DNA from: Corynebacterium testudinoris
Lineage (GTDB): Bacteria > Actinomycetota > Actinomycetes > Mycobacteriales > Mycobacteriaceae
DNA: 64,000 nucleotides
Assembly: GCF_001021045.1 (NCBI RefSeq)
Contig: NZ_CP011545.1
Location: forward strand, 2,418,001-2,482,000
Direction: 5' to 3'
Position numbers and translations under genes: made by a program. Positions 1-64,000 of this stretch are shown here, in pieces. The notes beneath the pieces were generated by a model. It had not been told where the DNA came from and made no database searches. It saw only the letters and a program-made list of their open reading frames with translations. Every line of letters begins with the position of its first letter. The first letter of the stretch is position 1.

Positions 1-1222
<1,222 letters not shown>

Positions 1223-1290
1223 TCAAAAGGCGCCCGCGACGGCACGGTCGGCGAGTGTGAACCAACCTCAACCCCTGAAGACATCGTTTT

Positions 1291-1317
1291 CTGGCACTCA
1301 GTCTATTCAAGTGCTAG
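1291..1317. promoter_or_regulatory. CIRCE element 1 (HrcA operator) upstream of groL
   Basis: CTGGCACTC, nine bases, AAGTGCTAG. It differs from the consensus TTAGCACTC-N9-GAGTGCTAA at a few outer positions but has the exact 9-bp spacing. It lies between groL and the divergent M20 peptidase gene, nearer to groL than the second element. Confidence 0.8.
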
Positions 1318-1325
1318 GTCCGTTT

Positions 1326-1352
1326 TTAGCACTCTCCGGCCCCGAGTGCAAA
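1326..1352. promoter_or_regulatory. CIRCE element 2 (HrcA operator)
   Basis: TTAGCACTC, nine bases, GAGTGCAAA: 17 of 18 consensus arm positions with exact spacing. It begins 8 bp after the first CIRCE element. Its right end is only 24 bp from the start codon of the divergent M20 peptidase, so HrcA could also affect that gene. Confidence 0.9.
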
Positions 1353-1376
1353 GTATTTCGCGTTAGGGTGGTTCCC

Positions 1377-2732
1377 ATGACTGACGTAACGCACCTTCGC
1401 ACCCACATCCTCGGCCAGCGGGAGCAGATTTTCGCTGACCTCTCCGCCCTCTGTTCCTTCGATTCCGTCCACAACGAGCCCGGCCACGAGCAGGACACAG
1501 CCGCAGCCGCCGAGTGGACCCGTCAAGCGCTTATCGACGCCGGGCTCACCGTCACCACCCACCTCACCGCCGACGGTTCCACCGCCGTCATCGGACGGCA
1601 AGAACCCAGCGAAGGCATGCCGACGGTCCTGCTGTACTCCCACTATGACATCGTCCCCGCCGGCGATCCCGCGAAGTGGACCTCCGATCCCTTCACCCTC
1701 ACCGAGCGCGACGGCCGCTGGTACGCCCGGGGTGCTGCGGACTGCAAGGGCAACCTCGCCATGCACCTCGCTGCCCTGCGCGCTGTCACCGCCGCCGGCG
1801 GCACCCGCCTCGGCCTCATCGTCCTCGTCGAAGGTTCGGAAGAGCGCGGCGGCGAAGGCCTCGACCACCTCCTGCGCACCCAGCCGGAGCTGTTCCGCGC
1901 CGACGCGATCATGATCGCCGACACGGGCAACGCGGCCGTCGGTACGCCGACGCTGACCACCTCCCTGCGCGGTGGCGCGCAGGTCACCGTCACCGTGGAC
2001 ACCCTCCGCGCGCCGCTGCACTCCGGCGGCTTCGGCGGGGCGGCGCCCGACGCCGTCGCGGCGCTCGTCCGCCTGCTGGACACCCTGCGTGACGATGCCG
2101 GACGGACGGTGATCGACGGCGTCGATACGCACACAAAGTGGCAGGGCGAACCCTACGAGGCCGACGCCTTCCGCACCGATGCGGGCATCCTCGACGGCGT
2201 CGACATCATGGGAACGCGTGACGACGCCCCCGCCGACATGGTGTGGGCCCGCCCCGCCATCACCATCACCGGCTTCACCTCCACCCCCGTCGCCGAGGCC
2301 GTCAACGCCGTCCCCGCCACCGCCCAAGCAAAGCTCAACCTGCGCGTCCCCCCGGGAATGGATGCCGACGACGTCGTGGCCAAGCTCGACGCCCACCTGC
2401 ACGCCCACGTGCCCTGGGGCGCACACCTCACAGTCGACATCGACGACATCAACCAACCCTTCAGCACCGACACCGCCGGCCCCGCCCTCGGACTCCTCCG
2501 CAGCTGCCTCGCCCGCGCCTACGACACCGACAAAGCCGCCACCATCGGCACCGGCGGCTCCATCCCCCTCACCCTCGCCCTGCAGGAAACCTTCCCCGAC
2601 GCCGAAATCGCCCTCTACGGCGTCGAAGAGCCCCTCACCACCATCCACTCCCCCGACGAATCCGTCGACCCCACCGAAATCGAGCACATCGCCCTCGCCG
2701 AAGCCACCTTTTTAATGGAATTCGGCGCCTAG
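1377..2732 (+). CDS. M20 family metallopeptidase (dipeptidase)
   Basis: Cytosolic zinc-dependent peptidase of 451 residues, likely cleaving dipeptides. Visible M20 features are His89 in YSHYDIVPAG, Asp122 in ARGAADCKGN and the catalytic Glu pair at 155-156 in EGSEERGGEGL; a dimerisation domain follows from about residue 200 and the last metal ligands lie in TIHSPDESVD near the C-terminus. The ATG at 1377 is preferred over upstream in-frame starts because a -10-like TAGGGT (1364-1369) ends 7 bases before it, which gives a leaderless mRNA, and because M20 homology begins here. It is divergent from groL and shares its regulatory region. Exact substrate unknown. Confidence 0.9.
   Translation: MTDVTHLRTHILGQREQIFADLSALCSFDSVHNEPGHEQDTAAAAEWTRQALIDAGLTVTTHLTADGSTAVIGRQEPSEGMPTVLLYSHYDIVPAGDPAKWTSDPFTLTERDGRWYARGAADCKGNLAMHLAALRAVTAAGGTRLGLIVLVEGSEERGGEGLDHLLRTQPELFRADAIMIADTGNAAVGTPTLTTSLRGGAQVTVTVDTLRAPLHSGGFGGAAPDAVAALVRLLDTLRDDAGRTVIDGVDTHTKWQGEPYEADAFRTDAGILDGVDIMGTRDDAPADMVWARPAITITGFTSTPVAEAVNAVPATAQAKLNLRVPPGMDADDVVAKLDAHLHAHVPWGAHLTVDIDDINQPFSTDTAGPALGLLRSCLARAYDTDKAATIGTGGSIPLTLALQETFPDAEIALYGVEEPLTTIHSPDESVDPTEIEHIALAEATFLMEFGA
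1529..1539 (+). repeat. First of 12 copies of the dispersed 11-mer GCTTATCGACG
   Basis: Exact copies read on the + strand at 1529, 15561, 16323, 28091 and 32872, and on the - strand (as CGTCGATAAGC) at 7942, 14000, 15981, 22254, 28137, 33238 and 62819 (leftmost coordinates). In all 12 the second base after the 11-mer is C, giving GCTTATCGACGNC; the intervening base is T in six. A 10-base version (CTTATCGACG) is at 47966 and a one-mismatch version near 53389. Ten exact copies lie inside genes and two form the hairpin between pknG and ackA. Confidence 0.85.
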
Positions 2733-2735
2733 GGC

Positions 2736-2770
2736 TTGCACGCAAATGTGACAGGCGTTACTGTCACAGT
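2736..2770 (+). promoter_or_regulatory. Promoter with overlapping inverted-repeat operator
   Basis: The -35 is TTGCAC (2736-2741), then a 17-bp spacer, then the -10 TACTGT (2759-2764), placing the transcript start at about 2770-2771, where a GTG codon opens a short ORF. A perfect 8-bp inverted repeat, TGTGACAG (2747-2754) and CTGTCACA (2761-2768), covers the spacer, -10 and start site, as a repressor operator would. The spacing does not fit GlxR (TGTGA-N6-TCACA). Confidence 0.65.
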
Positions 2771-2833
2771 GTGACTTACAACATCCTTACTCTTCAGCGA
2801 GTAGCGAAGGCTACCAACCCCAACGCGGCATAG
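2771..2833 (+). CDS. Putative leaderless 20-residue leader peptide
   Basis: GTG start, 20 codons, TAG stop: MTYNILTLQRVAKATNPNAA. The GTG coincides with the predicted transcription start of a well-spaced promoter, the arrangement known for attenuator leader peptides (trp, ilvB, leuA) in C. glutamicum. The last codons (2818-2828) can pair with 2845-2856 downstream. The peptide is not obviously enriched in one amino acid (4 Ala, 3 Thr, 3 Asn), so the effector is unclear. Translation is inferred only from position and context. Confidence 0.5.
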   Translation: MTYNILTLQRVAKATNPNAA

Positions 2834-2857
2834 GGACTGACTCCCCGCGTATGGGGC
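2818..2857 (+). promoter_or_regulatory. Attenuator-like alternative hairpins
   Basis: CCCCAACGCGG (2818-2828, end of the leader ORF) pairs with CCGCGTATGGGG (2845-2856) over 11 bp with one bulged A. A competing hairpin uses CCCC (2843-2846) with GGGG (2853-2856). The two are mutually exclusive, as in ribosome-mediated attenuation. No T-run follows, so it may act on translation or Rho access and not as an intrinsic terminator. Confidence 0.4.
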
Positions 2858-2935
2858 AGTAGTCGTTATTCCACCCGCACCACGAAGAGTCGGTCCACCT
2901 CCCCTTCCCCTCGAAGAGCCCGAAAAAGGATCGAC

Positions 2936-3424
2936 ATGTTGAAGCACACCACCCAGGTTCTCCAGACCGACGACCCCTTCCACGCCCGTTTTGGCAGCCA
3001 CCTCCCCCGGGAACTCCGCGCCGAAGCCGACGGCATGACCTGGTCACTATTCAGCGCCACCTACGCCCCGCACGCCGACATCCGCATCACCCGCCTGGAC
3101 TGCACCCCGGGGCGCGGCGGCACCCAGCACTTCTCCGCCGAGCTGACGTTCCTGTCCAAGACCGAGCCGCCGATGACCGCCGAGCACACCATCGACGCCA
3201 TGGGCACCGCCTCCGCCTGCACCCACCTGCTAGCCGACGCCGGACGCCACGTCGAAATCCACGCCTTCCACCAGGTCGAACTCTTCGAGGCCACCGCCAC
3301 CTTCGTCAAAGTCGGCCACCAAACCGCCGACCAGCGCACCGCCTGGGCCATGGGCTTCGGCCCCACCCCAGCCACCTCCATCGCCGCCGCCCTCTCCTCC
3401 GGCGCCCAACGCATCTACGGCTAA
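2936..3424 (+). CDS. Stand-alone protein resembling the LeuA C-terminal regulatory domain
   Basis: A 162-residue protein with no catalytic barrel. The second half (VEIHAFHQVELFEATATFVKV, then DQRTAWAMGFGPTPATSIAAALSSGAQRIY; split here at Val-Gly) follows the pattern of the 2-isopropylmalate synthase allosteric domain, which ends with a Gly-rich loop, an Ala-rich helix and an SA-NR-like motif. In LeuA this domain binds leucine for feedback control. A free copy could bind a branched-chain amino acid or modify a LeuA partner; that is inference. It sits behind a leader-peptide/attenuator-like region, which supports an amino-acid role. No synthase gene is in the window. The ATG at 2936 follows AAAGGA. 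Confidence 0.6.
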   Translation: MLKHTTQVLQTDDPFHARFGSHLPRELRAEADGMTWSLFSATYAPHADIRITRLDCTPGRGGTQHFSAELTFLSKTEPPMTAEHTIDAMGTASACTHLLADAGRHVEIHAFHQVELFEATATFVKVGHQTADQRTAWAMGFGPTPATSIAAALSSGAQRIYG

Positions 3425-3463
3425 CCCGGCGCGATACAGCTTCAGCGCCTAAAGTGCTGAAGC

Positions 3464-4435
3464 ATGAACGAGGTCGGGGGGCCGCTCATCTCACTGCGGA
3501 CAAGCCCAAACAACCAACGCCGAACAGTGCCCACCTCCCGTGAGCACCTCAAACTTGCCCCTGCCATATATATCAGCAAAGCCGACTTCTACCGCCTCTC
3601 CACCATCGACATGATTTGCGCGCGGGCGCTGGCCTGGGCGGCAGCCCGGCCAACATCCATCATTTCTGGATTCTCCGCCGCCGCCTTCCATACCTTCCCC
3701 ATGCCACAGTGGGCGCACACTGAACCAACCGAGCTATCCCTACCCGCCTACCACAGCTCCCACCCCATGAATGGCCTGCTCCCCCGCCACCATCCACCCG
3801 CCCTGCAGCAACGCGCCAGGTGGGTGCGCCACCCATTGGGAACCGCCCGCGTCACCGACCCCCTCCTCACCGGACTAGACCTCGGCCGCTGGCACCGCCG
3901 CCACCTCGGGGTCCAAGCGTTAGACCAAGGCCTGCGTGAGGGGCTATTCTCCGCCGACGAGCTTGCGGATGTCGTCGCCGAACTTGGCCCTCTTAGCGGC
4001 GTCGAGACAATGCGGCAAGTAGCCCGCCAAGCCACGCCCTACTCCGAAAGCCCCCGCGAATCCATGCTCAAGTCTTACCTCTTCGACGCCGGCCTCCCCG
4101 CCCCGCACCAACAAGCAACGATCTACCACCGCTCGGGAGCCATGCTCGGGCGCTTCGACTTCTTCTGGCCCTCTATCAGCTTCGCCGTGGAATACGACGG
4201 CCAAGGCAAATACCTCGGCGAGTATGGCACCGACCGAGAAGAAGCAGTATTCAATGATCTGCACCGCCAGCACTCCTTGAGCAATCAGGGCATCACAATT
4301 TTCCGGGCCAACAAGTTCAACTTCCCCGACGGCAGCGCCATCGACGGGATCCGGGAACTGCACCAGCTGCTATCCATGCGCAATTTGCCATTCGTTAACG
4401 GCCGATGGGAGAGCGCCGGGCTGGCGTGGCGGTGA
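3464..4435 (+). CDS. DUF559/AbiEi-like protein with PD-(D/E)XK-type C-terminus
   Basis: 323 residues. The N-terminal half has a pattern common in actinobacterial AbiEi-like/DUF559 proteins (a short helix-turn-helix-like stretch and SIISGFSAAAFH near residue 66). The C-terminal third looks like a Vsr/PD-(D/E)XK fold: Glu199 in ESPRESMLKSYL, Asp232 in GRFDFFW, Glu243 in FAVEYDGQGKY, then a late Arg in ITIFRANKFNF. No partner toxin gene is adjacent. The last codons are partly duplicated about 215 bp downstream, next to two inverted-repeat elements. Nuclease activity and a defence or mismatch-repair role are possible but not shown. Confidence 0.6.
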   Translation: MNEVGGPLISLRTSPNNQRRTVPTSREHLKLAPAIYISKADFYRLSTIDMICARALAWAAARPTSIISGFSAAAFHTFPMPQWAHTEPTELSLPAYHSSHPMNGLLPRHHPPALQQRARWVRHPLGTARVTDPLLTGLDLGRWHRRHLGVQALDQGLREGLFSADELADVVAELGPLSGVETMRQVARQATPYSESPRESMLKSYLFDAGLPAPHQQATIYHRSGAMLGRFDFFWPSISFAVEYDGQGKYLGEYGTDREEAVFNDLHRQHSLSNQGITIFRANKFNFPDGSAIDGIRELHQLLSMRNLPFVNGRWESAGLAWR

Positions 4436-4480
4436 TTTCTCTTTCGTGTCGCGATCAGGGCGTCGCGAGGACGATCGCCC

Positions 4481-4569
4481 CTACACGGATTCTCTAGAAT
4501 CAATCGTATGACCTATCATCGGCGCAGGTCGGCGAATTCCCCGCCGCACATTTTAGAGAATCTATGTAG
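4481..4569 (+). repeat. 89-bp MITE-like inverted-repeat element, copy A
   Basis: The element is bounded by imperfect terminal inverted repeats, ending ...GATTCTCTAGAATC on the left and CATTTTAGAGAATCTATGTAG on the right, 89 bp in total. The interior shares CGTATGACCTATCAT and CAGGTC with copy B. It has no coding capacity. The TIR plus small size plus intergenic position suggests a non-autonomous mobile element or a conserved structured RNA/DNA element. Confidence 0.65.
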
Positions 4570-4685
4570 GCACCCCTCCCCAGCACCCATCCATGCATGG
4601 TGTGCCATCCATTAACGGCCGCCGCAGCCTCCCGGCGGGGATTTTCGTTCAGGTCGCGATCAGGGCGTCGCGAGGACGATCATCC

Positions 4686-4774
4686 CTACATAGATTCTCT
4701 AGAATCAATCGTATGACTTATCATCAGCCCAGGTCAGCCAACTCCCCGCCGCGCATTCTAGAGAATCTATGTAG
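4686..4774 (+). repeat. 89-bp MITE-like inverted-repeat element, copy B
   Basis: Same length as copy A, with a perfect 20-bp terminal inverted repeat: CTACATAGATTCTCTAGAAT at the left and ATTCTAGAGAATCTATGTAG at the right. The transcript could fold into one long hairpin. This copy defines the family best. Confidence 0.7.
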
Positions 4775-5015
4775 CTCACCCCACGACCCCTACCGCGAAC
4801 CGGCCCATCCGCCAGGGGCAATGCAGCGGATACCTATATAACAGTCAACAGGTACACTGTCCAGAGTTGGCCGCGCTACAGACGGACGCCGCCTCTATCG
4901 TGGGCGTCTCAGTGATTTCAACAGCGAGATTTTCAACCTGCCGCTGGGGGTGTCCACAACTGCGCTGCCCCGATCGTCTTGTACGCCCACGCTGTGAAGG
5001 GGAACACCAAGTATC
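4775..5015 (+). other. Upstream region of the mnh operon
   Basis: This 241-bp stretch has no convincing gene. TATAAC at 4837-4842 and TACACT at 4853-4858 are possible -10 elements, which would leave a 5' leader of about 150 nt before the GTG of mnhA. GACGCC and GGGCGTC near 4888-4912 could form a small hairpin in that leader. I do not recognise a known riboswitch. Confidence 0.3.
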
Positions 5016-7976
5016 GTGCTGCTACTTCTCGGAGCACTTACCGTCGCTGCCATAGTGGCGCCAGCTCTCATCCGACTCATGGGCAGATCAGCATTCGCCC
5101 TGCTTGCCCTCGTTCCCGCGGCTGGGTTCTTTTGGGTGCTGTCGCTGTTTACTAACGGCACGTTCCTCAACGATGGGGCGCTCGTCACCAATATCGAGTG
5201 GATGCCCACCGCTCACTTGAATATTGAGATGCGCCTTGATTCGCTGGCTGGTTTGTTCAGCCTCATTATCTTGGGTGTCGGCGCGCTGGTGCTGTTTTAT
5301 TGTTGGGGCTATTTCGATTCGAATCCGCGCCGTCTCGCGGTGTTTGGCGGCCAGATGGTCGCTTTCGCGATGGCGATGTTTGGCCTGGTCACCTCGGACA
5401 ATTTCCTGTTGATGTACATCTTCTGGGAGATCACGTCGGTGCTGTCTTTCCTGTTGGTGGGCTATTACGGTGAGCGGGCGTCTTCGAGAAGGTCGGCTGG
5501 CCAGGCGTTGATGGTGACCACGTTGGGTGGCTTGGCCATGTTGGTGGGCATCATTCTGCTGGGTCGTCTGACGGGCATCTGGCGGTTGTCGGAGATTCCG
5601 CAGTTCACGGAATTGGCGACGACTCCGCATATCACCATTGCGGTCATCCTCATCTTGGCGGGTGCGCTGTCGAAGTCGGCGATTGCGCCGATGCATTTCT
5701 GGTTGCCGGGTGCGATGGCTGCGCCGACGCCGGTTTCGGCGTATTTGCACTCTGCGGCCATGGTCAAGGCGGGTATCTACCTTGTCGCGCGCCTGGCCCC
5801 GAATTTCCATGTGGTTGATACGTGGCATTTGGTGGTCATCCCGTTGGGCTTGTTCACCATGCTCATGGCTGGGTGGATGGCGTTGCGGCAGAAGGATCTG
5901 AAGCTCATCCTTGCTTATGGCACGGTGTCCCAGTTGGGCTTTATCACGGCGGTCGTGGCGGTGGGTTCGCGGGAGGCGATGTTGGCGGGGCTGGCGTTGA
6001 CGTTTGCGCACTCGCTGTTCAAGGCGTCGTTGTTCATGATCGTGGGCGCCATTGACCATACGACGGGTACCCGCGATATTCGTGAGTTGTCGGGGTTGGG
6101 GCGCAGGCAGCCGCTCGTTGCGCTGTTGGCGATTGTGTCGGCGGCGTCGATGGCGGGTATTCCGCCGCTGTTTGGCTTCGTGGCTAAGGAGGCGGTGCTG
6201 GAGTCGGTCATGCATGAGGAATTGCTGGTGGGTATGCCGCGCAATCTCATGCTCGTCGCGATTGTGGTCGGTTCGACCCTGACGGTGGCGTATGCGCTGC
6301 ATTTCCTGCATGGGGCCTTCGCTACGAAGAAGTCCTCGCACGTTAGTGGTGGCGGCCGTTCGGAGGCGGTGGAGAAGATGCATGCCATCGGTCCGCAGTT
6401 GTGGCTGGCTCCGCTCGTGCTTACTGCCCTGACCGTGTTCTTTGGGTTGTTCCCCGCGCCGTTGTCCAGCGCCATCACCATGCATTTGGATAATGTCACT
6501 CCGCTCATGCCGGGCGAGAGCGCTACCTATTTGGCGCTGTGGCATGGGTTTACTCTGCCGCTGTTGTTGTCGGCGCTCATTGTTGCGGTCGGTACGGTCA
6601 TGCATTGGCAGCGGGCGGTGGTGGCTAAGGCGCAGCCGGAGGTCCCGGCGTTGGGCAGTGCCGATTCTGCGTATGATGCGGTGCTAGATATGTTCCGCCG
6701 CATGTCGTTGCGTTTGACGGCGTCGACGCAGCGGGGTTCGTTGGTGGCCAACTTGGCCATTATTTTCGGTGTGCTCATTGTGTTGCCGGTGACGGCGCTC
6801 ATTATTGGTGAGCGCAGTGATGTCCGCATGGAGTTGTGGGATTCGCCGTGGCAGGCGTTGGCGTCGGTGATTATTATCGTCGCGGCGATTGCGGCTACGC
6901 GGATGGATAACCGCTTGTCGGGCGTGATTTTCGTTGGTGTGACGGGCTATTCCATTGCTTTCATCTTTGCGTTGCAGGGTGCGCCGGATTTGGCGCTGAC
7001 GCAGACGTTGGTGGAGACGATCGTCATGGTCGTGTTCATGTTGGTGCTGCGTAAGCTGCCGTCGACGACGGAGTGGAAGCAGTCTCCGCAGGCCAATCGC
7101 CTGCGGGCGTGGCTGTCGGTGGCGGTGGGTCTGTCGGTGACGTTGGTGACGATGTTCGCTATCAATGCTCGCAACGAGGAGCCGATTTCGGTGTTCATGC
7201 CGGATCTGGCTCAGGAGATTGGCCATGGGGCGAACGCGGTCAACGTGTTGTTGGTGGATATTCGTGCGTGGGATACGTTCGGCGAGATTTCGGTGTTGGT
7301 CATCGCGGCCACTGGCGTGGCCTCGCTCATCTACCGCACGAGGTCATTTACCAGAGCTTCTCGACGTCCGACGCTCTCCGTCACCGGCCGCCGCTGGCTG
7401 GCCGCAGGTGTCGAGACCGAAAAACAACAAAACCGCTCCCTCATGGTCGATGTGGCCACGCGGGTGTTGTTCCCCTCGATGATTGCGTTGTCGTTGTACT
7501 TCTTCTTCGCCGGCCACAATGCGCCGGGTGGTGGCTTCGCCGGCGGCCTCGTTGCCGCCCTGGCGTTCACGCTGCGCTACCTTGCGGGCGGGCGCGCCGA
7601 GTTGGAGGAGGCGTTGCCGATCGATGCTGGTCGTATCCTCGGCTCGGGGTTGGTCATCGCGTCGATCGCGGCGATCTGGCCCATGTTCTTGGGCTACCCG
7701 CCGCTGACCTCGGCGTATGACTCGGTGGATTTGCCGCTCATTGGCAATATGTCGCTGCCGTCGGCGCTGATCTTCGATACGGGCGTTTATCTCATCGTCG
7801 TCGGGTTGATCATGCACATTCTCAATTCTCTTGGTGGTCAGCTCGACTTGGAGGAGGAGATGCGCAAGCAGAGGGCGCGCGACCGCGCGCGCTCGATGGC
7901 GCGTGCGGCCGAGAGGCGACAACGAATAGCGAGTGAGAAGGCGTCGATAAGCACTGGTACGAAGGGAGAGAAGTAG
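5016..7976 (+). CDS. mnhA: Mrp/Mnh Na+/H+ antiporter subunit A (A-B fusion)
   Basis: A 986-residue polytopic membrane protein, the largest subunit of the hetero-oligomeric Mrp cation/proton antiporter that exports Na+ using the proton gradient. The N-terminal ~480 residues resemble NuoL/MrpA, with motifs such as MYIFWEITSVLSFLLVGYY and HSAAMVKAGIYLVARL. From about residue 590 come a DUF4040-type segment (GAPDLALTQTLVETIVMVV) and a MrpB-like C-terminus (YFFFAGHNAPGGGFAGGLVA), so subunits A and B are fused. The start is GTG at 5016 with GAAGGGGA upstream. It heads a six-gene operon. A basic cytosolic tail ends the protein and carries one copy of the dispersed 11-mer, there using a rare ATA codon. 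Confidence 0.95.
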   Translation: MLLLLGALTVAAIVAPALIRLMGRSAFALLALVPAAGFFWVLSLFTNGTFLNDGALVTNIEWMPTAHLNIEMRLDSLAGLFSLIILGVGALVLFYCWGYFDSNPRRLAVFGGQMVAFAMAMFGLVTSDNFLLMYIFWEITSVLSFLLVGYYGERASSRRSAGQALMVTTLGGLAMLVGIILLGRLTGIWRLSEIPQFTELATTPHITIAVILILAGALSKSAIAPMHFWLPGAMAAPTPVSAYLHSAAMVKAGIYLVARLAPNFHVVDTWHLVVIPLGLFTMLMAGWMALRQKDLKLILAYGTVSQLGFITAVVAVGSREAMLAGLALTFAHSLFKASLFMIVGAIDHTTGTRDIRELSGLGRRQPLVALLAIVSAASMAGIPPLFGFVAKEAVLESVMHEELLVGMPRNLMLVAIVVGSTLTVAYALHFLHGAFATKKSSHVSGGGRSEAVEKMHAIGPQLWLAPLVLTALTVFFGLFPAPLSSAITMHLDNVTPLMPGESATYLALWHGFTLPLLLSALIVAVGTVMHWQRAVVAKAQPEVPALGSADSAYDAVLDMFRRMSLRLTASTQRGSLVANLAIIFGVLIVLPVTALIIGERSDVRMELWDSPWQALASVIIIVAAIAATRMDNRLSGVIFVGVTGYSIAFIFALQGAPDLALTQTLVETIVMVVFMLVLRKLPSTTEWKQSPQANRLRAWLSVAVGLSVTLVTMFAINARNEEPISVFMPDLAQEIGHGANAVNVLLVDIRAWDTFGEISVLVIAATGVASLIYRTRSFTRASRRPTLSVTGRRWLAAGVETEKQQNRSLMVDVATRVLFPSMIALSLYFFFAGHNAPGGGFAGGLVAALAFTLRYLAGGRAELEEALPIDAGRILGSGLVIASIAAIWPMFLGYPPLTSAYDSVDLPLIGNMSLPSALIFDTGVYLIVVGLIMHILNSLGGQLDLEEEMRKQRARDRARSMARAAERRQRIASEKASISTGTKGEK

Positions 7977-8468
7977 ATGGTAGCCAACCTGTTTCTGCTG
8001 TTAGCTGCTGGAACGCTGATTTCCGCTGGTGTGTACCTGGTGCTCGACCGTGCGATGACGAAGATGATGTTGGGCCTCATGCTCATTGGCAACGGGGCGA
8101 ACCTCCTGCTGTTGCAGGCGGGTGGGCAGGCGGGTTCGCCGCCGATCATGGGGCGCGAGAGCACGGAGTATGGCGAGAAGATCGCTGATCCGCTCGCGCA
8201 GGCCATGATCCTCACCGCGATCGTCATTTCCATGGCGATGACTGCTTTCATTCTCACGTTGGCGTATCGCCAGTACCGCTACCGCACTGCGGACGTTATT
8301 GAAGATGACGTGGAGGATGCTGCCATCGCCGCCCGGCCCGCAACCGCGAGTGCGGCGCCGGACCATGATGCGTCCGATGACCCAGAGACGGGCCGTTTGA
8401 CCAGTGAGGGCGATAGTTTTGGCCCGAAGTCCTTCGAGGCTCCAGTGAAGGCGGGCGAAGATGTCTGA
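7977..8468 (+). CDS. mnhC: Mrp/Mnh antiporter subunit C
   Basis: 163 residues and homologous to NuoK. Three transmembrane helices fill the first ~100 residues, with the family stretches MMLGLMLIGNGANLLLLQ and DPLAQAMILTAIVISMAMTA. The C-terminal ~60 residues are an acidic, Ala/Asp-rich cytosolic tail that most MnhC proteins lack. The start directly abuts the mnhA stop, with GGGAGAGAAG as ribosome site, and the end overlaps mnhD by 8 bp, indicating translational coupling. Confidence 0.94.
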   Translation: MVANLFLLLAAGTLISAGVYLVLDRAMTKMMLGLMLIGNGANLLLLQAGGQAGSPPIMGRESTEYGEKIADPLAQAMILTAIVISMAMTAFILTLAYRQYRYRTADVIEDDVEDAAIAARPATASAAPDHDASDDPETGRLTSEGDSFGPKSFEAPVKAGEDV

Positions 8469-10218
8469 GTTTTTCCTGCCCTACGTTGACCTGCTCCTGC
8501 CCTTGATGCCTTTCCTCATTCCGCTGCCGGTCATCCTGCCGGCGGTGGCGGCGGCCTTGGCGCTGCTGGCTGGCCGACGCCCACACATCCAGCGGATCAT
8601 TGCGCTGGGAACGCTGACGGTGCTCATCGTGCTGACGGCGTCGATGGTCGTGGTCGTCGATATTGAAGGCATCCAAACTGTCCAGTTGGGCGGCTGGGAC
8701 GCACCCATCGGCATCACGCTCGTCGCTGACCGCCTGTCCACGGTCATGCTCACCGTCTCCTCCATGGTCCTGTTCTGCGTCATGTGGTACGCGATCAGCC
8801 AGGGTGTGCGCGACGGCGGCAAGGACGAGCCCGTCGCGGTGTTCCTGCCCACGTACATGCTGCTGAGCATGGGCGTGAACATGTCCTTCCTCGCCGGCGA
8901 CCTGTTCAACCTGTACGTCGGTTTTGAGGTCTTCCTCGTCGCCTCTTACGTGCTGCTCACCCTCGGCGCCTCCGCGTCGCGAGTGCGCGCGGGCGTGTCC
9001 TACGTCATGGTGTCCATGGTGTCGTCGATGATTTTCCTCTTCGGCCTCGCCATGGTCTACGCCGCCGTGGGCACGGTCAACCTCGCGCAGATCGGCATGC
9101 GCATGGATGAGATCCCCTCCGGTACGCGCGCCGCCATTTTCGGTGTCCTGCTCGTCGCCTTCGGCATCAAAGCCGCCGTCTTCCCGCTCGATGCCTGGCT
9201 CCCCGACTCCTACCCCACCGCCCCGTCCCTGGTCACCGCCGTGTTCGCGGGCCTGCTGACGAAGGTGGGTGTGTACTCCATCATCCGCATGCGCTCGGTG
9301 GTGTTCACCGATGGCTCCCTCGATGGGCTGTTCATGTGGGTGGCTCTGGCGACGATGATCGTGGGCATCCTCGGCGCCATGGCGCAGAATGACATCAAGC
9401 GATTGCTGTCATTTACCCTGGTCAGCCACATTGGTTACATGATCTTCGGCATTGCCCTCGGCTCGGCGCAGGGCCTGTCAGGCGCGATCTTCTACGCCGT
9501 GCACCACATTCTCGTCCAAACCGCGCTGTTCCTCGTCGTTGGTCTCATCGAGCGCCAAGCCGGCACGTCTTCTTTGCGACGTCTCGGTTCCCTCGCCTAC
9601 ACCGCCCCCGTCATCGCCATCCTCTACCTCATCCCGGCGCTCAACCTGGGCGGCATCCCACCGTTCTCCGGGTTCCTGGGCAAAATCATCCTCATCGAGG
9701 CCGGCGCCAACGAAGGCAGCTGGCAGGCATGGGTGCTCATTGCCGGTGCCGTGATCACCTCCCTGCTCACGCTCTACGTCATGGTCATGGTGTGGTCGAA
9801 GGGCTTCTGGCGCGACCGCAAGGACGCCCCGGAAGGCAACGTCGCGACGGCCCGCCCGGCCCCCCTCGCCGATGTCACCGACGAGGTGGAATTCGGAGAG
9901 CGTGACGACGTCGGCCGCATGCCCGTCGGCATGGTCGCTTCCACGACCACCCTCATCGCCGCCTCCCTCGCCGTCTCCGTCCTCGCCGGACCGATCGCCG
10001 GCGTCACCGACCGCGCCGCCGAATCCGCTCAGGACGTCTCCATCTACCGCACCGCCGTGCTGGGTACTGACTTCTCCAACCCCTCGCGCACCCTCGACCA
10101 GCAGCGGCTCGACGATGGCTCCGATGATCTGCGCAACCGCGAACACGGCCTGCCCGAGCCGATACCGGTCATCTCATCGACCCCGGCCGAACCGACTACA
10201 GAGGAGGCCCAGCCATGA
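8461..10218 (+). CDS. mnhD: Mrp/Mnh antiporter subunit D
   Basis: A 585-residue NuoM/NuoN-type proton-channel subunit with about 14 membrane helices. Diagnostic stretches are FNLYVGFEVFLVASYVLL, FGIKAAVFPLDAWLPDSYP and LNLGGIPPFSGFLGK. The conserved Lys/Glu residues of the channel lie in these motifs. A cytosolic loop rich in acidic residues lies near residues 455-480, and a long charged C-terminal tail (about 540-585) ends in Pro/Thr/Glu-rich sequence. It overlaps mnhC at its start and mnhE at its end (ATGA). Confidence 0.95.
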   Translation: MSEFFLPYVDLLLPLMPFLIPLPVILPAVAAALALLAGRRPHIQRIIALGTLTVLIVLTASMVVVVDIEGIQTVQLGGWDAPIGITLVADRLSTVMLTVSSMVLFCVMWYAISQGVRDGGKDEPVAVFLPTYMLLSMGVNMSFLAGDLFNLYVGFEVFLVASYVLLTLGASASRVRAGVSYVMVSMVSSMIFLFGLAMVYAAVGTVNLAQIGMRMDEIPSGTRAAIFGVLLVAFGIKAAVFPLDAWLPDSYPTAPSLVTAVFAGLLTKVGVYSIIRMRSVVFTDGSLDGLFMWVALATMIVGILGAMAQNDIKRLLSFTLVSHIGYMIFGIALGSAQGLSGAIFYAVHHILVQTALFLVVGLIERQAGTSSLRRLGSLAYTAPVIAILYLIPALNLGGIPPFSGFLGKIILIEAGANEGSWQAWVLIAGAVITSLLTLYVMVMVWSKGFWRDRKDAPEGNVATARPAPLADVTDEVEFGERDDVGRMPVGMVASTTTLIAASLAVSVLAGPIAGVTDRAAESAQDVSIYRTAVLGTDFSNPSRTLDQQRLDDGSDDLRNREHGLPEPIPVISSTPAEPTTEEAQP

Positions 10219-10724
10219 TCGCCGGACTCAAGCGCCGCTGGCGCCCCTGGTTCGTTGTCTGGATCACCCTGATGTGGTGCCTGCTCATGGGCGAAATTAG
10301 CTGGGCCAACGTCATCGGTGGTTTCCTCGTGGGCCTCGTGGTGGTGCTGGCGCTACCATTGCCCGCCATGCCCATCGCCGGGTTGAGCATCAAATGGGGG
10401 ACGCTAATCAGCTACTTCCTCGTCTGGATCTGGGACTTGTTCATCGCGTCCTTCCGCGTGGCGTGGCTGGCGCTGCGACCCGCCGCACCCCCCAAGACGG
10501 CCATCGTGCAGGTGCCCATGCGTGTGTCCTCGGAACTGGTCATGACCTTTGCCACCGCCCTGTACAACCTGCAGCCGGGTGGATCGGTCAGCGACATCGA
10601 CATCGCCAACCGCATGTGGACAGTCCATCTCCTCGACGCGGGCAGCCCCGCGGCCTTGCAGCGCGAGATCGATAGCATCGCCAGCCTGGAACGCCGCATG
10701 ATCCACATCTTCGAGAGGAGCTAA
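10215..10724 (+). CDS. mnhE: Mrp/Mnh antiporter subunit E
   Basis: 169-residue membrane subunit with two or three N-terminal helices and a soluble C-terminal domain. The MnhE pattern is seen in GEISWANVIGGFLVGLVVVLAL, SYFLVWIWDLFIASFRVAW and the later VHLLDAG. It starts within the mnhD stop (ATGA overlap), showing coupled translation, and is followed 5 bp later by mnhF. Confidence 0.93.
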   Translation: MIAGLKRRWRPWFVVWITLMWCLLMGEISWANVIGGFLVGLVVVLALPLPAMPIAGLSIKWGTLISYFLVWIWDLFIASFRVAWLALRPAAPPKTAIVQVPMRVSSELVMTFATALYNLQPGGSVSDIDIANRMWTVHLLDAGSPAALQREIDSIASLERRMIHIFERS

Positions 10725-10729
10725 GCACC

Positions 10730-11005
10730 ATGGACCCCTCCATCTACAACGCCTTCCTGCTGGTCGCTGCCGTCATCATCAGTATTTCTTTCCTCATGAT
10801 GACCTGGCGCATCCTCGTGGGTCCCAACTCCCTCGATCGCGTCCTCGGGCTCGATGGCTTCATCGCCATGCTCCAATGCGCCCTGGCCACCTACATCTGT
10901 TGGACCCTGGACACCACGGTCGCCAACGCCATGCTCGTCGTCGCGTTGCTGGGCTTTATCGCCTCCGTGTCCGTCGCCCGCTTCCGCAAGAGGGATGGTG
11001 CCTAA
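10730..11005 (+). CDS. mnhF: Mrp/Mnh antiporter subunit F
   Basis: 91 residues, three transmembrane helices, with the MrpF core WRILVGPNSLDRVLGLD and a second helix running into the C-terminal FRKRDGA. GAGAGGAGC precedes the ATG. Small size, position between mnhE and mnhG and sequence all agree with a MrpF subunit. Confidence 0.94.
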   Translation: MDPSIYNAFLLVAAVIISISFLMMTWRILVGPNSLDRVLGLDGFIAMLQCALATYICWTLDTTVANAMLVVALLGFIASVSVARFRKRDGA

Positions 11006-11008
11006 CCC

Positions 11009-11389
11009 ATGACCTATTCACTGTTTGCCGACGTCGCGTCGTTGATCCTCATCATCACCGGCGCCTTGTTCGTGTTCTCCGCCGCGGTCGGTGTCGTCCG
11101 CTTCAAGGACACCATGTCCCGGGTGCATGCGATCACCAAACCGCAGACCACGGGCCTGGTGCTGGTCATTCTCGGCGCGCTCCTGCGCGTCACCGGCTCC
11201 CCCGAGTTCGGCATGGCCGAGCGCGGAGACTTAGGCGTCCTCGTGCTGCTCGTCCTCTTCGCGGCGATGACCTCCCCGGTTACGGCGCAGCGCCTCGGCC
11301 GCGTCTCCCGCCGCGAGGGCCTGTACGGCAAGCCCGAGACGATGTCGCGTAACGACGCCCCCGCTGAGAAGTCCCTGCGCAGGCGCTAG
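11009..11389 (+). CDS. mnhG: Mrp/Mnh antiporter subunit G
   Basis: 126-residue last subunit of the antiporter, three helices, with the PhaG/MnhG signature VGVVRFKDTMSRVHAITKPQ (residues ~28-47) and a basic C-terminal tail. It begins 3 bp after mnhF. The complete operon predicts tolerance to sodium and alkaline pH. Confidence 0.94.
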   Translation: MTYSLFADVASLILIITGALFVFSAAVGVVRFKDTMSRVHAITKPQTTGLVLVILGALLRVTGSPEFGMAERGDLGVLVLLVLFAAMTSPVTAQRLGRVSRREGLYGKPETMSRNDAPAEKSLRRR

Positions 11390-11404
11390 GTACCTCACAC
11401 TCCC

Positions 11405-11590
11405 ATGCCGAAGCAGTTCTATCGCACGACGCGAAATAAGCAGATCGCGGGAGTGTGCTCCGGGGTTGCCGAGGTTTATGGCATGAAGCCAGACACCGTG
11501 AGATTGCTCTATGTTCTAGCGCATTTTTTCGGGCTTCCGTTGTTCGCCGTCTATCTCTTTCAGTGGCTCGTCTACCCCATCGACGAGTAG
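11405..11590 (+). CDS. PspC-domain mini-protein
   Basis: 61 residues made almost entirely of one PspC domain: FYRTTRNKQIAGVCSGVAEVYG followed by one membrane helix, LYVLAHFFGLPLFAVYLFQWLVYPI (each quoted in part). PspC proteins take part in envelope stress responses. It follows mnhG by 15 bp on the same strand and may be co-transcribed. Its stop codon abuts the convergent hydrolase gene with no gap, so no separate terminator fits between them. Confidence 0.8.
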   Translation: MPKQFYRTTRNKQIAGVCSGVAEVYGMKPDTVRLLYVLAHFFGLPLFAVYLFQWLVYPIDE

Positions 11591-12154
11591 CTAGGCGAGC
11601 AATTCCCGGACGACCAGCGCCGGGTTGTTTTCGTACCAGAGGCCTTCGGGCACGCGGATGACCTTTGCCGCTTCGATGGTGTCTGGGGTGTCGGCGGCGC
11701 TGAAGATGGTGAGGGGAATTCCGAGGATTCCGAGCTGGCCGGTGAGGTCGTGATCGCGGAGGGATTCCAGCGACTCCATGGCTTCATCCTTGTCGATGCC
11801 GCGGCGGCGCAGGAGGAAACGCGGGATGAGGCGCAGGGCCTTCATCTGGGTGTTGATGGTTTTTTCGTCGGTGCGCAGGGGGGCGTCGGAAAGCAGTAGC
11901 CGGGTGACCCGGTTGGGTTGGGCGAGGGCGAATTGGGCGGCGACGAGGGCGCCGGTGCCGTGGCCGAAGAGGATGACGCTGCGGAGTTCGTGTCGGTCGA
12001 GGTAGTCCTCGAGGGTGCGGCATTGGTCGTCGATGCTGCCGACGGAGAGGTTGGGCAGCCAGGGTGTCACGTCGGCGGGCAGTTCTTGGACGACGCCGGT
12101 GTAGGTATCGGGCATGCGGCCCATCGGGTGCAGGAGAACGAGGTTAGTGCTCAA
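11591..12154 (-). CDS. Alpha/beta hydrolase
   Basis: A short (187-residue) alpha/beta-hydrolase-fold protein. It has the oxyanion region LVLLHPMGR near the start and a nucleophile elbow FGHGTG (residues ~64-69), where the usual Ser of G-x-S-x-G is replaced by His or Thr, so classical Ser-hydrolase activity is doubtful. Late residues ([16 protein letters not shown]) fit the end of the fold. The likely start is TTG at 12152-12154, since later ATGs would remove the first strand; this overlaps the end of the YbdK-type ligase gene by 11 bp and implies coupling. Confidence 0.65.
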
Positions 12155-13286
12155 GGGGAGTCAACTCTTCCATCTCGTCGCAGGTGAGGTCGATGACGGG
12201 GGTCCAGGAGCCGGTCTCATGGAAGGCTCGGCGTTGGCGCTGGTATCCGGCGCCTCGTTCGAGGATCTCTACCACCAGTTGCAGCTCGTCGAAGCAGCCA
12301 AGCTCGCGGGCTAGCAGGGCAAGCTCGTCGGCGAGTTCGGCGAGTTCTTGGGTCACCCAGCGTTCATCGGTGTCGCGGGAGGTGATGATTTGGGCTTCCA
12401 TGCCATAGCGGGCGGCGCGCCATTTGTTTTCGGCGACGTGCCAGGGCTGGAGGATGGGGAGCTGTTCGCCGCGGTCGATCATGCGGTCGTAGTGAACGAC
12501 GAGGCAGTGAGTAAGAGCAACGACGGCGGAGAGTTCCCGCAGGTTGGATGTGGCATCGGCGACGCGGACCTCGATGGTGCCCCACTTGGCGGCCGGGCGG
12601 ATGTCGAAGTGCATCGAGCCGGTGTGGTTGATGACGCCGGAGATGCCCTGGTCGTGCATGTAGGATTCCCATTCGGCCCAGGTCTGGAATTGATAGGGCA
12701 GGCCGGCGGTGGGTAGTTGCTGGTAGAGCATGGTGCGGTTGGAGGCGTAGCCGGTATCGATGCCGTCCCACCCGGGAGATGATGCGGTGAGCGCGAGCAG
12801 GTGGGGGTACTTGGTCATCATCGCGTTGATGATGGGCCACACTCGATCGGCGGAGGAGATGCCAACGTGGACGTGGATGCCCCAGATCAGCATTTGGGAA
12901 CCCCAGAAGCGGGTGCGCTCGATGATCTCGGTGTAGGCATTCTTTTCCGAGACGGGGTTCTGCCGGAAATCGGAAAACGGGTGTGAGCCGGAGGCCCACA
13001 GGCGCAGGCCGAGGGAATCGGCGGCCCCTTTGACGCAGGCCAAGCTATGGGCCAGCTCGGAGATGGCCGCCGGGGTCGTTGGGTGGATGCCCGTGACCAG
13101 CTCGACGGTGTTTTGGAGGAACTCCTTTTCCAGGTGGACCTCGGGGTGCGCGGCGTTGACGGCGGCGATGACCTCGGCGGCTTTGGGCGCGAGGTCCCGG
13201 GTGACGGGGTCGACGAGGGCGATCTCCCATTCAATGCCCAAGGTGGGCTGGGGTGAGCCATGGAATTGAATCGGGTCGATCGCCAT
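12144..13286 (-). CDS. Carboxylate-amine ligase, YbdK type (glutamate-cysteine ligase family 2)
   Basis: About 380 residues of the GCS2 family. Features are [11 protein letters not shown] at the N-terminus (ATP/metal binding Glu residues), HVHVGI near residue 140, and the active-site region [22 protein letters not shown] near 223. Members ligate an amine to a carboxylate, some making gamma-glutamylcysteine weakly; the substrate here is unknown. AAGGAG lies 8 bases before the ATG at 13284-13286; a GTG one codon earlier is also possible. It is followed by an overlapping hydrolase gene and preceded by the LytR_C gene 20 bp away, so the three are probably one operon. Confidence 0.87.
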
Positions 13287-13305
13287 CACGATGGCTCCTT
13301 AACAG

Positions 13306-13899
13306 TTACAGCGCGACCTGGTTGACCAGGACGAGGGTGATGTCGTTGGCGCCGTTGGTGCCATCCGGTAGAGCCTGATTGTATTCCTTTGCTACTCCCC
13401 CGACGCGGTCGGCTAGCTCTCGGGCGCGGCGTTCAGCATCGGCGTTGCCGGGCTGGAAGTAGACGGTGTTCTCCGGGTGGATGATGTCGGAGACATTTCC
13501 CACTTCACCGATGTCGAAGCCCTGCCTGCCGAGGGTGCCGGCGACATCCTTGGCCAGGTTCGGCACGGTGGAGTTGTTGAGAATATTAAGGCGGGCGGGG
13601 CCTTCGTTTGCACCCGGCGCGGGGGCGGGGGCAGAGGTGGTGTCCTCTGGGGCTTCGGTCGGGGCGGACGTGGGCGCTGGCGCCGCGACGGTGGTTTGCG
13701 GCGCGGCAGCGGAGGTCGTCTCCGGTGCGGCCTGCTCGGAGGAGGTGGAGTTTTGCGTCATGGCGTACACGCCCCACAGGCCGAGGATGACGGCGACGGC
13801 GATGAGCACCATCGCGAGGCCGCGCAACGGCAAGCCGGAAGCGCCGGAAGAAGCAGTGTTGTCCTGATTGTCCTGATTCACATTCGTCACAGTAGTCAC
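13306..13899 (-). CDS. LytR_C domain membrane-anchored protein
   Basis: 197 residues. There is a short cytosolic N-terminus, one transmembrane helix (about 28-46, LAMVLIAVAVILGLWGVYAM), an Ala/Pro/Thr-rich extracellular linker (about 50-100), and a C-terminal LytR_C domain (NILNNSTVPNLAKDVAGTL, then VYFQPGNADAERRARELADR). LytR_C domains accompany LCP cell-wall ligases but also stand alone, as here; the function is unknown. The GTG start overlaps the stop of the DUF3263 gene (GTGA), indicating coupled translation. Confidence 0.82.
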   Translation of the reverse strand: MTTVTNVNQDNQDNTASSGASGLPLRGLAMVLIAVAVILGLWGVYAMTQNSTSSEQAAPETTSAAAPQTTVAAPAPTSAPTEAPEDTTSAPAPAPGANEGPARLNILNNSTVPNLAKDVAGTLGRQGFDIGEVGNVSDIIHPENTVYFQPGNADAERRARELADRVGGVAKEYNQALPDGTNGANDITLVLVNQVAL

Positions 13900-14147
13900 T
13901 CTAGCTTTTCGTTGAGCAGCGCCCGCTCACCGGCGCGCCTGTCGCGGACCCGCCGCAGGCGGGACAGTAGGACGGGGTGGGCGGACATGGCCGCGGGGAC
14001 GTCGATAAGCAGGTTGAGGCGCTGATAATAACGGACGGGGCTGATGCCCAACTGCGCCCGGATGGCCTCTTCCTTGGTGCCGGCCGAGCGGGGCGCGCGT
14101 TCCTCGAACGCCAAGAGGCGGGCGTCGGATTCGGAGAGCTCGGACAT
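13896..14147 (-). CDS. DUF3263 protein
   Basis: 83 residues, starting MSELSESDARLLAFEERAP, with the helical core GTKEEAIRAQLGISPVRYYQRLNLLID characteristic of DUF3263 (quoted in two overlapping pieces: GTKEEAIRAQLGIS and PVRYYQRLNLL). The region resembles a small DNA-binding helix-turn-helix. The gene is divergent from def, their starts being 16 bp apart, and overlaps the LytR_C gene. It carries one copy of the dispersed 11-mer, encoding LLID with the uncommon CTT codon. Confidence 0.8.
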   Translation of the reverse strand: MSELSESDARLLAFEERAPRSAGTKEEAIRAQLGISPVRYYQRLNLLIDVPAAMSAHPVLLSRLRRVRDRRAGERALLNEKLE

Positions 14148-14163
14148 GCCTAAACTGTAGAGC

Positions 14164-14748
14164 ATGACTGTGCGCCCCATTGTTATCCACGGCGACCCCG
14201 TGCTCCATCATCCGACTACTCCCGTCGACCCCGCTGACATCGCCTCCGAGGAGATGCAGACGCTGATCACGGACATGTTTGAGACGATGGACGTGGCCAA
14301 TGGCGTTGGCCTGGCCGCCAATCAGGTCGGGGTGAGCAAGCGCGTATTCGTTTATAACTGCCCCGACAATGAGGGCGTTATGCACACCGGGTGCGTGATT
14401 AATCCGGTGCTCACCACCTCCGCCATCCCGGAGACCATGCCCGCCGATGATGGCACCGACGACGAGGGGTGCCTCTCTCTGCCGGGCGAGGGCTTCCCGA
14501 CGCCGCGGGCGCACGAGGCCACCGTCACCGGCTTCGACGCCGACGGCAACGAGATCACCGTGGACGGTACCGGTTTCTTCGCCCGCTGCCTGCAGCACGA
14601 GGTCGGTCACCTCGATGGCTTCGTGTACACCGACGTGCTCATCGGCCGCTACAAGCGCCAAGCCAAAAAGGCGATCAAGGCCAACGGGTGGAACCAAGCC
14701 GGTATGACGTGGATGCCGGGCGTCGACGACGATCCCTTTGGGCACTGA
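14164..14748 (+). CDS. def: Peptide deformylase
   Basis: Metal-dependent enzyme that removes the formyl group from nascent proteins. All three motifs are present in a 194-residue protein: GVGLAANQ (47-54), EGCLSLP (101-107, with metal ligand Cys103) and HEVGHLDG (145-152, with His145, Glu146 and His149). TAAACT (14151-14156) ends 7 bases before the ATG, so the mRNA is probably leaderless. The stop overlaps the start of the next GNAT gene by one base. Confidence 0.97.
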
Positions 14749-15746
14749 TGGGGATCTTCCGTTCTGATGAGCCGCAGGTGGGCGACCGGATCGTCGTTCG
14801 CCGGATCCTGCCGGACACCCCGGGCCATCTCAGCGATGTCATCGGCCACGTGGTGTCCGTCGATCCGCTCGTGGTGCGCCCGCAGGAGGTCGGCGGTTTT
14901 CCCAGCGAGGCGGAGTCGCTGGAGATCCCGCCAGAGCAGGTGAAGGTGCTGAAGAAACTCTCCCCGCGCATGATCCGCAACTCCGACATCCGCGCCGTCG
15001 AGGTCGCCACCGCCAAGGCTTTCCCGGGCACCGAGCACACGTGGACCGCCAACGGTCAGTGGCTCATGCGCGCCGGTGATGGCATCACGGAACGCTCCAA
15101 TTCTGCCGTGCCGCTCGGCCCCTCGGCGGGGTTTGAGGCCGTTCCGCTGGATGAGATCACCGCCTTTTACGCCCGCCACGACCTGCCCGTCCGCCTGCTC
15201 ATTCCCGAGCGCATCGGCGCCCCGGCGGAAAAGCTCACCGCCTCCGGCTGGACCTTAGGCCCGGAAATTATCGTCATGACCAGGTCGTTGGCGGATGTCC
15301 CGGTCTCTGATGCCGCGCCGGAGCTGCGCTTCCACGTCGACGACCAGCCCGACGATGATTGGCTCGCCCTCTACCACTTCCGCGGCCAGTCCCTCCCCGT
15401 CCGGGCGCTCGAGCTGTTGCGCGAACAGATCGACGGCCAGATGGGCTTCGGCCGCCTGCTCACCCCCCATGGTGAGACCGTCGCTATCACGCGCGGCACC
15501 CTCACATCCTCGGGCGATGGCAGTCTCTGGCTCGGTTATTCGGCCGTCGAGGTCGACATTGCTTATCGACGCCGCGGTCTCGGCACCCGCCTCGGCATCG
15601 ACATGTTGCGTTGGGGCGCCGCCAACGGCGCTGATCGCGCCTACCTCCAAGTCATCGCCTCCAATGCGGCGGGGCGCGCACTGTATAGCAAACTGGGTTT
15701 CGGAGAGCACCATCGACATCGCAGCGCGGAGCTAACTCACAGGTAG
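14748..15746 (+). CDS. GNAT-family N-acetyltransferase with N-terminal extension
   Basis: 332 residues. The N-terminal ~75 residues form a small beta-rich domain (GDRIVVRRILPD, SDVIGHVVSVDPLVVRP). The C-terminal GNAT domain has the acetyl-CoA loop YRRRGLGTRLGIDMLRWGA (split as RRRGLGTRLG, residues ~273-282) and a final LYSKLGFGEHHRHRS. The acceptor is unknown. The ATG overlaps the def stop (TGATG pattern), so it is co-translated with def. One copy of the dispersed 11-mer lies in the frame encoding AYRR, a different frame from most copies. Confidence 0.85.
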   Translation: MGIFRSDEPQVGDRIVVRRILPDTPGHLSDVIGHVVSVDPLVVRPQEVGGFPSEAESLEIPPEQVKVLKKLSPRMIRNSDIRAVEVATAKAFPGTEHTWTANGQWLMRAGDGITERSNSAVPLGPSAGFEAVPLDEITAFYARHDLPVRLLIPERIGAPAEKLTASGWTLGPEIIVMTRSLADVPVSDAAPELRFHVDDQPDDDWLALYHFRGQSLPVRALELLREQIDGQMGFGRLLTPHGETVAITRGTLTSSGDGSLWLGYSAVEVDIAYRRRGLGTRLGIDMLRWGAANGADRAYLQVIASNAAGRALYSKLGFGEHHRHRSAELTHR

Positions 15747-15756
15747 TCTGTACTAC

Positions 15757-16578
15757 ATGCGAATCGTCAATTGGAACGTCAACTCCGTGCGAACCCGCGC
15801 GGAGCGAGTCGTGGAATTCCTGCACCGCCACGATGTCGATGTCCTGGCGATGCAAGAAACCAAATGCTCAGACGATAAATTTCCCTACCTCGCCTTCGAA
15901 GAAGCCGGCTACGAGGTAGCCCACATGGGCCTGAGCCAGTGGAACGGTGTGGCGATTGCATCAAGGGTGGGCCTCGCGGACGTCGATAAGCATTTCCCCG
16001 GACAACCCGGATTCGACAAAGACCCATCCCAACCGCAGGACGTGGAGGCGCGCGCCATCGGCGCGACGTGCAACGGCGTGAAGGTGTGGAGCCTGTACGT
16101 GCCCAACGGGCGCGAAATCGCCGACCCGCACTACGACTACAAACTCCGCTGGCTCTACAACCTGAAATTCCACATCGCGGACACCTTGCGCGAGGACCCC
16201 TCGCATCGGGCGGTCTACCTCGGCGACTTCAACGTCGCCCCCCTTGACATCGACGTGTGGGACCCCGCCTTCTTCGAAGGGAAAACGCACGTCACCGAGC
16301 CGGAACGGCAAGCCTTCGACGGGCTTATCGACGTCGGGCTCACCGAGGTCACCCGCCCCCTCACCGCAGAGCGTTTCACCTACTGGGACTACAAGAGCCT
16401 GCGTTTCCAGAAGGGCGAAGGCATGCGCATCGATTTCCAGCTGGCCACCCCAGCCCTAGCCGGGCAGGCGCGCGCCGCGTTCGTCGACATTGAAGAACGC
16501 GCCGGCAAAGGAGCCTCCGACCACGCACCCGTCGTCGTGGACTACGTCCCCACCGCAGACTACGACGAGGTCCGCTAG
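15757..16578 (+). CDS. xth: Exodeoxyribonuclease III / AP endonuclease
   Basis: A 273-residue Mg-dependent DNA-repair nuclease of the exonuclease III/ExoA family. Visible motifs are NWNVNSVRTR at residue 5, MQETKCSDDKFP with the metal ligand Glu near 34, YVPNGR near 109, YLGDFNVAP near 150, and SDHAPVVVDY at the C-terminus (catalytic Asp-His). TAGTCT (15744-15749) stands 7 bases before the ATG, consistent with a leaderless transcript separate from def. The gene contains two copies of the dispersed 11-mer. Its stop directly abuts the cls start. Confidence 0.96.
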   Translation: MRIVNWNVNSVRTRAERVVEFLHRHDVDVLAMQETKCSDDKFPYLAFEEAGYEVAHMGLSQWNGVAIASRVGLADVDKHFPGQPGFDKDPSQPQDVEARAIGATCNGVKVWSLYVPNGREIADPHYDYKLRWLYNLKFHIADTLREDPSHRAVYLGDFNVAPLDIDVWDPAFFEGKTHVTEPERQAFDGLIDVGLTEVTRPLTAERFTYWDYKSLRFQKGEGMRIDFQLATPALAGQARAAFVDIEERAGKGASDHAPVVVDYVPTADYDEVR

Positions 16579-18072
16579 ATGAACATCGCCTTCGACCTGA
16601 GTACCTGGCAAATGATCGGCCTGATCATTGACTACTCCATCAAGATCTTCGCCATCGGCTTCGTCCCCGAAGGACGCCGCCCCAGCTCCTCCACCGCCTG
16701 GCTGCTGGCCATTTTGCTCCTCCCCTTCATCGGACTGCCCCTGTTCCTCCTCATGGGCTCGCCGTACATCAACCGACGCCGCCACCGCATCCAGCAAGAA
16801 GCGAACGCGATGATCGAAGACATCCAGGCCGACACCCCCGACTTCCCCCAGTACGTCGACCTCTCCGAGGAAGTCCAATCCATCATCCGCCTCAACCGCA
16901 AGCTCACCAACATCCCCGCCGTCGTCGGCCACAACGAAGGCCTCCACACCGACTACAACCAAACCCTGCGGCGAATGGCCGAAGCCGTGGACACCGCCAC
17001 CGACCACGTCCACGTCGAGATCTACATCACCGCCTGGGATTCGACCACCGACGTCTTCTTCCGCGCCCTCGAACGCGCCGTCCAACGCGGCGTCAAAGTG
17101 CGCTTGCTCTTCGACCAAGTCGGCTCCCTGAAATACCCCCGCTACCTCTCCCTGGGCAAACGCCTGACCGCCATCGGCGTCGAATGGCAACTCATGCTCC
17201 CCCTCAAGCCCTGGCGCGGCCGCTTCCGCCGCCCCGACCTGCGTAACCACCGCAAACTGCTCATTATCGACGACCGTCTGGGCTTCATCGGCTCCACCAA
17301 CATGATCGAGCGCTACTACCGCGTCCGCGAAAGCCAACAACCCGAACGCCAATGGATCGACCTCATGGCCGAACTCACCGGCCCCGTCGTCTCCTCCATG
17401 GCCTTCGTCTTCGCCGTCGACTGGTACTCCGAAACCGGCGACCTCCTCGAAATCATCCCTCCCGAGCGCGAACACGACCAACCCGGCATCGACGAAGAAC
17501 CCTCCGACAACGTAGTCCAGCTCGTCCCCTCCGGCCCCGGCTACACCACCGAGCCCGTGCTGCGCATGTTCACCTCGATCATCCACCACGCCCAAAAACG
17601 CCTGGTCCTCTGCTCCCCTTACTTCATCCCCGACGAATCAGTACTCGAAGCAGTTACCACCGCCTGCTACCGCGGCGTCCACGTCGACCTGCTGGTCTCC
17701 GAAAAGTCCGACCAGTTCATGGTCCACCACGCCCAGTCTTCCTACTACCAAGCCCTCCTCGAGGCCGGCGTTCACATCCACCTCTTCCCCGAGCCTTACG
17801 TCCTCCACTCCAAGTTCATCCTCGCCGACCCCGACGAGGACGGCGAATCCCTGGGCACCCTCGGCTCCTCCAACATGGACATGCGCAGCTTCGGCCTCAA
17901 CTACGAGTCGACGCTCATGATCACCCACGGCAACCTCATCGACCAGCTCAACGAACTAGCCACCGCCTACCTCGCCGTCTCCCGCCTATTGACGCTGGAA
18001 GACTGGAACCAACGCGGCTTCTTCCGCCGTTACACCGACAACGTTATGAAGCTGACGTCGGCGCTGCAGTAG
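16579..18072 (+). CDS. cls: Cardiolipin synthase (phospholipase D type)
   Basis: 497-residue membrane enzyme that condenses phosphatidylglycerol molecules to cardiolipin. Two N-terminal membrane segments (about 10-30 and 42-60, LLAILLLPFIGLPLFLLMG) precede two HKD motifs: His224 (NHRKLLIIDDRLGFIGSTNM) and His410 (HSKFILADPDEDG, then GSSNMDMRS). Some relatives act on other phospholipids. It begins at the base after the xth stop, and its 3' end overlaps the convergent Bcr/CflA gene by 29 bp. Confidence 0.94.
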   Translation: MNIAFDLSTWQMIGLIIDYSIKIFAIGFVPEGRRPSSSTAWLLAILLLPFIGLPLFLLMGSPYINRRRHRIQQEANAMIEDIQADTPDFPQYVDLSEEVQSIIRLNRKLTNIPAVVGHNEGLHTDYNQTLRRMAEAVDTATDHVHVEIYITAWDSTTDVFFRALERAVQRGVKVRLLFDQVGSLKYPRYLSLGKRLTAIGVEWQLMLPLKPWRGRFRRPDLRNHRKLLIIDDRLGFIGSTNMIERYYRVRESQQPERQWIDLMAELTGPVVSSMAFVFAVDWYSETGDLLEIIPPEREHDQPGIDEEPSDNVVQLVPSGPGYTTEPVLRMFTSIIHHAQKRLVLCSPYFIPDESVLEAVTTACYRGVHVDLLVSEKSDQFMVHHAQSSYYQALLEAGVHIHLFPEPYVLHSKFILADPDEDGESLGTLGSSNMDMRSFGLNYESTLMITHGNLIDQLNELATAYLAVSRLLTLEDWNQRGFFRRYTDNVMKLTSALQ

Positions 18073-19285
18073 TCTGCTTCCCGGCGTACACCGCACCGGC
18101 TAGCGCAATCAACGAGCAGGCCAGCATGCCAACGGCCATGTTCAACCCCGGGTTAGCCCCCAATCCCATCACCGGGCTAATCGAGCCCGCAATGCCAAAC
18201 TGAGCGAACCCCATCAGCGCCGAGGCCGAACCAGCCCGCTCACGCACCAGCCCCGTGCCCAGGGCCGTGGCATTGCCCATGATGATGCCGGTCTGCGCCA
18301 TAGCAATAAACAGCAACCCGACAATCACCGGGACGATGGGCGTGATGCTCACCACCAGGAGGAGCGCCGCGCTGGCGGCAATGAAAATCCCCAGCGAGAT
18401 GAGCAACAACCGCTGCGTATTGATGTGACCGATGAGCCGACCATTGACAATCGTTCCCAAAATGATGCCCACGCCGTTGAAGGCGAAGATCAGCGCGTAG
18501 GTCTGGGCGCTAAAGCCCAGCTCCTCTTGGAAAAGAAACGAGGAGGCCGAAATGTACGAAAACATCGCCGCGAAGGTGAATGCAAAGGCGACCAAGTACC
18601 CGCGATAGCCAGCACTACGAAGCACGTAGGCATAGTTGCCCACGATGCCACGAACGGTGGCCGGGCTCCGCTCCTCCGGCGGCTTCGATTCCCCAATCAC
18701 AAACACGACGACGAGCATCTGCACCGCCGCGATCCCGGCGAGGACCCAGAAAAGCCCGCGCCACCCGATCGGGTCGAGGAGCAGACCTCCCGCCACCGGA
18801 GCGAGGATCGGAGCCACGCCCTGAATGGACATGAGCAGTGAAAATGCTCGAGCCGCCACGGCTCCCTTCGCCAGATCCGGAATGACGGCTCGGGCCAGCA
18901 CGATACATGCACCCGCCCCCAGACCCTGGATGAGCCTGGCACCAATGAGGATGCCGATGTTCGGGGCCACCGCCGCAATAACGGCAGCCACCAGGGCGAT
19001 GCCCGCACCACCCAACATGAGTTTGTGTCGGCCGATCGCATCCGAAATAGGGCCGATAACCAACTGGCCGATCGCCAAACCCGCCAGGAAACCCGACAAA
19101 GTCAACTGCACCATCGCCGGTGTCGTGCTCAACTCTGCGGCGATGCCAGGCATGGCCGGCAAGTACATATCAATAGAGAAAGGAGCCGACGCCGACAGCA
19201 GCGCCAGGCCTAAGAGCAGCGGAACGCCGATCGGCTTGTCGTCCTGCCCTGGCGCTGGGTGGGCATCGTTGGCATGCTTCGTCAT
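18044..19285 (-). CDS. Bcr/CflA-type multidrug MFS exporter
   Basis: 413-residue major facilitator with about 12 helices. The DHA1/Bcr-CflA signature is present: SIDMYLPAMPGIA near residue 37, the loop 2-3 motif GPISDAIGRHKLML, and motif C-like GLGAGACIVLARAVIPDL. Substrates are probably small toxic compounds. The ATG at 19283-19285 is chosen because TAAAGT ends 7 bases upstream, making a leaderless mRNA, and because family homology starts just after. The upstream DNA contains a 12-bp tandem repeat. Confidence 0.88.
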   Translation of the reverse strand: MTKHANDAHPAPGQDDKPIGVPLLLGLALLSASAPFSIDMYLPAMPGIAAELSTTPAMVQLTLSGFLAGLAIGQLVIGPISDAIGRHKLMLGGAGIALVAAVIAAVAPNIGILIGARLIQGLGAGACIVLARAVIPDLAKGAVAARAFSLLMSIQGVAPILAPVAGGLLLDPIGWRGLFWVLAGIAAVQMLVVVFVIGESKPPEERSPATVRGIVGNYAYVLRSAGYRGYLVAFAFTFAAMFSYISASSFLFQEELGFSAQTYALIFAFNGVGIILGTIVNGRLIGHINTQRLLLISLGIFIAASAALLLVVSITPIVPVIVGLLFIAMAQTGIIMGNATALGTGLVRERAGSASALMGFAQFGIAGSISPVMGLGANPGLNMAVGMLACSLIALAGAVYAGKQTTAAPTSAS

Positions 19286-19293
19286 TTCGCACA

Positions 19294-19317
19294 CTTTAGT
19301 CCACGCTTTAGTCCACG
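19294..19317. repeat. Two tandem copies of a 12-bp unit in the exporter promoter
   Basis: CTTTAGTCCACG occurs twice in direct tandem (19294-19305, 19306-19317). On the - strand it lies just upstream of, and overlaps, the putative -10 TAAAGT of the Bcr/CflA exporter, so it may be a duplicated regulator site or a duplicated promoter element. Confidence 0.55.
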
Positions 19318-19386
19318 CAGAGCCGCTCAGCCGGGATGATAGATTTGATGAGAAATGTCTGAGTATCAGGGTAAAAGTTCGTCGGG

Positions 19387-20631
19387 GTGGTCGACGTGAC
19401 CGCCGAACACACACGTCCACCGTCCCTTCCCGGCACACACCATTTTGTCAATCCTCGCCACATCCCCGCCGATCGAGATTTCGTTGCACTATCGCGGCTC
19501 GGATCATCAGTGCGCTGGTGCGCAGTTGTAGCCACCATCGCCGTCATGTTCGTGGCGGTGTACCTTATCCTCGACGGTGCTTCCGGCGTCGGCTCCGGTG
19601 CCGTTGCCCGGCTCTTCGACCTTGCCACCAACCCCATCATCGGTGTGCTGATCGGCATCGTCGCCGCGGCATCACTCCAATCCTCCACCACCGTCACCGC
19701 CTTGACGGTGGCCGCCGTGGGAACTGGAGGGGTGTCAGTCCCTGTGGCCATTCCCATCATCTTGGGCGCCAACATTGGCACCACCCTCACCCCCCTGCTG
19801 GTGGCGTTCAGCTTCGTCGGCGACCGGGGAAATTTCCGACGCGCCTTCGCCGCCGCCTCCCTCCACAGCTCCTTCAACCTGGTGTTTGTCATGGTGGCCT
19901 TCGTCTTGGAGCTGGCCTTCCACCCCCTTCGGTCATTCACCGGCTGGGTGTCCGAAACACTCCTTGGTGAAGGCTCCCAACACACCCCCACCGGCAACGT
20001 CGTACTGGAGCTCGTATCGCCCATCATTAACACCATCGGCTTCCGCGGATGGCTCGGTGACGTCTTCCCCTCGGGCGTCGCGCCCGTGATGAGCATCCTC
20101 ATCGGCACCGTGCTCATCATGGTGAGCATGCGGGTGTTGAGTTCCCTGCTGTCGACCCTGACAGCCGCGAAAACCCGCACCCTCATGGAACGCTCCTCGG
20201 GATCCTCCGAGGCGTTGGGATTGTTCTCGGGAGCGGCGGCGACCGCACTGACCCAAGCCTCGTCGGTGGTGATCTCCTCATTGCTGCCATTCTCAGTGAC
20301 GCAGTCATTGCGACAGCGCGAGATCCTGGCCATTACCCTCGGCGCGAACGTAGGCACCACGTTGACAGCCCTGCTCACCGCCTTGGCGGTGCCCGGCTCC
20401 ATGGGTTCCTTTGCTGTCCAGGCCGCCTTGGTCCACGTGGCTTTCAACCTGGGCAGCTGCCTGCTCGTCTTCTTCCTCAAGCCCCTGCGCTCCATGTTGT
20501 TCGCCATGGCAGAGTTCTCAGGGCGTATCGCCTCGCGCAGCTATTCCCTCACGGCTGGGCTCATTGCGGGCGGCTACTTGGCCCTGCCGGTGGTGATCAT
20601 CGTTACTCATACGCTGCTCGCGTCGCGATGA
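19387..20631 (+). CDS. Na+/phosphate symporter (NptA/PNaS family)
   Basis: 414-residue inner-membrane transporter with the duplicated PNaS repeat: AAASLQSSTTVTALTVAAVG near residue 96 and TALTQASSVVISSLLPFS near 280, each followed by a GANIGTT/GANVGTT motif, which is the hallmark of the family. It probably takes up phosphate with sodium, useful beside a genome that also encodes Na+ export by Mrp. The start is GTG 19387 or GTG 19396; homology does not decide. The inverted-repeat element copy C follows 18 bp after the stop. Confidence 0.88.
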   Translation: MVDVTAEHTRPPSLPGTHHFVNPRHIPADRDFVALSRLGSSVRWCAVVATIAVMFVAVYLILDGASGVGSGAVARLFDLATNPIIGVLIGIVAAASLQSSTTVTALTVAAVGTGGVSVPVAIPIILGANIGTTLTPLLVAFSFVGDRGNFRRAFAAASLHSSFNLVFVMVAFVLELAFHPLRSFTGWVSETLLGEGSQHTPTGNVVLELVSPIINTIGFRGWLGDVFPSGVAPVMSILIGTVLIMVSMRVLSSLLSTLTAAKTRTLMERSSGSSEALGLFSGAAATALTQASSVVISSLLPFSVTQSLRQREILAITLGANVGTTLTALLTALAVPGSMGSFAVQAALVHVAFNLGSCLLVFFLKPLRSMLFAMAEFSGRIASRSYSLTAGLIAGGYLALPVVIIVTHTLLASR

Positions 20632-20649
20632 GGATGTCGGGAGCGCAAG

Positions 20650-20729
20650 GATTCTCTAAAATGCAGATCGCGCTGGGCTGCGACCTGGGGAAATGATAGG
20701 TAGTACGCGGGATTCTAGAGAATCTATGT
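20650..20729 (-). repeat. MITE-like inverted-repeat element, copy C (inverted, 80 bp)
   Basis: Read on the - strand it gives ACATAGATTCTCTAGAATC, then CGTA, ACCTATCAT and CAGGTCG in the same order as copies A and B, and ends GCATTTTAGAGAATCC. It is about 9 bp shorter inside than the other copies. It lies between the convergent nptA-like and ABC-permease genes, 16 kb from copies A and B. Confidence 0.65.
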
Positions 20730-20742
20730 CACGCTGCCAGCC

Positions 20743-21504
20743 TCAGGCATCGCGCCGCTGCAGCGCGACGACCCCCAAGACCCACAGCACGACGGCCCAG
20801 GCGAAGAAGTAGACGCCTGAGCCGTGGACGCCCCACGGGGCGTCTTGCACGGGGGTGTTCATGACGAAGGCGTTGAGGTTTTCAAAGGGCAGGAAGCGCG
20901 CGATGTCGTTGCCCCAGTTGGGGATGAGGCGCACGATGCTTTCCAGGCCCATGAACCACACGAGCATGAGGGCCACGGTGCCCGCCGTTTGGCGCAGCAA
21001 GAGCGCCATACCCTGGGAGAAGACGACCAGGGCCGCAGCTGCGGTCGGGAAAGTCCACATGATGAGGAGGGCGGACTCGTCCTTAAAGGGCTCGAAGAGG
21101 GCGGCTGCGGAAGCGGGGGCGAGGGCGTCGGCAAGCAGGAAGCCAGCGACCACGACGACGAAGGTCAAAATAGCGGCGATAGCCGCGTAGAGCAGCAGCT
21201 TCGCCAACGCGACGGTCCAGCGTCGGGGGGTGGCCAGGTACGTGACCGATTGGACCTGGTAGCGATACTCCGTGGTGATGATCATGATCGCCTGGATCAT
21301 GAGCACGCAGAAGCCCAGGAGGTACACGGCGGTGGCGATGGAGGAGGCCCAGATGGTGGGGAACCCGCCGTCGGCCTCCATGGCGGTATAGCCCATGACG
21401 CCGGCCCAGCCGACGGACATGAGGACAAAAAGGGCGGTGGTCCACCAGAATGAGCGGGTGGTGCGCAGCTTGGTCCATTCGGAAGCAAGGGTGTTGATGA
21501 ACAT
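20743..21504 (-). CDS. ABC transporter permease (ABC-2 type)
   Basis: 253 residues, six predicted membrane helices. It starts MFINTLASEWTKLRTTRSFWW, the usual N-terminus of ABC-2 permeases of actinobacteria, where the WTKLRTTRS stretch precedes helix 1. The ATPase gene lies 3 bp upstream, so this is the second gene of a two-gene exporter operon. The substrate (antibiotic, lipid or peptide) cannot be inferred. Confidence 0.85.
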   Translation of the reverse strand: MFINTLASEWTKLRTTRSFWWTTALFVLMSVGWAGVMGYTAMEADGGFPTIWASSIATAVYLLGFCVLMIQAIMIITTEYRYQVQSVTYLATPRRWTVALAKLLLYAAIAAILTFVVVVAGFLLADALAPASAAALFEPFKDESALLIMWTFPTAAAALVVFSQGMALLLRQTAGTVALMLVWFMGLESIVRLIPNWGNDIARFLPFENLNAFVMNTPVQDAPWGVHGSGVYFFAWAVVLWVLGVVALQRRDA

Positions 21505-21507
21505 GGG

Positions 21508-22437
21508 TTACTGAGCCTCCTGGCCGCTGGCCTGGTACTGGACGGAATCGGTGGTGGAGTCCATGAAGGCGTCCTCGAGGCTGGCTTGGCGTAGCGCGAG
21601 CTCCCGGACCGCGAAGCCCTCAGAGAAGGCGAGGGCGCCGATTTCATCGGTGCTGCGGTTGGGGACTTCGAGGACGGGGCGGCCGTCCGGGTCGGTGGAG
21701 GTGGTGGAGGCGAAGCCCAGCTCGGCGAGGCGGGCCGCGAAGTCCTCCTGGCGCTCGGTGCGGACCTGGACGACGGCAGCGGAGTGCTCGCGGATGAACT
21801 GATGCGTGGTCGTGTCGGCGACGAGGCGACCTCGTCCGATGACGACGAGGCGGTCGGCGGTCAACGCCATCTCCGACAGCAGATGCGAGCTGATGAGGAT
21901 GGTGCGACCCTCTGCGGCGAGGGCTTTGAGCAGGCCACGGACCCAGCGGATGCCCTCGGGGTCGAGGCCGTTGACGGGTTCGTCGAGGATGAGCACACGG
22001 GGATCACCCAGGAGAGCCCCGGCGAGGCCGAGGCGCTGGCCCATGCCGAGGGAGAATCCGCCGGCCTTCTTCCCCGCGACGTCGCTCAGCCCCACGAGGC
22101 CCAAGACTTCATCTACCCGGCGCGGCGAAATGCCGTTGGTCTGGGCCATCCACTTCAAGTGGTTGGCGGCAGACCGATTGGGGTGGACGGCTTTGGCGTC
22201 CAGCAAGGCGCCCACCTGCTTGAGGGGGCGACGGAAGTCGCGGAAGGGGCGGCCGTCGATAAGCGCGGTGCCAGAGGTCGGGTTATCCAACCCCAGAATC
22301 ATGCGCATCGTGGTGGATTTACCGGCGCCGTTGGGGCCGAGGAAGCCGGTAACGACGCCGGGCTCGACGGTGAATGTGAGATCCTCGACGGCGCGGACCT
22401 GGCCATAGTGTTTGGTCAGACCTTCAAGCTGAATCAT
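21508..22437 (-). CDS. ABC transporter ATP-binding protein
   Basis: 309-residue ATPase partner of the permease. Walker A is GPNGAGKST (34-42), the signature is FSLGMGQRLGLAGALLG, and Walker B is VLILDEPVNGLDPEG. A C-terminal ~80-residue extension is typical of DrrA/BcrA-type exporters. The ATG at 22435-22437 is chosen because MIQLEGLTKHYG is the standard first strand. It contains one dispersed 11-mer, in the stretch TALIDGR. Confidence 0.9.
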   Translation of the reverse strand: MIQLEGLTKHYGQVRAVEDLTFTVEPGVVTGFLGPNGAGKSTTMRMILGLDNPTSGTALIDGRPFRDFRRPLKQVGALLDAKAVHPNRSAANHLKWMAQTNGISPRRVDEVLGLVGLSDVAGKKAGGFSLGMGQRLGLAGALLGDPRVLILDEPVNGLDPEGIRWVRGLLKALAAEGRTILISSHLLSEMALTADRLVVIGRGRLVADTTTHQFIREHSAAVVQVRTERQEDFAARLAELGFASTTSTDPDGRPVLEVPNRSTDEIGALAFSEGFAVRELALRQASLEDAFMDSTTDSVQYQASGQEAQ

Positions 22438-22459
22438 GCTGTACACCTTGCCACAGCAT

Positions 22460-22963
22460 TCAGGAAGAAATCCTGTGAATGGCCTGTAGAAGCCCCGGGA
22501 GTGCGCTTTCGAACGCGGGCATGAGCGGCAACGTGTCCAAGGCACCCAACGGCACCCACCGCAGTTCGAGGGATTCCTCATTAGGATCCACCGGGAGCGG
22601 CTCCCCCGTCACGGTCTGCGCGATGACGGTGGTGTAGGTCCACTGATCCCCAGGGTAAGGGCCCGCGGTGACCTCGGTGTACAACACCTCGACGAGGCTG
22701 GGATCGACGGCGGTTTCCTCCATCGCCTCCCGGAGGGCAGCCTCCACGGCGGTTTCGTGCGAATCCCTCGCCCCGCCGGGCAACGCCCAGGTGCCACCCT
22801 GATTGGTCCACTGCGCGCGGTGCTGCATGAGCACCCGCCTGTCCTCGCCTGATCCGGCCAGCAGCATGAGCCCGGCAGCACCGAACCGGCCCCACACGCG
22901 CACTCCCGCGGGCCCGGCAGCCCACCCGTTTCCATCACCTTCCATAAAAACGACAATAGACAC
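22460..22963 (-). CDS. NUDIX hydrolase
   Basis: 167 residues with a complete Nudix box at 63-85 (GGARDSHETAVEAALREAMEET; here quoted as two parts GGARDSHE and ALREAMEET), which binds the metal for nucleoside-diphosphate hydrolysis. The surrounding WALPGG and the C-terminal WVPLGALDTLP fit a MutT-like ADP-ribose or oxidised-nucleotide hydrolase; the substrate is open. The start is GTG 22961-22963 or ATG 22943-22945. It is divergent from glnX, with 47 bp between the GTG and the glnX ATG. Confidence 0.88.
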   Translation of the reverse strand: MSIVVFMEGDGNGWAAGPAGVRVWGRFGAAGLMLLAGSGEDRRVLMQHRAQWTNQGGTWALPGGARDSHETAVEAALREAMEETAVDPSLVEVLYTEVTAGPYPGDQWTYTTVIAQTVTGEPLPVDPNEESLELRWVPLGALDTLPLMPAFESALPGLLQAIHRISS

Positions 22964-22974
22964 CCCTCAGGCAC

Positions 22975-23010
22975 ATGACATCGGACACAATTCGGGGTTA
23001 TCATGAGTCA
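22975..23010 (+). promoter_or_regulatory. Leaderless promoter of glnX-glnH-pknG
   Basis: The -35 is ATGACA (22975-22980), the spacer 18 bp, the -10 TATCAT (22999-23004), and 6 bases lead to the ATG at 23011. Transcription would therefore begin at or next to the start codon, and no ribosome site is seen. Confidence 0.6.
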
Positions 23011-24581
23011 ATGACCGGCGCGAAGGACTCTGGCGAGCCTGCACATACCGCCGTGGAAAAACCTTCCCGCGCCGGGGCGCTGAAATACCGCCGCACCAGG
23101 CTACGGGCTATGTCCGGTGCCCTCTCCACCCGGCGCGCCGTCCTGGTGGATGACGATGGGGCGGACGTCCCCGAAGACACCCAGGATCACTGGCTGGACC
23201 AGGTTACCTCCGATGAGGAATTCCGCCGCCGCTCCGTATCCAGCCGATTGATGGATACGTTCTCGGTGCCGTGGTTATGGCTGCGGCGGGTTTTTTCCTA
23301 CCTGGTCACCACGCCCGGCAAGATGCTCAGCATTGCGCTGCTGCTGTCCTTATCCATTTTCGCCGCCGGGTATTCCATGTCGCAGTCCTCGGCGGACCGG
23401 CAACAATCTCTTGACGTCCTGCTCACCACCACCGAGCCCATGAGCTACTCGGCACACAACCTCTACACCTCCCTGTCACTGGCCGATACGATCGCGACGA
23501 CCGGGTTCGTCCAGGCGGGAGTAGAACCAGCGGGGACGCGCAACCGCTACAACGCCGCGATCGATCGCGCGATGGTGTCAGCGGCGGAATCCTCCGCGGG
23601 CATTGGGTTCAACGATCGCCGCGCGCTCGACCTCATCGCCAGCATTGAACGCCAAATCCCCATCTACACGGGCCTCATCGAAACGGCCCGGACGAACAAC
23701 CGCGTGGGCAACCCAGTCGGCGTGGCGTACATGGCCGAGGCCTCGGGCCTCATGCGCGAAGACATCCTGCCCGCCGCCGCCGAACTCTTCGCACTGACCA
23801 GCCGCGAGGTCCGGGAACAGCAAAACAACCTCACCCAGCCACAATGGGTTCCGCTCTCCGGGTTGCTGGCCGCCGTGGTGTTCCTCGTGTTCTCCCAGTG
23901 GGCGCTGTGGCGGATGACACGACGCCGGCTCAACAAGGGCTTCCTCGCCGCGACGGGCCTCATGATCGTAGCCATCATGTGGGTGAGCGTGTCCAACTTC
24001 AGCACGTGGCAAGCCGGCACGCGCGGCTTCGCGGAAGCCTCCATGCCGTGGGATTCGCTGACGGCCTCCCGCATCCAGGCGCAGCAGGCCCGCACCTCCG
24101 AGACACTAGCCCTGGTCAGGCGGCAATCGGTGGCCGATTCCACCACCCAATTCGAATCAGCCACCGGCGCCGTCACCGACGCCCTGGATGATTTCGAGCA
24201 AGCCGAGGGGCACAATCCGCGCGGCACGGGCGACCGCAACCTCACCCTCATCACCGAGGCCCGCAGCGCCCTCGCCGACTGGGAGGCCGCCCACGTCCGC
24301 TTCACCGGCGCGATGGTCGACGGTGATTACCAGGAGGCAATGCGGCAAGCGACCACGAACCTGGCCACGCCGGGGGAACCGGCCACCTCGGCAGGATCGT
24401 ATGACCGGCTCGACGCCGCCCTCTCCCGCCTCATCGCTGATGCCCGCTCCTCCATGCGCGCCTTCATCAACGACGGGTTGGCTGCCACGCAGCTCGTCGC
24501 CACTGCGGTCCTCATATTGTCGCTCGCGGCCATCGCCGCGGTGTGGATCGGCATCCGCCCCCGCCTGCAGGAGTACCTGTG

Positions 24582-24582
<1 letters not shown>
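23011..24582 (+). CDS. glnX: GlnX, membrane component of the GlnH-PknG signalling system
   Basis: 523-residue membrane protein. A basic cytosolic N-terminus (~95 residues) is followed by a helix near 98-120, an extracellular helical sensor region, two closely spaced helices near 280-325, a second extracellular helical region and a final helix near 490-512. In C. glutamicum and mycobacteria GlnX links the periplasmic amino-acid sensor GlnH to the kinase PknG. The start MTGAKDSG is chosen for the leaderless promoter. The stop overlaps the glnH ATG, and the gene order glnX-glnH-pknG is the established one. Confidence 0.9.
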
Positions 24583-28084
<3,502 letters not shown>

Positions 28085-28089
28085 AAAAA

Positions 28090-28148
28090 TGCTTATCGAC
28101 GTCCCCGTGACCTCCCGCATGCGGGAGGAAGGGGGACGTCGATAAGCA
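28090..28148. terminator. Bidirectional hairpin between pknG and ackA built from two 11-mer copies
   Basis: TGCTTATCGACGTCCCC (28090-28106) is perfectly repeated in inverse at 28132-28148, a 17-bp stem. The loop holds a second palindrome, CCTCCCGCATGCGGGAGG (28111-28128). An A-run (28083-28089) precedes it, so RNA made from the - strand (ackA) would end in a U-run. Each arm contains one exact copy of the dispersed 11-mer. Confidence 0.88.
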
Positions 28149-28154
28149 GTGTTT

Positions 28155-29354
28155 CTAGCCCTTCGCCAGCAAGGTGGCCTTCTGCGCGATGGCCAGTTCC
28201 TCGTTGGTGGGGACGACGAAGACCTTGATGGTGGAATCATCGGTGGAGATCAGGCGCGCGCCGTCGTTGGGCAGATCGTTGCGCTCCGGGTCGATCTTGA
28301 TGCCGTACATTTCCAGGCCAGCGAGCGCGTCCTCGCGGACGAACTTGGCGTTCTCGCCGACACCGGCGGTGAAGGTGATCGCGTCGACGCGGCCGAGGGC
28401 GATCATGTAGGAGCCGATGTAGCGGCGCAGCTGGTGGATGTAGATGTTGTAGGCGGACCAGGCGTCGGTATCACCGTTGTCAATCATCTCTCGCAGCGCG
28501 CGGAAATCGTTGACCCCCGACAGGCCCCTGATGCCGGACTGGCGGTTGAGCATCGTATCAATCTCGTCGATGCTTAGGCCCGCGGTGCGGTAGAGGTGGA
28601 AGATGATGCCCGGGTCAATATCGCCGGAGCGGGTGCCCATGACCAGGCCCGCGAGCGGGGTCATGCCCATCGACGTATCGATGGCGTGGCCGCCCTTGAC
28701 CGCGGAGCAGGACGCACCATTGCCCAGGTGCAGGGTGATCTGGTTGACCTCGCTGCTGTCCTTGCCCAACAGCGCCGGGACCTGCTGGGACACGAACTCG
28801 TGTGAGGTGCCGTGGAAGCCGTAGCGGCGCACGCCGTTGGCGCCCGCGACCTCAGCGTTGATGGCATAGAGGGCAGCGGCCGGGGGCATGTCGGCGAAGA
28901 AACCGGTGTCAAAAACCGCGACGTGGGGGATGTCCGGCAGCATCTCACGGGCGACCTTGATGCCGTCGATGTTGGCGGGATTGTGCAACGGCGCCAGCGG
29001 GATGAGGTCCTGGATCATGTCCACCACCTGGTCGGTGATGATTTCCGGGTGGGAGAAGACCTTGCCGCCGTGGACAACGCGGTGGCCGACGGCGGAGACG
29101 TGCACGTCATGCGGGCCAACACCGTGCTCGGCGAGGATGGCGAAGGCCATCTCCAGACCGGCGGAGTGATCGGGGACCGGCAGCTCGGAGGTGACCTTCT
29201 CGCCGCGGATCTTGATGGCGATGGTGCCCTGCGGCTCACCGATCTGCTCGACGAGGCCAGAGACCAGCGGCTCGGCGCTGGCGTCGGCGGAGGGGTCAAG
29301 GATCTGGAACTTGATGGAAGATGATCCAGAGTTGAGAACAAGTGCGTAAGTCAA
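28155..29354 (-). CDS. ackA: Acetate kinase
   Basis: 399-residue enzyme converting acetyl phosphate and ADP to acetate and ATP (reversible), in the cytosol. Signatures are [13 protein letters not shown] at the N-terminus, HRVVHGG near residue 90, [10 protein letters not shown] near 148 and [14 protein letters not shown] near 207. The start is a TTG (29352-29354): GGAGGAAAG lies just upstream inside the end of pta, one base separates the pta stop from it, and homology begins there ([10 protein letters not shown]). It is co-transcribed with pta; the pair supports acetate activation or excretion. Confidence 0.96.
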
Positions 29355-29355
29355 T

Positions 29356-30729
29356 TTACTTTCCTCCGGCCTGGATGGCGGTAATGGCAACGGTGTTGAC
29401 GATGTCCGGGACGGTGGCGCCGCGAGAAAGATCGTTGACGGGCTTGTTCAGACCCTGCAAGATCGGACCAACAGCCAGGGCACTGCCCGTGCGCTGCGCG
29501 GTCTTGTAGCCGATGTTGCCGGCCTCCAGGTCGGGGAACACAAAGACGTTGGCGTGGCCAGCGACATCGGAGTCGGGCATCTTCTTCTTGGCCACTCCGG
29601 GGTCGACGGCGGCGTCGAACTGCAGCGGGCCATCCACCTTGAGGGAAGGATCGATGCGCTTGGCGTGCCCGAGGGCATCGATGGCGCGGTCCACGTCCGG
29701 GCCGGAGCCGGAGGAGCCGGTGGAGTAGGACAGGATGGCAACGCGGGGATCAATGCCAAAGGCCGCGGCGGTCTTCGCGGAGACGACCGCGATCTCGCCG
29801 AGCTGCTCGGCGGTCGGGTTCGGGTTCACCGCACAGTCGCCGAACGCCCACAGGCGCCCGCGCATGACCATGAGGAAAATGGAGGAGACCACGGATGCGT
29901 CCGGGGTGGTTTTGATGATCTGGAAGGACGGCTTAATGGTGTGCGCCGTGGTGTGGGCGGCGCCGGAGACCATGCCATCGGCCAGGCCCTTGTGCACCAT
30001 CATCGTGCCAAAGTAGGAGATGTCTTGCATCGTCTCGCGCGCTTCTTCCAGGGTCACGCCCTTGGACTTGCGCAGCTCAACGAAGTCGTTGGCAAACTCC
30101 TCCGCCAGCGGCGAGCTGAGGTGGTTGATGATGTGGGCCTTGGTCAGGTCCACGCCCAGCTCACCGGCGCGGTTCTTAATGTCCGCCGGGTCACCGAGGA
30201 TGGTGATTTCCACGATGTCGCGGTTGAGCAGTTGCCCAGCGGCGAGCAGAATGCGGTCGTCCTCGCCCTCCGGCAGCACGATGTGTGCCTTGGCGTCCTT
30301 GGCGCGGCCGAGCAGCCAGTTTTCAAAGACCGGAGCGGACATCACCGGGCTGACCTCGACGTTGAGGGCCTTTTTCAGCTTGACCACATCGCGCAGCCCA
30401 TCTTCGGTGACCGCGGCGGCGATGACGGCATCCAGCTCCTGGGCGTGGCGTTCTGCCAGCTGTACGGCGCGGCCGGGGGCGTCCGTGAGCAGGAGGACGG
30501 GGACGCCGTAGGCGGCAGCCACTTCGTTGTCGAAGTGGAGGTCACCGGTGCCAACGATCAAGGCCGGGCCATCATCGAGCAAGCCGGCTGCCACGACGGA
30601 GCCAATCTTGGCCTCTACCTCGTCGAGGCGCTTGACGCCCAGGCCGAGGGAGGCGGCGAGGCCATCAATGTCAACACCGTCGAAATTACGGTTGACGACG
30701 CTGAGCAGTGCCGATCGGGGGTCAGACAT
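29356..30729 (-). CDS. pta: Phosphate acetyltransferase
   Basis: 457-residue enzyme exchanging acetyl-CoA and acetyl phosphate. The N-terminal ~120 residues are a shortened DRTGG-like part. The catalytic PTA_PTB domain has [18 protein letters not shown] near residue 150, [21 protein letters not shown] near 245 and [12 protein letters not shown] near 335. The ATG at 30727-30729 gives [12 protein letters not shown]. First gene of the pta-ackA operon. In C. glutamicum this operon is controlled by RamA, RamB and GlxR. Confidence 0.96.
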
Positions 30730-31187
30730 GCGTAACCTTTCTGTCGCTGTGGGATCGGTCGCCATTCTATAACCAATGTCGCCCCTGCCACACTGCTTCC
30801 CGGAATCAATTTTCAGACTTAACACGACATAACCAGACACTTTGCTTTCCGACGCCGCCGTCACTCCCACAGGCTGCCCGCCCGCCGCCCCCGGCGGGAA
30901 AAGAAAAAACCCACGTCACAGGCCATCTCTGCGGTCCGCCACGCGACCACATGGGAGTCGCCCATCCCAGAACTGCCGCCGTTATCACCGGGCATGAGAC
31001 GGGCGATGAGGCCCGGTTGAAGTCTGCAAACCTCCGCAAATTGGGCACCGGGGCTTCCCCCTGCTCATCCCCCCGCTCCCCCACCGGCCAGCGGGAAAGG
31101 GGCCACTAACTTAACGGAGCAATGGTCAGTACTATGGACCGGAGAATTGCCCCCTTACCTCTTTAATGTGAAGGATGTCGTCTGACT
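30730..31187. other. 458-bp divergent intergenic region, pta / fprA
   Basis: No gene or RNA gene is recognised. On the - strand TATAGAAT (30764-30771) is a plausible pta -10. ACTTTGCTTT at 30839-30848 partly matches the RamB box (ACTTTGCAAA) known upstream of C. glutamicum pta. Near 30880-30910 there are C/G runs and an A-rich tract. On the fprA side TTTAATGT and AAGGA (about 31161-31172) are possible -10 and ribosome-site elements. Confidence 0.35.
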
Positions 31188-32555
31188 ATGTCTCGTCCCT
31201 TGCGTGTCGCCGTCGTCGGCGCCGGCCCGGCCGGCATCTACGCCTCTGATCTGCTGGTCAAGTCCGGCCAGGACGTAGCCATCGATCTTTTCGAGCGCAT
31301 GCCCGCCCCCTTCGGCCTCATCCGCTACGGCGTGGCCCCGGACCACCCGCGCATCAAGGGCATTGTGAAGTCCCTCCACGCTGTCTTGGACAAGCCGGAG
31401 ATCCGCCTGCTCGGCAACATTGAGGTGGGCAAGGACATCACCGTCGAGGAAATGCGCGATTACTACGACGCCATTATCTTCTCCACCGGCGCCACCGGGG
31501 ACCGCGACCTCGCCATCCCGGGGCATGAGCTGAAGGGCTACCACGGCGCCGGCGAGTTCGTCGGTTTCTACGACGGCAACCCGGATTTCTCCCGCACCTG
31601 GGACCTCACCGCCGAGAAGGTGGCCGTCATCGGCGTGGGCAACGTCGCCCTCGATGTAGCCCGCATTCTGGCCAAGACCGCCGATGAGCTGCACGTCACC
31701 GAGATCCCGGACAACGTGTACGACAACCTCCACCGCAGCGCCGTGCAGGAAGTCCACGTCTTCGGCCGCCGCGGTCCCGCGCAAGCCAAGTTCACCCCGC
31801 TGGAGCTCAAGGAGCTTGACCACTCCGACAACGTCGAGGTGGTGGTTGACCCCGAGGACATTGACTACGACGAGGCCTCCGAGCAGGCCCGCCGCGATTC
31901 TAAGTCGGTGGACCTGGTGTGCCAGACCCTCGAGGGCTACGCCATCCGGGAGCCCAAGGGCGCCAAGCACAAGCTCTTCCTCCACTTCTTCGAGTCCCCG
32001 GTGGAGATCCTCGGCGAGGATGGCCGCGTCGTGGGTCTGAAGACGGAGCGCACCGAGCTCGATGGCACGGGCAACGTCCGCGGCACGGGCACTTACACCA
32101 ACTGGGAAGCCCAGGCCGTTTATCGCGCCGTCGGTTACCGCTCTGAGGCCGTCACTGGCGTGCCTTTTGATGCCGAGCGCGCTGTCATGCCCAACGATGG
32201 CGGCCGCGTGCTCGACCTTGATAGCGCCGAGCCCGTGCCCGGCCTGTACGCGACGGGCTGGATCAAGCGCGGTCCGGTCGGACTCATCGGCAACACAAAG
32301 TCGGACGCCAAGGACACCACCACCATCCTGTTGGAGGATTACAACTCCGGCAAGCTGGCCGAGCCGTCGAAGCCGGAGCCCGAGGCAGTGGTTGACATGC
32401 TCAAGGAGCGCGGCATTGCCGTGACCACGTGGGATGGCTGGCACAACCTTGATGCGGCCGAGCGTGCCCTCGGTGAGGCGGAGGGCCGCGAGCGCAAGAA
32501 GATCGTCGAATGGCACGAGATGGTCTCCAACGCTCACCCGGAATACGAGATCTGA
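31188..32555 (+). CDS. fprA: Ferredoxin/adrenodoxin-NADP+ reductase, FprA type
   Basis: 455-residue FAD enzyme passing electrons between NADPH and ferredoxin. The FAD-binding motif VVGAGPAGIYASDLL starts at residue 9, the adrenodoxin-reductase stretch PFGLIRYGVAPDHPRIK near 41, the NADP-binding motif IGVGNVALDVARILA near 148, and the C-terminal ATGWIKRGPVGLIGNTKSDA near 357. Genomic place beside pta is conserved in corynebacteria. An inverted repeat right after the stop acts as terminator. Confidence 0.95.
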   Translation: MSRPLRVAVVGAGPAGIYASDLLVKSGQDVAIDLFERMPAPFGLIRYGVAPDHPRIKGIVKSLHAVLDKPEIRLLGNIEVGKDITVEEMRDYYDAIIFSTGATGDRDLAIPGHELKGYHGAGEFVGFYDGNPDFSRTWDLTAEKVAVIGVGNVALDVARILAKTADELHVTEIPDNVYDNLHRSAVQEVHVFGRRGPAQAKFTPLELKELDHSDNVEVVVDPEDIDYDEASEQARRDSKSVDLVCQTLEGYAIREPKGAKHKLFLHFFESPVEILGEDGRVVGLKTERTELDGTGNVRGTGTYTNWEAQAVYRAVGYRSEAVTGVPFDAERAVMPNDGGRVLDLDSAEPVPGLYATGWIKRGPVGLIGNTKSDAKDTTTILLEDYNSGKLAEPSKPEPEAVVDMLKERGIAVTTWDGWHNLDAAERALGEAEGRERKKIVEWHEMVSNAHPEYEI

Positions 32556-32557
32556 TT

Positions 32558-32583
32558 CTGCCCGGTCACGCCCGACCGGGCAG
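32558..32583 (+). terminator. fprA terminator hairpin
   Basis: CTGCCCGGT (32558-32566) and ACCGGGCAG (32575-32583) form a 9-bp GC-rich stem with an 8-base loop, three bases after the fprA stop. No clear T-run follows. Confidence 0.7.
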
Positions 32584-32653
32584 GGTGATCTAGCTCTCAA
32601 ATCAGGGATCTGGGTTCGCCAAAGGTGGCCGAAGAGGCGTAAGTTGGCGCGCC

Positions 32654-33127
32654 ATGACAATCTACTTCGCAGTAAGCCACCTGGCGGACATGGCTCCGCT
32701 TGAGGTGCACCAGATGTACAAGCTGCGCGTCGACACCTTTGTCCACGAGCAGCAGTGCCCGTACGCCGAAATCGACGATATTGACGCCGCCCCGGACACC
32801 TTCCACCTGCAGGTCTGGAAGAACGGGGATACCCCGCGCACCCTCGTCGGCACGGCCCGCCTCTACCCCGCGCTTATCGACGGCGCCGACACCATGAAGT
32901 TCGGCCGCTTCTGCCTGCACCCTTCCGTGCGGGGCACCGGCCTGTCGGCCGAACTGATGGAGCAGTCCCTGCGGCTGGCCCGCGAGCAGGCCCCCGGCCT
33001 GCCCGTCGTGCTCGACGCCCAGCTTCCGCTCGTCGACTTCTACCGTGGCTTCGGCTTCGAGCCAGTCGGCGAGACCTTCGATGACGAAGGCATCCCGCAC
33101 CAGCGGATGCGCCTAACGCGCAGCTAG
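32654..33127 (+). CDS. GNAT-family N-acetyltransferase (ElaA-like)
   Basis: 157 residues. The N-terminal part (HQMYKLRVDTFVHEQQCPYAE, split at Val: HQMYKLRV and FVHEQQCPYAE) follows the ElaA pattern of ...LRxxVFVVEQxCPY. The central GRFCLHPSVRGTGLSAELM is the acetyl-CoA-binding loop, and YRGFGFEPVGETFDDEGIPH closes the fold. Acceptor unknown. It contains one dispersed 11-mer in PALIDG. Its 3' end overlaps the convergent purT by 15 bp. Confidence 0.85.
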   Translation: MTIYFAVSHLADMAPLEVHQMYKLRVDTFVHEQQCPYAEIDDIDAAPDTFHLQVWKNGDTPRTLVGTARLYPALIDGADTMKFGRFCLHPSVRGTGLSAELMEQSLRLAREQAPGLPVVLDAQLPLVDFYRGFGFEPVGETFDDEGIPHQRMRLTRS

Positions 33128-34174
33128 CAACGCCCGATCCCGGGCCTCCTGTACGGTCTCGGCGGTAGCCAGGACCATGCCGGGACGCCCGGAAGGCAAC
33201 CGGACGTCGGTCTCGGGGACGGCGAGGACCCGGGCGACGTCGATAAGCGGCTCATAGACCATGGCCACGGCGCCGGGGGAAATCATCGTCACATCGATGG
33301 GCAGGCCCAGGATGGCGCGCGCATGGAGATCATATTGGGACAGCCGCTGCGAACGCAGCGTGACCGCCCCCTCCTCGTGGGGGCGCGGGGTGACGCCAGA
33401 GAAGTACACCTCATCGCCGGCGACGAACATCTCCACCGCACACACTCCCCGACCACCGAGGGCGTTGCTGATCCGGGCGGCCATCGAGCGGGCGTTATCT
33501 AAGGCCTGCGGGCTCATGGGCATCGGCTGCCAGGACTCGGCCAAGCGGCCATCCTGGTGGCGGTGCCCGATCGGTTCGCAGAACCATGTGGCCAACTTGC
33601 CCGTCGCCGGGTCGATGGACCGCACGGCCAGGACCGTGACCTCGTAGTCGAAGTTAACAAAGCGCTCGATCATGACGCGCCCCTCCGACAGGTTGGACAC
33701 CTCCCACGCCGCCTCGATCTGCTCCGGCGTGCGGACGACGGTGTGGCCGTGCCCGCCGGTAAACGTCGCGGGTTTCACCACACACGGCAAACCCATCTCG
33801 GCGAAAGCCGCGAGGAAATCCTCATGCGTGGAGACGAAACGGTACGCGGTCGTGGGCAAGCCAAGCTCTTCATTAGCCGTGCGCCGCAGCGTGTCACGCG
33901 TAACGGTGAGTTCGCAGCCCCGTGCCGACGGCACCACCATCACCCCAGCGGCCTCGGCCTCTGTGAGGGCGGCGACGTCGACGGACTCGGTCATCGGAAC
34001 GATGACCTCCGGGCCGTAGGTGGCCACGAGCTCCGCGATTCCCCCCTCACTCGACAACTCTTCGTCGGTGGCGGTGATGACGGCGACCCCGAGACGTCGA
34101 AAAGCAGCCGACACCTCGGCGGAGGCCTCGCCGGAACCGAGCAGCAAGGCGGTGCGGAACTCCGCGGACGTCAC
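33113..34174 (-). CDS. purT: Formate-dependent GAR transformylase PurT, short form
   Basis: ATP-grasp enzyme of purine synthesis that makes formyl-GAR from formate. It starts at GTG 34172-34174 (TSAEFRTALLLGSGEASAEV), with the N-terminal LLGSGE loop, LGLPTTAYRFVST near 115, the ATP-grasp stretch KPATFTGGHGHTVVRTPEQ near 140, and ERFVNFDYEVTVLAVRSID near 175. At 353 residues it is about 40 shorter than E. coli PurT: the segment after the first strand that normally reads RYADAPAMQVAHR is replaced by a shorter one. It starts 5 bp after the purA stop, so the two purine genes are coupled. Confidence 0.85.
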   Translation of the reverse strand: MTSAEFRTALLLGSGEASAEVSAAFRRLGVAVITATDEELSSEGGIAELVATYGPEVIVPMTESVDVAALTEAEAAGVMVVPSARGCELTVTRDTLRRTANEELGLPTTAYRFVSTHEDFLAAFAEMGLPCVVKPATFTGGHGHTVVRTPEQIEAAWEVSNLSEGRVMIERFVNFDYEVTVLAVRSIDPATGKLATWFCEPIGHRHQDGRLAESWQPMPMSPQALDNARSMAARISNALGGRGVCAVEMFVAGDEVYFSGVTPRPHEEGAVTLRSQRLSQYDLHARAILGLPIDVTMISPGAVAMVYEPLIDVARVLAVPETDVRLPSGRPGMVLATAETVQEARDRALLAAR

Positions 34175-34179
34175 GGTAC

Positions 34180-35469
34180 TCAGCTTTCCATCACATCGTG
34201 GCGCACGATCGTCTGATCGCGGCCCGGGCCGACGCCGATGTAGGACATGCGGCAACCGGAGAGCTCCTCCAGGCGCAGGACGTAATCCTGGGCCTTCTGC
34301 GGCAGCTCATCAAAGGTGGTGACACCGGTGATGTCCTCATCCCACGCAGGCATCGTCTCAAAAATCGGCTCCGCGTGGTGGAACTCCGACTGCGTCAACG
34401 GCATCTCATCGTGGCGCACCCCATCGACGTCGTAGGCCACACAAATCGGGATCTCGCCGATGCCGGTGAGCACATCAAGCTTGGTCAGGAAGTAATCGGT
34501 GAAACCATTGACGCGGGTGGCGTAACGGGCAATGACCGAGTCGTACCAACCGCAGCGACGCTTCCGACCGGTGTTGACACCCACCTCGCCGCCGACGGTC
34601 TGCAGGTACTCGCCCCACTTATCAAACAGCTCGGTCGGGAACGGGCCCGCGCCGACGCGAGTGGTGTAGGCCTTGATAATGCCCAGCGACGCCGTAATAC
34701 GCGTCGGCCCCACACCGGAGCCCACGCACGCGCCACCGGCCGTCGGGTTGGAGGAGGTAACAAAGGGGTAGGTGCCATGATCCACGTCCAGCATCGTTGC
34801 CTGGCCGCCCTCCATGAGCACGCTCTTGCCCTCATCCAGGGCCTGGTTCAGCACATACTCCGCATCAATCATCATCGGACGCAGGCGATCGGCGTAGCCC
34901 AGGAAGTACTGCACCGTCTCCTCGACGTCGATGGCCTTGCGGTTATACATCTTCACCAACGTTTGGTTCTTCACCTCCAGTGCGGAGGTGATCTTCTGGC
35001 GCAGAATCGACTCATCGAAAATGTCCTGCACGCGGATGCCCACCCGAGAAACCTTGTCGGCATACGCCGGACCGATACCGCGGCCAGTCGTGCCAATCGC
35101 GCGCTTACCCAGGAAACGCTCCTGCACCCGATCCAGCACCTGGTGATATGGAGCAACCAGGTGAGCATTCGCCGAAATCCGCAGACGAGACGCATCCGCC
35201 CCGCGAGCCTCCAGGCCATCGATCTCCTCGAACAACGCCTCCAAATTAATGACCACGCCGTTACCCAGAATCGGGATGGCGTTCTCCGACAACACGCCCG
35301 CCGGGAGGAGCTTCAGCTCATACTTCTCGCCGCCGACGACAACGGTGTGACCCGCATTGTTTCCGCCGTTGGGCTTGACCACATAGTCAACGAGCCCGCC
35401 CAGAATATCGGTGGCTTTGCCCTTGCCTTCATCGCCCCACTGGGCGCCGACAATCACGATTGCAGCCAT
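34180..35469 (-). CDS. purA: Adenylosuccinate synthetase
   Basis: 429-residue GTP-dependent enzyme joining IMP and aspartate in AMP synthesis. It starts [20 protein letters not shown] (P-loop GDEGKGK) and has [11 protein letters not shown] near residue 33, the family signature GIGPAYADK near 130 and the C-terminal [10 protein letters not shown]. Full length and typical. First gene of purA-purT; the start of the divergent hypothetical gene lies about 117 bp away. Confidence 0.97.
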
Positions 35470-35586
35470 TAGTTTGGGTCACTTCCGCTCAGTTCTCGGG
35501 AATGGGTGGCCCTCTACGGCCACAGACGGTAGCCAATTCTACTCCTATCCCCAGTGACAACCCATGCTGGCGTAGTATTTTGGCTC

Positions 35587-36408
35587 ATGCGAGTGCTTCT
35601 GTTGCGCTGCGGCGACGTGTCCTTGAGCGCACCCCCCGAGGTGAGCGTCCACGACCTTCCCGCCATTCCCTCCCGCAAGGACCTGCGCTTCCTCGACGAG
35701 GTCGCCGCCGCCGTCCTCCCCGTCGACCCCACTCCCTCGCTGGATGACATCGCCGCACAACCCGACGTCGAGCACCTGTCCACCCCAGCTGTCGCCCCGC
35801 AAGCTGGCTTTGTGTCCGAGCGGCTTCGGGTGATCGTCGCAGGCACCGACGCCGCCCTCTCCGCCGTCCTCACCCGGATGATGCGCGCCGACTACCTCTG
35901 GGCCGACGTCGGCTTCGTCCCGGTCGGCCCGTCCACGGCGGCACAGAACTGGGGTCTGTCCACCTCACCGGATGCGGCTTTGGAGGGGGCATTGCGTGGC
36001 GACGTCCACCCCGTCCCCCTCATCCGCACCGACGCCGGCATCGCCGTCGCCGGCTCCGCCACCATCACCGACTGGGATGACAAGGAGATCACCGGCGAAA
36101 TCATTGTCGATGACCACGTCCTCGTCCGCCACGAATCCGGCACCCACGGCCACATCGGCGCCCGCCTCGTTCCCATGACGAACGCTCCCGGCATCGCCGC
36201 CGTCCGCATCATCACCGCCCCCCGCCGACTCTTCCGCCGCACTTCACACGAGCTTTTCGACGCCCCCACCCTCACCACCGGCCGCGCCGTCCAGGCCGGC
36301 GGCCCGGCCCTCGCCGTCACCGTCGACGGCGTCCGCCACAAGCGCCCCCTCGAGCGGGTCACCTTCTACCGCCACTTGCGCGACCTGCAGATTGTCCGCC
36401 CGCTTTAG
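35587..36408 (+). CDS. Conserved corynebacterial hypothetical protein
   Basis: 273 residues, no membrane helix or signal peptide. An Asp-rich loop (VAGTDAALSAVLTRMMRADY, residues ~82-101) and the final strands (GGPALAVTVDGVRHKRPLERVTF, quoted as ALAVTVDG and RPLERVTFY) loosely recall the ligand-binding and C-terminal beta parts of the NAD-kinase/diacylglycerol-kinase fold, but no GGDGT motif is present, so the assignment is weak. TAGTAT ends 8 bases before the ATG at 35587. It ends before a strong terminator shared with the convergent surface-protein gene. Confidence 0.65.
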   Translation: MRVLLLRCGDVSLSAPPEVSVHDLPAIPSRKDLRFLDEVAAAVLPVDPTPSLDDIAAQPDVEHLSTPAVAPQAGFVSERLRVIVAGTDAALSAVLTRMMRADYLWADVGFVPVGPSTAAQNWGLSTSPDAALEGALRGDVHPVPLIRTDAGIAVAGSATITDWDDKEITGEIIVDDHVLVRHESGTHGHIGARLVPMTNAPGIAAVRIITAPRRLFRRTSHELFDAPTLTTGRAVQAGGPALAVTVDGVRHKRPLERVTFYRHLRDLQIVRPL

Positions 36409-36424
36409 GGCGGGTGAAAAGCAT

Positions 36425-36457
36425 GATGCCCGGTTCCCTTAGCGGGAACCGGGCATC
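36425..36457. terminator. Bidirectional terminator
   Basis: GATGCCCGGTTCCC (36425-36438) and GGGAACCGGGCATC (36444-36457) form a perfect 14-bp stem with a 5-base loop between two convergent genes. Confidence 0.9.
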
Positions 36458-36471
36458 TGGCTACTTAGCTG

Positions 36472-38382
36472 TTATTCGGAGGAACCCGAGGACAGCGACG
36501 ACATCGACGACGTCCCATCCTCACCAACACAGCTGTTGTAAAGGTAAGCCGCAGCCAACAAACCAAGAGCAACCATCGCAGCACCATTAATGATCGTGCG
36601 GTTATCCGCCGTAAAGCGAGCGATCTCAGAGTTGATCTGGTTGATGTACTGAGCCTGAGCCGGATCAAAGATACCGAACTGCTGCTGCAGCTGAGAGTTA
36701 GCGTTACGCAACTGAGCCTGCAGATCAGCATTAAGCTGATCCAAGCCCGGAATATTAAGCTGACCTGCCATACCCACCGGGACCAGGAGCAAAAGCGGCA
36801 AACCAACAGTCAAACCAGCAGCAACACACGTACCCGCACCCGGAACGACCGCACCATCATCATCCCTGACGGTGACCGTGACAGACGTTTCCTTCACAGT
36901 GCCATCCGGCAGAGTAGCGGTGACCTTGATCTTTGCAGAGTCACCATCCTTGGCGGTGGCGGGCGGGGTAACCGTCAGGGTGCCATCGGGATCAACATCA
37001 GCGGTCCAACCAGCGGGAAGATCATCCTCATCAACGTCGTAGATCGTGCCCTCAGGCAGATCAAAACCAGGCACCTTCGACGGATCAACCGGGACACCAG
37101 GCTTGGTGTCTGCGTCGGTGTAACCAAAGACAACGTCAGCATCTTCACCGACGACCGTAACCTTGACGGTGGTCGTTTCGGTGCGGCCATCTGGGAGGGT
37201 AGCGGTAACCGTCACGTTGGTGGAAGTACCCGGAGCAGCATCTGCAGGAGGAGTTACCGTCAGCTTGCCGGTGTCTGGATCGACAACCGCGTCCCAACCG
37301 TCGGGAAGAGTGCTGTTGTCCGTCGTGAACTTCGTCTGATCCGGGAAGTTGAACTCCCCAACCTTAGTCGGATCAACCGGAACGCCAGGACCGGTCTCGG
37401 CATCGTTGTAGCCAAAGACACGCTCAACAGACTCGCCGACGACCGTAACCTTGACGGTGGTCGTTTCGGTGCGGCCATCTGGGAGGGTAGCGGTAACCGT
37501 CACGTTGGTGGAAGTACCCGGAGCAGCATCTGCAGGAGGAGTTACCGTCAGCTTGCCGGTGTCTGGATCGACAACCGCGTCCCAACCGTCGGGAAGAGTG
37601 CTGTTGTCCGTCGTGAACTTCGTCTGATCCGGGAAGTCGAACTCCCCAACCTTAGTCGGATCAACCGGAACGCCAGGACCGGTCTCGGCATCGTTGTAGC
37701 CAAAAGTGAAGGCGCAGTCCTCGGTGGAACCCGGTGCAAGATCACCGGTCAGTCGAGCATTCACCATAAAGGCATTGCTCCAGGTGCCATCAGCAGCAGG
37801 CTTGGTCAGCTCGGTCAGTTCGGCCAACGAGAGCTGAATCCTCTGCGAGGGCGTGAACTTCGAGCCAGCTGGCACATTTCCAAGATCATAAGTGGCAACG
37901 TTGCCAGCGATGCTTTCGGAAACAGCTACGTGGTTGTTCGGGTAGGGAGCCTCACTAGGCCCGAAGAGCCGGTACTCCACGCCCGACAGGGCCCACGCCT
38001 TGCCCTCTACTTCCTGTAGGTTCACGACCAGCTTTGCATTGTTGATCGTCTTGTCTGTGGCGAACGCAATGCGAGACATCGTTAGACCATTTGGCGGAGC
38101 CTGCGGCACATTGAAGTGCTGCACCTGGAAGAAGCGGTTGAAGCCCTCCTTCGAGTTCACGTTCTCCGTGAATCCCTTAGTGCTCCATGGGTCGGCGAAG
38201 TGTGGGTCATAGACCGCTTCCGCGTTCCAATCGATCTTGCAACCGACGGTCTTGTCCCCGTCACTGCCGGGGAGGTTCGGGCGCACCTCTTGAGCCTGCG
38301 CGATCGGCGCCAAGGTGGACGACATTCCAATTGCCAGTGCTGCAACAACAGCGGTTAAGGATCTTCTCGATCGAGTAAACAT
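36472..38382 (-). CDS. Secreted, membrane-anchored surface protein with three Rib/YPDG-like repeats
   Basis: 636 residues. The signal peptide ends near AQA-QEV (30/31). Residues 31-225 form a unique N-terminal domain with two Cys (48, 223). Three repeats of ~96 residues follow (about 226-321, 322-417, 418-512), each with PGVPVDPTKV, a LPDGW core and a TVTATLPDGRTETTTVKVTV end, as in Rib/alpha or YPDG surface domains. The first two are nearly identical. The C-terminus has a hydrophobic segment (520-545), a helical linker and a final membrane helix (AAMVALGLLAAAYLYNSC), with no LPxTG, so anchoring is sortase-independent. Probably an adhesin-like protein. The ATG 38380-38382 starts the signal peptide. 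Confidence 0.8.
   Translation of the reverse strand: MFTRSRRSLTAVVAALAIGMSSTLAPIAQAQEVRPNLPGSDGDKTVGCKIDWNAEAVYDPHFADPWSTKGFTENVNSKEGFNRFFQVQHFNVPQAPPNGLTMSRIAFATDKTINNAKLVVNLQEVEGKAWALSGVEYRLFGPSEAPYPNNHVAVSESIAGNVATYDLGNVPAGSKFTPSQRIQLSLAELTELTKPAADGTWSNAFMVNARLTGDLAPGSTEDCAFTFGYNDAETGPGVPVDPTKVGEFDFPDQTKFTTDNSTLPDGWDAVVDPDTGKLTVTPPADAAPGTSTNVTVTATLPDGRTETTTVKVTVVGESVERVFGYNDAETGPGVPVDPTKVGEFNFPDQTKFTTDNSTLPDGWDAVVDPDTGKLTVTPPADAAPGTSTNVTVTATLPDGRTETTTVKVTVVGEDADVVFGYTDADTKPGVPVDPSKVPGFDLPEGTIYDVDEDDLPAGWTADVDPDGTLTVTPPATAKDGDSAKIKVTATLPDGTVKETSVTVTVRDDDGAVVPGAGTCVAAGLTVGLPLLLLVPVGMAGQLNIPGLDQLNADLQAQLRNANSQLQQQFGIFDPAQAQYINQINSEIARFTADNRTIINGAAMVALGLLAAAYLYNSCVGEDGTSSMSSLSSGSSE
37148..37703 (-). 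repeat. Two near-identical 288-bp tandem repeats in the surface-protein gene
   Basis: The block starting CCGACGACCGTAACC at 37148 recurs at 37436 (offset 288 bp, 96 codons). Over about 265 bp I see one difference between them (AAGTTGAACTCC against AAGTCGAACTCC). A third, diverged repeat lies at 36850-37147. Such identity allows recombinational loss or gain of repeats. Confidence 0.85.
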
Positions 38383-38403
38383 AAGCCTCGCAGGCTCCCT
38401 GCT

Positions 38404-38432
38404 CTGTATAGATACGTGGACACGTATATTGA
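38404..38432 (-). promoter_or_regulatory. Surface-protein promoter with a palindrome filling the spacer
   Basis: On the - strand: -35 TTCAAT (38427-38432), 17-bp spacer, -10 TATACA (38404-38409), about 22 bases before the start codon. A 16-bp palindrome ATACGTG-TC-CACGTAT (38411-38426) occupies all but one base of the spacer, the position used by MerR-type regulators and by many repressors. Confidence 0.6.
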
Positions 38433-38760
38433 ACCGTCTTTTTAGAAAGCTCACAACATATACACAAAAACACGCATCAACTCACAGAAAACCTGCACCT
38501 ACGGAGCCATTCAAGACACCCTAATGGGGGTAACTGCCGAAGAGGTGCGACCGTCGGAAAACCACGAGGTCACGACCTTGTACAGTTTACTTTCGAGGAC
38601 AATTAAATTGCAGCGGTTAAATCTCTAAGATCCTGGACATAACAAACTCCCCCACAGAAATTGGTTGCTTTCGTAACTAACATTCAGGTCGCGGTATAAC
38701 CACCTGTTAATACTAAAAGTCCACTTTAAATTCACCTCGCCAGGCGAAGTGCCCGGCGGA
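38433..38760. other. AT-richer intergenic stretch
   Basis: This stretch between the surface-protein promoter and the end of the FUSC gene has visibly lower GC than its surroundings (many TTTA, AATTAAATT and ATAACAAAC tracts). I find no gene, RNA gene or strong hairpin apart from a short GC inverted repeat just after the FUSC stop (CGCCAGGCG near 38738). Confidence 0.4.
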
Positions 38761-39942
38761 CTAGTCCTCGTAGATCCCAGGCCAACGCTCATGCGGGTAC
38801 GCCGGAGTCTCCGACGTGGGAGCCAGTGCCGCAAGGGCCGACTCTCGGGCCCAACCACAGACGACCAACAAATCGACAGTAATGGATCGAGCCTGTGCCA
38901 AAATGACGTACTCAGAAAGCACACCCTTCACGGTGATGGCGCCCATGTCCTCACCTGCCGCCAGGATTTGCAGGCGCCGCACCAACCCGGGAACCTCAAT
39001 CGCCTCCGTCGCTTCAGTCCGATCATCGAAAACATCAGACAGTGACGCCGTGATGTCCGCCAGTTCATCGACAATGTTGATCAGGCGGATGCTGACCGAA
39101 TCTCCGTCACTGCACAGCACACGCGCTCTCCGGGCCAGCACCCCAGCGTTGCGCATCGTCTGTTCAACCGCTGGAAGAATCCTCTCGAGCGATCGCACCC
39201 GGCGCCGTTTACCCCACATCAACGGCGACAGATTAGAAACCTCACGGCCGCCTTTGGCGGCCTCCAACATGCTGTTGATGCTGTCCTGTGTGTCCTGGAT
39301 CGCCTCAGTAGCCTGATCCAACCGCTCGGAGTCGCCTTCGTCCAAGGCCTGCGCGACGTCGTCAAGCACAGACGACACGATTGCCAACAGTTTGGAAATC
39401 TCCCGACGCCCCGAATTCAACGGCGACGATGGCAAAAATGCCACGGCCGCAAGCCCAATGATCGATCCGATGAACGCATCCACCATGCGATCAGGCCCAC
39501 CGCCGGACGTACCCGGCGGCATGATCGTACTAATGAGGATGGCACCGATGGCCACCTGGTTGGACAGCAGCTGCGACTCGCTAAGAAACGCCGCTAGCAG
39601 CAACGACAGCGCGACAATAATCGAGATCTGCCACACCCCAGGCCCGACGAAATGGACGAGAAGATCACCCAGCCCCACCCCGATGGTGCAGCCAATCGAC
39701 AGCTCGATAGCCTTCTTGATCCTCTCGCCGCCGGCCATCCCCAAGATGATGACAACAGTGATCGGCGCAAAGAACGGATTCTGGTGCCCGAAAACCTCCC
39801 TGGCCACCCAAAACGCCAAACCCGACGCCAACGCCGCCTGCACGATGCTCAATGAACGCTTGCGGACGCGCAGAACTCGAGACTCCAACGAGGTCTCTAG
39901 GACTCGCAGGCGTTCCAGCGTGCTGATTCTTACTTTGGCCAT
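38761..39942 (-). CDS. FUSC-family membrane protein (aromatic acid exporter-like)
   Basis: 393 residues. The N-terminal ~175 hold about six membrane helices, with the FUSC core FFAPITVVIILGMAGGERIKKAIELSIGCTIGVGLG (shown as FFAPITVVII and RIKKAIELSIGC). The remainder is a cytosolic helical region with coiled-coil tendency (VLDDVAQALDEGDSERLDQA). Relatives export aromatic carboxylates such as p-hydroxybenzoate; the substrate is not known here. It is single, with no membrane-fusion partner, as usual for Gram-positive members. Confidence 0.8.
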   Translation of the reverse strand: MAKVRISTLERLRVLETSLESRVLRVRKRSLSIVQAALASGLAFWVAREVFGHQNPFFAPITVVIILGMAGGERIKKAIELSIGCTIGVGLGDLLVHFVGPGVWQISIIVALSLLLAAFLSESQLLSNQVAIGAILISTIMPPGTSGGGPDRMVDAFIGSIIGLAAVAFLPSSPLNSGRREISKLLAIVSSVLDDVAQALDEGDSERLDQATEAIQDTQDSINSMLEAAKGGREVSNLSPLMWGKRRRVRSLERILPAVEQTMRNAGVLARRARVLCSDGDSVSIRLINIVDELADITASLSDVFDDRTEATEAIEVPGLVRRLQILAAGEDMGAITVKGVLSEYVILAQARSITVDLLVVCGWARESALAALAPTSETPAYPHERWPGIYED

Positions 39943-40029
39943 GAGTCACAACTTACCCAGTGATTCTGGTGGACCTGTTAGATGGCAGGTGGCAACGCCG
40001 TGAGCGCTTGTCTTGGGCCGAAAAAGAAT

Positions 40030-40066
40030 TGCCCGGCCATCACCTCAAGAGAGGCATGGCCGGGCA
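40030..40066 (-). terminator. fda terminator
   Basis: TGCCCGGCCAT (40030-40040) and ATGGCCGGGCA (40056-40066) pair perfectly; the loop adds CCTC/GAGG. On the - strand the hairpin is followed by ATTCTTTTT, a U-run in the RNA, so this ends the fda transcript. Confidence 0.9.
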
Positions 40067-40095
40067 CACGAAACTCCTAGCAGCTAGGACCGTTC

Positions 40096-41130
40096 CTACT
40101 TACTAATGGTCTTACCCACCGAGTGCAGATCCTGGCAGGCCTCGATGATGCGGTCGGCCATGCCCTGCTCAGCCTTCTTCATGTAGGAGCGCGGGTCGTA
40201 GGCCTTCTTGTTGCCCACTTCGCCGTCGATCTTGAGCACGCCGTCGTAGTTGTCAAACATGTGGCCCACGATCGGACGGGTGAATGCGTACTGGGTATCG
40301 GTGTCAACGTTCATCTTGATGACACCGTATCCGAGGGCCTCTTCGATCTTTTCCTTCTCGGAGCCGGAGCCACCGTGGAAGACGAAGTCGAACGGCAGCG
40401 CGTCATCGCCAACGCCGAGCTTCTTGCGAGCAACCTGCTGGCCTTCAAGGAGGACCTCGGGGCGCAGCTTCACATTGCCCGGCTTGTACACGCCGTGGAC
40501 ATTGCCGAAGGTTGCGGCCAGGAGGTAACGGCCCTTGTCGCCGGTACCGATGGCGTCGATGGTCTTCTCAAAGTCCTCGGCGGAGGTGTAGAGGTTGGCG
40601 CCTGCCTTGGCTTCCACGCCGTCCTCTTCGCCACCGACGACACCGATTTCAACTTCGAGGATGATGTTGGCGGCCTTAGCCTTGGCCAGCAGCTCCTGAG
40701 CGATCTCGAGGTTCTCATCGATCGGGATAGCGGAGCCATCCCACATGTGGGACTGGAAGAGGGGGAGCTCGCCCCGGTCGACGCGCTCCTGCGAGATGGC
40801 GATCAGCGGGCGGACGTACTCGTCCAGAACTTCCTTCTGGCAGTGGTCGGTGTGCAGAGCGACGTTGATGCCGTAGTGTTTTGCTGCCTCGTGGGCGAAC
40901 GCTGCGAGGGCAACCGCGCCGGCGACCTTGTTCTTGACGTTGAGACCGGAACCGAATTCGGCACCGCCGGTGGAGAACTGGATGATGCCGTCGGACTCAG
41001 CATCAGCGAAGCCCTTGAGTGCGGCGTTGATCGTTTCGGAGGAGGTGCAGTTGATGGCCGGGAAGGCGTAGCCGCCTGCCTTAGCCCGATCAAGCATCTC
41101 GTTGTAGACCTCAGGGGTTGCGATAGGCAT
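40096..41130 (-). CDS. fda: Fructose-bisphosphate aldolase, class II
   Basis: 344-residue zinc aldolase of glycolysis and gluconeogenesis. Zinc and substrate motifs are ALHTDHCQKE near residue 95, LEVEIGVVGGEEDG near 165, FGNVHGVYKPGN near 211, FVFHGGSGSEKEKIEEA near 252 and KMNVDTDTQ near 277. GGAGGATCACC precedes the ATG at 41128-41130. It is monocistronic with its own terminator. Confidence 0.97.
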   Translation of the reverse strand: MPIATPEVYNEMLDRAKAGGYAFPAINCTSSETINAALKGFADAESDGIIQFSTGGAEFGSGLNVKNKVAGAVALAAFAHEAAKHYGINVALHTDHCQKEVLDEYVRPLIAISQERVDRGELPLFQSHMWDGSAIPIDENLEIAQELLAKAKAANIILEVEIGVVGGEEDGVEAKAGANLYTSAEDFEKTIDAIGTGDKGRYLLAATFGNVHGVYKPGNVKLRPEVLLEGQQVARKKLGVGDDALPFDFVFHGGSGSEKEKIEEALGYGVIKMNVDTDTQYAFTRPIVGHMFDNYDGVLKIDGEVGNKKAYDPRSYMKKAEQGMADRIIEACQDLHSVGKTISK

Positions 41131-41464
41131 AAAGGTGATCCTCCAGGTTGTCGAATACATCACCGTTTCCGGGAGTCCCCGGAGATCGGTGTTCCGCCTA
41201 CCAGTATGCCCCTTTTTGTCCGTTCGTGCCTGAGCGGTAGGTCACCTTTGGGTGCCTAAGTGGCACTCCAGGCATGTGCTCGATCCGGAACTAGATGCCC
41301 GAGCTCGAACAGCCACAATCCGTGCCTCCTTCGGGCTTTTACGGGACCGAGCTCAACGATCCGGCCATCATCACCCTCCGTCAAGGTGACTTTCTCACGT
41401 TTCCTCGCGCCATCCCCGTGTTATCCTTGCGATTGTAGATACATTTACTAGGAAGGTCCCTTCC
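41131..41464. other. Divergent intergenic region, fda / LCP gene
   Basis: 334 bp without a recognised gene. On the - strand a CATACTGGTAGG stretch near 41200 could hold the fda -10. GTGCC-TAAGT-GGCAC (41252-41266) is a small inverted repeat. On the + strand TACATT (41440-41445) is a possible -10 and GGAAGG (41451-41456) the ribosome site of the LCP gene. Confidence 0.35.
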
Positions 41465-42418
41465 ATGTTTTCCCGCTTCACCCTCCGCACGGTTGCGCTG
41501 AGTATCGGCGGATTCCTCATGGTGATAGCCATTATTCTCGCCAGCTTCGGCGCGTGGATCCTCATTGGAACTACGCCACACCGCTCCGGCTCTGGGCAGT
41601 TTTCCGAAAATGGTGAAGAGATAATCTATGAAAAGACATTACTTATGCTTGGCGTCGATGGGGATGGTCACAACCTCGAAGGCCAACGCACCGATTCAGT
41701 CCTGCTAGTCCGGCTTATCAGCGGTCGGGTGGACTTGTTGTCCTTCCCCCGCGACTTACTCGTTCCGATGCCTGAATGCACTGGCATGGCCGGAGAGGAA
41801 AAGCTCAACGGCATTTTTGCCCATTCGTCGAGGATGGCCGGCGTTGATGCTGGCGCCGAGTGCTTATCCGGCGCCATCCAGGACATGACGAATCTCCCGA
41901 TCGATGACTACGTGGTGATGAACATGGACTCAGTGGTCACCCTCGTTGATCAATTGGGAGGAATTGAGCTGTGCCTGGCGCAGTCGGAGGTTGATTATGG
42001 GATCATTCCGGACATCACCGACCCTGGTTGCCATCATGTCAATGGCACTCAGGCCTTGCGGTACGCGCAGACTCGCAAGTACGTCGACGATGGTTCGGAT
42101 CTCAGCAGACTTGATCGGCAGCACGTCATGCTCGAAGCCGTTATTGAAAGAACGAGCGAGGTGGACCCGTTTCGGGAGTTCCCGCTGTTCCTGCGTCTCG
42201 CGGGGACCGTCAAGCACATGACGGAGACGAGCCTGAGGCTGGCAGAGGCCCGAGAGGTGACGCGTATCGCGCGCACCATCGCCGCTTCCGACCTTGGTTC
42301 TGCCCAAACGATCCCCATTGTTCCGGCCGATGATGGGATAAACCTCCGTCTATCCCCCTCCGCCGACGCCTATCTCACGGCGTTGCATGACGGCTCGCCG
42401 CTGCCCACTCACGGCTAA
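41465..42418 (+). CDS. LytR-CpsA-Psr (LCP) family protein
   Basis: 317 residues. One N-terminal membrane helix (about 11-35) precedes an extracellular LCP domain with LGVDGDG near 63, QRTDSVLLVRLISGRVDLLSFPRDLLV near 73 (quoted as QRTDSVLLV and LLSFPRDLLV), KLNGIFAHS, and RYAQTRKYVDDGSDLSRLDRQ near 199. LCP proteins transfer arabinogalactan to peptidoglycan in this order. It lacks a LytR_C domain, so it is a short form. It ends 12 bp from the convergent GH76 gene. Confidence 0.88.
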   Translation: MFSRFTLRTVALSIGGFLMVIAIILASFGAWILIGTTPHRSGSGQFSENGEEIIYEKTLLMLGVDGDGHNLEGQRTDSVLLVRLISGRVDLLSFPRDLLVPMPECTGMAGEEKLNGIFAHSSRMAGVDAGAECLSGAIQDMTNLPIDDYVVMNMDSVVTLVDQLGGIELCLAQSEVDYGIIPDITDPGCHHVNGTQALRYAQTRKYVDDGSDLSRLDRQHVMLEAVIERTSEVDPFREFPLFLRLAGTVKHMTETSLRLAEAREVTRIARTIAASDLGSAQTIPIVPADDGINLRLSPSADAYLTALHDGSPLPTHG

Positions 42419-42430
42419 ACCTCGAGAGAA

Positions 42431-43624
42431 TTACTTCGGTTCCGTCTCCCCGGTGATGCGGGCGGCGGCCTCGAGCAGCATCCAGCCGGAGAGCTGGACG
42501 GAGAGATCGCGTTCGTCGATACGGATAACGCCCAGTGCCTCGGGGAGGGAGGCGGGCGAGAGGCCGTAGTTGTGGGGCAGGCGGGCGTCGGCAGTCCAGT
42601 CGGTGGCGAAGACGGGGAGGCCATCAACTTCCAGGCGGCGGTTCCACACCGATTCGGCGGAGGCCAGCACGAGGCGTGCGGCGATCTTTTTCACTGCCCG
42701 GTTGGCGGGGCTGTCGGAGGGCAGGCGGACCGCGATGTCGGCGAGGTAGCGGACGAGGATGCCCTTGAACAGGCCTCCGTCGCCGTCGCCGGTGGGCCAG
42801 TCGATAACTCCGGCCGGGGTCGCCATGTGGACGGCGACGGCTTGGACGAGGCCACGGATGCGGGTGAGGTAGATCATCGCCTCGTCGGCCCGCTCGGCGT
42901 CCTGGACGCCACCGATTTCCTCGTGGTGTTCAAACCCGGCACGTTCGCGCAGCTTGAGCGCGATTTCCAGGCACGCTCCGAGGGCGACACCTTGGCAGTA
43001 GGGGTAGATATTGGAGACGATCTCCGGCCCGTGCATCCGCATCCGCAGGCCGTCCATCATGAGGCCGTCGTCGTTGATGAGGTTGTCAAACATCCAGTCG
43101 GTGATCTCGCGCGCCTGGTCGAGGCGGCCGGTGCGGGCCATCATGATCGCGGCGGGCCCGTTGGAGGGGACGTTGTAGAAGGTCTCCCCCGTCCGCCAGG
43201 GCAGGACTCCCGTGAGGGAATCAATGCCGGCGATGATGTTGTGCTCCAGCGGCGGCAGGGCGCGGGTGGCAGAGACGTCCTTGATGTGCCCGGCGCGGTC
43301 CATCGCCAGGGCCAACCAGGCCTTGTCGTCGTAGAAGTTGTTTTTGGTCAGCTTGGACAGGTTGCGGATCCGCACGCCGGTGATGGTGTCGCGGATGACG
43401 GTGCGGCGGGCGCGGGTGGGGCGGCGGAGAGCGGCGTCAACCAGGCAGTCGAGGTAGTGGGCCTGCCACCAGTAGTGCCAGCGGATGAACAGGCGTTCCT
43501 TGGTCGTGGGAGGCCAGCTCACCACCGCGAGGTTTGTGCGGGGCAGGCCCCAGAGTCGGGATGCGTGCCTCTCACTGATCGCGGATTCCGCTAGGTCGGC
43601 GCGGTGCGCCCATTGTTCCTGCAC
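42431..43624 (-). CDS. Glycoside hydrolase family 76-type protein
   Basis: 397 residues, (alpha/alpha)6-barrel type. The pair Asp99-Asp100 in NNFYDDKAWLALAMDRAG matches the catalytic DD of GH76 alpha-1,6-mannanases, and WRTGETFYNVPSNGPAAIMMAR and DDGLMMDGLRM follow the family layout. No signal peptide is visible, so it is probably cytosolic, possibly trimming mannose-containing glycans or lipomannan precursors. Activity on mannan is inferred from the family. Confidence 0.8.
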   Translation of the reverse strand: MQEQWAHRADLAESAISERHASRLWGLPRTNLAVVSWPPTTKERLFIRWHYWWQAHYLDCLVDAALRRPTRARRTVIRDTITGVRIRNLSKLTKNNFYDDKAWLALAMDRAGHIKDVSATRALPPLEHNIIAGIDSLTGVLPWRTGETFYNVPSNGPAAIMMARTGRLDQAREITDWMFDNLINDDGLMMDGLRMRMHGPEIVSNIYPYCQGVALGACLEIALKLRERAGFEHHEEIGGVQDAERADEAMIYLTRIRGLVQAVAVHMATPAGVIDWPTGDGDGGLFKGILVRYLADIAVRLPSDSPANRAVKKIAARLVLASAESVWNRRLEVDGLPVFATDWTADARLPHNYGLSPASLPEALGVIRIDERDLSVQLSGWMLLEAAARITGETEPK

Positions 43625-43688
43625 ATCTCTCCTGTCGTGGCCTGAGCTTGACTCGTTACCCCATGCTATTCACTTGTGGCGCGCCGCG

Positions 43689-44342
43689 TCACCAGGCTGT
43701 GTTGAGGTCGGCGTGTTGCCGAATCCAGCTGTGCATGGCGATGCCGGCGGCCACGCCGGCGTTGATGGAGCGCGTCGACCCGAATTGGGCAATGGAGCAG
43801 GTCATGAGGGCTCCGTCGGCGGCTTCCGGGGTGATGCCGGGGCCTTCTTGGCCGAAAAGGAGCAGACATTCTCGGGGTAGTTCGGCTGTTTCGAGCGGCA
43901 CCGATCCCGGGGTGTTGTCGATCGCCACGACGGTCACTCCCTCAGTGTCAGCCCACTCCAGTAGTGAGGCCACATCCGGGTGGTGCATGAGGTGTTGGTA
44001 GCGGTCGGTGACCATCGCGCCGCGGCGGTTCCAGCGTCGCCGCCCGACGATGTGCACGGTGTCCACGGCGAAGGCGTTGGCGGTGCGCACGACGGTGCCA
44101 ATGTTGGCGTCGTTTTCAAAGTTCTCGATCGCCACGTGCAGCGGATGCCGCCGGGTATCAATGTCCGCGACGATCGCCTCGCGCGTCCAGTACCGGTAGG
44201 CGTCGACGACGTTGCGGGTATCGCCTTCCGCAAGAAGTGCGGCGTCGTAAAGCGGATTGTCCGGCAGTTCGCCCTCCCACGGGCCGACGCCGTGGCGGCC
44301 CTCGCCCCACTCGGTGGGGCCCTTAGGCGAGTCCAAGATCAT
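43689..44342 (-). CDS. TrmH/SpoU-family RNA methyltransferase
   Basis: 217-residue SPOUT-fold methyltransferase. The motifs are HVAIENFENDANIGTVVRTANAF near residue 60 (motif 1, split as ENFENDANIGT), LLLFGQEGPGI near 158 (motif 2) and IAQFGSTRSINAGVAAGIAMH near 182 (motif 3). Target is probably 2'-O of a tRNA or rRNA nucleotide. The start MILDSPKG (ATG 44340-44342) overlaps the end of pyrE by 20 bp, so the two are translationally coupled. Confidence 0.9.
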   Translation of the reverse strand: MILDSPKGPTEWGEGRHGVGPWEGELPDNPLYDAALLAEGDTRNVVDAYRYWTREAIVADIDTRRHPLHVAIENFENDANIGTVVRTANAFAVDTVHIVGRRRWNRRGAMVTDRYQHLMHHPDVASLLEWADTEGVTVVAIDNTPGSVPLETAELPRECLLLFGQEGPGITPEAADGALMTCSIAQFGSTRSINAGVAAGIAMHSWIRQHADLNTAW

Positions 44343-44877
44343 CCAAGCCCAGCAGGTAGCGGTATTCCAGTCCCTCAGCCTTGATGACATCGCCCGCGCC
44401 CGTCGCGCGATCCACGACGGTAGCCACGCCCACGACCTCAGCGCCGATCTCCCGCAGCGCCGCCACAGCCGTCAACGGCGAATTGCCCGTCGTGGTCGTA
44501 TCCTCCACGACGAGCACCTTCTTCCCCACCACATCGGGCCCCTCGACGCGCCGCTGCATGCCGTGCTTCTTCGCCTCCTTACGGACAACGAAGGCGTTGA
44601 TGTCGCGGCCGGGAGCATGCATCACGGCAGTAGCCACGGGGTCCGCGCCCAGCGTCAGCCCACCGACGGCCACGTAATCCCAGTCTTCCGTAAGCTCCCG
44701 CAGCAGCAGGCCAATGAGCGCCGAGGCACGATAATGCAAGGTCGCGCGCCGCAAATCCACGTAATAATCGGCTTCCTTGCCCGAGGACAACGTCACCTTT
44801 CCGTGCACAATGGCGAGTTCTTTGACCAGCTCCGCGAGCTCAGCCAAGGCGATCGGATTAACTTCGAGTCGGCTCAT
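44323..44877 (-). CDS. pyrE: Orotate phosphoribosyltransferase
   Basis: 184-residue pyrimidine-synthesis enzyme joining orotate and PRPP. It has KVTLSSGKEADYYVDLR near residue 27, FVVRKEAKKHGMQRRVEG near 95 and the PRPP-binding motif VLVVEDTTTTGNS near 119. The start MSRLEV is at 44875-44877. It is followed by an overlapping TrmH gene and preceded, 11 bp away, by a hypothetical membrane-protein gene on the same strand. Confidence 0.96.
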   Translation of the reverse strand: MSRLEVNPIALAELAELVKELAIVHGKVTLSSGKEADYYVDLRRATLHYRASALIGLLLRELTEDWDYVAVGGLTLGADPVATAVMHAPGRDINAFVVRKEAKKHGMQRRVEGPDVVGKKVLVVEDTTTTGNSPLTAVAALREIGAEVVGVATVVDRATGAGDVIKAEGLEYRYLLGLDDLGLA

Positions 44878-44887
44878 GCGTCTAAGA

Positions 44888-45871
44888 CTAGTTCGCGCCA
44901 TCACCGAAGATGGAGGAACCCTTGCTCAGGTCGCGCGGCATCCCCGCCCCCCGCTGCGTCGGGGCCGTGCCGTCCCCAATCGGGTTCACCGTGTCCGTCC
45001 CCACGTCACTATGCTTGACGACGCCCCGGGCCACCGGCTGCATCCGCGTCGGCAAGGTCAGCGGTTCTTCCGGTCGTTGCACGACCGGCTCCGCCTCAGT
45101 GACCAACCGCGACTGCTCCACAAGGGTAAAGCCCGGCGCGCCCGCCGCGGGCATCTGCCGAGTGGGATCCAAGCCATCGAGGTTGAGCACCTGCGTGGCG
45201 GTGGCGCGTGGGGGGAGGGCATGCGCGGCGTCGGCAAGCAAGGCGAGCGGAGCGAGCATCTCATCCCACTGCGCGGCATGCGTGCCGCGTTCCGTTTGCG
45301 CCAACACCCAATCAGCTTCCATCCACACCGCAGTCACGGTGTCCGGCATGACCTCCAACGCCGTGGTGACACGCTGATCCACCAGCCGCTGAGCCACCCC
45401 GGAATCCGTGGCAAAAATCCGAAACTCGCCCACCTGCGTGGCCTGGAAAAGATCCTCCGAATCGCTGACCACCTCGCCCCGCCGAATATCCACCACCACA
45501 TCCGACGCGGACCCGCGGCGCATCGCCATGACATTGACCCCACCCAAGTCCATGAGCAGCAGCTCGTGCCCGTAGGCGTGCCCACTGACAATGTCTTTCG
45601 CCACTGCCCCCGCCGACGCGACCCCCCGGGACCACTCGTCATTGAGGTACTCATCACTGCGCGCGAAGTCGAAGCCGTGCTCCTCCGCCCACGCCTTGCG
45701 CTCGCGGCGCAACGACCCCGGAAGATTAAGAGTGGAGCGCGGTTGCTCGGGCGCAGCAAGCTCGTCGGTCGGCTCAGTGCCGCGGCGCTGCAGCGAATCC
45801 AGATACCACAGCGCGGCAGCCGCCAGAAGCGCGACTGCAGCGAAGAGGAAAGCAAAAGTGGCCATCGACAT
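44888..45871 (-). CDS. Hypothetical membrane-anchored protein upstream of pyrE
   Basis: 327 residues: one N-terminal helix (about 4-24, TFAFLFAAVALLAAAALWYL) followed by a basic stretch and a soluble domain. In the domain, LLMDLGGVNVMAMRRG and VVVDIRRGEVV suggest a beta-rich fold; the C-terminal ~80 residues are Pro/Thr-rich and probably disordered. I recognise no functional family. Synteny with pyrE suggests a conserved corynebacterial gene. M1 and M3 are both possible starts. Confidence 0.7.
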   Translation of the reverse strand: MSMATFAFLFAAVALLAAAALWYLDSLQRRGTEPTDELAAPEQPRSTLNLPGSLRRERKAWAEEHGFDFARSDEYLNDEWSRGVASAGAVAKDIVSGHAYGHELLLMDLGGVNVMAMRRGSASDVVVDIRRGEVVSDSEDLFQATQVGEFRIFATDSGVAQRLVDQRVTTALEVMPDTVTAVWMEADWVLAQTERGTHAAQWDEMLAPLALLADAAHALPPRATATQVLNLDGLDPTRQMPAAGAPGFTLVEQSRLVTEAEPVVQRPEEPLTLPTRMQPVARGVVKHSDVGTDTVNPIGDGTAPTQRGAGMPRDLSKGSSIFGDGAN

Positions 45872-45935
45872 TGACCTTAGCCGTCAATCACCGCTGGATT
45901 CGTGCGACATGCTGGGGTGATGGACCCTGACGCTA

Positions 45936-46763
45936 TTAGCCGCGCTCCACCGGGTTCCGAGGATTCGCCGACCACTGCGACCACCCGCCCACATAGTGCG
46001 ACGCCCCGCCAATGCCGGCGTACTCCATAGCCGCCAGCGCCAACGCCGAGTGATTACCCGAACCCGAATACACGATGACGTTCTCACCGCTGCTCACCCC
46101 GGCGCGCGCGAAGCGCTCACGGATCTCCTCCGGGGTACGGAACGTGCGGTCCTCATTGAGCAGATCGCGGACGGGAACGTTGACCGCGCCCGGAATGTGC
46201 CCCGCCTTGAGATCGAGGACTTCCCGCTTGCCGGCAAAGCGCAGGGCGTCACGATTGTCCACCAAGATGCCCGTCCGATTGACCACGTCCTCCAACGTGG
46301 ACACCGGCATCGAATGGGGTGCGACCGTGGCATTAGCATTCGCCGCGAAATTGCCCGGACCACCCACCAGATCGAAGCTCTGCTCATTCCAGGCCGCCAG
46401 ACCACCATCGAGGATCTGCACGTTTGTCATCCCGGCCCACCGCAAGGTCCACCACGCCCGCCCGGCCAGCGGACCACGGCCATCGTCATACACAACGACC
46501 TGCGAGTTCTCCTGCAACCCCCACTTGTTAAACCACGCCTGCAGCTGATGCGGGTCCGGCAGCGGATTGCGCCCGTGCCCCGATCCGGGCAGGCCAGCCA
46601 GCGCGGCAGTCGGGTCACAGTACAACGCGGTGGGCAGATGCCCCTTCCGGTACAGGCGGTAGCCCTCCCCCTCGTCCGGCCCCCAGAGGACGGCGAGCAC
46701 AGTCTGCTTGCGGCCGTGATAGATGTTGTCGTTCAGTTCGGTCGTGGAGACGATGATGCTCAT
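45936..46763 (-). CDS. Two-domain rhodanese-like protein with Ser in place of the catalytic Cys
   Basis: 275 residues with two rhodanese domains (about 1-135 and 150-275), as in SseA thiosulfate sulfurtransferases. Landmarks are GHLPTALYCDP, VVVYDDGRGPLAGRAWWTLR, ILDGGLAAW and GHIPGAVNVPV. The active-site loop of the second domain reads VIVYSGSGNHSA, so position 233, where catalytic rhodaneses have Cys, is Ser. Sulfur transfer by persulfide is therefore unlikely; it may bind anions or act as a regulator. TACACT (46771-46776 on the - strand) is 7 bases before the ATG, a leaderless promoter. Confidence 0.82.
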   Translation of the reverse strand: MSIIVSTTELNDNIYHGRKQTVLAVLWGPDEGEGYRLYRKGHLPTALYCDPTAALAGLPGSGHGRNPLPDPHQLQAWFNKWGLQENSQVVVYDDGRGPLAGRAWWTLRWAGMTNVQILDGGLAAWNEQSFDLVGGPGNFAANANATVAPHSMPVSTLEDVVNRTGILVDNRDALRFAGKREVLDLKAGHIPGAVNVPVRDLLNEDRTFRTPEEIRERFARAGVSSGENVIVYSGSGNHSALALAAMEYAGIGGASHYVGGWSQWSANPRNPVERG

Positions 46764-46865
46764 GAAGATCAGTGTATGTGTGAGCTAGCTCAACCGCCGA
46801 GTAGTCAACGCGGGCAGGATCTCCCCGGGTGATGCTTTAGCACATCTTCCCGTATCCTCCCTGAA

Positions 46866-48221
46866 GTGAGTAACTTCCATCATGTCCTGGTAAACACCCT
46901 GATCGCCAACGTCACCACCAGCTACCTCTGGTTCGCACTGACGTTTTGGGTGTACCTCGAGACCGGCAACGTCGGCCTCGCGGGCGTGCTCAACGGGCTC
47001 TACATGGGACTCATCGCGATCGGTTCCATCTTCTTCGGCTCCATCGTTGACCACAATCGCAAAAAGAGCGTCATGATGTTCGCCGCCGTATCCACCCTCG
47101 TCTGCTTCGCCGCAGCCGCGTTGGTGTGGGTAGTCGGCGTCACCCCAGGCCAGGTCGACGCCCGCGATCCCGCCCTCCTCCTCTTCGCCGCCTTCGTTCT
47201 CCTCGGGGCCGTCGTCGAGCACATGCGCAACATCGCCCTCTCCACCACCGTCACCCTCATGGTCCCGGAAGACGAACGCGACAAAGCCAACGGCCTCGTC
47301 GGCGCCGTCCAGGGAGCCGCGTTCTTCGCCACCTCCATTCTCTCCGGCGTCTCCATCGGATTCCTCGGCATGGAAACCACCATGTGGATCGCCCTCGCCC
47401 TCACCGTGGTCGCGCTCATCCACCTCATCCCCGTGAAAATCCCCGAGCACGCCATCATCACCTCAACCTCGGCAACCTCCGAGACCCCGAGCGAGACTAC
47501 GGTCAGCGCCGGTATTGACCTCCGCGGATCCTGGCGCATCATCCTCGCCGTCCCCGGACTCCTCGCCCTGATCCTATTCTCCAGCTTCAACAACCTCGTC
47601 GGCGGCGTCTACACCGCACTCATGGACCCCTACGGCCTGGAAATGTTCAGCCCACAAATGTGGGGCCTCGTCCTCGGCATCACCAGCCTCGGCTTCATCA
47701 TCGGCGGAGCCATCGTCTCCCGAGTCGGCCTAGGCAAGAACCCAGTCCGTACCCTCCTCCTGGTCAACGTCGGCGTCGCCCTCCTGGGAATGATCTTCGG
47801 CCTGCGCGAATGGTGGTGGCTCTACGCCGGCGGCATCTTCATCTTCATGCTCACCATCCCCGCCGCCGAAGCCGCCGAACAAACCATCCTCCAGCGCGTC
47901 GTCCCCTTCCGCCAACAAGGCCGAGTCTTCGGACTGGCCATGGCCGTCGAGATGGCCGCCAACCCCTTATCGACGATCGTCGTCGCCATCATCGCGCAGG
48001 CCTACGTCATCCCCTGGATGGCCGGCCCAGGCGCAAACGTCTTTGGCTGGCTCCTCGGCGAAGGCAGCACCCGCGGAATGGCCCTCATGTTCGTCATCTC
48101 CGGCGCAATCATGCTCGTCGTCGTGCTCCTGGCCTTCGCCTCCCGCCCCTACCGACAACTCAGTGACTACTACGCCTCCACCAGCCAGGATCTGGCCAAG
48201 AATGAAGCCACCAGCGAGTAA
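46866..48221 (+). CDS. MFS transporter
   Basis: 451 residues, 12 predicted helices. The N-half has GSIVDHNRKKSVMM (motif A between helices 2 and 3) and MVPEDERDKANGLVGAVQG, the loop typical of MFS proteins of the MFS_3/EntS-like set. The C-half is Pro/Gly and Met-rich in membrane segments. Substrate unknown. The GTG at 46866 is favoured because TATCCT (46853-46858) ends 7 bases upstream, so the mRNA is leaderless; it is divergent from the rhodanese gene. Confidence 0.85.
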   Translation: MSNFHHVLVNTLIANVTTSYLWFALTFWVYLETGNVGLAGVLNGLYMGLIAIGSIFFGSIVDHNRKKSVMMFAAVSTLVCFAAAALVWVVGVTPGQVDARDPALLLFAAFVLLGAVVEHMRNIALSTTVTLMVPEDERDKANGLVGAVQGAAFFATSILSGVSIGFLGMETTMWIALALTVVALIHLIPVKIPEHAIITSTSATSETPSETTVSAGIDLRGSWRIILAVPGLLALILFSSFNNLVGGVYTALMDPYGLEMFSPQMWGLVLGITSLGFIIGGAIVSRVGLGKNPVRTLLLVNVGVALLGMIFGLREWWWLYAGGIFIFMLTIPAAEAAEQTILQRVVPFRQQGRVFGLAMAVEMAANPLSTIVVAIIAQAYVIPWMAGPGANVFGWLLGEGSTRGMALMFVISGAIMLVVVLLAFASRPYRQLSDYYASTSQDLAKNEATSE

Positions 48222-48289
48222 CCGCTGCACCGGTTGCCCCTTGCGCCAATCCGGGTAGTCTCGTATCCACACTGCGTTGAGGGGGCGCC

Positions 48290-48667
48290 ACCGGGGATGA
48301 ATGTGCGTGAGATCATCATGGAATCAACAGACTGTCGTTTTCACCAGCCCCGAGCATCTAGCCCATCACGTGCCGGATACAGAGTTTGACCGATGGGCAG
48401 CATCCACTCCGCCACAAAAGCACATCACCTGGACAAACAGAAATGCCAATAGCCGCTGGTCCACGTCATCGATCGAAAACTCGACCGATCCATGATCACC
48501 GTCGGCGAACTCGACGCCGAGATCTCGCCGGGAGCCAATTGGTGGAGGAAGGCGAGCCAGCAATTGATCTCGAAGTCGAAATCTCCCCCTCACCTGACGT
48601 GATTCGCATTGATGTCACTCTCACTTACGAGGACGCGCATGCCAGCTATGTCGTAAAACTCTCTTAG
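48290..48667 (+). pseudogene. Decayed gene with at least two frameshifts
   Basis: Protein-like segments continue across three frames in order: QTVVFTSPEHLAHHVPDTEF about 48330-48390, then MITVGELDAEISPGANW from 48493, then LVEEGEPAIDLEVEISPSPD and IDVTLTYEDAHASYVVKLS up to the stop at 48667. Joined, they would give a protein of about 110-120 residues ending in a beta-rich segment. No homology is recognised. The 560-bp gap between the MFS gene and clpB is otherwise without a gene. Confidence 0.4.
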
Positions 48668-48732
48668 GCTACCTCGAACTTGCCGATTACCTGGATGATC
48701 AAGGTATCGCCGATCACCACTGCAAAAAGTAT

Positions 48733-48772
48733 GCTCCCCACCTCCGCCCGATGAAGGGCAGCGGCGGGGAGC
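48733..48772 (-). terminator. clpB terminator
   Basis: GCTCCCC (48733-48739) pairs with GGGGAGC (48766-48772) and the interior CCGCCC pairs with GGGC. On the - strand the hairpin is followed by ATACTTTTTG, giving a U-run right after clpB. Confidence 0.85.
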
Positions 48773-48782
48773 TTGAGCTTAA

Positions 48783-51341
48783 CTAACGGCTGGAGATGTC
48801 GAGGTGTTGTCCACCGTCGGCCACATCCACGTGGACGGTGTCGCCGTCGCGGATGTCTCCGGCCAGCAGTTCCTTGGCCAGCTTGTCACCAATTGCCTGC
48901 TGGATGAGGCGGCGCAATGGACGAGCACCGTAGGCCGGGTCGTAACCGCGGTCGCCGAGCCAGTGCTTGGCAGCGTCGGACACATCGAGGGTCAGGCGGC
49001 GGCTGGCCAGACGAGCGGCCAGCTGACGGATCTGGATGTCCACGATGTGGGTCAGCTGCTCTTGGGACAGGGACTCGAAGATGACAACATCGTCGAGGCG
49101 GTTGATGAACTCCGGCTTGAAGGCACGCTTCACGGCTTCCATCATCTGCTCACGGGTTCCACCTGCGCCCAGGTTGGAGGTGAGGATGAGGATCGTGTTG
49201 CGGAAGTCCACCGTGCGGCCTTGGCCGTCGGTGAGACGGCCCTCGTCGAGCACCTGCAGCAAGATGTCGAAGACGTCAGGGTGCGCTTTCTCCACTTCGT
49301 CGAAAAGCACGACGGTGTAGGGGCGGCGTCGGACGGCCTCGGTGAGCTGTCCGCCGGCATCGTAACCGACGTATCCGGGAGGCGCACCGACGAGGCGGGC
49401 GACGGCGTGCTTCTCGCCGTACTCGGACATGTCGATGCGGACCATGGCCCGCTCGTCGTCGAAAAGGAACTCCGCGAGCGCCTTAGCCAGCTCCGTCTTA
49501 CCCACACCCGTCGGGCCGAGGAAGAGGAAGGAACCGGTCGGACGATTCGGATCGGCGACACCGGCGCGGGCGCGACGGACCGCATCGGAAACAGCCTCCA
49601 CTGCCTCCTGCTGACCGACAACGCGGTTGCCCAGGACCATCTCCATAGCGAGGAGCTTCTCGGTCTCACCCTGGAGCATCTTGCCGGCGGGGATACCCGT
49701 CCAGGCGGACACAACCTCGGCGATGGTGTCGGGCGTGACCTCCTCTGAGAGCATGGCGTTGTTGGAACCGTCGGCGACGTTGGCCTCGGCCTCAGCTACT
49801 TCCTTCTCCAACTCGGGGATACGCCCGTAGCGCAGCTCCGCGACGGTGCCGTAGTCACCATCACGCTCGGCGATCTCGGACTCCTGGCGCAACTTTTCCA
49901 GTTCCTCCTTGGCACCGCGAACCTTGTCGATGGAACCTTTTTCATTCATCCAGCGAGCTTTGAGCTCGCCGAGAGTCTCGCGTTCGTCGGCAAGCTCTTG
50001 ACGGAGCTTTTCCAGGCGATCCTTGGACGCATCATCGGACTCCTTGCCCAAGGCCACTTCCTCGATCTCGAGGCGGCGAACAACGCGCTCAAGCTCGTCG
50101 ATTTCCTGCGGCGAGGAATCAATCTCCATGCGCAGGCGCGAGGCAGCCTCATCGACCAGGTCAATGGCCTTGTCCGGCAGGAAGCGGTTGGTGATGTAGC
50201 GATCCGAGAGGGAAGCTGCGGCAACCAGGGCGGAATCCTGAATGCGGACGCCGTGGTGAACCTCGTAGCGCTCCTTGAGACCACGGAGGATGCCAATGGT
50301 GTCCTCCACCGACGGCTCGCCAACAAAGACCTGCTGGAAACGACGCTCCAGGGCGGCATCCTTCTCGATGTACTTGCGGTACTCATCAAGAGTCGTGGCG
50401 CCAACGAGGCGGAGCTCGCCGCGAGCCAACATCGGCTTAATCATGTTTCCGGCATCCATGGCGGATTCCCCGCTGGCACCAGCACCGACGATGGTGTGCA
50501 ACTCATCGATGAACGTGACGATCTGCCCGTTGGAATTCTTAATCTCATCCAGGACGGCTTTGAGGCGCTCCTCGAACTCACCGCGGTACTTCGCACCAGC
50601 GACCAGGGACCCCAGGTCAAGGGAGATGAGCGTCTTGCCCTTGAGCGACTCCGGCACGTCACCGGTGACAATGCGGCGGGCAAGTCCCTCCACGATGGCG
50701 GTCTTGCCCACGCCGGGCTCACCGATGAGGACCGGGTTGTTCTTGGTACGACGGCTCAACACCTGCACCACACGGCGAATCTCCGAGTCACGGCCGATGA
50801 CCGGGTCGATCTTCCCCTCGCGCGCACGAGCAGTGAGGTCAGTGGAGTACTTCTCCAGCGCCTGGAACTGTCCCTCCGGGTCCTGGCTGGTCACCTTAGA
50901 ACCACCACGCACGGTGGCGATGGCCTCCTTGATGGCCTCATAAGTAGCGCCGCGGTTGGTCAGCAGCTTGGCAGCATCAGAATCGCCGCGAGCAATGGCC
51001 GCGAGGAGCACCTCAGTGGAAACGTACTCGTCGCCGAGTTCGCCGGCCAGTTCCTGAGCGGCGGTGAGGACATTGAGAGCGTCCCGGTTGAAGTTCGGGT
51101 TGGCCAGGTTGCTTCCCTGGGCCTTGGGATACGAATCAACCAGAGCACGTGCCTCCCGGGCAATCGTCTCTGGGTCTACGCCCGTGGCTTTGAGCACGGG
51201 GGCGGCAATGCCATCCGGCTGGTCCAGAATCGCGGACAGCAGGTGGGCCGGACGGATATCCGGGTTGCCGTTAGCGGAGGCCTCTTGCAGAGCGGTCTGC
51301 AGGGCCTCTTGCGTCTTAGTTGTGGGGTTAAACGAGCTCAT
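48783..51341 (-). CDS. clpB: ATP-dependent disaggregase ClpB
   Basis: 852-residue HSP100 chaperone that rescues aggregated proteins with DnaK. N-domain (1-~145), AAA-1 with Walker A GEPGVGKT near residue 205, a coiled-coil M-domain (about 405-520, rich in Glu/Lys/Leu), AAA-2 with [19 protein letters not shown] near 605, and the C-terminal [10 protein letters not shown] sensor-2 motif. GAGAAAGGAAAC precedes the ATG. It is monocistronic, with a SigH-like promoter and HAIR operators upstream. Confidence 0.97.
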
Positions 51342-51381
51342 ATGCTGCGTTTCCTTTCTCTATTAGTCAGTTTCTACTATG

Positions 51382-51410
51382 AGTAACGCTTCAAGAGTTG
51401 AGTCTGTTCC
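51382..51410 (-). promoter_or_regulatory. SigH-type promoter of clpB
   Basis: On the - strand GGAACA (51405-51410), 17 bases, GTTACT (51382-51387), close to the corynebacterial SigH consensus GGAA-N(16-19)-GTT. It lies about 40 bp upstream of the clpB start and overlaps the first HAIR element, so HspR would block the -35 region. Confidence 0.55.
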
Positions 51411-51417
51411 ACTCAAG
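51397..51417. promoter_or_regulatory. HAIR element 1 (HspR operator) upstream of clpB
   Basis: GTTGAGT, seven bases, ACTCAAG. It matches the HAIR consensus CTTGAGT-N7-ACTCAAG at 13 of 14 positions with exact spacing. Confidence 0.9.
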
Positions 51418-51427
51418 TACAACTTTT

Positions 51428-51448
51428 TTTGAGTCAAGCACGCTCAAT
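51428..51448. promoter_or_regulatory. HAIR-like element 2
   Basis: TTTGAGT, seven bases, GCTCAAT: 11 of 14 consensus positions with exact spacing, 10 bp beyond the first element. A second, weaker HspR site is likely. Confidence 0.6.
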
Positions 51449-51497
51449 TTTAGGTCCGCAGCCCCGATCCCGCCATGCCCCACGGCAGGAGACCGGG

Positions 51498-52856
51498 TCA
51501 GTCCGCCCCAGCAGCAGCCTTCGCCTCGGCCTTCCGTTGCCTGCCCGGCGTTTGCTTACGGATGATCGGAACGAGCAACACCACGAGCGCAACCAGCAAC
51601 GATGCCCAGCCAAACCCGGCAGTCAGGCCCGCCAACACCGCGATCGGCGCAAGAATGGTCATGCCGATTTCAAAGGGAGCGAACCCGACGTAGGCCACAC
51701 CGTACTCGTTGAGGGTGCCGGACTTCAGCTTCGGATCAACGATCTTGAGCAAGGCAATACCCGTAGCGACGGCCGCGGTGGCCCATCCCCAAGAGAAAAT
51801 GCCGCGCTCCAGCCAATGCTCCCCAAAGAACTCCGGCGACAGCACGAAGAAGAGGAAGGCACAGTAGGCGATGCCCAGGAGGAAGAGAATGAGGAGCGGA
51901 ACCCAATAATCAGCGATCGCGGCGGGAACAATGGAGGCGACACCGAAGGCGATGAGGTAATCGGTGGCCGCGCCCGACATGGAGCTGACCGTTTCCTTAT
52001 CCAAGTAGTCCTTCTTGCCCACCGCACCCAGGAAGGCGCGGCCCATGAGGCCGATGACAAAAGACATGGCGAACAACGGAATGGAGACGTTCGGGAAAAC
52101 GCTGGTAATACCACCATTGACCAAGTAAGCAATGAGAACGGTCAGCAGGATAAAGCCCAAGTGCAGGGCCAACGGCTCGATGGCGGACGGGTTCGTCGTA
52201 GCCTTGCCAATCGACGGCCGAGCCTTGACATCATCGATATATCCAGAACGCAGGTCCCAGGGCAGCTTCTTCGGCATCGTCGACGCGCGCCCGGTGCGGA
52301 TACCCCAGTTAGCAAAGATGAGGCCGCCAACAATCGCAGAGAGCGTACCCACCGTGGCCGACATGAAGCCCAGCGAGCTAGCCGCCACCGCCCCGGCCTC
52401 CTCCAGCGAGGAACCGACCGCCGCGGCCGTACCAAATCCGCCGACGAAACCGACGGGCAGCATCATGCCGAACCAGTCCGCGGTGTCAAAGACAGGTTGG
52501 AAAAGGTAAACGCCCAGGAGAATAAACAGACCCCACTGACCCATGAACATGCCCGTGGAGAAGGACCACATGTTCTTCGCGCCGCTGCGCACGGAGCCGG
52601 TCAGGTCCATGGAATAGGCCATCGACGCGAAGACAAACGCGATGAGGATGGAGGTATAGGTGCCGATCTGCGAGGAAAAGCCAATCCAGCCCAGCACCTG
52701 CGGACCGAGGACCAGCCCGAGGAGTCCGGCGGTAATGGAGGCGGGCATGAGCAAGCGTTGGAACAGGCCAATCTTTCGGCGTAAAACGTTGCCCACAATC
52801 ATCAGTAGGGAGATCCAGCCCACGTCAACTAGCAGGCTATAGGGGGTATATTCCAC
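51498..52856 (-). CDS. Sodium/glutamate symporter family protein
   Basis: 452-residue membrane protein with about 12 helices. GltS-like features are the duplicated layout with LMPASITAGLLGLVLGP near residue 36 and FVGGFGTAAAVGSSLEEAG near 137, and in the second half the SGAATDYLIAFGVAS and SWGWATAAVATGIALLKIVDPK stretches. It probably imports glutamate or another dicarboxylate with Na+. The start is GTG 52854-52856 behind GGAAGGAAG. The C-terminus is a basic Ala/Lys tail. Confidence 0.83.
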   Translation of the reverse strand: MEYTPYSLLVDVGWISLLMIVGNVLRRKIGLFQRLLMPASITAGLLGLVLGPQVLGWIGFSSQIGTYTSILIAFVFASMAYSMDLTGSVRSGAKNMWSFSTGMFMGQWGLFILLGVYLFQPVFDTADWFGMMLPVGFVGGFGTAAAVGSSLEEAGAVAASSLGFMSATVGTLSAIVGGLIFANWGIRTGRASTMPKKLPWDLRSGYIDDVKARPSIGKATTNPSAIEPLALHLGFILLTVLIAYLVNGGITSVFPNVSIPLFAMSFVIGLMGRAFLGAVGKKDYLDKETVSSMSGAATDYLIAFGVASIVPAAIADYWVPLLILFLLGIAYCAFLFFVLSPEFFGEHWLERGIFSWGWATAAVATGIALLKIVDPKLKSGTLNEYGVAYVGFAPFEIGMTILAPIAVLAGLTAGFGWASLLVALVVLLVPIIRKQTPGRQRKAEAKAAAGAD

Positions 52857-52907
52857 GGTCTTCCTTCCGATAATTTATGAATCCTCGGCTTTACCTTAGC
52901 GGGCGAA

Positions 52908-52949
52908 ACCCCGCCGACCCTGGCGTGGTGCGCAGGATCTCGGCGGGGT
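52908..52949 (-). terminator. adhA terminator
   Basis: ACCCCGCCGA (52908-52917) and TCGGCGGGGT (52940-52949) form a perfect 10-bp stem with a 22-base loop, 25 bp after the adhA stop on the - strand. No long U-run follows. Confidence 0.65.
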
Positions 52950-52974
52950 CCGGGTGGTGGAGACGGGAAAACGG

Positions 52975-54003
52975 CTAGTAGCGAATGGACATGCGTCCGT
53001 CGACCTTGCCGTGGCGCAGGTCCTCGAAAACGCTGTTGACGTCTTCCAGCTTGCACTCGTGGACGGTGGGCTTGATGTAGCCGCGGGCGTAGAAGTCCAG
53101 GGCTTCGGCCAGATCCTGGCGGGTTCCAACGAGGGAGCCACGGATCGTAAGGGCCTTGAACACGATCTCGAAGATGGGGGCGGGGAAATCCCCCGGGGGC
53201 AGACCGTTGAAGACGATGGTGCCACCCTTGCGGGCCATTCCGATGGCCTGGCCGAACGCCTGCGGGTGAACCGCAGTGACGAGGACGCCCTGGGCGCCGC
53301 CGTCGGTGTATTCCTGGACGGCGTCGGCCGGGTCGGCGTGCTTGACGTTGACGGTGAACTCCGCGCCATGACGCTTGGCCAGTTCGAGCTTATCGTCGGC
53401 GATATCGACAGCAATGACGCGCATACCCATGGCCACGGCGTACTGGACGGCGATGTGTCCCAGACCACCCACGCCGGAAATAACGACGAACTGGCCGGGC
53501 TTGGTCTCCGTCATCTTCAGGCCCTTGTACACGGTGACGCCAGCACAGAGGATCGGAGCAACCTCCACCGGGTCAGAGCCCTCGGGGATGATTGCGCAGT
53601 AGCGGGTGTCCACGAGCATGTAGGTACCGAAGGAGCCGTTGACTGTGTAGCCGCCGTATTCCGCCTCGTTGCAGAGGGTTTCCCAGCCGGTGCGGCAGAA
53701 CTCACAGTGGCCGCAGGCGGACCAGAGCCAGACGTTGCCGACCATGTCGCCGACCTTGACGGGGTGCTCACCCTCACCGAGTTCGACGACCTCGCCGACG
53801 CCTTCATGCCCGGGCACGAAGGGCGGCTCCGGCTTCACGGGCCAGTCGCCCTCGGCGGCGTGGAGGTCGGTGTGACAGATGCCGGAGGCGTGGAGTTTCA
53901 CGAGCGCCTGGTGGCGTCCCGGCTTGGGCATTTCCAGGTCGTGGAAGGCGAGTTCGGGGCCGAAGTCATCGACGACGGCGGCGCGGAAGGTCTGTTCAGT
54001 CAT
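52975..54003 (-). CDS. adhA: Zinc-dependent alcohol dehydrogenase
   Basis: 342-residue medium-chain NAD-dependent dehydrogenase oxidising ethanol and similar alcohols. Catalytic zinc: Cys in SGICHTDLHAAEGDWP near residue 37 and GHEGVGEV near 60; structural zinc Cys cluster CGHCEFCRTGWETLC near 92; Rossmann motif GVGGLGHIAVQYA near 171. The start MTEQTF (ATG 54001-54003) follows GAGGAGAA. In C. glutamicum adhA is controlled by RamA, RamB and GlxR; I did not find clear sites here. It is divergent from a flavoprotein gene. Confidence 0.95.
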   Translation of the reverse strand: MTEQTFRAAVVDDFGPELAFHDLEMPKPGRHQALVKLHASGICHTDLHAAEGDWPVKPEPPFVPGHEGVGEVVELGEGEHPVKVGDMVGNVWLWSACGHCEFCRTGWETLCNEAEYGGYTVNGSFGTYMLVDTRYCAIIPEGSDPVEVAPILCAGVTVYKGLKMTETKPGQFVVISGVGGLGHIAVQYAVAMGMRVIAVDIADDKLELAKRHGAEFTVNVKHADPADAVQEYTDGGAQGVLVTAVHPQAFGQAIGMARKGGTIVFNGLPPGDFPAPIFEIVFKALTIRGSLVGTRQDLAEALDFYARGYIKPTVHECKLEDVNSVFEDLRHGKVDGRMSIRY

Positions 54004-54142
54004 GTGGGAATTCTCCTCGATCGTTGGCAGTCCTTTAGGTAGCCCCAACCGTACAAGAAGGTTCGTATGAGTTCTATCACTTTCCCTATTGGATATGTTT
54101 TTCATCACTAAATGCGACCCCGCATCGCCTCGTCTCAGGTTG

Positions 54143-54177
54143 TTGACACATCACCATTGATGAGTAATATGGGGCCT
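54143..54177 (+). promoter_or_regulatory. Consensus leaderless promoter of the flavoprotein gene
   Basis: -35 TTGACA (54143-54148), a 16-bp spacer, -10 TAATAT (54165-54170), then 7 bases to the ATG at 54178. Both hexamers are at or one base from the sigma-A consensus, so this should be a strong promoter with the mRNA starting at the ATG. Confidence 0.8.
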
Positions 54178-55344
54178 ATGTTCCCCAAGGACCTGCTCCA
54201 TCGCCACTTCCCCGCCACCGTCGTGGGCGCGGGACAAGCAGGCCTGGCAGCTGCCCACGAACTGCAGCGCCGCGGCCTGCGACCAGGGTCCGACTTCATC
54301 GTGCTCGACGGCAACGACGGCCCCGGCGGCGCCTGGCGTCACCGATGGGATTCCCTCACCTTCGGCAAAGCACACGGAATCGCCGACCTCCCCGGCCTGC
54401 CCATGGAACGCCCCGATCCCCAGAAGCCCGCATCCCGCCTCGTCGCCGACTACTACGGCGCCTACGAAGATGCCTTCGAGCTGGCCGTCGTGCGCCCCGC
54501 ACCCGTCCACTCAGTCACCGCCGAATCCACCAACAGCCCATTGGAAGTCCACCTCGCCGAAGGGAGCTTCACTACCGACATCCTGCTCAACGCCACCGGC
54601 ACCTGGGACAGCCCCTACATCCCCGCCATCCCCGGAATCGCCTCCTTCGAAGGGCGTCAGCTCCACACGCGCAACTTCCGAGCGAAGGAAGACTTCACAG
54701 GTCAGCGCGTCCTCGTCGTCGGCGGAGGTCTCTCCGCCGTGCAGTTTCTCCTCGAGCTTGCCGACGTCGCCACAACCACCTGGGCGACCCGTCGCCCACC
54801 GAACTTCACCACCAGGGAGTTCGACGCAGGCTGGGGCCTCGCCGTAGAAAATGCGGTGCGCGAACGCACCTTCGCCGGGCATGCGCCCGCCTCAGTGGTC
54901 CGCACCACCGGCATCCCACAGATCCCCGACTACCTCGACGGCGTCGCCGCCGGGACGTTGGTCTCCCGCGGGATGTTTGACCGCATCACCCCGACAGGGG
55001 TGATGTTCGGTCCGGTGGAAAATGGCGAGGCTGAGGGGCTCGGGCCGTCGCAAAGCACGGAATTGGCGGTACCCGAATCGTGGGACCCCTTCCCCGCGGG
55101 CACCGAGCTGGCGGTGGACACCATCTTCTGGAACACCGGTTTCCGCCCTGCACTGCGGCATCTCGCCCCACTGAAACTGCGGGAACGAAGCGGAGGAATC
55201 TTCCTAAAAGACGAGGTCACCCCCGCGCGCGACCCTCGAGTGCTGCTCGTCGGATACGGCTCCAACGCCTCGACCGTCGGCGCAACCCGCGCCGGCAGAC
55301 TCGCCGGCCGCCGAGCCGCCCACCATCTCACCCAACTAGTTTAA
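54178..55344 (+). CDS. FAD-dependent oxidoreductase, flavin-monooxygenase-like
   Basis: 388 residues with two dinucleotide-binding motifs: VVGAGQAGLAAAHELQRRG from residue 15 (FAD) and VLVVGGGLSAVQFLLELA near 178 (NADPH). GNDGPGGAWRHRWDSLTFG near 48 is the GGxW region of flavin monooxygenases, and the C-terminal FWNTGFRPAL fits the same group. Substrate unknown; could act on amines, sulphides or ketones. The start is fixed by the leaderless promoter, removing 22 residues of a possible longer frame. An LLM-type flavoenzyme gene follows 8 bp later, so the two may be co-transcribed. Confidence 0.85.
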   Translation: MFPKDLLHRHFPATVVGAGQAGLAAAHELQRRGLRPGSDFIVLDGNDGPGGAWRHRWDSLTFGKAHGIADLPGLPMERPDPQKPASRLVADYYGAYEDAFELAVVRPAPVHSVTAESTNSPLEVHLAEGSFTTDILLNATGTWDSPYIPAIPGIASFEGRQLHTRNFRAKEDFTGQRVLVVGGGLSAVQFLLELADVATTTWATRRPPNFTTREFDAGWGLAVENAVRERTFAGHAPASVVRTTGIPQIPDYLDGVAAGTLVSRGMFDRITPTGVMFGPVENGEAEGLGPSQSTELAVPESWDPFPAGTELAVDTIFWNTGFRPALRHLAPLKLRERSGGIFLKDEVTPARDPRVLLVGYGSNASTVGATRAGRLAGRRAAHHLTQLV

Positions 55345-55352
55345 GGACAACC

Positions 55353-56417
55353 ATGAAATCATTCGGATTCCTCAGTTTCGGCCACTACGCCATCGGCAAC
55401 CAAGCCGGACCCGGCGCCGCTGACATGCTGAAACAGGCCCTGGAACTATCCCAAGCCGCCGACGAGATCGGCGTCAATGGCGCCTACTTCCGCGTCCACC
55501 ACTTCGCCCCGCAAGGCGCCTCCCCCATGCCGCTGCTCGGCGCGATCGCCGGCTCCACCAAACACATCGAAGTGGGCACCGGCGTCATCGACATGCGCTA
55601 CGAAAACCCCCTCTACCTCGCCGAAGAGACCGCCGCACTGGACTTGCTTTCCGACGGCCGCCTCGCCATCGGCGTATCCCGTGGGTCACCCGAGCCCGCC
55701 GCCCGCGGCTGGGAATCCTTCGGCTACACCGGCGCAAAAGACCCCAAGGGAGCAGACCTCGCCCGCGAGAAATTTGAGACATTCCTCGCCGCCATCGACG
55801 GCCAAGGCATGGCCCGCGCCGCCTCCGCCGAGGACCAATACCCCCGCATGTTCCAAGCCGGCACACCTCTACCCGTCTTCCCGCACTCCCCTGGCCTGCG
55901 CGAACACATCTGGTGGGGCGCCGGCTCCCGACCCACCGCCGAGCAAGCCGCCCGCGACGGCGTCAACCTCATGAGCTCCACCCTCGTCACCGAAGCCACC
56001 GGCCAATCACTCGCTGAGATCCAAGCCGAACAAATCCAGCTCTACCGCGACGCCTGGAAGGAAGCCGGTCACGACTGGACCCCACGCGTCTCCGTCTCGC
56101 GCTCCGTCTTCCCCATCACCAACGACCGCGAACGCCAGATGTTCGGCCGCACCGAGGACTCCGACTCCGTCGGCATCATCGACGGCATGCGCTCCACCTT
56201 CGGCCGCACCTACGCCGACGAACCCGACAAGCTCATCGAACAATTGCTTGCCGACGAAGCCGTCCAATCCGCCGACACCCTCATGCTCACCATCCCCAAC
56301 CAGATGGGCGTCGACCTCAACCTCTCCATCCTGAGCAACTTCGCCGAGCACGTCGCCCCGGCCCTGGGATGGATCCCCGCCGACCAAGGCCCAGCCACCG
56401 GCTACGACATCTCCTAA
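55353..56417 (+). CDS. LLM-class flavin-dependent oxidoreductase
   Basis: 354 residues of the luciferase-like monooxygenase fold (TIM barrel). It begins MKSFGFLSFGHYAIG and has ADEIGVNGAYFRVHHFAPQG near 35, GVIDMRYENPLYLAEETAALDLLSDGRLAIGVSRG (parts: MRYENPLYLAEE and SDGRLAIGVSRG), typical of family members that use FMNH2 or F420. AAGGACAACC precedes the ATG. The genomic pairing with an FAD enzyme may mean that the upstream flavoprotein shares the pathway; this is inference. An inverted repeat follows the stop. Confidence 0.87.
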   Translation: MKSFGFLSFGHYAIGNQAGPGAADMLKQALELSQAADEIGVNGAYFRVHHFAPQGASPMPLLGAIAGSTKHIEVGTGVIDMRYENPLYLAEETAALDLLSDGRLAIGVSRGSPEPAARGWESFGYTGAKDPKGADLAREKFETFLAAIDGQGMARAASAEDQYPRMFQAGTPLPVFPHSPGLREHIWWGAGSRPTAEQAARDGVNLMSSTLVTEATGQSLAEIQAEQIQLYRDAWKEAGHDWTPRVSVSRSVFPITNDRERQMFGRTEDSDSVGIIDGMRSTFGRTYADEPDKLIEQLLADEAVQSADTLMLTIPNQMGVDLNLSILSNFAEHVAPALGWIPADQGPATGYDIS

Positions 56418-56425
56418 CCCTGATC

Positions 56426-56466
56426 CGCCTTAGGTAAGGGCCCCTTGCGGCTTCTTACCTAAGGCG
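56426..56466. terminator. Inverted repeat after the LLM oxidoreductase gene
   Basis: CGCCTTAGGTAAG (56426-56438) and CTTACCTAAGGCG (56454-56466) are perfect 13-bp arms around a 15-base loop. It is probably a terminator hairpin without U-run. TTAGGTAAG resembles half of a DtxR box, but the arms are too far apart for that operator. Confidence 0.6.
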
Positions 56467-56580
56467 CTTCCCGTGCCGCTACCCGGCGAGAAAAATCTTG
56501 CTGTGGCTCTTGCGTGGTTAGCTCGTCTGTTCTACTATAGGCATTAGAACACGCAAGCGACAAAAGGGGGGTGGGCATAC

Positions 56581-57876
56581 GTGAACATTGACCTTCACTA
56601 TTCACCGGTAGAGATCTACCTCCAAAAAGCACTCGCCCCACCCGAGCACTTCTACGCCGTAAACGCACCCGATGATCCCGTTGCTCGTCGGGCAACAAAG
56701 ACACGCCAAGACGACTACGAACTGTGGCAATCAATCCTCCCCGGTAATGATGAGGACATTGATGTTGCTCTTGGCCGGTTGCGGCGATCTTTAGGGCGCG
56801 GGGATCGCTACCTGATGTCTGCGATCAGCGCCCACCACCGCCTTCGCGAGCTCCCAAAGCTCAAGGCAGTTCAGGAACAACATTTCCATCTTGATCTCAT
56901 GCGCCTACAAGTCATCGACAGTGTCTTATGCAAAGCAGACGCCACGGTATCTGAACATATGGATCTCATTGATACTGAACTCGCGGAGTTCCTCACCCCC
57001 ACCCGCGCCCACCAAGTCTTACCCACTGTTGGCAAGATCAAGCAGCGGTTGAATGCGATCATCACAATGCTCGATGATTCAATCTCGACACAAGACCCTG
57101 CCCCAGCACCTGCCGACAGTGTCAGCGTGAGCGTTATTGAAGGCCGCGGGGTAATCCACGCGGAAGTCGACGGGGTCGTTGCCCACGACATTGATCAACG
57201 GTTACGCAAATACGCCATCGCTCATGGGGTCAGCCACTCGGACGCACTGGTAGCGCTGATCAGAGGTGAGGGGGCAACAAACGTCACTCTTAACCTGTAT
57301 CGGGCATCAGATATCCCAGATGCTCCGGGCTGGGTGTCTGGGGTGGGCTATCTCACGAGGAAGCAGACGGAGGATCTGCTCAATCGGGTGGATGTGGAAA
57401 TTGATCTGGATGCGATCGCTGCGAAAGTCTCGTCAGCGTATGCGACCCCACCTGATATTCGTTCTCTGGTGGTCGGGTGGGATGGGACGTGTGCTGTGGG
57501 TGGGTGTGACGCACCGGCTCACAGGGCGCAGATGGATCATCGGATTAATCATGCTGATGGCGGGCCAACCACAGCAGCGAATTTGGCCGCGTTGTGTGTA
57601 AAGCATCATGCGTTAAAGACTGATCGTCGAGTCTTCTACGTCCTTGACCCGGCGACGCGGCGGAAGTTTTTCTTGTTTGATGATGGGTCGTGGGCGGAGT
57701 CGGAGGGTGATGGGCCGTTGGCTCCTAGTGAGCGGCATTGGTTGCAGACGTTGTCGCAGCGGGTTGAGAAACGTAGGGCGCGGATCAGGTCGGAGTCGCA
57801 GGCTCAGCGGGCGGAGGAAGTCGAGCGGGAGGGGCCGCCTCCGCCACCACCGCCGGAGGAACCACCACCGTTCTAG
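56581..57876 (+). CDS. DUF222/13E12-family HNH endonuclease
   Basis: 431 residues. The N-terminal ~260 residues are the helical DUF222 domain, and residues ~300-345 form an HNH motif: CAVGGCDAPAHRAQMDHRIN then HADGGPTTAANLAALC and KHHALK, with the Cys pair and His residues expected. The C-terminus is Glu/Arg-rich and ends in a run of prolines. These genes are multi-copy in actinobacteria and behave like mobile or selfish genes; actual cutting is unproved. GTG start at 56581 with GGGGGG upstream. Confidence 0.85.
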   Translation: MNIDLHYSPVEIYLQKALAPPEHFYAVNAPDDPVARRATKTRQDDYELWQSILPGNDEDIDVALGRLRRSLGRGDRYLMSAISAHHRLRELPKLKAVQEQHFHLDLMRLQVIDSVLCKADATVSEHMDLIDTELAEFLTPTRAHQVLPTVGKIKQRLNAIITMLDDSISTQDPAPAPADSVSVSVIEGRGVIHAEVDGVVAHDIDQRLRKYAIAHGVSHSDALVALIRGEGATNVTLNLYRASDIPDAPGWVSGVGYLTRKQTEDLLNRVDVEIDLDAIAAKVSSAYATPPDIRSLVVGWDGTCAVGGCDAPAHRAQMDHRINHADGGPTTAANLAALCVKHHALKTDRRVFYVLDPATRRKFFLFDDGSWAESEGDGPLAPSERHWLQTLSQRVEKRRARIRSESQAQRAEEVEREGPPPPPPPEEPPPF

Positions 57877-57947
57877 ACCAGGGGCCAGCATCAATCGCGC
57901 CGTCCCAGGCTCGGCGGCGCCATCAGAGGTCGAGTTCACCGACCGCT

Positions 57948-58412
57948 CTAGTCAGCTCCATGCAAGACCTGGAATTGCTCACACACCACGGGCATGCCAG
58001 GCTCGAAACCCCTGGGACTTTCAGAGTAGGTCCGCCAATAGTGCTCATGGACTTCCCGCCAATACTTGAGGGTTCGGTCCCCCTCTCCTTCGGCATGGGC
58101 ATGCGAAGCAGGGACGTCCTCAAACGGCATGACTTCCACTGAGGTCGTTTCGATGAGCACTCGAGGGATTCCGCGGCCATCGAGGATGATGCTCAGTTCT
58201 CCCACCTTCGGGACGGGGTCTTCGGCGGCCTCGTAGTCCCACAATGATGAAGCAGTGGCCGTCTTCACCCCGGACTGAACTAACGCCAACAGCTCGTCGG
58301 CAAGCTGGGGTGTCGCACCGAAAGCCCATGCCTCAGGAGTGTTGTCAGGTAGACCTGCATTGGCCGCGCGGCACGAGCGATAAAACTCTTCGACCTGAAA
58401 ACTGCTATTCAT
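57948..58412 (-). CDS. ASCH-domain protein
   Basis: 154 residues with the ASCH core: AWAFGATPQLADELLALVQSGVKTATASSLWDYE (parts: AWAFGATPQLADELL and SGVKTATASSLW) and GELSIILDGRGIPRVLIETTSVEVMPFEDV (part: RVLIETTSVEV), then the YWREVHEHYW helix. ASCH proteins bind RNA or modified nucleosides; some hydrolyse N4-acetylcytidine. It is a single gene with no partner. Confidence 0.85.
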   Translation of the reverse strand: MNSSFQVEEFYRSCRAANAGLPDNTPEAWAFGATPQLADELLALVQSGVKTATASSLWDYEAAEDPVPKVGELSIILDGRGIPRVLIETTSVEVMPFEDVPASHAHAEGEGDRTLKYWREVHEHYWRTYSESPRGFEPGMPVVCEQFQVLHGAD

Positions 58413-58427
58413 GCGGCCAGCCTACGG

Positions 58428-58560
58428 CTAGTGCGTTTTCTTCACCCCGTCGCTCCACATCACCGGGAGGAAATCCATCGGGCTCTCGGGCTGCCCACCT
58501 TCACCATCAAGCGAGAATTCGCTGCCGTGCTTTCGGGATAGGCAGTCTCCGGGCAGGAAC
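58428..58560 (-). pseudogene. Possible C-terminal gene remnant
   Basis: In the 356-bp gap between the ASCH and esterase genes, one - strand frame reads GSEFSLDGEGGQPESPMDFL then PVMWSDGVKKTH and stop. The segment looks like a genuine protein C-terminus but a stop codon lies about 44 codons upstream and no start is evident, so it may be what is left of a deleted gene. The rest of the gap has no recognised feature. Confidence 0.25.
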
Positions 58561-58768
58561 CTGAGTCACGAACATCGATCAGCCACCAGCCTAGGAGTCG
58601 CGGCGAGCCCGGGCGAGTGCCCTTTGAGCTGCAACGGCATGCAATGAAGTGCTGATAGATCCACCCGCCACATGGCGGAGAATCCCCGCCGCTAGAAGGG
58701 TTGTGCGATCCGGGACACCAGCCAACAATGAGGTAGATCACACTAGCCAACGCCTAAGGAGCCTAAAA

Positions 58769-59776
58769 GTGACTGCCTCATCTTCGCCAAAGATTGGTCC
58801 GCCACCACCCTTCGACCCTGAGCTTGCCTCCGTTCTCAAGCAAATCAATGAGGTGATGCCGCCAAACGCCATTCAGTTGGACACCCTCGAGACATTTCGA
58901 GGTGACTTCCCTGGCGTTGAAATACCAACCGAAGAGGAGATTTTTGAGCTCTTCTCAATGGAAGGCCACTTCACAGTTGAGGAACGGCTCGTTCCCGGCC
59001 CTGAGGGCTCGCCAGATGTCTCCCTGCTCATTTGCCTGCCACAGGGACATTCTTCCCCAGTCGGCGCGCTTTACCACATCCACGGCGGGGGGATGGTCAT
59101 TGGCGATAACAGGACCGGAACTCCATATGTGCTCGAGTTGGCTAAAGAACTAGGACTCGCAGTAGTGTCCGTGGAATACCGACTGGCTCCAGAAACGCCA
59201 CACCCGGGCCCTGTGGGGGACTGCTACGCCGGACTGGTGTGGACAGCTGAGAACGCTGAAGAGCTGGGCATTGATCCTGCACAGATCGTTGTCGTTGGAG
59301 CTAGCGCCGGGGGAGGGCTTTCCGCCGCCGTAGCTCTGTTATCCCGCGATCGTCAGGGCCCCACCTTGCTCGGCCAGCTACTGATATGTCCTATGCTCGA
59401 CGACCGGAACAACTCGTATTCGGCTCTGCAGATGGAGGGAGTCGGATTCTGGGATCGTAGTTCCAATCTGGCGGGCTGGACAGCATTGCTGGGTGAAGCA
59501 CGTGGCAGCGATGATGTGTCGCCATACGCTGCACCAGCCCGAGCGACAGACCTATCTGGACTCCCGCCCACATTCATCGACGTCGGCTCGGCGGAGACGT
59601 TCCGCGACGAGGATGTCGCTTACGCCAATGGCATCTGGCAGGCAGGCGGTATTGCTGAGCTGCATGTGTGGCCTGGTGGCTTCCACGGTTTTGACGGTTT
59701 AGCTCCACATACTGCGCTTTCCCAGACCGCGAAGGCGGCGCGCTTGGACTGGCTTCGCCGCCTCTATCAGTCTTAG
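58769..59776 (+). CDS. Alpha/beta hydrolase, hormone-sensitive-lipase type
   Basis: 335-residue esterase. HSL-family motifs: oxyanion hole HIHGGGMVIGD near residue 108, YRLAPETPHPGPVGDCY near 145, nucleophile elbow VVGASAGGG near 175 (Ser), and the late catalytic residues in FIDVGSAETFRDED (Asp near 285 region) and GGFHGFDG (His). Probably an acyl esterase, intracellular. GTG start at 58769 with AAGGAG 7 bases upstream. It is followed 30 bp later by a PucR-type regulator gene, possibly in the same unit. Confidence 0.88.
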   Translation: MTASSSPKIGPPPPFDPELASVLKQINEVMPPNAIQLDTLETFRGDFPGVEIPTEEEIFELFSMEGHFTVEERLVPGPEGSPDVSLLICLPQGHSSPVGALYHIHGGGMVIGDNRTGTPYVLELAKELGLAVVSVEYRLAPETPHPGPVGDCYAGLVWTAENAEELGIDPAQIVVVGASAGGGLSAAVALLSRDRQGPTLLGQLLICPMLDDRNNSYSALQMEGVGFWDRSSNLAGWTALLGEARGSDDVSPYAAPARATDLSGLPPTFIDVGSAETFRDEDVAYANGIWQAGGIAELHVWPGGFHGFDGLAPHTALSQTAKAARLDWLRRLYQS

Positions 59777-59806
59777 GGGTCCTGTGACTCGTGGCAGTAT
59801 GTACCC

Positions 59807-60802
59807 ATGCGCGATCTGACAATTTGGCTGGATAGCCTTGACCCGGAGGCGGGCGCAGCCTTGCGGGTCATTTCCTACTTCGAGGAGCTTCTCGCTCAAG
59901 AGGTAGGCGTGCATGCCATTGCGCGGGCAGCGGCAAAGCTCACGGGATGCGGTGTCGGGATTTCCTATGACGATCGACAGACCCAGATCAGAGTTACTGC
60001 CGATGGAGTTCCAGCCTCGCGGACCACTCTTGATCCAGCGTGGCTCAGTGCTTCTCTCGATGTAGTGGTCGGCACTATTTGGATTGAGCGAGACGGTCCG
60101 CCGCAGCCATTGGATCCTTTGGTGTTGGAGCGAGCTGCGGGTGCGGTCAACCACATTTTGTCACGTGCGAGCGTATCGACCAACGCCCGAAAAGATGCGG
60201 ATGCCTGGTGCGAAGTGGCTGTTGATGCCGTGGTTCCGTTGGAGGAACGTCGTCACGCTGTCAAACAATTGGGCTTAGATCCCCGACGTCTGCGTCCTCT
60301 TGTTCTCGCGGGAGGCCGGGTGAAGATCGTCGAGGAGTCCACAACGGAGTCCTTCCTTGCGCGGCAAGGGAGAAAACGGGTGGCCATCGGGTACACCGTT
60401 CCGGTCGAGGAACTTCCCGAGTCTGCCTTGGCGGCGCAATTAGCATTCCGTCTCACGGCCGATGGGACGGAATTGGATCCGGGGCCGCGGGTCGTTTTCG
60501 CCGAGAGCGCGGGCGGTTTCTTGGTTCTTGCGCAGACGCTTGGTCCGGAATCTCCTCGACACCCGGACGTTAATGCTCTGGAACTGGCCGGGCGTGAGGC
60601 TCCGTGGATGCTCGAGACGTTGGATACCTTCTCCATCGCGCCGAGCGTTCGTGCTGCTGCGGACGTTTTAAGAGTCCATCATTCGACGTTGCAGGAGCGT
60701 CTCCTCCGGGCGGAACGATTGCTTGGGTGGAACATTCGCGAAGCGGAAGGCAGGATGCGACTGCACCTGGCGCTCGTCATGCGTCGACTTCACCGCCGGT
60801 AG
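59807..60802 (+). CDS. PucR-family transcriptional regulator
   Basis: 331 residues. The C-terminal HTH is VRAAADVLRVHHSTLQERLLRAERLLGW (parts: AAADVLRVHHSTL and RAERLLGW), the PucR_2/CdaR-type helix-turn-helix near 283-310. The N-terminal half is a sensor-like GAF/PAS-type region (ARAAAKLTGCGVGISYDDR). It may control the esterase gene before it or the VOC gene behind it; the effector is unknown. ATG start at 59807. Confidence 0.85.
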   Translation: MRDLTIWLDSLDPEAGAALRVISYFEELLAQEVGVHAIARAAAKLTGCGVGISYDDRQTQIRVTADGVPASRTTLDPAWLSASLDVVVGTIWIERDGPPQPLDPLVLERAAGAVNHILSRASVSTNARKDADAWCEVAVDAVVPLEERRHAVKQLGLDPRRLRPLVLAGGRVKIVEESTTESFLARQGRKRVAIGYTVPVEELPESALAAQLAFRLTADGTELDPGPRVVFAESAGGFLVLAQTLGPESPRHPDVNALELAGREAPWMLETLDTFSIAPSVRAAADVLRVHHSTLQERLLRAERLLGWNIREAEGRMRLHLALVMRRLHRR

Positions 60803-60821
60803 CAGACCTATAGTCGAGGCC

Positions 60822-61217
60822 ATGACTCTTCGACTGGGATTCATCGGAATTGTGACTTCGAATATGGCTGCTTCTTTGGCCTTCTATCGGGCGTTGGGGG
60901 TGGAGATCGACGCTGATCAGGACGGTGCGCCGCATGTTGATGCGCAGCTGGCGGATGGGACGGCGTTGGCGTGGGACACCGTGGATACGATCCGCACGTT
61001 CGATCCGGATTATGCTCCGCCGACGGGTGGGCACCGGATTGCGCTGGCTTTTAGGAAGGATTCCCCGGCGGAGGTGGATGCGGCGTTTCAGGCGATGGTG
61101 GATGCGGGGTTTACGGGCCACGTCGCTCCGTGGGATGCCGTGTGGGGGCAGCGTTATGCGACGTTGTTGGATCCGGATGGCAATTCGGTCGATCTTTTCG
61201 CTGCTCGGGAGCCTTAG
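60822..61217 (+). CDS. VOC-family (glyoxalase-like) protein
   Basis: 131 residues with the vicinal-oxygen-chelate beta-alpha-beta-beta-beta repeats: GIVTSNMAASLAFYRALGVE near 10 and YATLLDPDGNSVDLFA at the C-terminus. Members bind small molecules or metals in glyoxalase, dioxygenase or antibiotic-resistance roles; none is favoured. TATAGT (60809-60814) stands 7 bases before the ATG, so it has its own leaderless promoter. It ends 4 bp overlapping the convergent opuC-like gene. Confidence 0.82.
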   Translation: MTLRLGFIGIVTSNMAASLAFYRALGVEIDADQDGAPHVDAQLADGTALAWDTVDTIRTFDPDYAPPTGGHRIALAFRKDSPAEVDAAFQAMVDAGFTGHVAPWDAVWGQRYATLLDPDGNSVDLFAAREP

Positions 61218-62128
61218 GAGTTGTTGGCGAGGAAGTCCCGGGCGATGATCGGGGCTTCGGCTTTTTCTTTGCCGATGTTGCGCAGGTTCATGGCGACGAG
61301 GGCGTCGGTGGTGAGGAGGGCGGAGGCGCCGTTGATGGCGTCGATGGCTCCTTCGGGCAGGGCGTCGGAACGCATGAGCGGGAGGACGTTTTGGGGGAGG
61401 ATGAGGCCTTCGGGGTCGTCGAGGGTGACCAGGTCGATTTCGTTGCCGGCGGCATCCAACAATGGTGAGGTGGTGTAGATATCTGCGGTGTCTGCTGTGC
61501 CGTCGGTGAGGGCGGCGATGGTGAGGGGGCCGCCGCCGTCGGAAATGGGGACCATGGTGATGGTGGCGGCGTCGACGTTGTAGACCTCGGTGAGGCCGCG
61601 CGGGCCGTAGGGCCGTTCGGCGAGTTCGGGGTTGGCTGCGACGCGGACTTGGTCGAGTTTGGCGAGGTCGGCGAGGGTGGTGAGGCCGCGATCGTCGGCA
61701 AGCGAGCGGGTGACGCGGTAGGAGTCTTTGGATTCGCCTTCGGCGAAGTTGCCGGCGATGAGTCCGTCGGGTAGGGCTTCGGTCAAGAGCTTTTCGACGT
61801 CCGCGGAGCTTGCGCCCGCAGGCAGGTCAGCACCGTAGAACTGGGCGAGGTTGCCCGCGTATTCGGGCACGAGGTCCACGCTGCCCTCTTCGAGGGCGCG
61901 GAGGTAGACCTCGCGGGAGCCGATGGCGGAGGTGACCTCGACGGTGAATCCGGCGTCTTCGAGGGCTTGCGCCCACACCTGGCCGATGATTTCGGATTCG
62001 GGGAAGTTGGCGGTGCCGATGGTGATGACATTGTCGTTGGAGCCGGAGTCCAGCGGATCCGATGGGGAGGAGCAGGCGGTCAGTGCCAGTGCGAGGGTGG
62101 CGATGAGGGCGGCAATGCGGTTCTTCAT
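61214..62128 (-). CDS. Osmoprotectant ABC transporter substrate-binding lipoprotein
   Basis: 304 residues. Signal peptide with lipobox LTAC near residue 18-21, then an OpuAC/glycine-betaine-binding fold (TIGTANFPESEIIGQVWAQAL near 36, PEYAGNLAQFYG near 89, ISDGGGPLTIAALTDGTADTA near 196, VLPLMRSDALPEGA near 250). Likely ligands are glycine betaine, choline, carnitine or similar. The ATG at 62126-62128 is used because the signal peptide starts there; it overlaps the stop of the upstream permease (ATGA). Last gene of the four-gene operon. Confidence 0.92.
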   Translation of the reverse strand: MKNRIAALIATLALALTACSSPSDPLDSGSNDNVITIGTANFPESEIIGQVWAQALEDAGFTVEVTSAIGSREVYLRALEEGSVDLVPEYAGNLAQFYGADLPAGASSADVEKLLTEALPDGLIAGNFAEGESKDSYRVTRSLADDRGLTTLADLAKLDQVRVAANPELAERPYGPRGLTEVYNVDAATITMVPISDGGGPLTIAALTDGTADTADIYTTSPLLDAAGNEIDLVTLDDPEGLILPQNVLPLMRSDALPEGAIDAINGASALLTTDALVAMNLRNIGKEKAEAPIIARDFLANNS

Positions 62129-62772
62129 GTCACACGTCCTTGGGGTTGAAGGGATCGTTGTAGCGAGGCGAGAACCACATCGACGATGAGGGCGAGGACC
62201 GTCACCAGGAGTGCTCCGGTGAGCATTTGCGGGTAATCGCGGAGTGCGAGCCCGTCGATGAGGAAGCGGCCTAGTCCCGATAATCCAATGTAGGCAACAA
62301 TGGTCGCCGTGGCTAGCACTTGGACGACACAGGAGCGCAGGCCGCCCATCATGGTGGCGGCGGCGAGGGGCAGTTCGACGCCAGTGAGGATCTGAGTTTC
62401 GCTGAAGCCGGAGGCTCGGGCGGAGTCGATGACGGGGCGGGGAATTGCTTGGAGTCCGGTGACTATTCCGGCGAGGAGGGGCGGGACCGCGAGGATGACG
62501 AGCACGATCGTGGCGGGGATCAATGGCACTCGTACGCCGAAGGTGAGTTGCACGGCGAGCCAGGTGAGCAGGCCGAGAGAGGGGAGGGCTCGCAAAGCGC
62601 CGGCGATTCCGACGATCGCGTGTGCCCCGCGCCCCGTGTGCCCGACCCACAAGCCGATGGGCAACGCGATGAGCAGAGCGAGGCCGACGGCCAGGGCGGT
62701 GTAGCCGAGGTGGTCGACGGTGCGGGAGACGATGAGCGGGAGGTTTCCGGGGTCGGTGAGGTAGGAGATCAT
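62125..62772 (-). CDS. Osmoprotectant ABC transporter permease
   Basis: 215 residues, six membrane helices, with the BPD-transporter loop SARASGFSETQILTGVELPLA (part: ASGFSETQILTGVELP) that contacts the ATPase. OpuCB/OpuCD-type. It starts MISYLTDPGNLP and overlaps both neighbours by 4 bp. The IGLSGLGRFLIDGLALRDY stretch is typical of the family. Confidence 0.91.
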   Translation of the reverse strand: MISYLTDPGNLPLIVSRTVDHLGYTALAVGLALLIALPIGLWVGHTGRGAHAIVGIAGALRALPSLGLLTWLAVQLTFGVRVPLIPATIVLVILAVPPLLAGIVTGLQAIPRPVIDSARASGFSETQILTGVELPLAAATMMGGLRSCVVQVLATATIVAYIGLSGLGRFLIDGLALRDYPQMLTGALLVTVLALIVDVVLASLQRSLQPQGRVT

Positions 62773-63407
62773 GATCGCCTCCACGGCATGGTGAGGCGGC
62801 CGATGAGGATGAGGGCGGCGTCGATAAGCACTGCCAGCAGCACCGTGCCCAGCAGGCCGACGATGATCTGCGTGGGGAACGAGCGTTGGAAACCTTCGGT
62901 GAACAGCGTGCCCAGGGAGGACACGCCGATGAGTGCTCCGACGGAGACCAAAGAGATTGTCGACGCCGCGACCACCCTGATCCCGGCCAACAGGCCTGGG
63001 CCGGCGAGCGGCAACTCGACGCCGAGGATGCGGCGCCACGTGGGGTAGCCCATCGCGATGGCGGCTTGGCGGACATCGCCGGGGACGGTGTCGAAGGCGT
63101 CCGCCGTGGAGCGAATTTGCAGCGCGAGGCCGTAGAGGGTCATGGCGACGATGACGTTGAGCGGGGAGAGGATCGAGGTGCCCAGCACGAGCGGCATGAC
63201 CACGAACATCGCCAGCGAGGGGATGACGTAGAGCAAGCCAGCGGCCACCACGACAACTTCCCGGGCGGGGCGGAACCGATGCGCCAACCAACCAATCGGC
63301 AGCGCGAGCAGGAAGGACGCGAGGATCGCCGGCCACGATAAGGCCAGGTGGTCCAGGGTTAGCTCGCCGATTTTAGCCGAGTTGTTTGCCACCCAATCCC
63401 ACCTCAT
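62769..63407 (-). CDS. Osmoprotectant ABC transporter permease (second)
   Basis: 212 residues, five or six helices. The ATPase-contact loop is AAIAMGYPTWRRILGVELPLAGP (part: AMGYPTWRRILGVELP). As usual for OpuC-type systems two similar permeases pair with one ATPase. It contains one dispersed 11-mer in VLIDAA. It overlaps the ATPase gene by 4 bp and the next permease gene by 4 bp, so the whole operon is translationally coupled. Confidence 0.91.
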   Translation of the reverse strand: MRWDWVANNSAKIGELTLDHLALSWPAILASFLLALPIGWLAHRFRPAREVVVVAAGLLYVIPSLAMFVVMPLVLGTSILSPLNVIVAMTLYGLALQIRSTADAFDTVPGDVRQAAIAMGYPTWRRILGVELPLAGPGLLAGIRVVAASTISLVSVGALIGVSSLGTLFTEGFQRSFPTQIIVGLLGTVLLAVLIDAALILIGRLTMPWRRS

Positions 63408-64000
63408 CGGAGGATGCCCTTGACATGGCCGTGTCGATCCACGACCACCTCGCGGCCGTCGCGCAACTCCACCGATAGGGCGCGGGAATCGGCGCCGGTG
63501 AAGTCCCTCACGTAGTCGGAGGCCGGGCGCAGGAGGAAGTCCTCGGCGACGCCGACTTGGTGGATTTCCGCTTCTTCGCCGAGCAAGACGATCTCATCGC
63601 CCAGCAAGAAAGCCTCGTCGATGTCGTGGGTGACCATGAGGATCGTTTTGCCCATGCCTTCTTTGAGGTCCAGGACCTCTTCTTGCAGACCCCGCCGCAC
63701 CACTGGGTCGACCGCGCCGAAGGGCTCATCCATGAGCAGGATGTCGGGGTCGGCGACGAAGCCGCGAGCCACGCCGACGCGTTGGGCCTGGCCACCAGAC
63801 AATTCGGCGGGATAGCGCGAACCCAATGCCGGATCAAGGCCGACGAGGGCGAGCATCTCCTCCGCCCGGGCGCGGGCCTCGCGCCGAGTAGACCCGTTGA
63901 GGCGGGCCACCGCCGCGATGTTGTCCACGACGGTGCGGTGTGGGAGCAGGCCGGAGTGCTGCATGATGTAGCCAATGGAACGTCGTAAAGCAACGGGGTT
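63404..64000 (-). CDS. Osmoprotectant ABC transporter ATP-binding protein (5' part outside window)
   Basis: C-terminal ~198 residues of a ProV/OpuCA-type ATPase. Visible are the Q-loop (IMQHSGLLPHRTV), the signature ELSGGQAQRVGVARG, Walker B ILLMDEPFGAVDP and the H-loop MVTHDIDEA. Walker A and the start lie beyond position 64000. The C-terminus is short, with no full CBS domain pair. It is the first gene of this operon in the transcription direction. Confidence 0.92.
   Translation of the reverse strand, partial: NPVALRRSIGYIMQHSGLLPHRTVVDNIAAVARLNGSTRREARARAEEMLALVGLDPALGSRYPAELSGGQAQRVGVARGFVADPDILLMDEPFGAVDPVVRRGLQEEVLDLKEGMGKTILMVTHDIDEAFLLGDEIVLLGEEAEIHQVGVAEDFLLRPASDYVRDFTGADSRALSVELRDGREVVVDRHGHVKGILR

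Follow-up and report, generated by a model that had tools for sequence, protein, structure and literature searches.

Uptake words are known from two Gram-negative groups of bacteria. In the Neisseriaceae, uptake that depends on the DUS uses a type IVa pilus, and the receptor for the uptake sequence in Neisseria is ComP. The USS of the Pasteurellaceae is scattered and found on both strands. Frequent inverted pairs in terminators are common in uptake-sequence systems and enrichment in genome-maintenance genes has been reported for the known ones, neither trait being defining. According to the available text of a study on the Neisseriaceae, the DUS reaches thousands of copies per genome, and its dialects follow phylogeny and retain an invariant core CTG (PMC3630211). 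Haemophilus influenzae carries about 1,300 copies of its USS, AAGTGCGGT, and its terminators often consist of two opposite copies (PMC5217627, in the part available). In the actinobacterium Micrococcus luteus, Tad genes are required for transformation (PMC4322843, abstract), and no uptake word has been reported for mycobacteria according to the accessible part of a 2023 paper (PMC10526031). A 32-nt repeat family named Cod-2, described as having no assigned function, is listed for C. diphtheriae in the text available from PMC2267715.

An over-represented word in the chromosome

A short repeated word was analyzed in a 64-kb stretch of the Corynebacterium testudinoris chromosome (hereafter the window, meaning the whole of this stretch) and in further genomes. 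All 12 exact copies listed for the window in the original prediction, five on the plus and seven on the minus strand, were found again at the same starts (Table 1), and a second-order Markov model of the window gave the same expectation of about 0.03 copies that had been estimated before. Dinucleotide shuffles of the window contained 0.01 copies on average, and none of 100 shuffles reached 12. A C two bases downstream was present in all 12 copies and GTC in six of them, as described earlier. The word is not confined to the window, since the whole genome (2.72 Mb) contains 439 exact copies of GCTTATCGACG and not a single copy of the reversed control. In a 464-kb sample, 87 copies were observed, while a third-order Markov model predicted 0.39. 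The over-representation of the motif is real and larger than first described, and none of the outcomes that had been named as refuting it (a count close to the Markov expectation, confinement to the window, or origin from one protein segment or mobile element) was observed.

The consensus of the complete motif is approximately HGCTTNNCGACGNCS, with AT favored at NN in this genome, and the degenerate core CTTNNCGACGNC occurs 1,030 times compared with 60 times for the control. The word is non-palindromic. Strong conservation is confined to about 15 bases. Outside positions -1 to +15 the flanks are close to background except for C-rich columns that recur every three positions, as codon phase predicts, and the flank profile revealed no long conserved repeat or mobile unit (REP/ERIC/transposon-like) around the word.

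Throughout the genome, 213 copies of GCTTATCGACG lie on one strand and 226 on the other, so that the absence of strand bias claimed for the window, unlike Chi or KOPS, extends to the whole chromosome. The first 100 forward sites are evenly spread (KS P = 0.97). With the contig beginning at dnaA and the terminus taken to lie about halfway, no bias between the replichores was seen, 100 of the 213 forward sites falling into the initial 46% of the chromosome (P = 0.89). Neither an orientation bias along replication, as for Chi, nor a polarity towards the terminus, as for KOPS, was found.

Table 1. Exact and degenerate motif copies and the hairpin of the inverted pair in the 64-kb window.
Feature	Positions	Strand	Context
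Motif copy GCTTATCGACGCC	1529..1541	+	M20-type peptidase gene, frame LID
Motif copy GCTTATCGACGCC	7940..7952	-	Mrp-type antiporter gene, antisense frame SIS
Motif copy GCTTATCGACGTC	13998..14010	-	DUF3263 gene, frame LID
Motif copy GCTTATCGACGCC	15561..15573	+	Rv0428c-like acetyltransferase gene, sense frame AYR
Motif copy GCTTATCGACGTC	15979..15991	-	xth-like Exo_endo_phos gene (15757-16578), antisense frame VDK
Motif copy GCTTATCGACGTC	16323..16335	+	xth-like Exo_endo_phos gene (15757-16578), frame LID
Motif copy GCTTATCGACGGC	22252..22264	-	ABC transporter ATPase gene, frame LID
Motif copy GCTTATCGACGTC	28091..28103	+	Intergenic (heuristic gene call); left arm of inverted pair
Motif copy GCTTATCGACGTC	28135..28147	-	Intergenic (heuristic gene call); right arm of inverted pair
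Motif copy GCTTATCGACGGC	32872..32884	+	GNAT acetyltransferase gene, frame LID
Motif copy GCTTATCGACGTC	33236..33248	-	Intergenic (heuristic gene call)
Motif copy GCTTATCGACGCC	62817..62829	-	BPD_transp_1 permease gene, frame LID
Degenerate copy GCTTGCCGACGCC	1100..1112	-	
Degenerate copy GCTTCTCGACGTC	7356..7368	+	
Degenerate copy CTTTGCGACGTC, without leading G	9572..9583	+	
Degenerate copy GCTTTCCGACGCC	11882..11894	-	
Degenerate copy GCTTCCCGACGCC	14492..14504	+	
Degenerate copy GCTTGCCGACGCC	21124..21136	-	
Degenerate copy GCTTTCCGACGCC	30844..30856	+	
Degenerate copy GCTTTTCGACGTC	34093..34105	-	
Degenerate copy GCTTTTCGACGCC	36252..36264	+	
Degenerate copy GCTTGACGACGTC	39355..39367	-	
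Degenerate copy GCTTTACGACGCC	44241..44253	-	
Degenerate copy GCTTGACGACGCC	45013..45025	+	
Degenerate copy GCTTGCCGACGCC	45227..45239	-	
Degenerate copy CTTTTCGACGAC, without leading G	49455..49466	-	
Degenerate copy GCTTGCCGACGTC	54756..54768	+	
Degenerate copy GCTTTGCGACGGC	55044..55056	-	
Degenerate copy GCTTTCCGACGGC	55646..55658	+	
Degenerate copy GCTTTTCGACGTC	61789..61801	+	
Hairpin of inverted motif pair	28090..28148	.	Between convergent pknG-like and acetate kinase genes

The genic copies in the window lie in the frames that had been proposed, LID and AYR in sense, SIS and VDK in antisense; LID accounts for six of the 12 copies, each of the other frames for one, and three copies are intergenic. 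The location of two copies inside one xth-like gene of the Exo_endo_phos family was likewise correct. When heuristic gene calls were applied to the 87 sites of the 464-kb sample, 52 were assigned to LID, 16 to VDK, 9 to SIS, and 10 to intergenic DNA, a tally that is approximate because these calls err at least once (the copy at 15561 is in the AYR sense frame). A preference for intergenic DNA was not observed, as the 10 of 87 sites compare with about 16% of non-coding DNA according to the heuristic gene call. Within the LID copies, CTT makes up 54 of 84 leucine codons compared with 6.8% overall. Codon usage is thus overridden, in agreement with the earlier view that selection acts on the DNA and not on the protein. 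CTG seemed to be scarce in the LID codons, but avoidance of a word was rejected as the cause, since CTGATCGAC was found at expectation (8 vs 7.0).

Orthologous motif sites were conserved in 34 of 44 cases in the sister species compared with a background of 31.5% (P = 6e-10). In alignments with the window, genome G104 retained three of eight motif sites (background 8.7%), and G076 retained neither of the two sites covered by its alignment, too few to be informative.

The inverted pair at 28091 and 28137, which had been suggested to constitute a terminator, folds into a hairpin of very high stability (-49.3 kcal/mol, z -10.2). The T7 run that follows it is present on the minus strand only, and a simple scan of positions 27700-28500 detected no terminator. 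A general preference for terminators was not borne out, as only three convergent inverted pairs at most 60 bp apart were found among 193 degenerate sites in the 464 kb.

Spread over Corynebacterium, dialects, and competence genes

Comparison with related species, as had been proposed, revealed the motif in most Corynebacterium, with at least 30 copies of the first spelling in 160 of 242 genomes. In 199 sampled genomes from the rest of the order, where the first spelling alone was counted, there were at most 10 copies each. A second spelling, GCTTGCCGATG, reached at least 100 copies in 14 of the 242 genomes, G024 being the sole one among them that also has at least 30 copies of the first. The spelling with NN other than AT was found in eight further genomes. 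G056 contains 1,210 copies of CTTNNCGACGNC but three of GCTTATCGACG, and G071 contains 1,387 and two, respectively. All three spellings have the core GCTT..CGA.G in common, and copy numbers range from background to hundreds among the species of the genus. The original prediction had included neither the degeneracy at NN nor the dialects nor the spread over the genus.

In a tree of 21 of the 242 genomes, calculated from five proteins (1,153 columns), the five of the 14 genomes with the second spelling that were placed form one clade with a support of 100, joined by the motif-poor G043; the phylogenetic consistency of the dialects refers to this sample. The tree leaves gain and loss of the motif unsettled, since its root (G121, G021, G230, and G029) was a matter of choice and support is weak (41-75) on a number of deep branches. 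Within the sampled part of the order, the motif is specific to Corynebacterium, its dialects following the tree as far as sampled.

Motif-rich and motif-poor genomes are not separated by a sharp edge, because some of the latter moderately exceed the control for the degenerate core (G231, 220 vs 41; G124, 134 vs 32; G021, 146 vs 40). The excess is modest in G066 (114 vs 77) and G232 (149 vs 56), and no clear genome-wide excess of the degenerate core was seen in G011, G012, G043, G132, and G207. A third motif, sought in 40-kb samples of 30 motif-poor or middling genomes, was dismissed, the top words of G018, G029, G227, and G021 being clustered local repeats.

The genome of C. testudinoris encodes comEA, comEC, and a tadZABC-flp-tadE-tadF locus. 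ComEC is present in 241, a T2SSE/TadA-family ATPase in 239 (235 above the cut-off), and Flp/DUF4244 in 238 of the 242 Corynebacterium genomes. Because these genes are almost universal and occur in motif-poor species as well, their presence does not predict the motif and was discarded as a predictor. ComEA, ComEC, TadB, and TadE of the motif-poor G011 and G012 are less similar to the C. testudinoris proteins than those of motif-rich species, while their neighboring housekeeping proteins are as similar as those of motif-rich species. However, ComEA and ComEC of the motif-poor G043 and G132 equal those of motif-rich species in similarity, and a decrease as in G011 and G012 was not seen in these two proteins of G043, G132, or G232. 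The divergence in G011 and G012 was not taken as proof, because it is confounded by tree position.

The motif was near background in seven plasmid records of Corynebacterium, some of which are partial and lower in GC, with a single exact copy in the C. marinum plasmid, and it was absent from the examined part of one phage sequence. No CTTNNCGACGNC occurs in 81.7 kb of plasmid DNA from C. aurimucosum and C. tuberculostearicum, compared with 35 in 64.0 kb of chromosomal loci filed under these species names; the two C. tuberculostearicum loci are orthologous and therefore not independent.

A candidate uptake sequence and its alternatives

The likeness to the uptake sequences of Neisseria and Haemophilus that had been proposed is well supported by the abundance of the word, its restriction to Corynebacterium within the sampled order, its occurrence on both strands, its dialects, the conservation of its sites, and selection at the DNA level. 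Judged from the genomic data, the motif is likely to be the DNA uptake sequence of a natural transformation system of Corynebacterium, and the route that it would serve is probably that of a Tad pilus and ComEA-ComEC. A surface or pilus-tip protein would bind the word, with the minor pilins TadE/TadF, Flp, and ComEA as candidates, the Tad pilus would retract the bound DNA, and ComEA-ComEC would carry one strand inside. Recombination of preferentially imported fragments could then spread and maintain the word over evolution (molecular drive), with the possible outcome that like takes up like. Among the matches listed in literature searches that did not extend to most subscription journals or to any preprints, no title or abstract opening described an uptake sequence in Corynebacterium, and none showed an uptake or transformation experiment there.

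It also appears fairly plausible that most Corynebacterium, among them commensals of human skin and mucosa, speak a shared but dialect-split uptake language, which would have evolved independently of the Neisseriaceae and Pasteurellaceae in a Gram-positive, mycolic-acid-bearing lineage. Its receptor would belong to the Tad pilus or be ComEA, and its dialects would set between which species chromosomal genes are exchanged, with plasmids and phages kept out. If true, this would be a third, independent case of an uptake word, in the Actinomycetota and with at least three spellings within one genus, and the old problem of how uptake sequences come to evolve, whether through mate choice, through receptor bias, or as a by-product, would become a comparative experiment. 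Natural transformation by DNA that bears the right mark would be predicted for many corynebacteria, and a sequence rule would define the partners of chromosomal gene exchange in skin and mucosal communities.

Chi works in a single orientation and usually shows a skew to the leading strand; to our knowledge, no Chi has been published for AdnAB, and the known Chi sites are shorter than 11-15 bases. A Chi-like hotspot or self-marker, where an end-resecting nuclease of the AdnAB/RecBCD type would read the word, spare chromosomal DNA, and start recombination, could account for a word that is dense on chromosomes but near background in the plasmids examined and missing from the phage stretch, and the C. 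testudinoris genome contains two neighboring large ORFs (1,020 and 1,074 aa) with PDDEXK_1 nuclease domains that are putatively AdnAB-like. However, this explanation is unlikely in view of the missing skew (213 vs 226 copies by strand; replichore test, P = 0.89) and of a word length of 11-15 bases, which exceeds that of known Chi sites. The chromosome-wide occurrence and the near-background level in sampled plasmids would also suit a site for a chromosome-organizing or segregation protein (a nucleoid protein, a condensin loader, or a KOPS- or matS-like system), and spellings that differ between lineages could reflect changes in a DNA-binding protein. This possibility is very unlikely, given the even spread of the first 100 forward sites (KS P = 0.97), the lack of terminus polarity, and counts from background to hundreds within one genus, which would be odd for an essential signal.

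We consider it highly improbable that the word is an abundant one like HIP1, produced by methylation, repair, or mutation bias with no role in uptake. While HIP1 is a precedent for an extremely over-represented short word to which no function has been assigned, and a mutational process could write such a word, the Corynebacterium word is non-palindromic and near background in the plasmids sampled from the genus, codon choice gives way to it, and its orthologous sites are conserved above background. Repetition alone speaks for copies of one mobile element or a single repeated protein segment. This explanation was rejected and retains virtually no probability, as conservation ends within about 15 bases, orthologous sites are conserved, and the copies are distributed over intergenic DNA and over unrelated genes, where sense as well as antisense frames are used.

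Comparison with known systems

HIP1 is an octameric palindrome that is extremely frequent in cyanobacteria and whose function is debated, and both Chi and KOPS are strand-polar. The Corynebacterium motif resembles HIP1 as a short word of extreme frequency whose function is debated, but it is non-palindromic and has several spellings; like Chi and KOPS it is an over-represented chromosomal word, albeit without strand polarity. The Cod-2 repeat of C. diphtheriae differs from the motif in being a 32-nt family (PMC2267715). Corynebacterium has a Tad locus together with comEA and comEC, and in M. luteus, also an actinobacterium, natural transformation requires a Tad pilus; the M. luteus abstract names no uptake sequence (PMC4322843). 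As a candidate uptake sequence, the motif resembles the USS of the Pasteurellaceae, as far as the latter is described in the text available, in its high abundance, and also in its scatter over both strands, and differs from it in word, taxon, and the rarity of opposite pairs in Corynebacterium. From the DUS of the Neisseriaceae it is set apart by its host genus in the Actinomycetota, by another word, by copies that mostly lie in genes and seldom form inverted terminator pairs, and by a Tad/Flp pilus in place of the type IVa pilus. Nevertheless, like the DUS as portrayed in the accessible text (PMC3630211), it is a short multi-copy word, here with 439 exact and 1,030 degenerate copies, that is divided into dialects around a shared core, GCTT..CGA.G.

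Abundance and structure of the motif

The original prediction had placed 12 exact copies of the 11-base motif GCTTATCGACG in the window, and all were recovered at the predicted starts, each with a C two bases downstream and six followed by GTC. On the single 2,721,226-bp contig of C. testudinoris, of which the window comprises bases 2,418,001-2,482,000, the motif occurs 213 times forward and 226 times in reverse, while its backward reading, used as a control, has 0 copies. A sample of 464 kb (20 stretches plus the window) holds 87 copies versus 0.39 expected under a third-order Markov model. The degenerate core CTTNNCGACGNC, with positions 5-6 free, reaches 1,030 copies in the genome (30 of them in the window) versus 60 for its reversed control.

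The information in the 87 copies spans position -1, GCTTATCGACG, N, C and C/G: position -1 is not G in 83 of them, and after the N a C follows in 85, then C or G in 82. Further downstream, C-rich columns recur every three positions, which would fit codon phase. Within the core, positions 5-6 vary (AT 87, CT 19, GC 18, GT 15, TC 10, TT 10; the other ten dinucleotides 1-8 copies each, mostly above expectation), and each single change in the CGACG block was seen only 0 or 1 time in the 464 kb. The same sample also contains the repeated words ACTTCCTAACA and TCCTAACAACT, at 14 copies each versus 0.03-0.04 expected.

Selection at the DNA level

Selection on the motif works at the level of DNA. A heuristic gene call assigned 52 of the 87 copies to the sense frame LID, 16 to antisense VDK, 9 to antisense SIS and 10 to intergenic sequence, a tally that is imperfect in that at least one of the 9 SIS copies is actually sense AYR; the antisense frame that would carry a stop was used by 0 of 87. 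CTT accounts for 54 of 84 Leu codons in LID tripeptides versus 6.8% overall, and for 52 of 54 where the adjoining bases match the motif.

Alignment to a sister species (G013; 206 kb at 87.75% identity) showed 34 of 44 motif sites intact versus 31.5% for 11-mers in general and 32.5% for 11-mers containing five A/T. The least conserved 11-mer position was the first base of the NN pair (38/44), and positions 12, 13 and 14 were conserved at 44, 41 and 41 of the 44 sites. Counting window sites only, 10 of 11 were intact against a background of 27.6%. A more distant species (G104) retained 3 of 8 sites versus 8.7%, and G076 retained 0 of only two aligned sites versus 12.9%.

Spellings across the genus

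Among 242 Corynebacterium species genomes, C. testudinoris included, 160 hold at least 30 copies of GCTTATCGACG (maximum 782), with strands roughly balanced in motif-rich genomes and the reversed control in single figures; elsewhere in the order, 199 evenly sampled genomes had at most 10 copies each of this first spelling. A different word, GCTTGCCGATGCC, surfaced in a 40-kb sample of motif-poor G001. The second spelling, GCTTGCCGATG, reaches 133-478 copies in 14 of the 242 genomes and 23-37 in ten more. G024 is the only one of the 14 that also has at least 30 copies of the first form (210 of the second, 45 of the first), possibly a dialect switch in progress. Of 59 genomes low in both, eight (G054, G056, G070, G071, G168, G169, G189 and G237) use a third spelling, with 543-1,396 copies of CTTNNCGACGNC versus 37-95 for controls and merely 2-13 of GCTTATCGACG; the remaining 51 have 13-220 copies of CTTNNCGACGNC, some above control. 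Based on the counts of GCTTATCGACG, GCTTGCCGATG and CTTNNCGACGNC at the cut-offs used, 181 of the 242 genomes thus carry one of three spellings. Dispersed-signal candidates in four motif-poor genomes were rejected as clustered local repeats (Table).

Among named records (79 loci round comEC, 13.8-21.9 kb each), the first form or degenerate core was found in, for example, C. glaucum, C. oculi, C. lowii, C. mastitidis, C. tuberculostearicum and C. aurimucosum, the degenerate core only in C. striatum, and the CGATG form (dialect 2) in C. phoceense and C. macginleyi. When 21 genomes were placed on a tree by five neighbouring proteins, with a chosen root and several weak deep branches, the five sampled dialect-2 genomes grouped with G043, a motif-poor genome, in a single clade (support 100).

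Four C. aurimucosum or C. tuberculostearicum plasmid records (81.7 kb) hold 0 copies of CTTNNCGACGNC, compared with 35 in three chromosomal loci of these names (64.0 kb), a non-random sample because all three lie round comEC, two being orthologous; GC is lower in some plasmids. Seven plasmid records combined (225 kb) have 7 copies versus 3.9 expected and one exact GCTTATCGACG, in C. marinum. No copies were found in 50 of the 70.6 kb of phage P1201.

Motif hairpin of C. testudinoris and local repeat clusters of motif-poor genomes
Feature	Location	Detail	Context
Inverted motif pair hairpin	window 28090-28148	T7 on - strand	pknG-like and acetate kinase genes converge on it
Local repeat cluster, G018	L082:16047-16207	spacing about 25 bp	
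Local repeat cluster, G029	L083:2612-3327	spacing about 64 bp	
Local repeat cluster, G021	L033:9647-9930	spacing about 36-48 bp	
Local repeat cluster, G227	L112:10507-15036	spacing often 30-45 bp	

Candidate functions and known systems

The contig begins at dnaA-dnaN, as judged from translation. The first 100 forward copies are evenly spread (KS p 0.97), and the first 46% of the chromosome holds 100 of the 213 (p 0.89). With the terminus assumed near the middle, this distribution is unlike that of Chi or KOPS, and supports the argument of the original prediction against both from the lack of strand bias. A Chi-like role read by an AdnAB-like nuclease stays alive because two adjoining large ORFs (1,020 and 1,074 aa; G000:C1:651336-655251), both carrying PDDEXK_1 domains, resemble AdnAB.

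The genomes establish the word, its enrichment, spellings and conservation, and its near absence from the plasmid and phage DNA sampled; they also show that uptake-machine genes are present. The motif is probably a DNA uptake sequence: a putative receptor would recognise the word, the Tad pilus with ComEA and ComEC would bring the DNA in, and recombination would propagate the word. Domain scans of C. testudinoris found ComEA (SLBB plus helix-hairpin-helix) and reported no nuclease domain in ComEC. Its actinobacterial Tad locus comprises tadZ/ssd, tadA, two T2SSF proteins (tadB, tadC), flp (DUF4244) and a pair of TadE-like proteins, of which one scores under the family cut-off. The tadE-like minor pilin gene itself has a motif copy right at its start (L071:9226, C1 about 259,226), where G013 reads GCTTTTCGACG. 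Such machinery genes are near-universal across Corynebacterium and therefore permit the motif and do not predict it. ComEA, ComEC, TadB and TadE of motif-poor G012 and G011 are less like the C. testudinoris proteins than are those of motif-rich species (L125, L126, L145, L146 versus own L069, L071), whereas their housekeeping neighbours show no such drop. The open frame containing the Flp pilin often seems longer in motif-poor species (for example 375 aa in G072 and 257 aa in G018).

A search of titles and abstract openings found no description of a Corynebacterium uptake sequence among the matches listed, and, according to PMC10526031, no such sequence has been reported for mycobacteria. The C. 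diphtheriae repeat Cod-2, which is short and genic and encodes different peptides by frame (PMC2267715), may be an unrecognised sighting of the motif. Two features set the motif of C. testudinoris apart from the uptake systems already described: it forms few terminator pairs, in contrast to H. influenzae, and it shows no intergenic excess. Its nearest analogue is the set of Neisserial dialects, which, according to PMC3630211, have an invariant core in common, follow phylogeny and restrict transformation between species. If the uptake function holds, the principle is one already known from Gram-negatives.
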